This document shows, piece by piece, positions 1 to 41,979 of a stretch of 41,979 nt of DNA. The stretch is from Cognatishimia sp. WU-CL00825 (GTDB lineage: Bacteria > Pseudomonadota > Alphaproteobacteria > Rhodobacterales > Rhodobacteraceae). Within the stretch, counting starts at the first letter, position 1. Every line of letters begins with the position of its first letter. The notes under the pieces are model-generated. The model had not been told where the DNA came from, did no database searches, and saw only the letters and a list, made by a program, of their open reading frames with translations. The position numbers and the translations under genes were made by a program. Where the stretch lies: assembly GCF_040364665.1 (NCBI RefSeq), contig NZ_BAABWX010000011.1, forward strand, positions 1-41,979. Direction: 5' to 3'.

Positions 1-206
1 CGCAGTGTGGCCTTGGACACATGATGCACCACCGGTTTGTCGATATCTTCCCAGGCATGTTCCAGCATCAAATTATAGATGCGGCGATCGTTCAGCGTCA
101 GCGGTGTCACTTCAACCAAATCAACCAATTCGCCGGGCTTGATCAAAGACTCGGCATTTGGCTTTGCATCCAGACTACTATAAGGTTTTTTTGCGTCGTC
201 CACCAT
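1..206 (-). CDS. rep: Replication initiator (Rep_3 family), N-terminal part; continues at 41979
   Basis: This is the first 68 codons plus two bases of a 343-residue initiator whose remaining part is at 41979-41154 on the same strand. The ATG is at 206-204, and an in-frame TAA lies four codons upstream, so the start must be here or at the adjacent GTG. The visible protein contains ELVDLVEVTPLTLNDRRIYN, typical of the N-terminal winged helix of iteron-binding Rep_3 initiators. Codon 69 is split CG|G over the window ends and the joined protein reads KATLRGTHNSNDRI, a sensible Rep sequence. The protein would bind the direct repeats at 409-485 and open the origin. The palindrome at 226-256 just upstream could be its autoregulatory operator. 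Shine-Dalgarno is weak (CAGG). Confidence 0.9.
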   Translation of the reverse strand, partial: MVDDAKKPYSSLDAKPNAESLIKPGELVDLVEVTPLTLNDRRIYNLMLEHAWEDIDKPVVHHVSKATL

Positions 207-225
207 ATCGCCTGCTTACACTCAA

Positions 226-256
226 CTCTTACCTTTATTTTTTTTCGTTGTAAGAG
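226..256. promoter_or_regulatory. Inverted repeat upstream of rep, candidate autoregulatory operator
   Basis: CTCTTAC (226-232) and GTAAGAG (250-256) are perfect 7-bp arms 17 bp apart, 20 bp upstream of the rep ATG. The arms share the TGTAAG core with the origin repeats, and a reverse-orientation TGTAAGC (214-220) is even nearer to the start. In iteron plasmids an inverted repeat of half-iterons in the rep promoter commonly binds Rep dimers. That role here is inferred. Confidence 0.5.
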
Positions 257-408
257 AAAACACTCTTTCGGTCAATCACGCGCCAGAAATTTACCCGCTC
301 GCACCCAAAAAGTAATTTTTAAGACCACCCCACAAAACATAAAATCAACCAAAGGCTCTGGTAAACGAATCAAAACAAAGGATAAATTAGGCTCTAATTA
401 GGCCCCAT

Positions 409-485
409 CCAATGCGTAAGCTTTCATCACCCAATCTGTAAGACTAAGCATCCCAATGTGTAAGTTTTACCACCCATAAAGTAAG
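409..485 (+). repeat. Four origin direct repeats (iterons), 21-22 bp period
   Basis: The copies are CCAATGCGTAAG (409-420), CCAATCTGTAAG (431-442), CCAATGTGTAAG (453-464) and the divergent CCATAAAGTAAG (474-485). Start-to-start distances are 22, 22 and 21 bp, i.e. two helical turns, so all copies face the same side of the DNA. This spacing and the closeness to a Rep_3 gene make them the likely Rep binding sites. Confidence 0.75.
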
Positions 486-736
486 CTTAGTTCAGGATTA
501 TTTTTCTTTATCAAATAGTTACAAGCGACGAACAATTGAACTAAAAGAATCTGAACTGGCAATATAGCCTGTCACCACATAAATTTTGCAACAAATCCGC
601 CAATCCTCAGAATGATTCGACGAATCAAGCCAAATCTTTCTTGCTAAGACAACAAACTTTTGAAAAAAAGAATTTAACAACGCAAGTTTTGCTTTTTTAG
701 CTATTTGCTTAGAAAAATCAAAAGTAGAGAGGCTTC

Positions 737-1939
737 ATGGCTGATCCTATCCTTCCCCCAGTGACATTAGATGACCTCAACGTTTTATCAAACCGGGCGA
801 CGTCTGTCATTGACCGGCTCAGAGATCAGGTTTTTGCGCCAGGCACCCAAAAAACCCTAGATGTGCGGTTCAATGTCAGAACAGCCGCTCAAATGGTTGG
901 TCGGTCTGAAACTCTTATTCGCGATGCAGAGAATGAGGGGCGTTTGCCTGCTCCGGAAAAAGACGCAAAAACCGGCCGTCGCAAAGGCTACGGCCTGCAT
1001 GAAATCAACAACATGCGGCAGCTCTTTGGCACCCTGCCCCATCGGTCCGAGGACGATGAAGCACTTGTTCTCGCGATTCAGAATTTCAAAGGCGGCGTTG
1101 GAAAATCGACCCTCGTCACGCATCTTTCGCAATATTTGGCGCTGCAAGGTTACCGGGTTTGCGTTATCGATTGTGACAGCCAGGCCTCGACCACATCCAT
1201 TCTGGGCCTGAATCCCGATATCGACATCGATGAAGACGAAGAAACACTTTATCCGTTCTTTCGTCACGGCGGACCACAGGAATTGCGCTATGCTTTGCGG
1301 GCCACTTATTGGCCAGGAATTGCGATGATCGCGGCGAATTTGGGTCTGTATGATGCCGAATATGAACTGGCAGGACGCATGGCCAGAGAATCCGGCTTTG
1401 TCCTGGATCGGCTCCGGGATGGCATCAACACAATCCGCGATCACTTTGATGTCATTTTGCTGGATCCCCCCCCGGCGCTTGGTATGATTTCGCTGTCCGT
1501 CCTGCGCGCGGCGGACGCGATATTAGTGCCTACCCCACCCAATAACGTCGATTTTGGCTCGACTGTGCATTTCTTGAAAATGATGACCAGCACCTTGGCA
1601 GAGCTAGAGAAAGTGGGCGGCACCCATAGTTATAAGTTTGTTAAGATTCTCGCCACAAAGATGAACGATGGGAAATCCGCCCATGTGGCGATCAAGCGTA
1701 TGATGGATGCGGTGTTTGCCGGTGATATGCTGCAATCTGTTCTTAAAGATTCCGCTGAAATCGACAATGCCACCGCCAATTTATTGACGGTTTATGAGAT
1801 GACCAATGCAAGCACGCGCACCGAGACCCACAAGCGTTGTAGGGCTTATTTGGATGCCATTGGCAAAGAGGTCGAAATTCTGATGCGCAAAACATGGCCA
1901 AGTCAACGCGAAGCCCTAAGCCGGGAGGGGTTATTATGA
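737..1939 (+). CDS. parA: ParA partition ATPase with N-terminal DNA-binding domain
   Basis: A 400-residue type Ia ParA that would move plasmid copies apart with ParB. Residues 46-70 form a MerR-like helix-turn-helix (FNVRTAAQMVGRSETLIRD), which in this ParA class binds the promoter for autoregulation. The deviant Walker A motif KGGVGKS is at about 118-124, VCVIDCDSQ at 141-149, and a Walker B-like VILLDPPPA at about 239-247. The start at 737 has an AGAGAGG ribosome-binding site. The stop overlaps the parB start by ATGA, so the two are translationally coupled. Confidence 0.95.
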   Translation: MADPILPPVTLDDLNVLSNRATSVIDRLRDQVFAPGTQKTLDVRFNVRTAAQMVGRSETLIRDAENEGRLPAPEKDAKTGRRKGYGLHEINNMRQLFGTLPHRSEDDEALVLAIQNFKGGVGKSTLVTHLSQYLALQGYRVCVIDCDSQASTTSILGLNPDIDIDEDEETLYPFFRHGGPQELRYALRATYWPGIAMIAANLGLYDAEYELAGRMARESGFVLDRLRDGINTIRDHFDVILLDPPPALGMISLSVLRAADAILVPTPPNNVDFGSTVHFLKMMTSTLAELEKVGGTHSYKFVKILATKMNDGKSAHVAIKRMMDAVFAGDMLQSVLKDSAEIDNATANLLTVYEMTNASTRTETHKRCRAYLDAIGKEVEILMRKTWPSQREALSREGLL

Positions 1940-2949
1940 CCAAGAAACACGATGCAATTTTTGATGCGGTTCTAAGCGGGATTGGATCAGAAGATCGTAG
2001 CCCCAAGAAAGAACGCGGCGCAGGCCGGTTTCTGAAACGCGGCAATGCCATCGGTGACAAACTGGGTGGCGAAGTTGACGAAAAAACCTTGCATTGGGTG
2101 GACCCCGCGCGCTGCCAGATGTGGGAACGTCATAACCGCGATTACGATCTGTTGACGCCGGAAAACTGTGCCGATTTGATCGAGGGCATACAGCAACAAG
2201 GCCGGCAGGAATTTCCGGCAATTGTCCGGCGGGTTGAAGACAATCCGGATGCAGATTTTGAAGTGATCTGTGGCGCACGTCGTCATTTCGCAATCTCTTG
2301 GTTGCAGGCCAATAATTACCCGCAATACAAGTATCTGGTCGAGGTGCGGGATCTCTCGGATGAAGAGGCCTTTCGCCTGGCAGATATCGAGAACCGGGAC
2401 CGCGCGGATATCTCTGATTATGAGCGCGCGCGCGATTATGCGAGTGCTGTTAAACTGTATTATGGCGGCAAGCAAAAATCGATGGCGCAGCGGTTACAGG
2501 TTTCCGAGGCCTGGTTGTCGCGCTATCTGTATTTGGCGAAATTACCGGATGAAATTGTCAAAGCTTATCCCAATTCCAATGATATCAAAGAGCTGCATGC
2601 GCGGACGTTAAAGCCGCTATTAGCGCAGCCAAAGGCCCGGCAGCAGTTGATCGAAAAAGCGGAATGGCTGGCGTCGATGCGGGCCGCTGGCGCGACCACG
2701 GATGGCTTGCCATGGAATGACGCCGCTAAAGTGATAGAGGCGCTAAAGCGCGCGGGGCAGGGCACGCTTACCAAACGCAAGCCGCGCCCATCGGTACAAC
2801 ATGTCTATAGCGCCAAAGGCACCGGGTTCAGCATCACCCGGAAAGACAAAGGTCGTCAGATTATCCTAGAGATCGACAAGTCCGCCCCAGCGTCAGACTT
2901 GCGTAAACTGCTAGAAAAGTTCCTATTGGACCGTGCTGAGGACTTGTAA
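1936..2949 (+). CDS. parB: ParB partition protein
   Basis: A 337-residue centromere-binding protein. I chose the ATG at 1936 because it overlaps the parA stop (ATGA) and is preceded by a strong GGGAGGGG at 1923-1930; a longer in-frame reading from 1894 would be inside parA. The N-terminal ParB/Srx domain carries GARRHFA at 113-119 (the GxRR motif that binds CTP in ParB proteins) and ENRDRADIS at 152-160. A helix-turn-helix follows at about 181-202 (MAQRLQVSEAWLSRYL). It likely binds the palindrome right after its own stop codon. Confidence 0.95.
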   Translation: MTKKHDAIFDAVLSGIGSEDRSPKKERGAGRFLKRGNAIGDKLGGEVDEKTLHWVDPARCQMWERHNRDYDLLTPENCADLIEGIQQQGRQEFPAIVRRVEDNPDADFEVICGARRHFAISWLQANNYPQYKYLVEVRDLSDEEAFRLADIENRDRADISDYERARDYASAVKLYYGGKQKSMAQRLQVSEAWLSRYLYLAKLPDEIVKAYPNSNDIKELHARTLKPLLAQPKARQQLIEKAEWLASMRAAGATTDGLPWNDAAKVIEALKRAGQGTLTKRKPRPSVQHVYSAKGTGFSITRKDKGRQIILEIDKSAPASDLRKLLEKFLLDRAEDL

Positions 2950-2950
2950 G

Positions 2951-2972
2951 GAAATTGCCAATTGGCAATTTC
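2951..2972. promoter_or_regulatory. Perfect 22-bp palindrome, candidate parS centromere
   Basis: Starting two bases after the parB stop, an 11-bp arm GAAATTGCCAA is followed directly by its exact reverse complement. There is no loop and no T-run, which argues against an intrinsic terminator. A loop-free palindrome right after parB is what a ParB site would look like. The sequence is not the universal chromosomal parS (TGTTTCACGTGAAACA). The function is inferred. Confidence 0.55.
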
Positions 2973-3101
2973 TTGAATAACTCAATAAAAACAAATAGTT
3001 ATTCATAAATCCAATGTGGGATTCTGAAGCTTTTGACCTGAAATTCAGAGCAAGAAAGAATATATCCCCGTCAATAAGAGCGCTTTGAGGGGGCTGTAAG
3101 C

Positions 3102-3881
3102 TTAGCGGCCCTTCCAAATTGGATCGCGCTTTTCTGCAAAGGCTTTGGCGCCTTCAAGCTGATCTTCGCTGCTGTATAAAACGTCTACCGTTGGCAATTG
3201 GCGTTTGGTGACACGGTTCATGGCGTCTTGGAATTTGCTGTCCTCTGCGTTGCGCACAACTTCTTTGATTGCTGCGTAAACCAGTGGTGGTCCCGAAGCC
3301 AAAAGCCGGGCAAGCTCCCAAGCGCGATCCATCAGTTGATCCGCCGTGACGATGTCATTTATCAAGCCCCAGCGTTGAGCTTCTTGGGCATCAAACCAGC
3401 GGCCCGTCAGCAGCAATTCCATGGCAATATGATAAGGGATGCGTTTTGGCAGCTTTATGCTGGCAGCATCCGCGACGGTGCCCGAGCGGATTTCTGGCAG
3501 CGCAAAGGTTGCGTGGTCTGCGGCCAGAATCATGTCGGCAGACAGCGCCAATTCCAACCCGCCACCGCAAGCGATGCCATTGATGGCGGCGATGACCGGC
3601 TTGTTTAGATCTCGCAGTTCCTGCAAACCACCAAAGCCACCCACACCATAATCGCCGTCAACCGCGTCGCCTTCGGCTGCGGCTTTCAGATCCCAACCAG
3701 GGCAGAAAAACTTGTCTCCGGCCGCAGATAAAATCGCGACCCGCAGGCTGGGGTCATCGCGAAATGCGGCAAAGGCTTTGCCCATTTCACAGCTGGTGGC
3801 CAGATCAATGGCATTGGCTTTAGGGCGATCGAGAATGAGTTCAAATATCGCGCCTTCGCGTCGTGTTCTAAAAGCAGACAT
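3102..3881 (-). CDS. caiD: Carnitinyl-CoA dehydratase / crotonobetainyl-CoA hydratase (crotonase family)
   Basis: A 259-residue crotonase-fold protein, about the length of E. coli CaiD (261). Diagnostic stretches are DRPKANAID (18-26), GWDLKAAAEG (62-71), GGGLELALSAD (106-116) and the C-terminus AFAEKRDPIWKGR. The two glutamates expected in the active site are E110 and E130. It would hydrate crotonobetainyl-CoA to L-carnitinyl-CoA. It starts 3 bp after the CoA ligase stop with an AGGAAAGG site, as the last gene of an operon with the ligase and the acyl-CoA dehydrogenase. That operon makes hydration in the gamma-butyrobetaine-to-carnitine direction the probable role. Confidence 0.85.
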   Translation of the reverse strand: MSAFRTRREGAIFELILDRPKANAIDLATSCEMGKAFAAFRDDPSLRVAILSAAGDKFFCPGWDLKAAAEGDAVDGDYGVGGFGGLQELRDLNKPVIAAINGIACGGGLELALSADMILAADHATFALPEIRSGTVADAASIKLPKRIPYHIAMELLLTGRWFDAQEAQRWGLINDIVTADQLMDRAWELARLLASGPPLVYAAIKEVVRNAEDSKFQDAMNRVTKRQLPTVDVLYSSEDQLEGAKAFAEKRDPIWKGR

Positions 3882-3884
3882 ATC

Positions 3885-5900
3885 CTAGCCTTTCCTGATA
3901 AGCGCATCGACTGCAACAACCCGATCTTGGGTGCAGAGGAGCGGATTAATTTCAACTTCTTCCAAGACATCTGCCTGATCAATTACATAGGTTTGCAGGG
4001 TGTCTATAGCGGCAAACAGAGCGTCCAGATTGATGCCTTGTTTGCCACGATAACCGTGCAGTAAGGGCGCGCATCTAAGCGCATTCAGCGCTGCCTTGAT
4101 GTCATCGCGGTTTGCGGGCAATAAAAATGACGCGGTGTCTTGTAACAATTCGGTTTGGATGCCACCGGCCGCAAGCGTCATGACAAATCCATGTGCCGGG
4201 TCTCGCACAACACCAACCAAGAGTTCTGCAACTGTGCCAAGGGTCATTTCCTCTATTAAGACTTCGTCTGTTGCAATGTCTGCGGCCACAGCTATTGCGT
4301 CTTTGGCAGAGATCCCTAAACGCACGGCCCCATGCTCTGACTTATGGGCCAAACCCATGCCTTTTATTGCAAAGGGCGGGCGCAAAGTTTTGACTGCCTG
4401 CGCAACCTCAGTGGTGCTCGAGGTGATTTGGTGACGTGGCACCGGCAGACCAAAGGCCGCCAGTTCCGTTTTGGACTGTGCTTCGGTCAAGGTTTCAGCG
4501 GTCCGCGCGTTTTGCGGCAGGCAAAGGGGCAGGGCAGAGGGAGGTCTGATATGGGCAGCAGCTTCGATGGCAGCGAGCGCTTCGTCCAGACCGTGAAACG
4601 GCACAACTCCACCGGAAATAAGGTCGCTTGAAACAGCCTCTGGCAGCAGCTCGGGCAGGGTGGCGACAATCGCAAACGGGGCCTCGGTTTGGGCACGGAC
4701 TTTTTGGGCCGCGCGCGTGGCGCAGCCCCAATCGGTTGGATCTGTTGTTGGATAGTCAACAATGGAAAGCGTCAAGGCGATATCGCTGCCAGTCATGCCC
4801 GCCCATGCCTGGGTCATTGCCGCTTCGTCGCGCCAAATATAGGTGTGATAGTCCAGCGGGTTGCTTAGTGAGACAAGCGGGCCAAGCGCTGCTCGCAGGT
4901 TGGTTTTTTGCCCAGACGAAAGGCTGGGAAACGCCACATTGCGGCCGAGTGCCATATCCGCAATCAGGCTGGCCTCGCCGCCAGAGCAACTGATGGAGGC
5001 GATATTTCCAGACGCAAGCGGGCCGTTGACGTGCAAAAGTTTGAGGGTTTCCAGAAAGGCTGGCAAGGATTTCAATCGAGGTATGCCAAGACGATCCAAA
5101 AGCGCCTGCGCCCCAACATCGCTGCCCGCCAAAGAAGCGGTGTGGGACACGGTGGCTTGTTGCGCTTGATCTGAAGCCCCCACTTTGAGAGCAACCAAGG
5201 GAATGCGTTTTTCATAAGCACGCTGTGCAAGGGTTTCCCATTCTCGGAGGTCGCCAAAACCTTCGACGTGCAGACCAATGGCCGTGACGCGCGGGTCGTT
5301 CAACAGCGCTAGGGCTGCTTGCGCCTGCGTGGTCTGGGCCATGTTGCCGCAAGTGATGGTATAGGCGATAGGCAGGCCACGCTTTTGCATCGTCAGATTG
5401 ATGGCAATATTAGAGCTTTGGGTGATGATCGCGACCCCGCGGTCTACGGGGGTACAGCCGTGCTGATCCGGCCACAACAATGCCCCATCCAATGCATTGA
5501 TAAAGCCATAGCAATTGGGACCCAAAATCGGCATGTCGCCAACGGCCATAACCAGATCTGATTGCAATCCGACTGCGGTGCCGTCTTCGGCGGAGGCTTC
5601 GGAAAAGCCGCTAGCGAAACACACAGCGCCCCCGGTTCCAATTTTTGAAAGCTGGGCGACAACATCAAGGGTAAGATGCCGGTTCACCCCTACAAAGGCC
5701 GCATCTGGGCCTGAGGGGAGGTCACCTGGTGAGGCAAAGGCGGGCAGGCCGCAGATGTCAGTGCGATTGGGATTTACCGGCCAAATCTGACCTGCGAAAT
5801 GCATGGCCTGTGATTGCCGAATAACTTGCTCGCACCAAGCACCCCCGCCAATCACTGCGATGGTTTTTGGATTGAAGAGGCGGTCTAGGTCGCGTGTCAT
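3885..5900 (-). CDS. NDP-forming acyl-CoA synthetase, probable gamma-butyrobetaine/carnitine-CoA ligase
   Basis: A 671-residue protein of the ADP-forming acetate-CoA ligase family. It has an N-terminal CoA-binding Rossmann domain (RLFNPKTIAVIGGG), a succinyl-CoA-ligase-like middle part with SHTASLAGSD (the histidine there is the expected phosphorylation site), and a C-terminal ATP-grasp part (FAIKGMGLAHKSEHGAVRLG). I chose the ATG at 5900 over an in-frame TTG at 5912, because GGA sits at the right distance and TTG is a poor start. It stands between an acyl-CoA dehydrogenase and caiD. From that I infer it activates gamma-butyrobetaine (or carnitine/crotonobetaine) with CoA and ATP, replacing the CaiC or CaiB enzymes of enterobacteria. 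Confidence 0.8.
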   Translation of the reverse strand: MTRDLDRLFNPKTIAVIGGGAWCEQVIRQSQAMHFAGQIWPVNPNRTDICGLPAFASPGDLPSGPDAAFVGVNRHLTLDVVAQLSKIGTGGAVCFASGFSEASAEDGTAVGLQSDLVMAVGDMPILGPNCYGFINALDGALLWPDQHGCTPVDRGVAIITQSSNIAINLTMQKRGLPIAYTITCGNMAQTTQAQAALALLNDPRVTAIGLHVEGFGDLREWETLAQRAYEKRIPLVALKVGASDQAQQATVSHTASLAGSDVGAQALLDRLGIPRLKSLPAFLETLKLLHVNGPLASGNIASISCSGGEASLIADMALGRNVAFPSLSSGQKTNLRAALGPLVSLSNPLDYHTYIWRDEAAMTQAWAGMTGSDIALTLSIVDYPTTDPTDWGCATRAAQKVRAQTEAPFAIVATLPELLPEAVSSDLISGGVVPFHGLDEALAAIEAAAHIRPPSALPLCLPQNARTAETLTEAQSKTELAAFGLPVPRHQITSSTTEVAQAVKTLRPPFAIKGMGLAHKSEHGAVRLGISAKDAIAVAADIATDEVLIEEMTLGTVAELLVGVVRDPAHGFVMTLAAGGIQTELLQDTASFLLPANRDDIKAALNALRCAPLLHGYRGKQGINLDALFAAIDTLQTYVIDQADVLEEVEINPLLCTQDRVVAVDALIRKG

Positions 5901-5995
5901 AGAAGGATCCAAGTTTCTAAATTGGCCCCGGACGGCGAATGAAACGGTGCTGAGAGAGCAGACAAAACCGTTTCTTTCGCCGCCAAAGCAAGATC

Positions 5996-7156
5996 TTAGG
6001 CCCCAAGTGGACGCAGAAGATCTCTGGAAATGATGTGGCGCTGAATTTCAGATGTGCCGTCCCAAATGCGCTCGACGCGGGCATCGCGCCAAAAGCGCTC
6101 TATTGGGAAATCATCCATCAACCCCATGCCGCCAAAGATTTGTAAGGTGGTGTCGGTGACCCGCCCCAGCATTTCAGAGGCATAAAGTTTGGCGGATGCG
6201 ATTTCGCGATTGGACGGCAGTTTTTGGTCAAGCCGCCATGCCGCCGCCAAAGTCATCCAATCAGCGGCGTCGATTTCGGTAATCATATCAGCAAGCTGAA
6301 AGCTAATACCCTGAAATTTACCGATGCTTTGTCCGAATTGTTTTCGATCAACTGAATAGTTAAGCGCATAGTCAAAGCAACGACGCGCCCGGCCAACGCT
6401 AAAGGCGGCTACGGTCAAGCGGGTGGCATAAAGCCAATCGTTCATCACGGCAAATCCGCCATCGACTTGGCCCAAAACCTGCGTGTCTGGCAAGCGGCAA
6501 TTGTCAAAATACAGAACGTAGTTTTTATAGCCTTTATGGGAAACGGAATTATATCCGTCACGCACTTCAAACCCCGGGGTGTCACGATCTACGAGAAAGG
6601 TTGTGATGCGTTTTTTGGGGCCGCGTGGGGTTTCGTCTACGCCGGTGGCAATGAACACAATAAAGAAATCAGCGTGTTCAGCCCCGGAGATGAAATGTTT
6701 GGATCCGTTGACCACCCAGTCGCCACCATCGCGCAGCGCCTGGCATTTCATGCCGCGCACATCTGATCCCGCATCAGGTTCAGTCATCGCCAAGGCGTCC
6801 ATTTTCTCGCCCCGAACGGCGGGCAATAGATAGCGGTCTTTTTGCTCTGGGTTACAGGCCATAAGAATGTTCTGGGGGCGACCAAAGAAATGCGTCAGGG
6901 CCATAGAGCCGCGCCCAAGTTCGCGTTCAACCAGGGTGAAATCCATATGGCTTAGACCCGCGCCGCCGACGTCCTCTGGGAAATTGCAGGCGTAAAACCC
7001 AAGGTCGATGCATTTTTGTTTGATCTTTTCGCCAAGTGCATGCGGCACTTGCCCGGCGCGCTCGACTTCGGCTTCGTGTGGATAAATTTCATTTTCGACG
7101 AAGCTGCGCACCGTCGAGACAATCATCTCTTGTTCTTCGCTGAGGCCAAAATGCAT
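5996..7156 (-). CDS. Acyl-CoA dehydrogenase, probable gamma-butyrobetainyl-CoA dehydrogenase
   Basis: A 386-residue flavoprotein of full family length. It shows the substrate/flavin motif AMTEPDAGSD (about 138-147), the substrate loop SVGRARRCFDYAL, QIFGGMGLMDD and the C-terminal ERIWDGTSEIQR. In medium- and short-chain family members the catalytic base is Glu in the equivalent of Y/W-E-G-T-S; here the DNA clearly reads TGG GAC, i.e. Asp. It would form crotonobetainyl-CoA by alpha,beta-dehydrogenation. Strong AAGGAG site before the ATG at 7156. It is the first gene of the ligase-caiD operon and is divergent from an AraC-type regulator. Confidence 0.85.
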   Translation of the reverse strand: MHFGLSEEQEMIVSTVRSFVENEIYPHEAEVERAGQVPHALGEKIKQKCIDLGFYACNFPEDVGGAGLSHMDFTLVERELGRGSMALTHFFGRPQNILMACNPEQKDRYLLPAVRGEKMDALAMTEPDAGSDVRGMKCQALRDGGDWVVNGSKHFISGAEHADFFIVFIATGVDETPRGPKKRITTFLVDRDTPGFEVRDGYNSVSHKGYKNYVLYFDNCRLPDTQVLGQVDGGFAVMNDWLYATRLTVAAFSVGRARRCFDYALNYSVDRKQFGQSIGKFQGISFQLADMITEIDAADWMTLAAAWRLDQKLPSNREIASAKLYASEMLGRVTDTTLQIFGGMGLMDDFPIERFWRDARVERIWDGTSEIQRHIISRDLLRPLGA

Positions 7157-7203
7157 GGGGCGACTCCTTTTTGCTGTCGCCAGTAAAACCGTGGTTGCAA
7201 TTG

Positions 7204-7219
7204 AATACTGTGCAGTATT
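7204..7219. promoter_or_regulatory. 16-bp inverted repeat in the divergent promoter, candidate regulator site
   Basis: AATACTG-TG-CAGTATT is a perfect 7-bp inverted repeat in the 74-bp gap between the acyl-CoA dehydrogenase and the divergent GlxA-type regulator, 12 bp before the regulator ATG. It is a good candidate for autoregulation and for control of the operon. I saw no matching copy at the second carnitine promoter (12388-12631). Confidence 0.45.
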
Positions 7220-7230
7220 TGGTGTTCTTC

Positions 7231-8175
7231 ATGCAGAAAGCGAAAGAATCGCCGAATCCAACCCAGCAAATCGATCTTTTGTTGTTTGATGATTTTTCAA
7301 ACCACTGTTTAGCAAACATCGTGGAGCCGCTGCGCGCAGCCAACAGTCTGTCGCGGACCCATCTGTATGCCTGGCGGTTTTTGACGTTGGACGGCCAAAG
7401 CGTGCAGAGCTCTAGCGGGTTGCAGATTGCGCCGCACGATGCGCTGAGTGCTGGTTCTGGGGATCTGTTGATCGTGATGCCGTCTTATGGGGTTCGGGCC
7501 TTAGATGGGCGCGACACGGTGATGCAAATTCGCCTAGCGGCCCAACGGTACGGCACCATTGCGGGCTTTGACACGGGCAGCTGGCTTTTGGCACGGGCGG
7601 GTTTGCTGGAGGGCTATCAAGCGACGATCCATTGGGACGAGTTGGCCAGCTTTGAAGAGACCTTTCCAAATTGTGAGGCCCTGCGTGAACGTTATGTGAT
7701 CGATGGCGCGCGCATCACCTGCACTGGGGCGATGGCCGCATTTGACGTTGTCATGCATTTGATTGGCCGAGATCACGGGGCTTTGCTGACGGTTGATGTT
7801 GCGCGGTTGTTCATGACAAACGAGGCCGCACGCTCGTATTCACTGGCGCGCAAATCAAGCGGGCGGATGGTGGATCGGGCCTTGCATCTGATGCAGGAAA
7901 ACCTGGAACAAACACTTTCGATTTCAGAGCTGGCGCGCAAAGTTGGGGCAAGTCAACGCGCTTTGGAATTGCGGATGCGCGACGAATTGCAGGAGACGCC
8001 TATGGCCGTGTATCGACGCTTGCGGCTGACCTATGCGCGCAAATTGGTGACGGAAACAGATCAATCTGTGACCGAGATTTCAAATCGCTGTGGGTATGAA
8101 AATGCAAGTGCCATGACACGGGCGTTCAAGGCGCTGTTTGGACAGACGCCGCGGGCCCTGCGTCAAATTCGGTAA
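7231..8175 (+). CDS. GlxA-family AraC transcriptional regulator of the gamma-butyrobetaine operon
   Basis: A 314-residue regulator with an N-terminal DJ-1/PfpI-like (glutamine-amidotransferase fold) sensor domain and a C-terminal AraC double helix-turn-helix (ISELARKVGASQRALELRMRDEL... YARKLVTETDQSVTEISNRCGYENASAMTRAFKALFGQTP, written here in parts). I use the ATG at 7231: the frame is open further upstream, but only from a TTG, and this start aligns with the paralogue at 12632. No good ribosome-binding site is visible. This is the architecture of CdhR and GbdR, which control carnitine and betaine genes in Pseudomonas. It is divergent from the acyl-CoA dehydrogenase operon and convergent with the BCCT gene. 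Confidence 0.85.
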   Translation: MQKAKESPNPTQQIDLLLFDDFSNHCLANIVEPLRAANSLSRTHLYAWRFLTLDGQSVQSSSGLQIAPHDALSAGSGDLLIVMPSYGVRALDGRDTVMQIRLAAQRYGTIAGFDTGSWLLARAGLLEGYQATIHWDELASFEETFPNCEALRERYVIDGARITCTGAMAAFDVVMHLIGRDHGALLTVDVARLFMTNEAARSYSLARKSSGRMVDRALHLMQENLEQTLSISELARKVGASQRALELRMRDELQETPMAVYRRLRLTYARKLVTETDQSVTEISNRCGYENASAMTRAFKALFGQTPRALRQIR

Positions 8176-8200
8176 GATCGATGCATTCAGGGCAGAAATT

Positions 8201-8224
8201 GCGCCAGCCCCGCAGGGCTGGCGC
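8201..8224. terminator. Bidirectional terminator-like hairpin between convergent genes
   Basis: GCGCCAGCCC (8201-8210), loop CGCA, and GGGCTGGCGC (8215-8224) form a perfect 10-bp GC-rich stem with a 4-base loop. It lies between the regulator stop (8175) and the BCCT stop (8230). There is no long T-run, only AATTTC on the minus-strand side. Confidence 0.7.
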
Positions 8225-8229
8225 GCGTG

Positions 8230-9912
8230 TTATGCTTTAAGCTCTTGCGTGATGCGGGTTCCATCTGGGGCAAAAGTATTGCTCGAGATTGGTGTCGCTG
8301 AGGAATCTTCGCTCAAAGATTTCAGCAGCCCCCAGATCATCAATATCAAAACAAAGGATATCGGGAAGGCGGCAGCAATAGAGGCTGTCTGCAAAGCTCC
8401 CAATCCTCCGGCAAGCAGCAAAGACGCAGCGACAACGCCCTGACCCAAACCCCAGATGATACGGAATTTCTTGGGCGGATTTTCATCCCCCATGGACAGC
8501 ATAGTTGTGATTACCAAAGTCCCGGAATCCGAAGATGTGATGAACCATGAGAACAACAGGAATGTTGTCAGCAAGGACAAAGGCCAGCTGATCCATTCAA
8601 CACCGCTTGTTGATCCGATGTTGTCGATGGTGCTAAACAATGCGCTTGGCAAGTTCCAATCACGCACAATCTGAATGATCCCTGCACCGCCATCGACTGC
8701 CGGGCCGCCGGCCATGTGAAGCTCTTGCCAGATTGCATTTCCGCCGAACATACATAGCCAGAAGAACGTAATGGTTGTTGGCACAAACATAACGCCGATC
8801 ATGAATTCACGGATTGTACGACCACGAGAAATCCGTGCGATAAAGACACCGACAAATGGTGACCATGAAATCCACCAACCCCAATAGAAGATTGTCCAGC
8901 CACCTTGCCAAGCGATCTCTTCGCTTTCGGTCGCCGTCCAGAAGCCCATGGGAACGAAGTTCCAGAGGTAGTCACCAATGCTGGTTACAAAGAAGCCCAT
9001 CAGCCATTGGAATGGCCCTAGGACGACAAATGCAGTGAGCAGGATGATGGAAAGCCAGATGTTCCATTCTGACAGGATACGAATGCCTTTGCCAACGCCA
9101 GAAACCGCAGAGGCAGTGGCGATCACTGAAACAACGGCGATCAAGATCAGTTTGGTATTTAGCCCTGAATCTATGCCAAAGAGATGGTTTAGACCGGCGG
9201 CCATTTGACTGACGCCCAAGCCAAGCGATGTTGCGACACCAAATACAGTGCCAAACACAGCAAGCAAGTCTACGGCGTGACCCCAGGGACCATAAATCCG
9301 ATCGCCAAGCAGTGGGTAAAGCGCTGAACGTAGCGTCAGCGGCAGTTTCTTGCGGAAGCCAAAATAGGCAAGGCTAAGGCCAACAAGAACGTAGAATGCC
9401 CAACCATGAAAACCCCAGTGAAAGAACGTTACGCGCATCGCGTCGATCGCGCGCTGCATGTTCATTTCGGTGTGGCCCTGCTGATCGGCATGCGGATTGT
9501 TCGGGTAACCCCATACTTCGGTGTTATCGAAGTAGAAAATTGGCTCGGCAACGCCAAAGAAGAGAATACCAATTCCGATGCCGGCTGAGAAGAGCATCGC
9601 AAACCAGCTGAAGTTGCTGAATTCGGGGCGCGAGTCATCATCGCCCAAGCGAATTTTTCCGTGGCGGGAGAACATCAGCCAAAGGCAGACGAACAAACCG
9701 ACCGAAAATAAAGTGATGTAGTAAAAGCTTAGGCCATTTTCGATCCAGCTACGGATGGATTTATACAGTCCACCGGCAAATTCGACGTTCATGACGGTGA
9801 AGATCACAAAGGCAGCAATCATGCCCTTTGCGGCGATACTCATGCCGGGATGAAGCCCGGTAAAGAAGCCTTGTTTTGCAACAAGGTCTGAATTGGGTGT
9901 GTGTTCAGACAT
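8230..9912 (-). CDS. BCCT-family transporter for betaine/carnitine
   Basis: A 560-residue inner-membrane carrier of the betaine/carnitine/choline transporter family with about 12 membrane helices. The diagnostic TM8 segment is WWISWSPFVGVFIARISRG, and the glycine-rich AGIGIGILFFGVAEP stretch resembles the sodium-coupled members such as BetP. It lies downstream of the lcdH-thioesterase and BKACE genes on the same strand, with a 127-bp gap, so its likely cargo is carnitine, gamma-butyrobetaine or glycine betaine. Which one cannot be read from the sequence. Confidence 0.9.
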   Translation of the reverse strand: MSEHTPNSDLVAKQGFFTGLHPGMSIAAKGMIAAFVIFTVMNVEFAGGLYKSIRSWIENGLSFYYITLFSVGLFVCLWLMFSRHGKIRLGDDDSRPEFSNFSWFAMLFSAGIGIGILFFGVAEPIFYFDNTEVWGYPNNPHADQQGHTEMNMQRAIDAMRVTFFHWGFHGWAFYVLVGLSLAYFGFRKKLPLTLRSALYPLLGDRIYGPWGHAVDLLAVFGTVFGVATSLGLGVSQMAAGLNHLFGIDSGLNTKLILIAVVSVIATASAVSGVGKGIRILSEWNIWLSIILLTAFVVLGPFQWLMGFFVTSIGDYLWNFVPMGFWTATESEEIAWQGGWTIFYWGWWISWSPFVGVFIARISRGRTIREFMIGVMFVPTTITFFWLCMFGGNAIWQELHMAGGPAVDGGAGIIQIVRDWNLPSALFSTIDNIGSTSGVEWISWPLSLLTTFLLFSWFITSSDSGTLVITTMLSMGDENPPKKFRIIWGLGQGVVAASLLLAGGLGALQTASIAAAFPISFVLILMIWGLLKSLSEDSSATPISSNTFAPDGTRITQELKA

Positions 9913-9965
9913 GCACTGTCTCCCTGTTTGGTTTTATTGTGTTTTGTTGGTTCCCGCGTTTTGAA

Positions 9966-9995
9966 GGTGGATCAGTCAATGCTGGCTGATCCGCC
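9966..9995. promoter_or_regulatory. Intercistronic hairpin upstream of the BCCT gene
   Basis: GGTGGATCAG (9966-9975) pairs with CTGATCCGCC (9986-9995) with one mismatch and a 10-base loop, in the 127 bp between the lcdH fusion stop and the BCCT start. It may tune expression of the transporter relative to the enzymes or protect an RNA end. There is no T-run, so it is not a clear terminator. Confidence 0.35.
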
Positions 9996-10039
9996 GGATG
10001 TGCCCACCGTCTGGGGGAAAGAATCTGGAAGGCAGGTTG

Positions 10040-11473
10040 TTAATTGCCGCTGGCTACATTTCTTTTGGTGCGGTTGGGCGCGGGCAAATTCATGTGCGCC
10101 CGCGCGTAGTTGGCCAGATTGTCAGCAACATGTGCTGCAGGGAGCGATGTTTTGCGCGCCTTAAGATCCATGTGGATCAACAGTGTTTCGACGGTTGCAG
10201 CGGCGGTGCCGTCGGCTTTGGTGAGGGTGTGGAACAGTTGCATTTTCTTGCCGTCGCCCTTGAGAACGTGGGTGGTAACGTGAATTGCGTCGCCGGCATG
10301 TAGTTCGGCCAGAAATTGCATGTGGTTTTCCACGGTGAAGTAGCTTTGACCGGCGGTCACATAGGCGGCGTCCGCACCGATTATCTCCATAAAGCGGTCG
10401 GTGGCCTGGGCTGAGACTTCGAGATAATGGGCCTCGTTCATATGGCCGTTATAGTCAGTCCAGCTTTGCGGAATCACCCGGTTGACCGTGATGGGCAGAT
10501 CGACAGAGGCGATTTCGGGCAGGGTGGCTTCGTGGGTGTTCAGCACGCCACCAGCGCCACTGCCTGACAGTTTGAGCGCGCGCATCATGCCCACTAGATT
10601 GTCGTCGCGCAGGCGCTCAAGCGCGCGGATCGACATGTGACCGGATTGGGCGTCGGACTGATCCGCAATCATATTCACCAGGTCTTCTGTGAAGTCCGGC
10701 ACGTCCATGAGTTTGGTCCAGGGCCATTGTAGAGCCGGGCCAAATTGGGTCATGAAATGTTTCATGCCTGCTTCGCCGCCGGCGATGCGGTAGGTTTCAA
10801 ACAGGCCCATTTGCGCCCAACGCAGGCCAAAACCCATGCGCACAGCTTCGTCCAATTCTTCTGTTGAACAGATGCCATCTTTGATCAGCCACAGGCCCTC
10901 GCGCCAGACAGCCTCCAGCAGTCGATCTGCGATATGGGCGTCGATTTCTTTGCGCACGGTCAGCGGGTACATTCCGATTGAGCGCAGCAGATCAGCGGCG
11001 GTTGCGCAAATCTCGCTGTCTCCGACCAGTTCCACCAAAGGCAGCAAATAGACCGGATTGAAAGGATGCGCGACGATGATGCGACCTGTGCCTTGGTTTA
11101 GCTCTGATGGTTTAAACCCAGAGGTGGACGAGCCGATGACCGCGGCCTTTGGGGCAAATTCCTGTATCTGCGCATGGATTTTATGCTTGAGCTCTAGACG
11201 TTCAGGAATGCTTTCTTGCACCCAATGGGTGTTGTTTAGAGCCTGTTTTAGGTCACTGTGAAAACAAAGCGTGCCTTCGGTGGGCAGCAATTTGTCATAG
11301 AGAGCGGGCAGGGCGCGTCGGGCGTTGGTCAGAACTTCGGTGATCTTACGCTCTGCCTCAGGATCCGGGTCAAAGACATTGACGTTCCAGCCGTTCAGAA
11401 GAAAGCGGGCCACCCAGCCGCCGCCAATGACGCCGCCGCCGATGATTGTTGCGGTTTTAGCTGTGTTGTTCAT
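10040..11473 (-). CDS. lcdH: L-carnitine dehydrogenase fused to betainyl-CoA thioesterase
   Basis: A 477-residue two-enzyme fusion. Residues 1 to about 320 are a 3-hydroxyacyl-CoA-dehydrogenase-like NAD enzyme: glycine-rich IIGGGVIGGGW (10-20), catalytic-type HPFNP (H136). From about residue 328 a hotdog thioesterase follows with the signature SWTDYNGHMNEAHYL (D340, H344). Known fusions of this type oxidise L-carnitine to 3-dehydrocarnitine and hydrolyse betainyl-CoA to glycine betaine. Its ATG overlaps the BKACE stop (ATGA), so the two are co-translated; the BKACE makes the betainyl-CoA that the thioesterase part consumes. Confidence 0.9.
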   Translation of the reverse strand: MNNTAKTATIIGGGVIGGGWVARFLLNGWNVNVFDPDPEAERKITEVLTNARRALPALYDKLLPTEGTLCFHSDLKQALNNTHWVQESIPERLELKHKIHAQIQEFAPKAAVIGSSTSGFKPSELNQGTGRIIVAHPFNPVYLLPLVELVGDSEICATAADLLRSIGMYPLTVRKEIDAHIADRLLEAVWREGLWLIKDGICSTEELDEAVRMGFGLRWAQMGLFETYRIAGGEAGMKHFMTQFGPALQWPWTKLMDVPDFTEDLVNMIADQSDAQSGHMSIRALERLRDDNLVGMMRALKLSGSGAGGVLNTHEATLPEIASVDLPITVNRVIPQSWTDYNGHMNEAHYLEVSAQATDRFMEIIGADAAYVTAGQSYFTVENHMQFLAELHAGDAIHVTTHVLKGDGKKMQLFHTLTKADGTAAATVETLLIHMDLKARKTSLPAAHVADNLANYARAHMNLPAPNRTKRNVASGN

Positions 11474-12387
11474 GCGGCCACCCGCGCGCGTTTGGTCAGG
11501 CCAAGTTTGCTGCGCACCTCTGCGGGGCCAATGACCTTTGCGCCCATGCCTTCGATGACACCAACAGCGCGTTCAACCAGTTGCGCATTGGTGGCAAGAA
11601 CACCTTTGCCAAGCCAGAGATTGTCTTCCAAACCAACACGCACATTGCCGCCGGCCAGCACTGATTGCGCCGCATAAGGCATTTGATCGCGGCCAAGGCT
11701 AAAGGCGGACCATGTCCAGTCAGAGGGCACATTGTTGACCATGGCCATAAAAGTATTGAGGTCATTTGGAGCGCCCCAGGGCACGCCCATGCAAAGCTGA
11801 ACCAAGGCGGGTGACGTTAGAATTCCCTCTTTCACAAGTTGGGTCGCAAACCAAAGATGGCCAGTGTCAAAGGCTTCGATTTCTGGTTTTACCCCAAGGT
11901 CAGTCATCATTTGCCCCATGGCGCGCAACATGCCCGGGGTGTTTGTCATCACATAGTCTGCTTCGGCGAAATTCATTGTGCCGCAATCCAGTGTGCAGAT
12001 TTCTGGCAGGCATTCGGCAATATGGGCCAAGCGTTCGGTGGCACCGATCATGTCGGTGGCGGATGCATTGACGGGGAAGGGGGCCTCTGCAGAGCCAAAC
12101 ACAATGTCGCCGCCCATACCTGCGGTCAGGTTCAAAACAACATCGACCTCGGCGTCGCGCACCCGGTCGGTCAACTCCCGATACAGGGCCAAATCACGGC
12201 TTGGGGTCCCGGTTTCAGGGTCGCGCACATGGCAATGCACCACAGCGGCGCCAGCCTTGGCAGCATCAATCGCCGACTCTGCGATTTGCTTGGGCGAACG
12301 AGGCACATGTGGGCTGCGATCTTGTGTGCTGCCAGATCCGGTAACAGCGCAGGTGATAAAAACATCTCGGTTCATAGTCAGAGGCAT
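11470..12387 (-). CDS. 3-dehydrocarnitine cleavage enzyme (BKACE, DUF849)
   Basis: A 305-residue beta-keto-acid cleavage enzyme. It would react 3-dehydrocarnitine with acetyl-CoA to give betainyl-CoA and acetoacetate. Zinc ligands are H51 and H53 in VVHCHVRDPETG and the glutamate in RVGLEDNLW near the C-terminus. INLTAG-like (VVLNLTAGMGGD) and DTGHLWF stretches are also typical. I chose the ATG at 12387 because GGGGA precedes it at the right distance; the ATG at 12375 is the alternative. First gene of the carnitine operon, divergent from a GlxA-type regulator. Confidence 0.9.
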   Translation of the reverse strand: MPLTMNRDVFITCAVTGSGSTQDRSPHVPRSPKQIAESAIDAAKAGAAVVHCHVRDPETGTPSRDLALYRELTDRVRDAEVDVVLNLTAGMGGDIVFGSAEAPFPVNASATDMIGATERLAHIAECLPEICTLDCGTMNFAEADYVMTNTPGMLRAMGQMMTDLGVKPEIEAFDTGHLWFATQLVKEGILTSPALVQLCMGVPWGAPNDLNTFMAMVNNVPSDWTWSAFSLGRDQMPYAAQSVLAGGNVRVGLEDNLWLGKGVLATNAQLVERAVGVIEGMGAKVIGPAEVRSKLGLTKRARVAA

Positions 12388-12497
12388 AAAGTTGATCCCC
12401 GTAGGTCGTGAAATTTGGGGTGTCTTGCGCACCCGAGATACCGTTTGCCATTGCCTTGGCCGTTGCTTTCTTGCCTGTGCAAAACAGCGCAGAGGTT

Positions 12498-12520
12498 TTT
12501 GAGACAGCTACTGTCGAAAA
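12498..12520. promoter_or_regulatory. Imperfect palindrome in the BKACE/regulator promoter region
   Basis: The core GACAG-cta-CTGTC (12503-12515) is flanked symmetrically by TTT (12498-12500) and AAA (12518-12520). It lies in the 244-bp gap between the carnitine operon and its divergent regulator and is a plausible regulator site. Confidence 0.4.
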
Positions 12521-12620
12521 CTGGCAGCACATTTCTAAGTGACAAACGCGTGGGGCGGTGACGTCCCATGGCAAGAAGCTAGGCAACATAATACCTTGCG
12601 CTACACTCATTTCTCGCCAT

Positions 12621-12633
12621 ATTTGTTACAAAT
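12621..12633. promoter_or_regulatory. 13-bp palindrome overlapping the regulator start
   Basis: ATTTGT-T-ACAAAT is perfect, and its last two bases overlap the ATG chosen for the second GlxA-type regulator (12632). It could serve autoregulation, or the true start may be the next in-frame ATG at 12644. Confidence 0.35.
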
Positions 12634-13582
12634 GTCGTCAAATATGCCTGCCAAATTTGAGTTTTTGCTGTTTGATGGATTTTCAAACATGGTGCTCGCG
12701 AGCGCCCTGGAGCCTTTGCGCGATGTGCAGCTGCGCTCGTTAGGGGCGCAGCTGAGTTGGCGCATCACCACGTTGACTGGTGCAGAGGTCACTAGCTCGA
12801 GCGGGTTGCGCATCAGGCCAGATGGCACATTTAATCCGGGCCAAACCGATGCAACCTTGGTGCTTGTTGCCGGCTATCATATGCGCGATCAGATCAGCAA
12901 ACAGCTGACCAGCACCTTGCGATTGGCTGCGCGAAATGCCCCTTTGATCATTGCGGTTGATACCGCGTCTTGGCTGTTGGCAGAGGCAGGGGTCTTGGAT
13001 GGGCATAGCGCGACAATTCACTGGCAGGAAATCGACGCCTTTCAAGAGGCGTTTTCAAATGTATCTGTTTCCACAGCGCGGTTTGTGCGTTCGGGGCGTT
13101 ATCTGAGCTGCGGCGGCGCCAGCGCGGTTCTGGACATGCTTTTGGATCTGATCAAACGCCAGTTTGGCCCGGCAGCGGCCTTTGATGCCTTTAGTATGTT
13201 TGTCTATGATCCAACGCGGCAAAACCAATTGGGTCGCGGGGCGCAAAAATTGCGCGAAACCGGGTCTCCAAAGCTGCTTGCGGCCATAGATGTAATGGCC
13301 GAGAATATAGAAACCCCCCTGACGACATTTGAGCTGGCCAAACGGGTGTCACTGGCAGAGCGCACCCTTTGTCGGTTGTTTCTGCGCGAGCTGGGCATGT
13401 CTCCCGGCAAGTATTTCAGAATGTTTCGGCTGCAAAAAGCCCGCTACCTTGTGGAAGAGACCCAACTGAGCCAGGAGCAAATCGCCCTGCGCTGTGGGTT
13501 CTCTTCGGGGGCTTCTCTGGCGCGGTCCTTTCGGTCTGAAATGGGTGTCGCAATGCGCGACATCCGGACCAGGCAGCAGTGA
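12632..13582 (+). CDS. GlxA-family AraC regulator of the carnitine operon (CdhR-like)
   Basis: A 316-residue paralogue of the regulator at 7231: N-terminal DJ-1/PfpI-like domain (FEFLLFDGFSNMVLASALEP) and C-terminal AraC domain (TFELAKRVSLAERTLCRLF ... ARYLVEETQLSQEQIALRCGF). The start at 12632 aligns with its paralogue; ATG at 12644 is nearly as good. The frame is open upstream to a GTG at 12539, which would put the coding region through the candidate operators. It is divergent from BKACE-lcdH. Control of carnitine breakdown is inferred from the position and from the known role of CdhR. Confidence 0.85.
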   Translation: MSSNMPAKFEFLLFDGFSNMVLASALEPLRDVQLRSLGAQLSWRITTLTGAEVTSSSGLRIRPDGTFNPGQTDATLVLVAGYHMRDQISKQLTSTLRLAARNAPLIIAVDTASWLLAEAGVLDGHSATIHWQEIDAFQEAFSNVSVSTARFVRSGRYLSCGGASAVLDMLLDLIKRQFGPAAAFDAFSMFVYDPTRQNQLGRGAQKLRETGSPKLLAAIDVMAENIETPLTTFELAKRVSLAERTLCRLFLRELGMSPGKYFRMFRLQKARYLVEETQLSQEQIALRCGFSSGASLARSFRSEMGVAMRDIRTRQQ

Positions 13583-13675
13583 CGCAATTTGGTTTGGTCA
13601 ACGGCGGCTCCTCCGCGATGACTAGGAATGTGCCTGCGCAGATCAGGCGATGGCCCTTTGATGCCATGCCATGAT

Positions 13676-13710
13676 CTCCTATTAGATAGCCCATTGGTTT
13701 CTAATAGGAG
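13676..13710. repeat. 10-bp perfect inverted repeat, possible weak terminator
   Basis: CTCCTATTAG (13676-13685) and CTAATAGGAG (13701-13710) face each other across 15 bp in the 245-bp gap between the carnitine regulator and the DUF2783 gene. It lies about where the carnitine island meets the homogentisate island. No T-run follows. Confidence 0.45.
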
Positions 13711-13802
13711 TCGCACTTGGAAGTAGCGCGCACCCTAATACGAGAACAGTTCGCATAAGATGTATTATGTTTCTTTTGCGAAGCGGTGTGATTGCTGCCC
13801 CG

Positions 13803-13822
13803 GTGCAAGTGCAGTTTGCACT
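13803..13822. terminator. Nested inverted repeats just after the DUF2783 gene
   Basis: GTGCAA (13803-13808) with TTGCAC (13816-13821), and AGTGCA (13808-13813) with TGCACT (13817-13822), overlap each other. They are 6 bp past the end of the homogentisate operon and may end or stabilise its transcript. The evidence is weak because no T-run is present. Confidence 0.3.
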
Positions 13823-13827
13823 GTGTT

Positions 13828-14022
13828 CTAAGGCTCTGCCCGTGCAGCTGCGAGTGCTTGGCTCAAGACATTCATGTCGCCCACATGATTGGCCAAGAGC
13901 AGGATCAATCGCGAATTCAGCGCCTGACTCTCATCCTCTGACAGGCCCGCATGGGCGTTGATCAGATCTTCATAGAATTGATCTGCATCCGCAATGTTGG
14001 CTTTGGTGTTCAATTCACCCAT
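13828..14022 (-). CDS. DUF2783 small protein
   Basis: A 64-residue acidic protein (ADADQFYEDLINAHAGLSED ... SRLILLLANHVGD). I recognise the DUF2783 pattern FYE.LI.AH.GLS..ES..LN.RL.LLLANH. It has no catalytic motif. It follows the FAD hydroxylase by 3 bp and so is almost certainly co-translated with it, which suggests a partner or small subunit of the hydroxylase. Function unknown. Confidence 0.85.
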   Translation of the reverse strand: MGELNTKANIADADQFYEDLINAHAGLSEDESQALNSRLILLLANHVGDMNVLSQALAAARAEP

Positions 14023-14025
14023 GAC

Positions 14026-15645
14026 TTATTCCTTTCCGCAAGCTGTTTTCAGGGCCTGGGCAACGCTGTCTGCGTCAAAAGCAGGCCAGCGTGCGGCAAC
14101 ATGTTGGTCCGGACGGATCAGATAAACCGCGCTCTCTTCGGTGCCCAGATAGCGCGCGCGCAGCAATTCGTGCGCCGCGTTGGACAGGTCCAAGGAGACC
14201 CCCTTTATCGCGATACCATCAACTTCCTGCATGTCGGGCACATCTTGGTTCAGACCCAACAGAACAAATTGGTCGCCCAAATGGTCCAGCAGAAAGCCAG
14301 AGCCGACCGGCGCATCTGGGCAGGGGCTGCCAACGCGGGTTCTGTCTGGGCCGGCCAAGTCATCGGCAGCGTTCAAAGACAGGCCATCATAGGTACAGGG
14401 CATCGACAGTCGGCCCGAATTCACCAGTGGTCTTGCAAATTCATAATCGCTGGAGAGGTCAAGGATGGCGTTGCGGAATTGATAGCTGACCTTGGATTTT
14501 GGCGAAATGAAATCCGTAGAGCGCGTGGAGTTGCGGATGTTTTCCTCGGCGCCGTACACGCGTTCTTCCGAATAGCTGTCGATCAGGGTTTCTGGCGCGG
14601 TTCCGTTGACCACCATGCCAAGTTTCCAACCGAGGTTGTCCACGTCCTGCATGCCGGAGTTGGCCCCCCTTGCCCCAAAGGGAGAGACCTGATGCGCGCT
14701 GTCACCGGCAAAGATCACCCGACCGTGGCGGAAGCTCTCCATGCGTTTGCATTGGAAGGTATAGATCGAAGACCAGACCATGTCATATTCGACATCATCG
14801 CCTAACATCGCATCCAAACGTTTGCGTATGTTCGCTTCTTTCATTTCCTCCTTGCGGTCCGCGTCCCAGCCGATTTGAAAATCGATACGCCAGACATCAT
14901 CGGGCTGTTTGTGCAGCAATGCTGACGCGCCTGATTTGAAATGCGGTTCAAACCAGAACCAGCGTTCTGTTGGATATTCGGCCTTCATGCGAATGTCGGC
15001 GATCAGGAAACTATCCTGGAACACCCGGCCATCAAATTCTAGGCCCATCATGCTGCGCAGAGGCGAACTGGCCCCGTCACAGCCAATCAACCAATCGGCC
15101 TCTAGCTGATATTCACCTTCTGGGGTTAAGACCGTCAGACCGACATGATCGTCCAGCGGGTCCACAGATTCGACGCGGTTTTTGCCGCGAATTTCGATGG
15201 GCGCGCCTTTTGCGATTTCGGCTTGGATCTGTTCAAACAGAAACCGTTCGAAATAGGGCTGTTGCAGGTTAATAAACGCCGGGTTCTTGTGGCCTTCCTC
15301 GGGCAAGAGGTTGAACTCAAAAACCTGGCGATCATCGTGAAAGACTTTGCCGATGTTCCAGACAACGCCTTTGTCGACCATCGCGTCGCCACAGCCAAAG
15401 CGATCTGCGATTTCAAGCGTGCGTTTGGCAAAACAAATCGCCCGGCTGCCCATGCCGATGCCTTCGTGGTCATCCAGCACAACCACCGGCACGCCCTGAC
15501 GGCCAAGGTCTAGAGCAATGCCCAGCCCGATGGGACCACCTCCCATAACGACAACGGGGTGGCGAACGGGGATCGATTGATCTTGGTCAGCTGACCGTTC
15601 ATAGGGGTACAGCTTGAACGCAAGCGGATAGCGATCCTGAAACAT
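14026..15645 (-). CDS. FAD-dependent aromatic hydroxylase (class A flavoprotein monooxygenase)
   Basis: A 539-residue enzyme of the phenol/PHBH hydroxylase family. It has the Rossmann motif GGGPIGLG (35-42), the DG motif IGCDGASSPLR (about 187-197), and the second FAD motif GDSAHQVSPFGARG (314-327). The start at 15645 has a GGGAGG site; the open frame upstream runs into the next gene. It lies in an operon with hmgA and fah, and no 4-hydroxyphenylpyruvate dioxygenase is present on the plasmid. I therefore infer that it makes homogentisate from a hydroxyphenylacetate (3- or 4-hydroxy isomer). The substrate is not proven by sequence. Gentisate- or MhpA-like substrates are alternatives. Confidence 0.85.
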   Translation of the reverse strand: MFQDRYPLAFKLYPYERSADQDQSIPVRHPVVVMGGGPIGLGIALDLGRQGVPVVVLDDHEGIGMGSRAICFAKRTLEIADRFGCGDAMVDKGVVWNIGKVFHDDRQVFEFNLLPEEGHKNPAFINLQQPYFERFLFEQIQAEIAKGAPIEIRGKNRVESVDPLDDHVGLTVLTPEGEYQLEADWLIGCDGASSPLRSMMGLEFDGRVFQDSFLIADIRMKAEYPTERWFWFEPHFKSGASALLHKQPDDVWRIDFQIGWDADRKEEMKEANIRKRLDAMLGDDVEYDMVWSSIYTFQCKRMESFRHGRVIFAGDSAHQVSPFGARGANSGMQDVDNLGWKLGMVVNGTAPETLIDSYSEERVYGAEENIRNSTRSTDFISPKSKVSYQFRNAILDLSSDYEFARPLVNSGRLSMPCTYDGLSLNAADDLAGPDRTRVGSPCPDAPVGSGFLLDHLGDQFVLLGLNQDVPDMQEVDGIAIKGVSLDLSNAAHELLRARYLGTEESAVYLIRPDQHVAARWPAFDADSVAQALKTACGKE

Positions 15646-15671
15646 GGCAAATCCTCCCTTGTCAGTTACGA

Positions 15672-16622
15672 TTAGTTTTGCAGAGCATTCCACATGTCTT
15701 TGTCGCGCGCGGCGGTCCAAACACGCGGGGTATCGATGCCACGGGCTTCGTCATAGGCGCGTGCCACATTGAACGGCAGGCAATGTTCGTAGATCGCATA
15801 GTCTTTGAACTTGTCGTCACATGAGGCGCGCACTGCGTCCCAGGCTTCTTTTAAGCTGCCGCCGCGCGCGACCACACGTGCCACGGGTTTGTAGGTCGAG
15901 GACACAAAGTCTTCGGTTGCGGCCAAAGCCTTGGCCACCATCTCTTCGCCCACCAGCGCATCGCCGCGACCGGGTGCTATAGATTTGGGTTCAAAGGCTG
16001 CGATATTGGCCAATGTGTCTGCCCAATCGCCAAAGTGGCCATCGCCACAATAGCAGGCCGAGTGGTATTCCACGATGTCACCGGTGAACATCACCTCTTG
16101 GTCCGGCACCCAGACGACCGCATCCCCGGCTGTATGCGCACGGCCCAGATGCATGATGTCCACGCGGCGATTGCCAAGATAAACCGTCATTGCATCGCTG
16201 AATGTGGTTGTCGGATAGGTCAGACCGGGAATTTCTTCGTGGCCCTGAAACAGGCGCGGGAAACGGTCAAATTCAGAGTCCCAATCTTCCTGGCCTCGTT
16301 CAGCCACCATGGACCGGGCGGTGTCAGACATAATGATTTCACGTGCGCCATAGGCCGAGGCCCCCAAAACCCGCACCGCATGATAATGCGTCAGCACCAC
16401 ATGGCTGATCGGTTTGTCGGTGACAGAGCGGACACATTCGATGACCTTGCGGGCCAACCGCGGGGTGGCTTGGGCTTCGACAATCATCACGCTGTCGTCG
16501 CCGATGATCACACCGGTATTTGGATCGCCTTCAGCGGTGAAGGCATAAAGCCCCTCGCCAACTTTGGTGAAGCTGATTTTTTTATCTTCCATATCGCCAG
16601 CAGAGGCAAAGGCCTTAGACAT
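15672..16622 (-). CDS. MBL-fold hydrolase-like protein with altered metal site
   Basis: A 316-residue metallo-beta-lactamase-fold protein. The first motif, normally HxHxDH, reads H79-Y-H81-A-V83-R84, so the Asp and the third His are replaced. H163 (HLGRAHTAGD) and D182 (FTGDIV) of the later motifs are kept. The fold is clear but metal binding must differ from the standard two-metal site. It sits between fah and the FAD hydroxylase on the same strand with an AAGGAGAG site. Its job in this pathway is unknown; a lactone or thioester step is possible. Confidence 0.85.
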   Translation of the reverse strand: MSKAFASAGDMEDKKISFTKVGEGLYAFTAEGDPNTGVIIGDDSVMIVEAQATPRLARKVIECVRSVTDKPISHVVLTHYHAVRVLGASAYGAREIIMSDTARSMVAERGQEDWDSEFDRFPRLFQGHEEIPGLTYPTTTFSDAMTVYLGNRRVDIMHLGRAHTAGDAVVWVPDQEVMFTGDIVEYHSACYCGDGHFGDWADTLANIAAFEPKSIAPGRGDALVGEEMVAKALAATEDFVSSTYKPVARVVARGGSLKEAWDAVRASCDDKFKDYAIYEHCLPFNVARAYDEARGIDTPRVWTAARDKDMWNALQN

Positions 16623-16675
16623 AACTCTCTCCTTCTTGGACTGCGCGTTCCAAGTTACATGTGATTCAGGTTGTT

Positions 16676-16696
16676 GCCCCGGTTAACGCCCGGGGC
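16676..16696. promoter_or_regulatory. GC-only intercistronic hairpin between fah and the MBL gene
   Basis: GCCCCGG (16676-16682) and CCGGGGC (16690-16696) are perfect 7-bp arms with a 7-base loop. There is no T-run, so it probably adjusts expression or RNA stability along the operon rather than ending it. Confidence 0.45.
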
Positions 16697-16705
16697 GGGC
16701 TTTGG

Positions 16706-17962
16706 TTATTTTGCCCAGTCAGGCACTGCGGGCGCGGGCAGGATTGTACCCTTGCAAGCGCCAAAGCCGACGCGATACCCGTCTCCTTTGGCTGCACCGC
16801 GCAACGTCAGCGTATCGCCATCTTCGAGAAACGAGCGGGTTTCGCCGGTTGCAAGTGTCATGGGTTCTTTGCCCCCCCAACTGAGTTCCAGCATCGATCC
16901 GCGATTTTCTTTTTGTGGTCCTGAAATTGTGCCAGACCCCAACAAATCTCCGACCCGCATGGTGCAGCCAGATGTGGTGTGGTGGCACAATTGTTGCGCT
17001 GCCGAATAATACATCTCGTTGTAGTTGGTGCGTGCGATAACGCTTTCGTTCTGACCTTCGGGGGACAGGCCAACTTCGAGATCGATATTATAAAGCATCG
17101 GCCCTGGTTCGCTGAGGTATGCCAGCTGTGGGCGCTCGCGCTCTGGTGTCGCGGTACGAAAAGGCTCAAGCGCCGCTTTTGTCACGATCCATGGGCTGAT
17201 CGAAGTTGCAGTGGCTTTCGCCTGAAACGGGCCTAGAGGTTGATATTCCCACGCTTGGATGTCGCGTGCAGACCAGTCGTTCAGCAACACATAGCCAAAG
17301 ATCATGTCGTCTGCTTGCTGCACCGAAACCATGCCCTCAGAGGGCTGCCCAACAATCGCCCCCATTTCCAGTTCGAGGTCAAACCGGGCACAGGGCGCAA
17401 AGCGTGGATGTTCGTCGTTCGGGCCTTTGAGCTGGCCATTGGGGCGCACCACATCTGTGCCAGACACCACAACCGAAGAGGCGCGGCCATTGTAGCCAAT
17501 TGGAATTGAAAGCCAATTTGGCGGCAATGCATTTGCCGGGTCGCGGAACATCGATCCTACGTTGATTGCGTGGTTTTTGCCGGCATAAAAGTCGGTATAT
17601 TCCGCAACGGTGATTGGCATATGCAGGGTTGCATCCGCCTGTGCCACCAAATGCGCGGCCAATGCGGCTTGTTGGTCCGCGCCTTCGGTCAACGCGGCCT
17701 GCAGATCAGCGCGCAGCGTCTTCCAAACGTCGGGCCCTGCGGCCATCACGTCATTCCAGACACCGTTTTGCAGCAACGGACCGCCGTCCAGCTGCAATAG
17801 GCCCGCGGTTTCCAACGCCGTCACATCCAGAATTTGGTCGCCGATAGCAACACCGCAACGGGCGGTGCCATCGGTAGAGAACACGCCATATGGCAGATTG
17901 TTCAAAGGGAAGTCGGTCTCGGAGGTGTTCGCGCTCTGGACCCAGCTTTTGAGCAGTGTCAT
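16706..17962 (-). CDS. fahA: Fumarylacetoacetase
   Basis: A 418-residue hydrolase that splits fumarylacetoacetate into fumarate and acetoacetate, the last step of homogentisate breakdown. Metal and catalytic motifs of the family are visible: YTDFYAGKNHAINVGSMF (Asp and catalytic His), FDLELEMG (two Glu ligands) and LLNDWSARDIQAWEY (Asp). Full family length. It starts 9 bp after the hmgA stop with an AAGGAAC site. Confidence 0.95.
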   Translation of the reverse strand: MTLLKSWVQSANTSETDFPLNNLPYGVFSTDGTARCGVAIGDQILDVTALETAGLLQLDGGPLLQNGVWNDVMAAGPDVWKTLRADLQAALTEGADQQAALAAHLVAQADATLHMPITVAEYTDFYAGKNHAINVGSMFRDPANALPPNWLSIPIGYNGRASSVVVSGTDVVRPNGQLKGPNDEHPRFAPCARFDLELEMGAIVGQPSEGMVSVQQADDMIFGYVLLNDWSARDIQAWEYQPLGPFQAKATATSISPWIVTKAALEPFRTATPERERPQLAYLSEPGPMLYNIDLEVGLSPEGQNESVIARTNYNEMYYSAAQQLCHHTTSGCTMRVGDLLGSGTISGPQKENRGSMLELSWGGKEPMTLATGETRSFLEDGDTLTLRGAAKGDGYRVGFGACKGTILPAPAVPDWAK

Positions 17963-17971
17963 CTCAGTTCC

Positions 17972-19333
17972 TTATCTTTTCCAATTGCCTTCAGGCGTTC
18001 CATCAAAATTCTTTTCAAGGCTGTCCCAGCAAGCGATGTAGTCATCTTGCAGCGGGGCCTCTTTGGCGGCGAATTCGGTCAGATGCTGCGGGAAACGCGT
18101 CTCAAACATAAAGGACATCGTCTTATCCAGCTTTTCTGGGCCGAGGTTGCTGTGGGTGGCCTTGTCAAAGGCTTGCTGATCCGGCCCATGCGGCAGCATC
18201 ATATTGTGCAAGCTGATCCCACCTGGGGCAAACCCATCTGGCTTTGCATCATATTCACCATAAATATTGCCCATCAGTTCGGACATGACGTTTTTGTGGT
18301 ACCAAGGCGGACGGAAGGTGTCTTCCATGGTCATCCAGCGTTCGCGGAACAGCACAAAGTCAATATTCGCGGTGCCCGGCACACCAGATGGGGCGGTCAG
18401 CACAGTAAAGATCGAGGGATCAGGGTGGTCAAACAGGATCGCGCCAACTGGGCAATAATCGCTCAGGTCGTATTTGCAGGGCGCATAATTGCCATGCCAG
18501 GCGACAACATCCAGAGGCGAATGGTCAATGAAGGTCTCATGGAACTGACCCTGCCATTTGATCACCACGCGCGAGTGCGCGTCACGGTCTTCAAAAGCGG
18601 CCACTGGGGTTTTAAAATCCCGGCGGTTGGCCATGCAATTGGCCCCGATGGGTCCGCGCCCTGGAAGCTCTAGCTTCTGACCATAGTTTTCACACACAAA
18701 ACCGCGCGCTGGTTTGCCGTCTGGCAGTTCAACCCGATACACCAATCCACGGGGAAGAATGGCTATCTCTTTGGGGGCAATGTCAATCACACCCAATTCG
18801 GTACAAAAGCGCAGATGGCCTTCTTGCGGCACCACCAGCAGCTCGGAATCTGCGGAAAAGAAATATTCATCCTGCATGTTTTCGGTCACAAGATAGACAT
18901 GCGTTGCCATACCAACCTGTGTGTAGACATCACCTGCGGTAGTCACCGTTTTCATCCCGGTGATCCAGGTCAGTTTTTCACCGCTATGGGGAATGGGATC
19001 CCAGCGATATTGGCCCAGTGACACCACATCTTCCAGCACATGCGGCGCAGATTTCCAATATGGATTTTCAATCTTGTTAAAGCGCCCGACATGTTTCACT
19101 GAAGGACGAATGCGATAGCACCAGGTGCGCTCATTTTGATGGCTTGGCGCTGTAAACGCGGTGCCTGTGAGCTGTTCACCATACAGACCATAGGCACATT
19201 TTTGCGGGCTGTTCATGCCCTTGGGCAGTGCCCCCGGCAGAGCCTCGGTTTCAAAGTCATTGCCAAAACCCGGCATATATCCTGGGGTAATACCCATGGT
19301 GTTCTCAGAGCTGGTCAATCCAGTGTCAGTCAT
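17972..19333 (-). CDS. hmgA: Homogentisate 1,2-dioxygenase
   Basis: A 453-residue non-haem Fe(II) ring-cleaving dioxygenase that makes maleylacetoacetate. It has [19 protein letters not shown] near the N-terminus, [12 protein letters not shown] in the middle, and the iron-binding stretches [14 protein letters not shown] (His and Glu) and LPHGPD (His). I chose ATG 19333 because AGAGGAAA precedes it; the frame runs on upstream without a good start. First gene of an operon of five. Its promoter holds a MarR-like box between the -35 and -10 elements (19395-19422). Confidence 0.95.
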
Positions 19334-19394
19334 GATTTTCCTCTTGTACCATCGCAGGCGTTGTCCAAACGACTCGGCCATTATCTTGCCTCTG

Positions 19395-19422
19395 AAATTA
19401 GTTGCAAATGAAACTTAGTCAA
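19395..19422 (-). promoter_or_regulatory. hmgA promoter with MarR-like box between -35 and -10
   Basis: Read on the minus strand, TTGACT (19422-19417) and TAATTT (19400-19395) are separated by 16 bp. That spacer is almost entirely the box AGTTTCATTTGCAACT (minus strand 19414-19399), which fits AGTTnCAnnTGnAACT. A repressor bound there would block RNA polymerase directly. Confidence 0.6.
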
Positions 19423-19430
19423 GTTATTTG

Positions 19431-19448
19431 TTGCAGATGAAACCGTAT
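19431..19448. promoter_or_regulatory. Second, weaker MarR-like box upstream of hmgA
   Basis: TTGCAGATGAAAC repeats TTGCAAATGAAAC of the first box (19402-19414) with one change, 29 bp further upstream. Two copies in tandem strengthen the case for a real operator at this promoter. Confidence 0.45.
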
Positions 19449-19585
19449 TTGCGGCAAAATATTGAATTACCAACTCCACGCGGCCCATTCCTCTGCAATG
19501 CGGCTGCAAAACCTGATTGGCGCCCGAAATTTGAAACTGCGCGCGCCAATTTTGCTTTGACCATTCTGCAAAAGGACACACCAAA

Positions 19586-20203
19586 ATGACGATTTTATAT
19601 GACTACTGGCGGTCCTCAGCGAGCTACCGCGTCAGAATTGCGCTGGGGCTTGCAGATATGGAATGGCAGACACAGATCGTGGATCTTTTGGCGGCGGAAC
19701 ACCAAGGCGCGGCCCATATGAAACGTAATCCACAGGGTCTGGTACCTGCCCTGGAAATTGATGGCATCCTGCTGACGCAATCTGTTGCGATCATCGAATA
19801 TCTGGATGAAACCCGGAACTTGGGATTGTTGCCAGAGGATCCAAAAGCAAGGGCACAGGTGCGGGCGCTGGCTTTTGCCATCGCGATGGAAATCCACCCG
19901 ATCTGCAATCTGAGCGTCGCCAAATACGCCGTGCAACAGTCGCAACAGGCCATCGAAAACAAGCAGTGGATGCAGCATTTCATCACCAAGGGGCTTATGG
20001 CCTATGAAAACATGCTGTCTGATGGGGTTTATTCATATGGCGACTGCGTGAGCCTGGCTGATGTTTGCTTGATGCCCCAGATGTATAACGCCAAGCGATG
20101 GGACGTTGATCTGAGCCAAATGCCAAAAATGAGCGCGATTGCGGCGCGGCTCGAAAGCCTCCCCGCCTTTGCCAAGGCTCATCCCGATCAGACACCGCAC
20201 TGA
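19586..20203 (+). CDS. maiA: Maleylacetoacetate isomerase
   Basis: A 205-residue zeta-class glutathione-S-transferase-like isomerase that turns maleylacetoacetate into fumarylacetoacetate with glutathione. The N-terminal signature YWRSSASYRVRIAL carries the SSxxxR glutathione-activating motif; NPQGLVPALEIDG and LTQSVAIIEYLDE follow, as in MaiA. AAAGGA precedes the ATG. It is divergent from hmgA, so the 252-bp gap may control both sides of the pathway. Confidence 0.95.
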   Translation: MTILYDYWRSSASYRVRIALGLADMEWQTQIVDLLAAEHQGAAHMKRNPQGLVPALEIDGILLTQSVAIIEYLDETRNLGLLPEDPKARAQVRALAFAIAMEIHPICNLSVAKYAVQQSQQAIENKQWMQHFITKGLMAYENMLSDGVYSYGDCVSLADVCLMPQMYNAKRWDVDLSQMPKMSAIAARLESLPAFAKAHPDQTPH

Positions 20204-20220
20204 CCCGCAACGTCAGACAG

Positions 20221-20247
20221 GTCCGGCCATAGAATCTGGGGCCGGAC
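20221..20247. terminator. Hairpin between convergent maiA and the ABC operon
   Basis: GTCCGGCC (20221-20228) and GGCCGGAC (20240-20247) are perfect arms with an 11-base loop, between the maiA stop (20203) and the livF-type stop (20267). A bidirectional terminator is likely. Confidence 0.65.
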
Positions 20248-20266
20248 TTGGGTTTGGCATTTGGCC

Positions 20267-20965
20267 TTAGCCCAGATAGGCCCTTTCCAGAATGCCGCGA
20301 TCCTGCTTTAGGTCCGTGGGCGTGCCCGAATAGGTCAGCTTGCCCTGCGTGATCACATGCGCTCGATCCGCTACATCCAGAGCCAGATGGGTGAATTGCT
20401 CGATCAGTAAAATCCCCATGCCTTTGTCGCGCAGGCTGCGCACGACGCCCACCAGTCTTTCGATAATGACCGGTGCCAGACCCAAAGACATTTCATCTAG
20501 CAGCATCACCTTTGGGCGCGATACCAGAGCCTGGGCAATCGCCACCATTTGTTGTTGCCCGCCTGATAACGAACCAGCGGCCAGATGGGCTTTTTCACGC
20601 AATTCCGGAAAGATCTCAAAGGCCGCCTGCACAGAGTGTTCCAGCGCGTCATCCGCTAATGTCGGGCCAGCGGCGCGTAGATTATCCAGCACCGACAGCC
20701 CACCCAACGTATGGTGCCCTTCGGGAATTGCGGCAATGCCATGCGCCCGGACATTCTGTGGGCTACTTGTGGCGACTTCGGTGCCATCAATCAGCACGTT
20801 GCCCGTCAGAGGCATCACCCCGGCAATGCCCAGAACCAGCTCTGATTTTCCGGCCCCGTTTGGCCCCAGAAGCGCGACGATCTCGCCCTCTGCAACATTC
20901 AGCGACACGCCGTCGACCACGCGACGGGTGCTGCCTTGCACAGTGACATCCTTGATTTCCAGCAT
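20267..20965 (-). CDS. livF: ABC transporter ATPase, branched-chain amino acid type (LivF-like)
   Basis: A 232-residue ATPase with Walker A GPNGAGKS, signature LSGGQQQ, and Walker B VMLLDEMSLGLAP. All ATPase motifs look intact. Last gene of a five-gene importer that also contains a LivG-like ATPase, two permeases and a binding protein. Such LivFGHM-HmgA-neighbour systems often carry aromatic acids or amides rather than amino acids; the cargo here is inferred from the neighbouring nitrilase and homogentisate genes. Confidence 0.9.
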   Translation of the reverse strand: MLEIKDVTVQGSTRRVVDGVSLNVAEGEIVALLGPNGAGKSELVLGIAGVMPLTGNVLIDGTEVATSSPQNVRAHGIAAIPEGHHTLGGLSVLDNLRAAGPTLADDALEHSVQAAFEIFPELREKAHLAAGSLSGGQQQMVAIAQALVSRPKVMLLDEMSLGLAPVIIERLVGVVRSLRDKGMGILLIEQFTHLALDVADRAHVITQGKLTYSGTPTDLKQDRGILERAYLG

Positions 20966-20974
20966 GTTCTCTCC

Positions 20975-21679
20975 TCACCGGCCCAGATAAGCGGTTTTTA
21001 CAATTTCATCAGCCAAGACGTCTTCGGTTGGACCAAAGGCAATCAATTTGCCGAAATCCAAAACCGCTGTTGATGCACAGACATCGCGGATCAGATCCAC
21101 ATCGTGATCCACCATCAAGATTTGCGCGCCAAATTCCGGATGTATGCCCCGAATGACTTTCCGCAGATGCTGCATTTCGGCCTCTGACAAGCCCCCGCCC
21201 GGCTCATCCAGCAAAACAATCCGCGGGCTGCCGATCAAGCATTTCGCGATTTCGGTCATGCGCCGCTGATAGGGGTTCAATTCTGCGCCCAATTTCAGAC
21301 GAATGTCGCTGATGCCAACAAAGTCCAACACTTTGGAAATCACGTCAGGGCGCTGCGATTTGCTGATGCCCTTGCTGTCCATGACTGCTTTCAAATGGTC
21401 TTGCACGGTCAGGTCCGGCACAATCTGCACCTTTTGAAAGCTGCGCGCCAGACCCCAGCGGGCGCGTTCATGTGCTGGCAGGTCAAACAAGTTTGTGTCA
21501 TTGACAACAATCGCGCCACTGGTAACCGGGGCAAAGCCGGAAAAGGCATTTGTCAGGGTTGTTTTGCCGGCACCATTTGGGCCGATCAAGCCAACAACAT
21601 CATCTGTTATTTTCAGGGACACGTGATCCAATGCCACGACGCCCCCATATTTGACGGTAACATCCGAGATCTCAATCAT
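20975..21679 (-). CDS. livG: ABC transporter ATPase (LivG-like) with degenerate signature motif
   Basis: A 234-residue ATPase with Walker A GPNGAGKTT and Walker B RIVLLDEPGGGLSE. In the place of the ABC signature (LSxGQ/LAYGQQR in LivG) it reads LNPYQRRMTEIAK, i.e. the SG pair is replaced by N-P-Y. The partner ATPase has a full LSGGQ, so the pair may have one consensus and one degenerate ATP site. It overlaps the livM-type stop by 8 bp and has an AGGAGG site. Confidence 0.9.
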   Translation of the reverse strand: MIEISDVTVKYGGVVALDHVSLKITDDVVGLIGPNGAGKTTLTNAFSGFAPVTSGAIVVNDTNLFDLPAHERARWGLARSFQKVQIVPDLTVQDHLKAVMDSKGISKSQRPDVISKVLDFVGISDIRLKLGAELNPYQRRMTEIAKCLIGSPRIVLLDEPGGGLSEAEMQHLRKVIRGIHPEFGAQILMVDHDVDLIRDVCASTAVLDFGKLIAFGPTEDVLADEIVKTAYLGR

Positions 21680-22643
21680 CAGAGCCTCCTTTTTTGAATG
21701 CGTCCAAAATCTGCCCTGCGATACCCTGAGGGGCGGTCATGATGGCGTGCATCAGGGCTGCGCCAAATATGATCATCGCAATGTCGGCACTTAGGCCCAG
21801 ATCGTTGAACACCGCGGGCAGTAATTTATAAAGCAGGCCCGCCAGAATGGCCCCAAGCCAGCTGAACACACCGCCCACCACCGCAAGGGCAAACAACAGG
21901 ATGCCTTCACCCGCAAGAAAACTGCGCGCATCCAATTGACCCAAGGCACCAGACAGCAAAGCGCCGGAAACGCCCGCCAAGAAGCCCGACAAAGCAAAGG
22001 CCCACAGCTTGTAAAACGTCACATTGATGCCTGCGGCCATGGCATTGGCCTCGGATTGGCGGGTCATCGCCCAGGCCCGTCCGGGGGCGCTGGTCTTGTG
22101 CAGTCCGATCAAAACAAATGACGCAGCAAGCGCGACCAAAACATAGCGGAAATAACCGATATCGCTTTCCGCGATGCCCGGCCGGCGCACAGCACCTGCT
22201 GATTTCTGCGCCACGCCCCAAAAGCCGTCCCCCCCATTGGGAAACTGAAAGGCATTAAAGAAAATCTGAAACAAGGCCGCCACCATCAAAGTGACCAGCG
22301 CCAGATACAATCCGCGCATGCGTAATGCAGGCAACGCAAAAAAGGCCCCAATCACCCCGGTCAAAGCCCCGGCAATCACCACCAAAACCGTGATCGGCAG
22401 ATCCGTTGCATAATTCAGCCGCAACGCGATCCAACCACCCACACCGATCAGGGCGATTTGCGCCAGGTTGATCAGACCAAGCTGGGCATAGACCAGCGAC
22501 ACGCCAGAGGCCGCCAGCGCAAAGATGGCCGCCGAGGTCAAAACCTTGATCCAAAGCGCGCCGACCAACATTGGCAACAAAAGGGCGGTGAAGAGCAGCA
22601 GGATGATGCCCAGATAGGTCGAAGGGGTCAGTATGGTTTTCAT
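21672..22643 (-). CDS. livM: ABC transporter permease (LivM-like)
   Basis: A 323-residue, very hydrophobic inner-membrane protein with about 8-10 helices; LVYAQLGLINLAQIALIGVGG and RMRGLYLALVTL are typical of LivM permeases. I place the start at ATG 22643, 4 bp after the livH-type stop, rather than further upstream inside that gene. It would form the channel together with the LivH-like subunit. Confidence 0.9.
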   Translation of the reverse strand: MKTILTPSTYLGIILLLFTALLLPMLVGALWIKVLTSAAIFALAASGVSLVYAQLGLINLAQIALIGVGGWIALRLNYATDLPITVLVVIAGALTGVIGAFFALPALRMRGLYLALVTLMVAALFQIFFNAFQFPNGGDGFWGVAQKSAGAVRRPGIAESDIGYFRYVLVALAASFVLIGLHKTSAPGRAWAMTRQSEANAMAAGINVTFYKLWAFALSGFLAGVSGALLSGALGQLDARSFLAGEGILLFALAVVGGVFSWLGAILAGLLYKLLPAVFNDLGLSADIAMIIFGAALMHAIMTAPQGIAGQILDAFKKGGSDD

Positions 22644-22647
22644 CAGA

Positions 22648-23523
22648 TCAATCCTTGCTCGCAAAGGTCAGGCTGGTGCCGCGCTGCATCCATAAAATCA
22701 TCAGCCCGGCAATCACAAAGGGGGTCATGGCACGCAGCGGTGCCAAGGGTTTGTAAAGCGTCAGCATGGCTTCGATGACACCGATCAACAGCCCGCCCAG
22801 CAAGGTCATCGGCAGCGAAGTCAGCCGTCCAACAATCGCAGCTGCGGTGGCTGGAATGACCATAAAGGTGATCACCGTGGGTTCCAGCCGCACCAGCGAC
22901 CCAAACAACAAACCGGTGCCGCCAGCCAACGCGCCAGAGATGCCCCAGGCCAGCGTTTCCACCCGCACAATTGGGATGCCAAGCAGCGCGGCATGGTCGC
23001 GATCGTCAGCCAAAGCGCGCATGTTCAGTCCCATGCGCGAGCGGTCAAGATAAAGGATCATTGCAATAACTGCCGCTATTGCCACGCCGAGCGCAATCAT
23101 GCGGGTGACCGTCACTCGGACCCCCAGCAATGTCACAGCAATCTTGTCGGGTGGAAGGCTGAGCTTGCGCAGCGCGTCATCCCACAGCAGCCCCATAAGG
23201 CCCAGCAGAACCAACATATAACCCAGTGTGGCCACAGCTTTTACAGCCGGTTCACGCCACGCCAAAGCAGGGGCAAGGATGCGCCCATAAGCGACGCTCA
23301 GAACAATTCCGGTGGCCAAGGCCGACAGCCAAGAAATGGGTGGCCATGCGCCCCAATCCGCCACTTGCCAAGCCACCATTGCCGCCGCCGCCGCCAAGGC
23401 GCCATATGCGAAATTCAGAAACCCAGTGGACCGCCGCAGGATCACCAAGCCAATGCCGGCCAGTGCATAAAGCGATCCAACCGCAAGGCCTGAAACAAGA
23501 AAGAGACCATAGACCTTCAACAT
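22648..23523 (-). CDS. livH: ABC transporter permease (LivH-like)
   Basis: A 291-residue membrane protein with GLAVGSLYALAGIGLVIL and TGFLNFAYGALAAAAAM near the N-terminus and the LGIPIVRVETLAWGISGALAG loop typical of LivH permeases. AAAGGAACG precedes the start. It follows the binding protein after a strong hairpin. Confidence 0.9.
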   Translation of the reverse strand: MLKVYGLFLVSGLAVGSLYALAGIGLVILRRSTGFLNFAYGALAAAAAMVAWQVADWGAWPPISWLSALATGIVLSVAYGRILAPALAWREPAVKAVATLGYMLVLLGLMGLLWDDALRKLSLPPDKIAVTLLGVRVTVTRMIALGVAIAAVIAMILYLDRSRMGLNMRALADDRDHAALLGIPIVRVETLAWGISGALAGGTGLLFGSLVRLEPTVITFMVIPATAAAIVGRLTSLPMTLLGGLLIGVIEAMLTLYKPLAPLRAMTPFVIAGLMILWMQRGTSLTFASKD

Positions 23524-23553
23524 AAGACGTTCCTTTCGGGCCTTTCGAATTTT

Positions 23554-23583
23554 GGGGCGGCTGGTTGAACACCGCGCCGCCCC
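23554..23583. promoter_or_regulatory. Hairpin between binding-protein gene and permease genes
   Basis: GGGGCGGC (23554-23561) and GCCGCCCC (23576-23583) are perfect arms with a 14-base loop, 11 bp after the binding-protein stop. No T-run follows on the minus strand (it reads AAAATT). Such stems often give more binding protein than permease in ABC operons by protecting the upstream RNA. Confidence 0.55.
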
Positions 23584-23593
23584 TCAGGGGAGG

Positions 23594-24859
23594 TTAGTTG
23601 AGGCCCAGGGCCGTTTCTTGGGCCAGAATGGGCTCGAGGTAATTGGTGTCGATGTCATAGCAATCGCGCACCAGCTCAAAGTCGCCGTTCTTAAACACAA
23701 CCATACGACCCGCGTGGTTGGGCATGTGACGATCCGCTTCGCCGACATAATACGGGTCACACAGCAGGTCAGATTCAACACCAACAATGTTTTGGATCGC
23801 TTGGGTGACCTGCGGACGGTCAATGTTTTCCGCATCCAGCTTCAACAGCGCATCCACAAAGAACTTGGCCGAGACATAGCCAGATTGGCTAAAGGTATCG
23901 CGGCGGTCGCCGTCTTTGCCAAAGCGGTCCATAACCTTGATCCAGTTCTGATTGTCGGCCCCATCGCTGCTAAACTCGTTCAGCTCGATGTTGATATACA
24001 GATTGTCAGACCAGTAATCGCCCAAGACTTCGCCAACGCCGGGTTCATACAATGGTGTCGGGGACACCCATTTGAACAGCTCGCGCCCGCCCTGCTCTTC
24101 GGCAACTTTCAGCAAGCCAATCGCCGGGCCGGCTGGCAACATCAACAAGATGGTGTCAACGCGCTCTGCCAAGGCTTGCAAATAGACTGAATTCAGATCA
24201 ACCGCCGTAGGGTCCATCAAGATCGACGTGCCTTGCAGGCCCTTGCTGGCCATATATTCGTTCATCCAGTCGCAAGCCCAACCGCCATTGTTTGGAATGT
24301 TGAAACCGATGCAAGCCGCATGGGTGGTGCCCAATTCTTCGATCGCAAATTTGAGCGCGCCAATGCCAGACGGCAAAGGACCTTGGTTGGTGGAAACGAT
24401 ATGGCTGCTTTCATAGCATTCTGAAATCGCACAACCAGAGGCCATGACCATGACATCTTCGGACGCATAGAGCGATGCATTAACCGCCATCTCGACCACA
24501 GAGCCGTTGCCAACCAACGCAACAACATTTTCGTCTTTCACCAGTTTGGTGGCGACTTGTCCGGCGAGTTCCGGGTTCCATTGGTCATTTTCAACAATGT
24601 ATTCAATCGGGCGGCCGTGGATGCCGCCATTGGCATTCACACAGTCAAAATACGCCGCAGCCCCGTCGGTGCCGCCAGAGAAATCGCCAGGAGGCGCATT
24701 GCCATTGATGCCGCCGACTTTGATCGGCGTGCCAGAGGCGGCTTGACCCGTGTTAAGGCCGCAGATGGGGGCACCGTCGTCGGCCTGGGCCGCGGTGGAG
24801 GACAGGACAGACAGGCAAAGCGCTGCCATCCCTGTCACCAGGGTGATTTGAAGTTTCAT
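23594..24859 (-). CDS. Periplasmic substrate-binding protein, branched-chain amino acid type
   Basis: A 421-residue binding protein with a signal peptide (MKLQITLVTGMAALCLSVLS, cleavage probably after AAQA at about 26). IKVGGINGNAPPGDFSGGTD and NANGGIHGRPIEYIVEND are the typical N-terminal lobe motifs of Peripla_BP_6 proteins. Several Cys residues (GCAISECYESS; AACIGFN; GGWACDW) suggest disulfides. It is on the same strand as the upstream PPOX-like and nitrilase genes, so it may bind a nitrile, the acid formed from it, or an aromatic acid for the homogentisate route. Confidence 0.9.
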   Translation of the reverse strand: MKLQITLVTGMAALCLSVLSSTAAQADDGAPICGLNTGQAASGTPIKVGGINGNAPPGDFSGGTDGAAAYFDCVNANGGIHGRPIEYIVENDQWNPELAGQVATKLVKDENVVALVGNGSVVEMAVNASLYASEDVMVMASGCAISECYESSHIVSTNQGPLPSGIGALKFAIEELGTTHAACIGFNIPNNGGWACDWMNEYMASKGLQGTSILMDPTAVDLNSVYLQALAERVDTILLMLPAGPAIGLLKVAEEQGGRELFKWVSPTPLYEPGVGEVLGDYWSDNLYINIELNEFSSDGADNQNWIKVMDRFGKDGDRRDTFSQSGYVSAKFFVDALLKLDAENIDRPQVTQAIQNIVGVESDLLCDPYYVGEADRHMPNHAGRMVVFKNGDFELVRDCYDIDTNYLEPILAQETALGLN

Positions 24860-24917
24860 GTTTATCTCCTGTTGAGAGTGGTGACCCTGTTATTTTTGCC
24901 GGGTCATTAAAGTGAGT

Positions 24918-25583
24918 TTAGGACGTGCCCTTCCAAACTTTTTCCAGATATTCCTCTTCCGAAAGCGTCCCGCCTTCGTGTTCCGCACGCCCCTGATCAT
25001 CCGGGTGCAAGAAAGGCTGCAAAGGATCGATGCGCTTCCAGGCCGGAAAGGGCGCTTTGCCATTGGCATCTGGAACATAGGGTGATTTTTCCACGCGAGT
25101 GTGTTTGTGAATATAGCGGGCACAGTTCTGAAAAACGGTATCAACCTGAACATCCACAACCATATTGGCCCCAGGGAATTGCCCAATCAAATCGGCATCG
25201 CGGTTCAGTTTTGCAGTGCCCTGCACCCGAATGCGCCATGGGGTTTCCATGTCCATAAACAACATGCCAACCTTCGCGGTCTCGTCGATGTTGCCCAGCG
25301 AATACCACATGCCATTGCCATCATAATTCGGAAAGATCAGTCGATTATTTGACAGCACTTTCACAAAGCCCACGTCGCCACCTTTATAGGAAACGGTTGG
25401 CTCGCCTTTTGCATTGACGCTGGACAGGAAAAAGTAATCCCGGCTGGCGATGTAATCGGTGTGAATCTCTTCTAGTTCGTCGCGCACGATGGCATGCACC
25501 ACAACCTGCGCCAGTTTGTCTTGTTTCCCGTCGACCTGAAGCGCCCGTTGTGCGTCGGTATAAAAGTCCTCTGGTGTTGGCAT
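24918..25583 (-). CDS. PPOX-like FMN split-barrel protein (module A)
   Basis: A 221-residue protein of the pyridoxamine-phosphate-oxidase-like fold. Features shared with the module B copy: YFFL, KGG..GFVK, FP..DGN.M..SLGNI, VG.LFM and the R-x-R/Q-GTAK strand. The start at 25583 has a GGAGGAAC site. Such proteins bind FMN, F420 or haem and are often reductases or oxidases; which applies here cannot be read. It follows the nitrilase by 80 bp on the same strand, an arrangement repeated in module B. Confidence 0.85.
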   Translation of the reverse strand: MPTPEDFYTDAQRALQVDGKQDKLAQVVVHAIVRDELEEIHTDYIASRDYFFLSSVNAKGEPTVSYKGGDVGFVKVLSNNRLIFPNYDGNGMWYSLGNIDETAKVGMLFMDMETPWRIRVQGTAKLNRDADLIGQFPGANMVVDVQVDTVFQNCARYIHKHTRVEKSPYVPDANGKAPFPAWKRIDPLQPFLHPDDQGRAEHEGGTLSEEEYLEKVWKGTS

Positions 25584-25663
25584 TTGTTCCTCCGGTATCT
25601 GATGAACAGAGCGGGCCGGCCCCAAACCTTACGATCTGGGACCAGACCCATAAATTGGCCCGA

Positions 25664-26686
25664 CTATTCGGTGACAAGTTCCGTCTCGCCGACATCGGCG
25701 TTAGACTCCGCACTGATTTCCAAACCATTAGTCTCTTCGAAATACATCACCGCACGTTGTTTTTTGCGATTCAGCAACAGGCGCGTGCTGTCTGCTTTGG
25801 AATAATGGCCTGCCGGATCAGCGGCGGCTTTTGCATAACCAATCATATGCAAATCGATATCGGCGTAAACAATGCCTTCTTCGTCATGGGCAAGGTTTGA
25901 TCCGATGTCTGATCCATCTGGCCCGTAAATCCGGGTATAGCCACCGCCAACCGGGCAGAGCTTTTCTTTTTCTGGGTCGCCTTGGCAAACAAGATCCTGG
26001 TTTTCTTTGGTGACCAATGAACAGGGCGCAACAACAAAACAGCTGCCTTCAACCGCATAAATCATGCTGGCCCCATTGTTCACCTGATGACCCAGCGCGT
26101 GCGCCGTGCCCTCGTAGAGGGCCAGGTTTGGCCAGGCCGCCACGTGCACCTGTTCGTTTTGGGAATACATCGCGTATTTGGACAGCGGTTGCAGGTGCTC
26201 CCAGCACGCCAGCTGACCGACTCGGCCAATTGACGTATCGACCACATTCAGATCAGAGCCATCGCCTTCGCCATAGACCGTGCGCTCAACATGCGTTGGC
26301 TTGAGCTTACGACGGCGGTTGATGACTTCGCCATTTTCATCAAAATGCCACTGACCAATATACAGCGAGCCACCGTCGCGCTCGGACACACCGATGGACA
26401 ATTGAATATTGTTTTTGCGGCAGGCTTCGGAAAGGCGGGCTTCTTCCGGCGAGCCTGCTTGGATGGAATTATCAAAATAGCGGCCGACAAATTGCATCTG
26501 CCAAGCCACGGGCCCCAGCCAAATATGGTTTGGATAGCCCGGCAGCCAGGTTTCACTAAAGGCCACGAGTTTCGCACCATTGGCCGCGGCTTCTTCAATA
26601 TAGCTGATCGCTTTGGTGACACTAGCTTGCAGGTCTAAAAAGACCGGAGCCGCCTGCACAGCAGCAACTTTGAATTGTTGAGACAT
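25664..26686 (-). CDS. Nitrilase A
   Basis: A 340-residue nitrilase that would hydrolyse an organic nitrile directly to acid and ammonia. The catalytic triad is E45 (FSETWLPGYP), Lys in RRRKLKPTHVER (about 127-129) and C161 in QLACWEHLQPL. CWEHLQPL and THVERTVYGEGDG are nitrilase signatures, distinct from amidase or cyanide-hydratase variants. The start at 26686 has GGGAGAAA. It is divergent from an AraC-type activator. It is a clear paralogue of nitrilase B. Aliphatic versus aryl preference cannot be decided by eye. Confidence 0.92.
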   Translation of the reverse strand: MSQQFKVAAVQAAPVFLDLQASVTKAISYIEEAAANGAKLVAFSETWLPGYPNHIWLGPVAWQMQFVGRYFDNSIQAGSPEEARLSEACRKNNIQLSIGVSERDGGSLYIGQWHFDENGEVINRRRKLKPTHVERTVYGEGDGSDLNVVDTSIGRVGQLACWEHLQPLSKYAMYSQNEQVHVAAWPNLALYEGTAHALGHQVNNGASMIYAVEGSCFVVAPCSLVTKENQDLVCQGDPEKEKLCPVGGGYTRIYGPDGSDIGSNLAHDEEGIVYADIDLHMIGYAKAAADPAGHYSKADSTRLLLNRKKQRAVMYFEETNGLEISAESNADVGETELVTE

Positions 26687-26756
26687 TCTTTTTCTCCCAG
26701 TTGGATGAGAAAATTCTGCATCATTCACAGGGGGTCTGCTTTTGCGGATGAGCCGT

Positions 26757-26789
26757 AAAACTTGCGTTTTTGTGCATTTTGATCAAAAT
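26757..26789. promoter_or_regulatory. Regulatory elements between nitrilase A and its AraC regulator
   Basis: AAAACTTGCG (26757-26766) closely matches AAATCTTGCG in the equivalent gap of module B (31033-31042), and ATTTTGATCAAAAT (26776-26789) is a perfect 14-bp palindrome. The first may be a shared AraC-type site. No MarR-like box is present in this gap (26687-26813). Confidence 0.4.
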
Positions 26790-26813
26790 AGTTGAAAATA
26801 GGACTAGATTAGA

Positions 26814-27764
26814 ATGACGGCGCTCAGCCAATACGACACATCGCAAATTGCTCAGGCCAATCGCTTTTCATATTGGAGCGAAGCCATCTGCAACAGCTAC
26901 GTTCAATTGGGCTGCGATGCAAAAAATGTGAGCGAATTCAAGGGGTCGATCACGATCAAGCGCCACTCGGTCCTGTCGATTTCCGAAGTCTCGGCCATGG
27001 CCCATACCGCAGAGCGGCGCAAACAAGACATCAATGCAGCCACGGATGAGTTTTACCTTCTAAGCCTGCAACGTCGCGCAACCTCTCGAATCACCCAATT
27101 TGGCAAGACCGCCGTTTTACAGCCGGGTGACATGGCGCTTTATTCCAGTTCCGACCCCTATAAGTTGGATCTCAGCGATAATTTCGAGAAAACAGTTGTG
27201 CAACTCCCGCGCGAGAAACTTCTGGCTCGACTGCCAAATGCGCAGATGCTTATGGCGCATCGCATCGGCGGCCAGACGGGCATCGGCAAGTTGGTCAGAG
27301 AGAATATCCAGGAGTTCGCGAAATTTGCCGGGGACGACAATCCGACCTTGCAAAGCATGGTTCAGGCCACCCTGATTGACCTGATTGCCACAGGGCTTGC
27401 CAATGAGATCGGCCAAAAGGCAGAACTGTCATCGCCGGAACAACATGTGCTGATGCGGGCCAAAAACTTTATCCGCGCGAGCCTTGGCCACCCCGAATTG
27501 GACCGCAATCTAGTCGCTGATGAAATTGGCATGTCTGTGCGTCGACTGAATGCGGTTTTTGCCAAAGAAGGCTATTCGATCGCCGAGTATATTCGGTCAG
27601 AACGGATCAAACGCGTGGCCATCGAGTTGCGCGATGACCGCTATGGGCATTTGACGATCAGCGAAATTGCAATGCGCAATGGGTTTTCTAACCTGCAGCA
27701 TTTTTCGACGCTGTTTCGCACCACTCGGGGCCAGTCACCGAAATCTTATAGATCTGGCGAATAG
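26814..27764 (+). CDS. AraC-family activator of nitrilase module A (NitR/FeaR-like)
   Basis: A 316-residue regulator with an N-terminal AraC-binding-like cupin domain (FSYWSEAICNSYVQLGCDAK ... LLSLQRRATSRITQFGK) and a C-terminal double helix-turn-helix (NLVADEIGMSVRRLNAVF ... LTISEIAMRNGFSNLQHFSTLF). This is the architecture of NitR and FeaR, activators that respond to nitriles/lactams or aromatic amines. Divergent from nitrilase A. The paralogue at 31083 is in the same position beside nitrilase B. Confidence 0.88.
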   Translation: MTALSQYDTSQIAQANRFSYWSEAICNSYVQLGCDAKNVSEFKGSITIKRHSVLSISEVSAMAHTAERRKQDINAATDEFYLLSLQRRATSRITQFGKTAVLQPGDMALYSSSDPYKLDLSDNFEKTVVQLPREKLLARLPNAQMLMAHRIGGQTGIGKLVRENIQEFAKFAGDDNPTLQSMVQATLIDLIATGLANEIGQKAELSSPEQHVLMRAKNFIRASLGHPELDRNLVADEIGMSVRRLNAVFAKEGYSIAEYIRSERIKRVAIELRDDRYGHLTISEIAMRNGFSNLQHFSTLFRTTRGQSPKSYRSGE

Positions 27765-27788
27765 GCCACCCCACAGACATAGGGTGGC
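27765..27788. terminator. Hairpin between convergent AraC-A and aldehyde dehydrogenase
   Basis: GCCACCC (27765-27771) and GGGTGGC (27782-27788) with a 10-base loop start directly after the regulator stop codon, in a 49-bp gap between convergent genes. Confidence 0.6.
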
Positions 27789-27813
27789 ACCATGCGTGCA
27801 GGGTGGTCCAAGA

Positions 27814-29226
27814 TCAACTCATGATCACTTGAATATCGGTATAGGCCTTTAAGCCTTCTTCGCCGAACTCAACCCCAAGCCCCGATTTTTTCATGCCGCC
27901 AAACGGCGCATTGGGCTGCAGCGCGCCGTGTTTGTTGACCCAAACCGTGCCGCATTCCAGCTGACCTGCAACGTTGCGTGCTGTCGCGACGTCACTTGAC
28001 CACACAGAACCGCACAGCCCGTTGTCGCTGTCATTTGCCATGGCAATGGCCTGTTCAATGCTGCTGTATTTGATGATCGGCAGCGCCGGGCCAAATTGTT
28101 CTTCGGACACCAATGGGTTTGCATTGCTCAGGCCCGAAATGATCGTTGGCGGGAAAAACAACCCCTCACCCGGCACGCCGCCAAGCTCTACTTTTCCCGA
28201 CTCTTTGGCCTGCGCAACCAAACGCGCAACCTTGTCAAATTGCATTTGGTTCTGAATAGGGCCCAATTGACTGCCCTCGAGCAGCCCATCACCAACCGGC
28301 ACTTTTGCCGCAAATTCCACCAGCGCAGCAATCACGTCGTCACAGACATCCGCATGGATATACAGCCGTTTCATGCAGCCACAGGTCTGGCCATTGTTGA
28401 TGAACGCCCCCCAGAACAGAGCCGGTGCAATCGCTTTGGCGTCAACATCTGGCAGCACAATCGCCGCATCGTTGCCACCCATTTCCAAGGTCAGCCGCTT
28501 CATTGTTGAGGCCGCTGCCTGCATGACCTTTTCACCGGTGGCACAAGAGCCTGTGAACATCATTTTGCGAATATCCGCATGCGATGACATCGCGGCCCCG
28601 ACATTCACCGCCCCGGCATCTGAACCGGTCACCACATTTAGCACACCTGCCGGCAGAACTTCATTCATCAGTTCGACTGCCCGCAAAGTGGCCAAGGGCG
28701 TATAAGGTGAGGGTTTGATCACAACTGTATTGCCCGACAAAAGGGCCGGGGCCACGTGCCACATGCTGATCAGCAGCGGGAAATTCCAAGGCGTGATAGA
28801 CCCAACAACCCCCAAAGGCTTGCGATGCAGTTCTACGCGCCCGGCCTCATTATCTTGGATAACCTCGACTGGCAGAGACATTTTAGCGGTAAAGCGCGCC
28901 CAGGTGGCCATTTTCTCGACCTCCCAGCGCGAGCCCATACCCCCCAGGGGTTTGCCTTGTTCTTGCGTCAAAAGCTGTGCCAGTTCTTCGGCATGCGCAT
29001 CCAGCTTGTCAGCAATGGCCACAAGCGCGCCTTGGCGGTCAACATCTGGCAAGGCGCGCCAGGTCAAAAAAGCCTTGTTGGCCGCAGCCACCGCATCATT
29101 CAGGTTTTGCAGGCTTGCCTCTGGGGCATGGCCAACGACTTGGCCTGTTGCGGGATTATGCACGACAAACTCTGAACCCGAAGGCACAGATTTACCGTCA
29201 ACGATCATTTGAAAGTCAAAGGACAT
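27814..29226 (-). CDS. NAD(P)-dependent aldehyde dehydrogenase
   Basis: A 470-residue ALDH with all key residues: N148 (TPWNFP), E248 (LEMGGND) and catalytic C282 (NNGQTCGC). TGS motif FTGSCATGEKV for the cofactor. It follows the PPOX-like gene of module B on the same strand. It would oxidise an aldehyde linked to the nitrile or aromatic substrate, for example an aryl-acetaldehyde, but the substrate is not visible from sequence. Confidence 0.9.
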   Translation of the reverse strand: MSFDFQMIVDGKSVPSGSEFVVHNPATGQVVGHAPEASLQNLNDAVAAANKAFLTWRALPDVDRQGALVAIADKLDAHAEELAQLLTQEQGKPLGGMGSRWEVEKMATWARFTAKMSLPVEVIQDNEAGRVELHRKPLGVVGSITPWNFPLLISMWHVAPALLSGNTVVIKPSPYTPLATLRAVELMNEVLPAGVLNVVTGSDAGAVNVGAAMSSHADIRKMMFTGSCATGEKVMQAAASTMKRLTLEMGGNDAAIVLPDVDAKAIAPALFWGAFINNGQTCGCMKRLYIHADVCDDVIAALVEFAAKVPVGDGLLEGSQLGPIQNQMQFDKVARLVAQAKESGKVELGGVPGEGLFFPPTIISGLSNANPLVSEEQFGPALPIIKYSSIEQAIAMANDSDNGLCGSVWSSDVATARNVAGQLECGTVWVNKHGALQPNAPFGGMKKSGLGVEFGEEGLKAYTDIQVIMS

Positions 29227-29270
29227 AGGGGTCTTTCATTATGTATTTGAAGTAAGGGGGGGGGCGCTAA

Positions 29271-29870
29271 TTAGGAAGAGCCTTCCAGTGCTTCCTTGAT
29301 GCCTGGCTTGTTTTTCCAAGCGGGCACCGGTTGCTCTTTGCCCTCTTGCGGGATGTGAGCAGATTGCTCTACCAGCGTCATTTCTGGAATATAGCGCGGA
29401 CAATTGAGATAAATGTGATGGGTTGTCACCTCGACAAGCCGTTTGGCACCCGGAAAGTCAGACATCATGGGATGGTCATCAAAAACCTTTGCAGTCCCGT
29501 TGATGCGCACGCGCAAATATCGTTTGCCGACCTCGGACTCAAACCGCATGAACAACAGGCCGACGTTTGGATTATCTTCGATATTGCCCAGGGATTTATA
29601 CATGCGATTGCCATCCAAATCCGGAAAGGCAATGGTATTAGACCCGGTGATTTTCACAAATCCTTTTGGCCCCCCCTTAAAGGAACAGTCCGTGTTTTCG
29701 CCCGCCGAGGTCGCAAGAAAGAAATAACTCGAATCCGCAATAAAGTCGCGATAGCCAAATTGGTCATCGTCAAAGTTGGTGACTTTTGTGGCTTTGTTGA
29801 TCAGATCAGCCACTTTACGGGCCTTGTATCGATCCTGCAGTTTGCGGCTGCCTTCGCCAAACATTTCCAT
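29271..29870 (-). CDS. PPOX-like FMN split-barrel protein (module B)
   Basis: A 199-residue paralogue of the protein at 24918-25583: SSYFFLATSAGENTDCSFKG, GPKGFVKITGSNTIAFPDLD, RMYKSLGNIEDNPNVGLLFM and YLRVRINGTAKVF. AAAGGAG precedes the start. It lies 56 bp after nitrilase B, as its paralogue lies after nitrilase A. Cofactor and reaction unknown; an accessory flavin reductase role for detoxifying or reducing steps is a guess. Confidence 0.85.
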   Translation of the reverse strand: MEMFGEGSRKLQDRYKARKVADLINKATKVTNFDDDQFGYRDFIADSSYFFLATSAGENTDCSFKGGPKGFVKITGSNTIAFPDLDGNRMYKSLGNIEDNPNVGLLFMRFESEVGKRYLRVRINGTAKVFDDHPMMSDFPGAKRLVEVTTHHIYLNCPRYIPEMTLVEQSAHIPQEGKEQPVPAWKNKPGIKEALEGSS

Positions 29871-29926
29871 GTTGAACTCCTTTCATCAGACACAAAAAGG
29901 GCCGACATTTGCCGGCCCAGAAAATG

Positions 29927-30952
29927 CTATTGTGCAGCAATATCTTCCGCTTCTGCTTCAGCCACTTCCGCCGCCAGCATTTGCTCGTCCGCCTCTCCAG
30001 GGGTCAAAACGCGCTTTTGCTTGATCTTATTATGAACCAGCGCAAAAACGTCTGGGCGCGAATAGTGCCCTGCGGGATCCGCGGCTACTTTCGCCATGAT
30101 AATTTTATTCATGTCGATATCAGCGATGACCAAACCTTCCTCGGTCGGGGCAAGGTTTTCGCCATTTGTCGCGCCGTCTGGACCAAAGATACGCGAATAC
30201 CCACCGCCAACATCCATAAACATCTGCAATTGCTCGCTGGTGACCAGCTCATCATAGATCTCTTGCGAGATCATCGCGCAGGATTGCAGCACAAAGCATT
30301 GCCCTTCCATCGCATAAGTCTGGTTGGCATTGGTGTTCACCTCGGCCGAGAAACCGTGGGTCAACTTGTCGTATAGACTAAAGGCTGGCCAAGCCGCGCA
30401 ATGGATCTGCTCGCCCTGGGCAAACAGGCTGTATTTGCTCAACGGTTGGAAATGTTCCCAACAGCAGAGCGCCCCAATCTTGCCGATCTCTGTGTCGTTC
30501 ACGATCATATCGCTGCCGTCCCCTTCGCCAAAGACGGAACGTTCAACATGTGTTGGCTTCAGCTTTTTACGGCGCGAAAGCATTTTGCCATCAGGCCCAA
30601 TATGCCATTGCGCCATATAAAGGCTGCCGCCAACCCGTTCGGACACACCGACAACAACATGAATATTGTTGCGCCGCGCCGCCGCGCAAAGCGCCTTTTC
30701 TTCATCGCTGCCGGCCACAATAGAGTTTTTCACATAGCGGCCAAAATACTTGATCGCAAAAGCCGGCGGGCCCATCCAGATTTGCCAAGGATAGCCCGGT
30801 AGCCAAGTTTCGGGAAAGTTGATCAACTGCACGCCTTGGGCGCCTGCTTCGTCGATCAATTTGACGGTTTTCTCAACCCCACCTTGAAGGTCAATCCACA
30901 CCGGCGCGGCTTGTACCACCGCCACTTTGACCAGTTCTGGTTCCATATGCAT
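29927..30952 (-). CDS. Nitrilase B
   Basis: A 341-residue nitrilase with triad E48 (FPETWLPGYP), Lys in SRRKKLKPTHVER (129-132) and C164 in ALCCWEHFQPL. It shares long identical stretches with nitrilase A (ETWLPGYP, KLKPTHVER, GEGDGSD, CWEH, QPLSKY), so the two arose by duplication, but the substrate-facing regions differ (PWQIWMGPPAFAIKY versus PNHIWLGPVAWQMQF). The promoter has a perfect -10 TATAAT (minus strand 30994-30989) overlapped by a MarR-like box. Confidence 0.92.
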   Translation of the reverse strand: MHMEPELVKVAVVQAAPVWIDLQGGVEKTVKLIDEAGAQGVQLINFPETWLPGYPWQIWMGPPAFAIKYFGRYVKNSIVAGSDEEKALCAAARRNNIHVVVGVSERVGGSLYMAQWHIGPDGKMLSRRKKLKPTHVERSVFGEGDGSDMIVNDTEIGKIGALCCWEHFQPLSKYSLFAQGEQIHCAAWPAFSLYDKLTHGFSAEVNTNANQTYAMEGQCFVLQSCAMISQEIYDELVTSEQLQMFMDVGGGYSRIFGPDGATNGENLAPTEEGLVIADIDMNKIIMAKVAADPAGHYSRPDVFALVHNKIKQKRVLTPGEADEQMLAAEVAEAEAEDIAAQ

Positions 30953-30975
30953 TTACAAATTCCCTTATTGGATTT

Positions 30976-30994
30976 AGTTTCATTTGTAATTATA
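30976..30994 (-). promoter_or_regulatory. Nitrilase B promoter: perfect -10 with overlapping MarR-like box
   Basis: On the minus strand TATAAT (30994-30989) is followed by the box AATTACAAATGAAACT (30991-30976), which fits AGTTnCAnnTGnAACT with one arm mismatch and is nearly identical to the box at 38139-38154. No good -35 is found 16-18 bp upstream of the -10, suggesting dependence on an activator. The nitrilase start is at 30952, leaving a leader of about 30 nt. Confidence 0.6.
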
Positions 30995-31020
30995 CTGGGC
31001 ATTCCTAGGTATTGCTTGTC

Positions 31021-31055
31021 CTTGCCGGACAGAAATCTTGCGCTTCGCGGACAAA
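31021..31055. promoter_or_regulatory. Direct repeats, candidate AraC-B site
   Basis: CTTGCCGGACAGA (31021-31033) and CTTCGCGGACAAA (31043-31055) match at 10 of 13 positions and start 22 bp apart, as expected for AraC-family tandem sites. They end where the missing -35 of the nitrilase B promoter would begin. An overlapping inverted pair TGTCC/GGACA is at 31017-31031. Confidence 0.45.
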
Positions 31056-31082
31056 CGTAGCCACCAACCCAAGGAGACCGTC

Positions 31083-32027
31083 ATGCAGACCAAGTTTGAC
31101 ACAGCGCAGGTGGCGCATTCTGAACGCCTTGCTTATTGGCAAGACGCAGCCTGTGATGCCTATTTGCCAATCGCCTGCAAATCCAAGGCCGGAACCGCAT
31201 TTCACGGGCGCATTGCCCTGACGCGCCTAAGCCGTCTGAATTTATCTGTCATCAATGCCAGTCAGCAAACCGTGTCCCGCGACCGCTCTTTAATTGCGCG
31301 CAACGCAGATCCGTTTTTCATGGTCAGCGTGCCAATTGGACTTTCCTGCAAACTTAGCCAGCAAGGCCGTGAAGCCTTGTTGTCACCCGGTGATTTCGCG
31401 ATTTATTCCACCACAGAGCCTTATCAGCTTGATTGCCCCGAGGGCGTCAATCAATTGGTTTTCCAATTGCCCTATGATGATCTTTTGGCGCGCCTTCCAA
31501 ATGCCGAAGCCCTGACGGCCCGCCGTGTGGATGGTCAGAATCCCTTGAACCGCATGGCCTATGCGCATCTGCGCCAATATGCTGCCGTGCTTGAAGGCCA
31601 AACCACCCAAGTGCAGCACCTGTTGCAAGATACGGTGCTTGATCTTATTGCCGCCTCGCTGGCAACCATCCACCCTGCCCAGCATGAATTAAGCCGCCCA
31701 CAAGCCATGTCTTTGATGCGCGCCAAACAATTCATTCGTACCAACTTGGGGGACTACGATCTGGACCCGACGCGCGTGGCAACTGCCACCGGCGTATCGC
31801 GTCGCAGTCTGCGGCGTCTGTTTGCCGAAAGTGGCACCAGCCTAAGCACCTATATTCGCGACGCACGACTTGACCGGGCCGCAGAAGATTTGCGCAGCCC
31901 GCTTTGCGTCAACCTGTCGATCAGCGAAATTGCTGTGAAATGGGGCATGGATAATTTCCCACATTTCACCCGGTGCTTTAAAGCACGGTTTGGCGTGACA
32001 CCCACGGCCTTTCGCGCGCAAAACTAG
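31083..32027 (+). CDS. AraC-family activator of nitrilase module B (NitR/FeaR-like)
   Basis: A 314-residue paralogue of the regulator at 26814, with the same cupin-plus-AraC layout (RLAYWQDAACDAYLPIACKS; RVATATGVSRRSLRRLF; LSISEIAVKWGMDNFPHFTR). I use ATG 31083 because of the AAGGAG site 8 bp before; the frame is open from 31038. Divergent from nitrilase B. The ligand-binding half has diverged strongly from its paralogue, consistent with a different inducer. Confidence 0.88.
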   Translation: MQTKFDTAQVAHSERLAYWQDAACDAYLPIACKSKAGTAFHGRIALTRLSRLNLSVINASQQTVSRDRSLIARNADPFFMVSVPIGLSCKLSQQGREALLSPGDFAIYSTTEPYQLDCPEGVNQLVFQLPYDDLLARLPNAEALTARRVDGQNPLNRMAYAHLRQYAAVLEGQTTQVQHLLQDTVLDLIAASLATIHPAQHELSRPQAMSLMRAKQFIRTNLGDYDLDPTRVATATGVSRRSLRRLFAESGTSLSTYIRDARLDRAAEDLRSPLCVNLSISEIAVKWGMDNFPHFTRCFKARFGVTPTAFRAQN

Positions 32028-32071
32028 CGACCCATAGCTGCTGCTTTGGGCCTAATGTCAGCCGCTCGGTG

Positions 32072-35000
32072 TCAGAGATCCAACTCGATCATCCCGTTCG
32101 CGTCAGCCGCTCTGGATTGGCAGGTGATAATTGCCGTTTCCTGCTGGCTTTTTGACAGCACATAGTCGCGGTGCTCGACATCTCCGGACAGCAAACCGCA
32201 TTTGCAGACACCGCAAATACCGTCTGAACATTTGATATCAACCGGCACGCCGTTTTCCACCAAAATGTCCGCCGCCGATTTATCCGCAGGAACATCCAGC
32301 ACCTTGCCAGATCTCACCAGTTTGATTTGAAAGGCATGGTTTTCATAGTCTGGGGCTTCCGGCACTGAAAAATACTCTAGGTGGCGGTTGTCTTCGGGAA
32401 AACCGCCCTGCTCTGCCGTGTCCATGATGGCTTGCATATAAGGCTCTGCACCGCAGGTGTAGACATGCGCGCCGTCTGAATATTTCAGAATATCCGCCAG
32501 ATCAGCCCGCGTGCCTTCCGACGAAATATGCAGTTTAACTTTATCAGCCCAAGCAACGCTTGCCAGATCCTCCAAGAACCCCATCGTGGCGCGGGCACGG
32601 CCCGAATAGTGCAGCTCAAAGTCACCGCCGATGGCGTGCAACCGATGCGCCATCGCAATCATCGGGGTGATGCCAATACCGCCGCCCATCAGATAGGATT
32701 TGGACCCGTCTTCATGCAAAGGAAAATGGTTGATGGGTTTGGACACAAAAATCTTGCGCCCCTCGCTAAAGATCCGGTGCAACAGGGCTGATCCCCCCCT
32801 GCCTGCTTCTTCGCGCAACACGCCAATTTCATATCGGGTCCGGTCTGCCGGATCGCCGCACATCGAATATTGCCGCAAAAATTCCGGGGCCACAACAATG
32901 TCCAAATGCGCGCCAGCGGTCCATTCCGGCAACGCAGCCCCATCCTGACTTTGCATCACATATTTAGTGACACCATCGGCCATTTTTTCGGCTTTGGTGA
33001 TTTTGACCTGCAGCACTGGGCTGTCCGTAAAGTCAGGCCGTTTATGCGCCCCACTGTCGTCGCCATTGGCGAGGCGTTGTTTATATTCACCCGCAGTGAT
33101 CATGGCCTGATAGGCTTCGATCCCCGCTTCCCGATCCATCGGATGAGGGTATGCATAGGGATGCGGGGCCAAATTGGCCGGATAGACCGCCAGGGTCTGA
33201 TCCTCGTATTGCAAATCCAGATCTTTTTGCAATGTGCGCGCATTGACCGGATGTTCCGTGGGGCGATAGCCGCCGTCTTCCTGAATCTCTAAATCCCACC
33301 ACCATTTTTTGGTGGTGTTCAGCGAACCGCGATCCAGCATGTCATCGAGTTTTGCCAAGGCCGGTGCCGCGGCCGGCAGTTTCATGGCGGCCCAACGAAA
33401 CGCGCTGTCAGCCAAAATACCCTCGAGATTCCACGGACAGGTTTTCATACAGCGCCCACACATCGCCCCACCCGGCGTAGTGATGCGATAGGTGGTGCAT
33501 TTCTGGCTGTCAGATTTCCAAATCTCATAGCCATTGAACATCAGCTTGGGGCCCGCAGTGATTGCCCCAGACGGACATTCCCGCGCACATTTCTTGCAAG
33601 CCTCGCAGAACTTTTGCAAACCAAAGTCAATCGGCTTGTCATGGGTCATCGGCAAGTCAGTGGTCACAACGCCCGATTTCAATCGCGGCCCCAAATAGGG
33701 GTTCAATATGACCTCCCCGATCCGGCTGACCTCTCCCAATCCCGACAGCAACAACAGCGGCGGTTGCAAGACTTCGCCGTCCATCACCGTGTGCGCCTTG
33801 GCTTTATACCCCAAATTGCGCAGCTGGCGGGCAATCACACCGCCCAACAATGAAAACCGCAAATAGGCCCGCATCGACATGGCGACTGCAATCCAGTCAT
33901 CCCCCGACGAGCCTTCCATCGTGTCATAGCCCTGATCAACAATCATGCTGATGGCCTGATCATGTGGCGGCTCAATTGGTTGGCCTGCGGCGTCATGGGA
34001 ATACCAAGTCCAATCCGGACAACGGGATATGCCCACCGCATCAATCCCAAGATAATAGCTGGTGGCTTTGACCAGATCATGCGCCTCTTGCGGGTCAAGC
34101 TTGCGCGGGTCCTGCGCGGGATCGCCGTCTTGCAAAAGCGTAAACGCACCAAGCGCTCGACGCTGCGCCATTGATGGGGCCGATTTGCGCACATAATGCC
34201 CGCCCTTTGCCCCGTCTTGCACATGTTTGCCCATGTCACCAAACAGGGCGCGGCTGAACATGTCCGTGCGCTTTGGCACCCGAGGCACGCGCGCTTCGTC
34301 GATATAGGTGGTGGGATTATTTACCCGCTTCAAATTCTCAAACGGATGTGCCCCATCTTTGAAATCGCGTTTTGCAAACACCGGATCTTGCCGTGCCGCA
34401 ATCTCGGCAAGCGGCAGGTCAGTCGCGCAGGCGAAATTTGTGGTCACCACTGCCAGGCTGAACCCGTCGCCAACAAAAGGCGCCACAAGTTGGCCACCTT
34501 GCACCTTGGCCACGCCAGAAGCCACCGCCAAACGACCCAGATCCACATCGGTTGATGACATGGTATGTGCCCGGGCCTCATGCCCCAGCAAGCGCAGATA
34601 ATTGGCAATCACAACCGCAGTTTCTGCCGCCAAAATCGCTGACCGATGCGCATCGGCATCTTTGATCCATGCCGTCCCTGCCTCGTTGGTCTTAGGCGCG
34701 CGTGGATGTGCATAGAGGAACACCAAAGCATGGGTGTGCCCGTTGATCGAGGTCGGCGTGGCTTCCATCGATTCCTTCAAATCAGCCATGATCAAATCAA
34801 TGCCCGACGCAAAGGTCTTGGTTTGTTTGGTGCGCAGACTTTCCGCCAGCCGGTCGATATCCGGATTGCGCACAGGTCGCGCCAGCACCGCAGGTTCAGG
34901 CAGCTGACAGGCACCAACGATCGTGGCATCTGCAAAATAGCCAAAGGCCTTTAGGTGCTCTGCCCTTTCCGTCAGGTCGGCTGGCGCATCCGCCACAGCA

Positions 35001-35215
35001 TTGTTGATCAACCCGTCGCGTATGGCATCCAACATCGCCTGATGATCACCCATGGCGTTCACAATCGATTCTGGTTGATTGGGTCGACTGAATGTCAGCG
35101 GCTCAAACGCTGGCACTTCGGCAAAATCGATCTTGCTGGTGCGCTTTAAAGTTTCAAGTTTCAAACGCCCCAAATGCACAGGCCGGTTCTTGGCAGATCG
35201 TAATGCAATACCCAT
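32072..35215 (-). CDS. Self-sufficient catabolic reductive dehalogenase (RdhA core fused to PDR-type reductase)
   Basis: A 1,047-residue cobalamin-dependent reductive dehalogenase in one chain with its electron supply. Residues about 380-600 are the RdhA core: GLGEVSRIGE and VVTTDLPM (492-523), then two [4Fe-4S] sets, C537/C540/C543/C547 and C573/C586/C589/C593. From about 730 a phthalate-dioxygenase-reductase-like module follows: RQYSMCGDP (flavin), GGGIGITPM (nucleotide) and plant-type [2Fe-2S] C996/C1001/C1004/C1032. No twin-arginine signal, so it is cytoplasmic, like the catabolic BhbA of Comamonas (bromoxynil-acid dehalogenase) and unlike respiratory RdhA. Residues about 160-270 look like a decayed copy of the core. 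Start chosen at 35215 (AAAGGAAAG), 12 bp after the TRAP gene. Confidence 0.88.
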   Translation of the reverse strand: MGIALRSAKNRPVHLGRLKLETLKRTSKIDFAEVPAFEPLTFSRPNQPESIVNAMGDHQAMLDAIRDGLINNAVADAPADLTERAEHLKAFGYFADATIVGACQLPEPAVLARPVRNPDIDRLAESLRTKQTKTFASGIDLIMADLKESMEATPTSINGHTHALVFLYAHPRAPKTNEAGTAWIKDADAHRSAILAAETAVVIANYLRLLGHEARAHTMSSTDVDLGRLAVASGVAKVQGGQLVAPFVGDGFSLAVVTTNFACATDLPLAEIAARQDPVFAKRDFKDGAHPFENLKRVNNPTTYIDEARVPRVPKRTDMFSRALFGDMGKHVQDGAKGGHYVRKSAPSMAQRRALGAFTLLQDGDPAQDPRKLDPQEAHDLVKATSYYLGIDAVGISRCPDWTWYSHDAAGQPIEPPHDQAISMIVDQGYDTMEGSSGDDWIAVAMSMRAYLRFSLLGGVIARQLRNLGYKAKAHTVMDGEVLQPPLLLLSGLGEVSRIGEVILNPYLGPRLKSGVVTTDLPMTHDKPIDFGLQKFCEACKKCARECPSGAITAGPKLMFNGYEIWKSDSQKCTTYRITTPGGAMCGRCMKTCPWNLEGILADSAFRWAAMKLPAAAPALAKLDDMLDRGSLNTTKKWWWDLEIQEDGGYRPTEHPVNARTLQKDLDLQYEDQTLAVYPANLAPHPYAYPHPMDREAGIEAYQAMITAGEYKQRLANGDDSGAHKRPDFTDSPVLQVKITKAEKMADGVTKYVMQSQDGAALPEWTAGAHLDIVVAPEFLRQYSMCGDPADRTRYEIGVLREEAGRGGSALLHRIFSEGRKIFVSKPINHFPLHEDGSKSYLMGGGIGITPMIAMAHRLHAIGGDFELHYSGRARATMGFLEDLASVAWADKVKLHISSEGTRADLADILKYSDGAHVYTCGAEPYMQAIMDTAEQGGFPEDNRHLEYFSVPEAPDYENHAFQIKLVRSGKVLDVPADKSAADILVENGVPVDIKCSDGICGVCKCGLLSGDVEHRDYVLSKSQQETAIITCQSRAADANGMIELDL

Positions 35216-35226
35216 AGGTCTTTCCT

Positions 35227-36534
35227 TTAATTTCCAAACATCGAGTTTGGCAGATAGAGCGCCACTGACGGGAAGATCAGCAGTATGATCAAAGTCAGGA
35301 ACATGGCAATCCAGAACGGCCAAATCCCACGAAAGATCGTGTTGATGGGCACTTCTGGGGCAATACCTTTGACAATGAAAACATTCATGCCCACCGGCGG
35401 CGAGATCAATCCCATTTCCAACGCTATCACTGCAAGAACCCCAAACAAGACCATATCCACCCCCAAGGGTTCCAGGATCGGCTGCACCAAGGGAATGGTC
35501 AGCACCAGCATGGCAAACCCATCCAGAAACATGCCCAAAACGATGAACAGCAAAAGAAATGCGATCACCACTTGGGTGCCGTTTAAACCCAATTCAGCGA
35601 CCCAGGAGGACAGCGCATAGGTCACGCCGGTAAAGCCCACAAAGGTTTTAAACACAAAGGCTCCGAACAGGATCAAATAGACCGTGCCCGTGGCCCGCAG
35701 CGTTTGACCAAAAACATTCGCAATGTTCGCGCGGGTCATTTTCCGGCGGTATAGAGTCACAAGAAATGCCAGAAACGCCCCAAATCCAGCTGCCTCGGTG
35801 GCCGAAAAAACACCGGCATAAATACCGCCAATGGTCAGAAAAATGATGCCCAAAATGGTGCTGGATTTCCACAGCGCTTTCCATTTTTCAGCCAATGACA
35901 CCTCCGCGCCGGCCATCGGCGCCTTTGAACGATCCAATGTCACCGTGATCCAGATTGCAGCGATAAACAGCAAGGTCAGCAAAAGCCCCGGCAAAACACC
36001 TGCCAAAAACAGGCGGCCAATGCTTTCTTCGGTCAAAATCGCATAGACCACAAAGCCAGCAGATGGCGGGATCAAAATACCCAAAGTGCCGCCCGCCGCG
36101 ATGGCCCCGGTTGCCAAACCGTCGTGGTATTGAAAGCGTTTCATTTCTGGCAAGGACACGCGGCCCATGGTCATGGCAGAGGCCAAAGAAGACCCTGATA
36201 AGGCGGAAAAGCCTGCACAGCCCACGACCGCAGCAGAGGCAAGACCGCCGCGAAACCGCCCAAGCCAGGCATAGGCGGCGCCATAGATTTCGCGGCTCAT
36301 ACCCGACACCCCAGCCAGATTGCCCATCAGCACAAAAAGCGGAATGATCGTCAGCGGATAAGACGTTGCCTCGGAAAAAATCTCTCCGGCCAATTTTGGC
36401 AAGGCAGCATTTGCACGGATCAAATAGATGCCCACAGTGCCCACCAGCATCATGGCCAGACCCACAGGCATGCGCAGATACAGCAAGATCAAAAGCGATG
36501 CGAACCCAATGATCGCCAGCGTCGTAAGGTCCAT
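35227..36534 (-). CDS. dctM: TRAP transporter large permease (DctM)
   Basis: A 435-residue inner-membrane protein with about 12 helices (LILLYLRMPVGLAMMLVGTV, YPLTIIPLFVLMGNLAGVSG, GMFLDGFAMLVLTIPLVQPI, GLISPPVGMNVFIVKG). It is the ion-coupled channel of a TRAP importer. Start overlaps the dctQ stop by one base (TAATG). The dehalogenase gene follows after 11 bp, so import and dehalogenation are co-transcribed. The cargo is therefore likely a halogenated aromatic acid. Confidence 0.93.
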   Translation of the reverse strand: MDLTTLAIIGFASLLILLYLRMPVGLAMMLVGTVGIYLIRANAALPKLAGEIFSEATSYPLTIIPLFVLMGNLAGVSGMSREIYGAAYAWLGRFRGGLASAAVVGCAGFSALSGSSLASAMTMGRVSLPEMKRFQYHDGLATGAIAAGGTLGILIPPSAGFVVYAILTEESIGRLFLAGVLPGLLLTLLFIAAIWITVTLDRSKAPMAGAEVSLAEKWKALWKSSTILGIIFLTIGGIYAGVFSATEAAGFGAFLAFLVTLYRRKMTRANIANVFGQTLRATGTVYLILFGAFVFKTFVGFTGVTYALSSWVAELGLNGTQVVIAFLLLFIVLGMFLDGFAMLVLTIPLVQPILEPLGVDMVLFGVLAVIALEMGLISPPVGMNVFIVKGIAPEVPINTIFRGIWPFWIAMFLTLIILLIFPSVALYLPNSMFGN

Positions 36535-37043
36535 TAGCCCGTCCCCTTGGTCTGCAATCCTTCGATCAGCCGAAGGACATAAAAAATCGCCATCAACCCG
36601 CAGGCCACAGCAAGAATGTAATAAAATGGGGTGTGCACGATCCCTAGGTTCACCGTGATGGCACCGCAGTCAAATCCACAACCGCCCTTTTTGATCAACG
36701 CGCGCACCGCCAGTGCCAAGATGCCCGCACAGAGGGCGTGCACGACAACATCGGTGGCGCGCAAAAAACGCTGAGGCAGATGGCGTTCGATCAATTCGAT
36801 GGTGACGTGGGCTCCGTAAAGCCCCCCATAGAAAATGGCGCAGGCCACAACCACCGCAGCAGCAAGAACTTGCAAATCCTCGACGCCAAACAGCGCATCA
36901 TTCAGCACATAGCGCCAGAACACGCTGACAACGGTCAGGATCATCATAAAGAAGATGCCCAGGCTGCCGATGACACATGCGATTGTCCCAAGGGTGCGCA
37001 TCAACGCTGACAGCGGCAGCTTTTCCAATGTGTGGCCTGCCAT
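36534..37043 (-). CDS. dctQ: TRAP transporter small permease (DctQ)
   Basis: A 169-residue membrane protein with four predicted helices (MRTLGTIACVIGSLGIFFMM; VFWRYVLNDALFGVEDL; AVVVACAIFYGGLYGAHVTI; YYILAVACGLMAIFYVLRLI). The W-R-Y-V-L-N motif is typical of DctQ. Between dctP (4 bp gap) and dctM (1-base overlap). Confidence 0.9.
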   Translation of the reverse strand: MAGHTLEKLPLSALMRTLGTIACVIGSLGIFFMMILTVVSVFWRYVLNDALFGVEDLQVLAAAVVVACAIFYGGLYGAHVTIELIERHLPQRFLRATDVVVHALCAGILALAVRALIKKGGCGFDCGAITVNLGIVHTPFYYILAVACGLMAIFYVLRLIEGLQTKGTG

Positions 37044-37047
37044 CGGA

Positions 37048-38031
37048 TCAGTTCCCAGTCAAAAGCGAGATAACATCGCCAACCGTGGAGTCGCCGGATT
37101 TGTCTGACGCAATGTCGGCCATGACCTGATCAACCACAGTATCAATTCGGCTGCGTTCCGCGTCAGACAGGGTGATGACTTCTAGGCCCTGTGCTTTGGC
37201 GTGGGCAAGCGCCTTGCCACCAATCGCTGCATAGGTTTTTGCTGCCTGTTCCGACAAGCCAGACTCGGCCACGCGATCAATCGCCGCCCGTCCCGCATCG
37301 TTCAGCCCGTCATAAACATCTTGGTTCATCACAACCGCAAACGTCGCTGGGCCGCCGGGGAACCATGTGGTGACATATTCACCAGGCTCATCAAGCTTGA
37401 ACGACAGAATGCCCGATGGGTCAATCATCACCCCATCGACAATGCCATTTGCCAGGCTTTGGTTAATCTCGGTAACTGGAATGGCCACAGTCGAGGCCCC
37501 TAGGGCCTCTAGAAATGGAATGGCGGTCGGATCAGACACGCGAATTTTCATACCTTTCACGTCATCCATACTGCGCACCGGCTTGCCCTTGGTGATCAAA
37601 ACCGGCGGAGAGTTGGTCCAAAACCCCACGACTTTTCCACGAAACTCCGCCTCCAGCTCGCTCCGAGCTGACCGCAATGCTTCGGTGCAATCAACCGCTG
37701 TCTCGCAAAGGTTTGGCAGCCCAATCACCGAGGTTTTTGGGAACAAGCGATGCGAAAAGCTGGGCAGCATAAAGACAATATCAGCCACGCCATCCAGCAT
37801 GATAGAATATTGGTTCGGAGGGCTGGCATTCAGCGCGCCACCCGGAAAATGCTGTACCTTAACCTCGCCCCCGGTTTCCGCCTCTATCATTTCGCCCAAG
37901 GGCGTCAGAAAGGCTTTGTTCATCGGGTGATTTGGGCCCATGAAATAGGCCAGTGACAGGGTTTCAGCCTGCGCAATTGGCGCTGTAACGACGGCAGCGG
38001 CAATGGCTGCGTATTTCACTAAATTTTTCAT
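37048..38031 (-). CDS. dctP: TRAP transporter solute-binding protein (DctP)
   Basis: A 327-residue periplasmic binding protein with a signal peptide cleaved probably after AQA (MKNLVKYAAIAAAVVTAPIA). The ligand-clamping arginine is likely in GMKIRVSDPTAIPFLEALG, as in DctP proteins. I chose ATG 38031 because GGAG is 7 bp before it; ATG 38037 is too close to that site. First gene of the dctP-dctQ-dctM-rdh operon and divergent from a MarR regulator. Confidence 0.93.
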   Translation of the reverse strand: MKNLVKYAAIAAAVVTAPIAQAETLSLAYFMGPNHPMNKAFLTPLGEMIEAETGGEVKVQHFPGGALNASPPNQYSIMLDGVADIVFMLPSFSHRLFPKTSVIGLPNLCETAVDCTEALRSARSELEAEFRGKVVGFWTNSPPVLITKGKPVRSMDDVKGMKIRVSDPTAIPFLEALGASTVAIPVTEINQSLANGIVDGVMIDPSGILSFKLDEPGEYVTTWFPGGPATFAVVMNQDVYDGLNDAGRAAIDRVAESGLSEQAAKTYAAIGGKALAHAKAQGLEVITLSDAERSRIDTVVDQVMADIASDKSGDSTVGDVISLLTGN

Positions 38032-38085
38032 CTGCATACTCCAACTGTTGGTGTCTTGGGGAGAGTGACCGGGTTTTCTCGGCTC

Positions 38086-38132
38086 ATTTAGTTAACAAAC
38101 GCAACTATCACTTTTATTATTAGTTGCGTCAA
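38086..38132 (-). promoter_or_regulatory. dctP promoter with inverted half-sites over -35 and -10
   Basis: On the minus strand TTGACG (38132-38127) and GATAGT (38109-38104) are 17 bp apart. ACGCAACTA (38099-38107) and TAGTTGCGT (38121-38129) are perfect 9-bp inverted arms that cover both elements, and share the AGTTGC half-site of the MarR-like boxes. An outer pair ATTTAGTT (38086-38093) and AACTAAAT (38151-38158) surrounds them. Confidence 0.55.
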
Positions 38133-38138
38133 GAAATT

Positions 38139-38154
38139 ATTTACAAATGAAACT
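38139..38154. promoter_or_regulatory. MarR-like box between dctP and the MarR gene
   Basis: ATTTACAAATGAAACT fits AGTTnCAnnTGnAACT with one arm mismatch and matches the nitrilase B box at 15 of 16 positions. It lies just upstream of the dctP -35 and overlaps a possible marR promoter (TTTACA 38140-38145, TCTAAA 38162-38167, 16-bp spacer), so it could also serve autoregulation. Confidence 0.55.
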
Positions 38155-38260
38155 AAATCAGTCTAAACTCGTTTAAAATCAAACCCGTGGCCCCAAAATC
38201 ACCTTTGGGCCAAGGAAATTTTGATTGAAATGAAAGCCTTGCAGAGCGTGGAACACAGCC

Positions 38261-38725
38261 ATGACACATACCGACATCCAGGAAGAATATGATCTTCACA
38301 GCCGGCTGGGCTTTCGCCTGAGTCGCATTTCCAACCTGATGAAAGCGCGTCTTGATAAAAGATTAGAGGCGCACGGACTGTCTCGACTGTCCTGGTGCGC
38401 CCTTTCGGGCATCGGATTGCAAGACATCACAACCCCAAGTGGCCTAGCCGATCACATCGGTATCACACGCCAGGCGATCTCGCGGTTGCTGTTACAAATG
38501 CGCAAAGACGGCTGGATCGAACAAAGCTTTGATCAAAGCGACGGACGGTCGCGCCGCCTGACATTGACAAAACAGGGCTATGAAACTCTAGAAATCTGCC
38601 GCCCCGTGGTCGAAGAAAACCAAACGCATTTTGCGTCCAAAATCTCGCCACAGGAATTGGCCGCACTGGATGCGGCTCTGAATGCCCTCTTGCAAGGTGA
38701 ATCCACCCAACTGGATGATGTCTGA
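38261..38725 (+). CDS. MarR-family transcriptional regulator
   Basis: A 154-residue winged-helix repressor. The recognition part is TPSGLADHIGITRQAISRLL and the wing DGRSRRLTLTKQG. Proteins of this family bind palindromes of about 16-20 bp as dimers and release them on binding an aromatic acid. It is divergent from the TRAP-dehalogenase operon. I infer that it binds the shared boxes at 19399-19448, 30976-30991 and 38086-38158. The ribosome-binding site is weak (GGAA). Confidence 0.9.
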   Translation: MTHTDIQEEYDLHSRLGFRLSRISNLMKARLDKRLEAHGLSRLSWCALSGIGLQDITTPSGLADHIGITRQAISRLLLQMRKDGWIEQSFDQSDGRSRRLTLTKQGYETLEICRPVVEENQTHFASKISPQELAALDAALNALLQGESTQLDDV

Positions 38726-38772
38726 CCCCACGGGTCAAAGCTTATCCCTCCACATAATGCCCAAAATTCAGC

Positions 38773-38793
38773 TGCGTTTTATCGCTAAACGCA
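38773..38793. promoter_or_regulatory. Hairpin between marR and the amidase
   Basis: TGCGTTT (38773-38779) and AAACGCA (38787-38793) are perfect arms with a 7-base loop in the 94-bp gap. It may be a partial terminator that lowers amidase expression relative to marR; there is no T-run. Confidence 0.35.
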
Positions 38794-38819
38794 CCGGCAT
38801 TTGTTCACAAAGGACTGCC

Positions 38820-40184
38820 ATGCCAACCTCTGATGATCGCCCTGCCCCCAACTTTCGTCCGATGACGCTCGCCCAAGCGCGCCAAATACGCGACACCCAA
38901 GGCGCACAAGCGCTGCAGGACTTGAGCCTAATGCGCCTGAAAACAGACAAAAACCATGTGGTGATCGCCCACAGCGACAGCCCTGCCCCAACTCTGGACG
39001 GGCCACTAGCTGGCATCCCTTTTGGCATCAAAGACAACATCGATTGCCTGCCCTTTGCGACAACTGGCGGATCGCCAGCGCTGCGTGACAACAAACCGAC
39101 CAAAGACGCATCCGTGGTGGCCCTGCTAAAAACCGCCGGGGCAAATCCAATTGGCAAACTCAACCTGCATGAACTGGCGTTTGGCGTCACCAATAACAAC
39201 GGGTTTTTCGGGGCCGTCTCCACTCCCTTTGATGCGCGCCGGGTTGCTGGTGGCTCGTCCGGTGGCAGTGCAGCTGCGGTGGCACAGGGCCTTGTTCCCT
39301 TTGCATTGGGGTCCGACACGGGTGGTTCGACGCGCATCCCTGCGGCCTTCTGTGGCATCGCGGGGTTTCGCCCAACAACAGGCAGATATCCCGCCGCCGG
39401 TGTGCTGTCACTTAGTCCGACGCGTGACACCATTGGCCCAATGGCCTACTGCGTTGCGGACTTGCTGGAAATCGACGCGATCATAGCCCCCCACGACGGT
39501 GCGACGCCCGCAATTCACCGGCCCCTACGCGTTGGCCTGATTTATCAAAATGCGGGTCTGTCTGCTGCATTAGACCAACATTTCACCCAAGCCATCAACG
39601 GGTTAGAAATGGCGGGCCTGATCGAATGCGTCCCAATCACAACCTCAGAATTTGATGAACTTGAACCACGTATGGGTCAGGCCATCGTTGGCCACGAAGC
39701 CCATGCGTTTTGGACCCGATTTTGCGATGAGACCCTTGGCATATCCTATGCCGAGTTTGCCCAAGCCCTGGGCACCCCGACCGTGCAACAGATCTTTACG
39801 GCTTTGCCCAGCCGACTGGCCGCAAGTTCAGCGGCCTACCCGGCAGAAATCCACGCCCAATTGGCGCGGCTGCGCCAAACCTATGCCGCCGTTTTTGCCG
39901 ACAATCGCCTTGACCTGATCGCCATGCCAACGGTGTCCGTGCCGCCGCCCCATATTGGCGACGAAGAAATGATGCCCACAGACCGTGGCGACCAGCCGAC
40001 CTTCCCTACCATCGTCAAAAATACCTCCTTGGCCAGTCTGGTCGGCTCGCCTTCGCTGTCACTGCCTGCGGGCACCGACGCGCATGGCTTGCCCGTTGGT
40101 ATCATGATCGAGGCGCTGCCAGGGTCAGATCGCTTTGTTCTGGCCGCCGGCGCGTTGCTGGAGAGCCAGTTGCAGTCGCAATAA
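38820..40184 (+). CDS. Amidase (amidase-signature family)
   Basis: A 454-residue amide hydrolase with the Ser-cisSer-Lys triad: K71 (FGIKDNID), S146 (GGSSGGSAAA) and S170 (GSDTGGSTRIP). Start at 38820 has AAAGGA; the frame is open upstream into the marR gene. Next to marR and the dehalogenase operon and on a plasmid with two nitrilases, it probably hydrolyses an amide form of the same substrate (nitrilases sometimes release amide, and brominated phenylacetamides occur in nature). Indole-acetamide or mandelamide hydrolases are close in type; the substrate is inferred. Confidence 0.9.
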   Translation: MPTSDDRPAPNFRPMTLAQARQIRDTQGAQALQDLSLMRLKTDKNHVVIAHSDSPAPTLDGPLAGIPFGIKDNIDCLPFATTGGSPALRDNKPTKDASVVALLKTAGANPIGKLNLHELAFGVTNNNGFFGAVSTPFDARRVAGGSSGGSAAAVAQGLVPFALGSDTGGSTRIPAAFCGIAGFRPTTGRYPAAGVLSLSPTRDTIGPMAYCVADLLEIDAIIAPHDGATPAIHRPLRVGLIYQNAGLSAALDQHFTQAINGLEMAGLIECVPITTSEFDELEPRMGQAIVGHEAHAFWTRFCDETLGISYAEFAQALGTPTVQQIFTALPSRLAASSAAYPAEIHAQLARLRQTYAAVFADNRLDLIAMPTVSVPPPHIGDEEMMPTDRGDQPTFPTIVKNTSLASLVGSPSLSLPAGTDAHGLPVGIMIEALPGSDRFVLAAGALLESQLQSQ

Positions 40185-40245
40185 CGGCGCTGGAACTTTA
40201 CATTGCTTACCAAGAGCCACCGGAAAACCGGCGCGACCAGCAACC

Positions 40246-40279
40246 TTGACTTGTACGGCGAGAAGCCGTACATATAGCT
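40246..40279 (+). promoter_or_regulatory. Promoter/operator of the toxin-antitoxin pair
   Basis: A -35-like TTGACT (40246-40251) is followed by perfect 8-bp inverted arms TGTACGGC (40252-40259) and GCCGTACA (40265-40272), and an A+T stretch TATAGC at 40273-40278. A repressor bound to this palindrome would cover the promoter, as in autoregulated toxin-antitoxin operons. Confidence 0.6.
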
Positions 40280-40302
40280 TCAACGTACAAAGGACTGCGC
40301 CA

Positions 40303-40608
40303 ATGTTTGCGATGATTGATACCTCTGCTACCGGCGAGCGCATGACCGCCCGCAAAGAAGTGCGCATGCGTCCCAGCGACGAACAGCGCATAAAGGCAGC
40401 CGCCGCAGCTGTTGGCCTGAACGAAGCGGATTTCATTCGCCAAGCCGCGCTGCATCAGGTCAATGAAGTTGAACGGCGCACGTCAATGTCGGTTTTGCCA
40501 GAAGATGTGTTTCAGGCCTTTAAACAGGCGGTGTCCGCACCGGGCCGGGTCCTTCCAGGTTTGGCAGACGCAGCAGCACGCTCACAGGGCATTCTAAAAG
40601 ATGGCTAA
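40303..40608 (+). CDS. DUF1778 (TacA-like) antitoxin
   Basis: A 101-residue ribbon-helix-helix antitoxin: RKEVRMRPSDEQRIKAAAAA followed by GLNEADFIRQAALHQVNEVE is the DUF1778 pattern. Start at 40303 has AAAGGA; a longer frame upstream has no support. Its stop overlaps the toxin start by 8 bp. It should neutralise the GNAT toxin and repress the operon through the palindrome at 40252-40272. Confidence 0.9.
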   Translation: MFAMIDTSATGERMTARKEVRMRPSDEQRIKAAAAAVGLNEADFIRQAALHQVNEVERRTSMSVLPEDVFQAFKQAVSAPGRVLPGLADAAARSQGILKDG

Positions 40609-41146
40609 GGCGCAGGCCGGGCTTGCCACGCTGACGATTTCACAATTTGACAAGGCGCTGCATGATCGCAGCGCTTTTTCATGTGGCTTTGATCCAATCG
40701 ACAAATTTCTCAAAGAGGCACTGAGCGACCATCTCAAAAGCGGATATCTCACGGCCTATATGGCTGCCCGAGACGGGCAAAACGATGTGATCGGATTTTA
40801 TACGCTCAGCGCTTTTGCCGTCAGCCCAGACCACATCACACCGCCCAAACGACCCAGGCCTCCCCCCTCGATTCCCGCGACCTACATCAAAGTTGTGGCC
40901 GTGCACAAGGATTGGCAAGCCAAAGGTATTGGCACTGCATTGATGGTGCATGCGTTGCGCAAGGCGCTTGAAATATCAGGACAAATTGGCACGATGGCGA
41001 TTGTTTTGGATGTGCTGCGCGACGCAAATTTCGTGCGGCGTGCCGAATTTTATCAAGCGCTTGGGTTTCGCCCAATGCGCGACCCGGAAAACCCAGATCG
41101 CGTTTACCTCAGCATGAAAGATGTGGCGGCAACTTTGGGAGACTGA
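40601..41146 (+). CDS. GNAT-family toxin (TacT-like acetyltransferase)
   Basis: A 181-residue acetyltransferase. FSCGFDPIDKFLKEAL near the N-terminus and IKVVAVHKDWQAKGIGTALM (acetyl-CoA binding QxxGxG) fit the TacT group, which acetylates aminoacyl-tRNA. YQALGFRPM is the usual C-terminal strand. Partner of the DUF1778 antitoxin; together a plasmid-maintenance module next to rep. Confidence 0.9.
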   Translation: MAKAQAGLATLTISQFDKALHDRSAFSCGFDPIDKFLKEALSDHLKSGYLTAYMAARDGQNDVIGFYTLSAFAVSPDHITPPKRPRPPPSIPATYIKVVAVHKDWQAKGIGTALMVHALRKALEISGQIGTMAIVLDVLRDANFVRRAEFYQALGFRPMRDPENPDRVYLSMKDVAATLGD

Positions 41147-41153
41147 TCACGGC

Positions 41154-41979
41154 TTAGATTGGATTGCGTTCAGCAAACTTGCGAAAAAACGCAAGGAACG
41201 CCATATCAGGGTCACGCGGCGCATCTTTGCCCGCCGCCCAAGACCGCCATTCTGACTCCACATGATAAATATCATAGCCCGGATAGCGCAGCTTGGCGGT
41301 TTCATAGGTTTCCACCCTCAACGCCTCCCCTGCCCTATCCAGCCAGGCTGGTCTGGGTTTGATCTGAACCGGCTCGACCACAGCTTCGACCCGACCTCCC
41401 AATCGCGCCTTGCGACCAACCTTTGAAAACTCAAGCTCGCGATCTGCCGCAGACTGGCCTTCGGCAGATTTGCGCGTCCACTCCAGCACCACACCAGCAA
41501 CCCGACGCCCCTCCTTATAAGGCGTCATGCGCACGTTGTAATCGGACAGCGCATTCACCTCTTCCACCGCAGGCGCCAAGGCGCGCAGCTGCAGATTCGA
41601 CCAAGTTGTCAACTTGCCCTTGGGCACGCCCAAAATCCCACGCAATTCCTCGAGTTTGAACTTCTCTGTCGATTTGAACTTCAGGTTGCCGCGTTTTTGC
41701 ACCATTTCATACAGGGTCAGCGCGTATTTGGACGACAGCGCAAACATCACTTCTTTTTGCAATCGGGCAAACACCGTCGAATTCTTGATGATCTTGCGCA
41801 GCGCGCGCGGAATTTCATAATACAGCAGCCCATCTGGTTGCTCGAGTTCAATATTACTGCCCAGCAACTGAACCCGTTCTATGGCAGGTTCACCATCCTG
41901 CAACACCGACACTTTCACGATCGCCCGCATCAGACGTTCAACCGATTCGCCAATCCTGTCATTGGAATTATGCGTGCCC
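41154..41979 (-). CDS. rep: Replication initiator (Rep_3 family), C-terminal part; begins at 206-1
   Basis: The reading frame is open to the very last base of the window and continues at position 1, which makes a single gene of 1,032 bp (206 + 826). The stretch SKYALTLYEMVQKRGN followed by FKLEELRGILGVPKG is the second winged-helix signature of Rep_3 initiators, and LRALAPAVEEVNAL follows. The C-terminal third is less conserved and has an aromatic, basic tail. It is convergent with the toxin gene that ends 7 bp away. Family is well supported; I cannot assign the incompatibility group by eye. Confidence 0.9.
   Translation of the reverse strand, partial: GTHNSNDRIGESVERLMRAIVKVSVLQDGEPAIERVQLLGSNIELEQPDGLLYYEIPRALRKIIKNSTVFARLQKEVMFALSSKYALTLYEMVQKRGNLKFKSTEKFKLEELRGILGVPKGKLTTWSNLQLRALAPAVEEVNALSDYNVRMTPYKEGRRVAGVVLEWTRKSAEGQSAADRELEFSKVGRKARLGGRVEAVVEPVQIKPRPAWLDRAGEALRVETYETAKLRYPGYDIYHVESEWRSWAAGKDAPRDPDMAFLAFFRKFAERNPI

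Follow-up and report, generated by a model that had tools for sequence, protein, structure and literature searches.

Gene content and layout of the window

The window, a 41,979-nucleotide stretch of Cognatishimia sp. WU-CL00825, makes up the whole of contig C11, one of 17 in a 3.62-Mb genome. It encodes RepA-, ParB- and RepM-like proteins, so it can reasonably be regarded as a plasmid; no exact terminal overlap of 15 to 200 bases was seen at the contig ends. Positions 13828 to 40184 hold two modules. Module 1 (M1) has the order marR, dctPQM-dehalogenase, feaR, nitrilase B-PPOX, and module 2 (M2) the order hydroxylase block, fahA, hmgA, maiA, Liv importer, PPOX-nitrilase A, feaR. Profile searches and open reading frames located in this interval every gene named by an earlier note on this DNA, namely two nitrilases, an amidase, a reductive dehalogenase with a TRAP importer, an aromatic FAD hydroxylase, and HmgA, MaiA, and FahA. 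Absent from that note were a DUF2783 partner protein, an MBL-fold gene, two PPOX flavoproteins, two FeaR-like regulators, an aldehyde dehydrogenase (ALDH), and a five-gene Liv importer.

The dehalogenase module

M1 encodes a self-sufficient catabolic reductive dehalogenase (RDase; 32072..35215, minus strand; 1,047 aa from the ATG at 35215). It scores 190 bits against TIGR02486 (cut-off, 160), has an RdhA domain with iron-sulfur motifs, and matches phthalate dioxygenase reductase 2pia over residues 734 to 1043 (196 bits), identifying a C-terminal fused reductase. Identity to NpRdhA is 49% over 477 aligned columns, and NpRdhA residues S422, Y426, K488, and R552 are conserved in the window enzyme (S447, Y451, K513, and R577) and in all 80 closest RDases. 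With its RdhA domain, catalytic Tyr/Lys/Arg, and fused reductase, the protein belongs to the BhbA/NpRdhA/JtRdhA type. Pocket residues were rejected as a predictor of substrate: hmg-linked RDases do not differ in them from other RDases, the MED193 enzyme that acts on 2,6-dibromophenol among them.

The TRAP importer genes dctM-dctQ-dctP (35227..38037, minus strand) lie 11 bp before the dehalogenase. DctM scores 308 bits (cut-off, 268), DctP scores 105 bits against NF037995 (cut-off, 50), and DctQ was recognized by Pfam. The same TRAP-RDase order occurs at three related loci and on the Yoonia plasmid described below. A MarR-type regulator (38261..38725, plus strand) completes this part of M1, and a MarR gene adjoins the RDase or its TRAP genes at four of the related loci.

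Nitrilases and accessory genes

Nitrilase A (25664..26686, minus strand; likely ATG at 26686, in an open reading frame listed to 26728) belongs to M2, and nitrilase B (29927..30952, minus strand) to M1. They are 54% identical to each other, and both are CN-hydrolases (PF00795). Their closest solved relative is 6zby, "NitA" (365 and 385 bits), which we take to be the arylacetonitrilase of P. fluorescens EBC191. When nitrilase B was aligned to 6zby and read by eye, the Glu-Lys-Cys residues, presumably catalytic, were found to be kept. Membership in the Nit6803 family (TIGR04048) was rejected, the two proteins reaching 230 and 240 bits, under the cut-off of 502.6.

Each nitrilase is paired with a PPOX-type FMN flavoprotein, PPOX 1 (24918..25625, minus strand) with nitrilase A and PPOX 2 (29271..29870, minus strand) with nitrilase B; the pair of PPOX 1 and nitrilase A type also occurs at three further loci. 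FeaR-like AraC regulator 1 (26814..27764, plus strand) is divergent from nitrilase A, and regulator 2 (31038..32027, plus strand) lies between nitrilase B and the dehalogenase; they score 165 and 161 bits, against a cut-off of 199.

Two further genes flank or interrupt these groups. The ALDH (27814..29226, minus strand) lies behind nitrilase B and PPOX 2; among the best 25 of 43 matches no model passed its cut-off, and phenylacetaldehyde dehydrogenase was among the nearest. The amidase signature protein (38682..40184, plus strand; Pfam Amidase, 299 bits) has indoleacetamide hydrolase as its nearest NCBIfam model, an assignment we rejected at 415 bits, under the cut-off of 532. Neither gene has a counterpart in the Yoonia gene groups, and an amidase match near related RDases was found at one of 80 loci (38% identity, 178 residues); one amidase search used a query starting at an arbitrary internal codon (38769). 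Both genes look like optional additions to the pathway, and the amide branch proposed in the earlier note is not supported. Nitrilase, amidase, and ALDH types all yield an arylacetate, and the Yoonia host comes from algae, which together with the nearest amidase model would fit synthesis of indole-3-acetic acid from indole-3-acetonitrile, -acetamide, and -acetaldehyde, with the dehalogenase and hmg genes serving separate ends. We consider this very improbable, as it is the nitrilases, and neither the amidase nor the ALDH, that recur alongside the dehalogenase and hmg block.

The hydroxylase and homogentisate module

M2 begins with a 64-aa DUF2783 protein (13828..14022, minus strand; PF10932, 96 bits), an MhaB-like hydroxylase partner, whose gene is 3 bp from that of an MhaA-like FAD-dependent aromatic hydroxylase (14026..15645, minus strand; 539 aa from the ATG at 15645, in an open reading frame listed to 15720). 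The hydroxylase, of the ordinary roseobacter type, scores 753 bits against NF006002 of the PRK08132 family (cut-off, 416). Both genes stand beside fahA and hmgA, and a DUF2783 gene adjoins the hydroxylase in all 10 RDase-linked blocks and in two blocks from Loktanella and Tropicibacter. An MBL-fold hydrolase (15672..16622, minus strand) is a conserved member of the block, 76 to 82% identical in related blocks and 87% in the Loktanella and Tropicibacter ones.

FahA fumarylacetoacetase (16706..17962, minus strand; TIGR01266, 505 bits, cut-off 375), HmgA homogentisate 1,2-dioxygenase (17972..19381, minus strand; TIGR01015, 625 bits, cut-off 511), and MaiA maleylacetoacetate isomerase (19586..20203, plus strand; TIGR01262, 250 bits, cut-off 171) all pass curated cut-offs, so the homogentisate pathway is encoded. 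A Liv-type ABC importer follows (20267..24859, minus strand), with two ATPases, two permeases, and a binding protein.

The plasmid lacks 4-hydroxyphenylpyruvate dioxygenase (HPPD), as the earlier note said, none being found among the window genes. Its further conclusion, that homogentisate must come from a source other than tyrosine, does not follow: HPPD is encoded elsewhere in the genome (contig C2; 369 bits, cut-off 277), and the plasmid hmgA is the sole copy found. Tyrosine is therefore a possible source. No second hmg block was found in the genome, and the one on the plasmid probably serves tyrosine too via this HPPD.

We know of no gene for C1 hydroxylation of 4-hydroxyphenylacetate (4-HPA) with side-chain migration. 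MhaAB, which the window pair resembles, is reportedly highly specific for 3-HPA, according to the available text of PMC3053370. The preferred position of the window hydroxylase is most likely para to the existing hydroxyl, as in 3-HPA and conceivably 2-HPA. HpaD was sought in the host genome and none was found; given an MhaAB-like hydroxylase and a host lacking HpaD, 4-HPA would have no evident outlet unless C1 is attacked and the side chain shifts.

Recurrence of both modules on a Yoonia plasmid

Plasmid NZ_CP151764.1 of Yoonia sp. SS1-5, whose host came from marine algae, carries counterparts of M1 and M2 with the same internal gene order, 43 kb apart. M1 lies at 39.4 to 48.9 kb (marR, 50% identity; dctP, 57%; dctQ, 52%; dctM, 75%; rdh, 61 to 72%; FeaR 2, in the same place, 46%; nitrilase B, 65 to 74%; PPOX 2, 79%), and M2 at 91.7 to 105.7 kb (DUF2783, 55%; hydroxylase, 64 to 65%; MBL, 75 to 76%; fahA, 68%; maiA, 47%; hmgA, 80%; collinear liv genes, 65 to 87%; PPOX 1, 63%; nitrilase A, 80%; FeaR 1, 63%). 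Each FeaR-nitrilase-PPOX trio is best matched by its own window counterpart. The shared order suggests that the arrangement of the two halves is more than chance. The Yoonia plasmid differs from the window in having no ALDH behind PPOX 2 and no amidase behind marR. Its rdh, nitrilase B, hydroxylase, MBL, and livK matches are split over two reading frames, reflecting either true gene damage or sequencing error.

Part of M1 is also found on L044, a Granulosicoccaceae contig with dctQ-dctM-rdh, a FeaR gene in the corresponding place (42%), and the start of a nitrilase, with a nitrilase end at the opposite edge; tblastn located both, and the match to nitrilase B at the contig end is 75% identical over 57 residues. 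Dehalogenase and nitrilase thus share one gene group in three replicons: the window, the Yoonia plasmid, and L044. A nitrilase A-like gene adjoins the homogentisate block on the Yoonia plasmid and in one other genome, and more distant nitrilases do so in two more. These arrangements support the earlier view of nitrilase and dehalogenase as a joint system. The recurrence of M1 and M2 together on the Yoonia plasmid, and of part of M1 with its nitrilase ends on L044, makes a joint pathway likely and coincidence less probable.

A megablast search of plasmids with positions 14000 to 38800 gave 20 records, none with 80% coverage. The Yoonia plasmid was missing from these matches, its DNA being too divergent. 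Viral contigs searched for relatives of nitrilase B and the RDase yielded none. Plasmid records numbered 40 with an RDase (8 in the list), 33 with a nitrilase (25 listed), and 156 with hmgA (60 listed).

Linkage across related dehalogenases and the family

Of the 80 closest RDase loci, where counts are lower bounds since 36 lack a full flank, 10 have an mha-hmg block no more than 10 kb from the RDase. The RDase follows the DUF2783 gene at four loci and hpaEDGH at three of the 10 hmg-linked ones. At 79 of these 80 loci no nitrilase relative turned up, both 10-kb flanks being present in 44.

Of 388 genomes sampled from the host's family, 146 carry an RDase of this type. RDase and hmgA both occur in 128 genomes, and in three of these, one being the host, they lie within 20 kb of each other (distances read by hand). 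Leaving the host out, the count is 2 of 127, which is at chance level by random-placement probabilities that treat non-independent rows as independent. This rules out RDase-hmg linkage as a general rule for the family. For the survey, 80 genomes with at most 100 contigs were picked from among such genomes in the 146, and in the remaining 66 the search was confined to hmgA. The RDase adjoins pobA in 4 of 62 genomes, so RDase substrates vary by lineage. A nitrilase relative lies within 6 kb of hmgA in three of nine other genomes; RDases among nitrilase genomes (5 of 9, against a 38% background) were uninformative.

Proposed pathway

The evidence moderately favors a plasmid pathway of two modules, M1 and M2, that work jointly on arylacetate-level compounds; we infer its substrates, directions, and joint flow from the gene content. 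The TRAP importer of M1 would bring in halogenated phenolic arylacetonitriles or acids, nitrilase B would hydrolyze the nitrile, and the RDase would remove bromine or iodine ortho to the phenol hydroxyl using NAD(P)H via its fused reductase. In M2, nitrilase A would hydrolyze further arylacetonitriles, the MhaAB-like hydroxylase would convert a hydroxyphenylacetate to homogentisate, and HmgA, MaiA, and FahA would take homogentisate to fumarate and acetoacetate.

According to PMC10463259, the rate of JtRdhA on 3-bromo-4-HPA was 99.3% of the best rate of the enzyme, and E. coli W with JtRdhA was able to grow on this compound. These data and the linkage to mha-hmg and hpa genes make halogenated hydroxyphenylacetates plausible substrates of the window RDase. 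The earlier note had weighed a dehalogenase restricted to benzoates against its own proposal; the activity of this homologue speaks against such a restriction. A natural candidate substrate is 2-(3-bromo-4-hydroxyphenyl)acetonitrile, described from sponges (PMC10971822). This natural bromoarylacetonitrile is a 4-hydroxy compound, an ill fit to a 3-HPA hydroxylase, and counts against the joint pathway. Also unfavorable to it are the chance-level RDase-hmgA adjacency across the family, the scarcity of nitrilase relatives near the closest RDases, the pobA neighbors of some RDases, the ordinary roseobacter character of the hydroxylase, and, on the Yoonia plasmid, the 43-kb gap between modules and the matches split over two frames.

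Alternatively, the modules are merely co-resident: the hmg block would be a tyrosine route, the RDase would detoxify bromophenols or bromobenzoates, and the nitrilases would act on unrelated nitriles. The single hmgA with HPPD elsewhere, the chance-level adjacency across the family, debromination of 2,6-dibromophenol by the MED193 RDase (PMC13101508), FeaR-nitrilase-PPOX groups away from hmg in three genomes, and the frequency of hmgA on plasmids (the 156 records above) all agree with coincidence. We nevertheless regard it as rather unlikely, given that M1 and M2, both nitrilase trios included, occur on plasmids from two genera, that dehalogenase and nitrilase share a gene group in three replicons, and that a dehalogenase stands behind mha or hpa genes at seven loci.

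The two-module pathway contains, as a special case, the exact chain of the earlier note, from a dihalo-4-hydroxyphenylacetonitrile or -acetamide through the acid to 4-HPA and then, by C1 hydroxylation and side-chain shift, to homogentisate. The gene set, the nitrilase-RDase link, and the plausible RDase substrate uphold its first steps, as do the natural nitrile and the JtRdhA data. Its 4-HPA step fits poorly with a hydroxylase pair resembling the 3-HPA-specific MhaAB. The accessible text of PMC3053370 reports 1-hydroxylation of 4-HPA to homogentisate in Pseudomonas acidovorans and Azoarcus evansii. HpaD is missing in the host and in five of the 10 hmg-linked RDase genomes, two of these having a tyrosine-decarboxylase-like gene near the block; the other five have HpaD, however, and in three of them the RDase is behind hpaEDGH. 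We find the complete chain doubtful. More speculatively still, the MhaA/DUF2783 pair of roseobacters might itself hydroxylate 4-HPA at C1 with side-chain migration. In that case both plasmids would encode all the steps needed to debrominate the brominated, tyrosine-derived nitriles of sponges or algae and convert them to homogentisate, and mha-hmg-RDase groups elsewhere would do likewise for bromotyrosine via bromotyramine; we think this improbable.

To our knowledge, RDases of this type have no established natural substrate, the Comamonas herbicide pathway aside. The conserved group linking an RDase to nitrilase and mha-hmg or hpa genes directs attention to hydroxyarylacetonitriles and hydroxyphenylacetates that carry bromine or iodine, suggesting halotyrosine-type marine compounds as targets in at least one lineage and hinting at a natural role for marine dehalogenases.

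Comparison with known systems

Among the open-access literature matches listed, no paper connected a marine RDase with nitrilase or homogentisate genes. Of those listed, PMC2842291 contains a single mention each of "reductive dehalogenase," "homogentisate," and "homoprotocatechuate," and PMC7902726 has the first two terms. JtRdhA, from the roseobacter Jhaorihella thermophila, is by its description in the accessible text an RdhA fused to a reductase like the window enzyme, but was studied as an isolated enzyme.

The MhaAB and HmgABC systems of Pseudomonas putida U and B. xenovorans LB400 pair a 560- to 566-aa FAD hydroxylase with a 60-aa partner by homogentisate genes (PMC3053370); its available text mentions no RDase or nitrilase. 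The likeness of the window pair (539 and 64 aa) is one of families (PRK08132 and DUF2783) and arrangement rather than of direct alignment to the P. putida U proteins. The Loktanella and Tropicibacter loci have the same order of hmgA, fahA, MBL, FAD hydroxylase, and DUF2783 (68 to 88% identity for hydroxylase, MBL, FahA, and HmgA), but no RDase or nitrilase is annotated in the stretches compared.

Plasmid pBHB of Comamonas sp. 7D-2 (NC_021077), which encodes BhbA, likewise combines a nitrilase (42 to 44% identical) and a self-sufficient catabolic RDase (48%), there about 10.5 kb apart, and allows a halogenated aromatic nitrile, bromoxynil, to be used completely under aerobic conditions. No FeaR, PPOX, TRAP, or hmg relatives were matched in the 31 kb compared. 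pBHB works on benzoate-level substrates with protocatechuate 4,5-dioxygenase, whereas the window has phenylacetate-level genes and homogentisate. The proposed pathway would be a pBHB-like plasmid logic moved to the arylacetate level with a homogentisate exit.

Gene content of the window

The earlier note had placed two nitrilases, an amidase, a reductive dehalogenase (RDase) with TRAP importer, an FAD hydroxylase, and the homogentisate enzymes between positions 13828 and 40184, and we confirmed that all of these genes are encoded there. Leftmost, on the minus strand and in this order, lie the genes for a DUF2783 protein and the hydroxylase (3 bp apart), an MBL-fold protein, FahA, and HmgA, with MaiA to the right of HmgA on the plus strand. 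The minus strand then carries a five-gene Liv-type ABC importer, PPOX flavoprotein 1, and nitrilase A, from which FeaR-like regulator 1 diverges. Further right come an aldehyde dehydrogenase (ALDH), PPOX 2, and nitrilase B, again on the minus strand and with FeaR-like regulator 2 divergent from the nitrilase, followed by the RDase and dctMQP (minus strand, 11 bp between them). A MarR regulator and the amidase, both on the plus strand, complete the right end. We refer to marR, dctPQM, RDase, FeaR-like 2, nitrilase B, and PPOX 2 as module 1 and to the hydroxylase block, fahA, hmgA, maiA, the Liv importer, PPOX 1, nitrilase A, and FeaR-like 1 as module 2. The paired copies are only 54% (nitrilases), 38% (PPOX), and 37% (FeaR) identical, which argues that the FeaR/nitrilase/PPOX trio arose by an old duplication.

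The remaining contig encodes replication and partition functions, a carnitine/gamma-butyrobetaine-type block (3102-13582), and a GNAT gene. The block comprises a BCCT transporter, a KCE-like enzyme, CoA enzymes, two GbdR-like regulators, and a carnitine 3-dehydrogenase (718 bits; cut-off, 592). Relatives of its CoA genes and of one regulator adjoin the RDase at another locus, L018 (caiD-like, 81%; acd, 83%).

Conservation of both modules on a second plasmid

Plasmid records were searched with the RDase (8 matches, E <= 1e-100), nitrilase B (33, E <= 1e-50), and HmgA (156, E <= 1e-100), and all three matched NZ_CP151764.1, a 335.7-kb plasmid of Yoonia sp. SS1-5 from marine algae. At 39.4-48.9 kb it carries marR, dctPQM, RDase, a FeaR-like gene, nitrilase, and PPOX, ordered and oriented relative to one another as in the window (46-79% identity to module 1). 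At 91.7-105.7 kb it carries DUF2783, hydroxylase, MBL, fahA, maiA, hmgA, livFGMHK, PPOX, nitrilase, and FeaR (47-87% identity to module 2); here maiA is at the opposite side of hmgA and on the opposite strand, and a marR gene separates hmgA from the liv genes. The modules adjoin in the window but are 43 kb apart in Yoonia, and both the ALDH behind PPOX 2 and the amidase behind marR are absent from the Yoonia plasmid. Each Yoonia nitrilase, PPOX, and FeaR copy is closest to the window copy of the same module (the module 2 nitrilase is 80% identical to its counterpart and 52% to the other copy); thus, both modules are orthologous rather than parallel inventions. Matches to the Yoonia RDase, nitrilase B, hydroxylase, MBL protein, and livK were split over two reading frames, and some of these genes have no entry in the PLSDB gene table. 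The split catabolic genes may be pseudogenes or may reflect indel errors in the assembly.

A third copy of module 1 is found on L044, a 6909-bp contig of a Granulosicoccaceae metagenome-assembled genome, with dctQ, dctM, RDase, and FeaR (minus strand). Its right end holds the start of a nitrilase (first 57 aligned residues, 75% identical to B), and its left end holds the end of one (60% identical to B). Both edges cut nitrilase genes, leaving residues of roughly 6-62 on one side and 269-316 on the opposite side, so that the contig could be a circle or a segment between two nitrilase copies. L044 is one of the 80 closest RDase loci; the remaining 79 gave no nitrilase match (tblastn, E <= 1e-5; both 10-kb flanks present in 44 of the 80). 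L041 matched part of the amidase (38% identity, 178 residues), and L003 gave PPOX matches. Epibacterium ulvae U95 encodes a PPOX protein with fused reductase domains beside its marR-RDase pair (L003:7069-9228), and a Jannaschia plasmid encodes one near its RDase (L122:25407-27038).

The two modules, each containing a separate nitrilase, are present as orthologues on plasmids of two genera, and module 1 is also present in a third lineage; on this basis, a joint pathway from arylacetonitrile through dehalogenation to homogentisate is the best reading.

Nitrilases and their PPOX partners

The closest solved relative of both nitrilases is 6zby, "NitA" (365 and 385 bits), which we take to be the P. 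fluorescens EBC191 arylacetonitrilase. Nitrilase A has relatives (E <= 1e-60) in 10 of 394 family genomes, our own included, and in three of the nine others the gene lies within 6 kb of hmgA: G063 (72% identical to A, 1.1 kb away, with an in-frame stop), G148 (44%, 5.7 kb), and G277 (44%, 3.9 kb). In the other six, the nitrilase is distant from hmgA or on a separate, sometimes short, contig. The order FeaR-nitrilase-PPOX recurs in L107, L109, and L110, FeaR-nitrilase in L108 (at a contig end), and nitrilase-PPOX in L088. PPOX-type FMN flavoproteins like those of the window (24918-25625 and 29271-29870) accompany such nitrilases in L107, L109, L110, L088, and the Yoonia loci L120 and L123; in Novosphingobium pentaromativorans US6-1, too, a nitrilase and a PPOX gene adjoin.

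The dehalogenase and its linkage to hydroxyphenylacetate genes

The RDase is a self-sufficient catabolic RdhA, with relatives at 85-88% identity (P0122, P0123). Residues S422, Y426, K488, and R552 of the catabolic RDase NpRdhA, reported to act in phenolic OH binding or proton donation (PMC7565698), are retained in the window enzyme and throughout the 80 relatives; in the hydrophobic pocket, the window enzyme differs at four positions (F290 to M, F310 to Y, P311 to V, A419 to V). JtRdhA, the self-sufficient RDase of Jhaorihella thermophila, is reported to convert 3-bromo-4-hydroxyphenylacetate (3-bromo-4-HPA) at 99.3% and bromoxynil at 13.6% of its best rate, to be inactive on every chlorinated compound listed there, and to allow E. 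coli W to grow on 3-bromo-4-HPA (PMC10463259). The MED193 RDase, our locus L048, is described as converting 2,6-dibromophenol to 2-bromophenol (PMC13101508). All or some 5-oxoprolinase-type genes (LamB/YcsF and carboxyltransferase subunits) lie beside MED193-type RDases (L017, L024, L030, L042, L047, L048, L054, L060, L072), and such genes likewise adjoin the L004 RDase.

Among the best 80 of 544 RDase relatives in genome_contigs, with flanks of at most 10 kb, an MhaAB-like hydroxylase plus homogentisate (mha-hmg) block falls inside the fetched flank in 10 (L008, L010, L011, L012, L014, L022, L025, L032, L035, and L065; in L025, only MBL and hydroxylase). DUF2783 adjoins the hydroxylase in all 10. 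In L008, L010, L011, and L022, the DUF2783 gene is followed by the RDase on the same strand. In L012, L032, and L065, hpaE-hpaD-hpaG-hpaH precedes the RDase on one strand, with mha-hmg on the opposite strand (in L065, HpaE, HpaD, and HpaH score above cut-offs and HpaG-C below). A DOPA/tyrosine-decarboxylase homologue near the group in L008, L010, and L011 (the L011 copy scores 390 and 346 bits) suggests entry of halotyrosine via halotyramine. In the RDase tree, the window falls in a 36-row clade (SH-aLRT 96), where 9 of the 35 other rows are hmg-linked against about 0.2 expected by random placement, the rows being related; the label needs 8 changes over all 81 rows.

Family-wide, in a sample approaching a single genome per genus, an RDase is encoded in 146 of 388 genomes, of which 128 also carry hmgA (69 of 80 plus 59 of 66). 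The two lie within 20 kb in three of the 128: our own genome (12.7 kb), G294 (0.6 kb), and G378 (5.4 kb). Without our own, 2 of 127 is chance level. In G372, whose RDase is 84% identical, hmgA is 32 kb away. HpaD was within 20 kb of the RDase in 0 of 34 family genomes, and PobA in 4 of 62 (G073, 0.2 kb; G197, 1.2 kb; G108, 11 kb; G169, 17 kb). These frequencies indicate that RDase substrates probably vary with lineage, and the arylacetate link is probably confined to the window's part of the tree. In G073 (C6) and G197 (C7), the 4-hydroxybenzoate hydroxylase gene directly adjoins the RDase; these pairs are possible roseobacter counterparts of the BhbA route.

The hydroxylase, the ring isomer, and tyrosine

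The hydroxylase is a member of NCBIfam PRK08132, scoring 753 bits against a cut-off of 416, and its DUF2783 partner has 64 residues. MhaAB, a 560- to 566-residue flavoprotein with a 60-residue coupling protein adjoining hmg genes, converts 3-HPA to homogentisate and is called highly specific for 3-HPA (PMC3053370). Judged by layout and families, the window pair resembles it: a large flavoprotein and a small partner beside hmg genes. The same hydroxylase-hmg block occurs on other roseobacter plasmids (L084, L085), with no RDase within the fetched stretch, and the hydroxylase is 72-87% identical to 119 other proteins among the matches listed; thus, it is not special to dehalogenation. The MBL-fold protein (15672-16622) is 76-87% conserved and adjoins the hydroxylase in the blocks seen.

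Should the hydroxylase be a true MhaAB, the reading favoured by the specificity reported for MhaAB, fitting substrates would give 3-HPA (or 2-HPA) after dehalogenation. The breakdown of 2-(3-bromo-4-hydroxyphenyl)acetonitrile, a known sponge compound (PMC10971822), would then halt at 4-HPA. If it instead takes 4-HPA with a side-chain shift, the chain proposed earlier works, from halogenated hydroxyphenylacetonitrile or -acetamide via the acid and 4-HPA to homogentisate, then fumarate and acetoacetate. In a search of the host genome, no HpaD or PobA passed the thresholds, and among the 10 hmg-linked RDase genomes HpaD is present in five and absent from five; its absence from the host and half of these genomes is a mild hint toward 4-HPA.

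The earlier claim that homogentisate must have a source other than tyrosine does not hold. 4-Hydroxyphenylpyruvate dioxygenase is encoded on another contig of the host (G000:C2; 369 bits, cut-off 277), and the plasmid hmgA was the sole copy found (one match in each of 11 genomes searched). Hence, the plasmid block probably also provides the host's tyrosine route. In G308, of the same genus, hmgA is on contig C1, and the RDase search gave no match.

Comparison with the bromoxynil plasmid

The nearest known system is pBHB of Comamonas sp. 7D-2, whose nitrilase is 42-44% and RDase 48% identical to those of the window. On pBHB the two genes are separated by about 10.5 kb, and the plasmid also encodes a protocatechuate 4,5-dioxygenase. 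Both plasmids share the logic of nitrile to acid, dehalogenation, and ring cleavage, whereas the window differs in its arylacetate level, homogentisate exit, regulators, PPOX partners, and importers.
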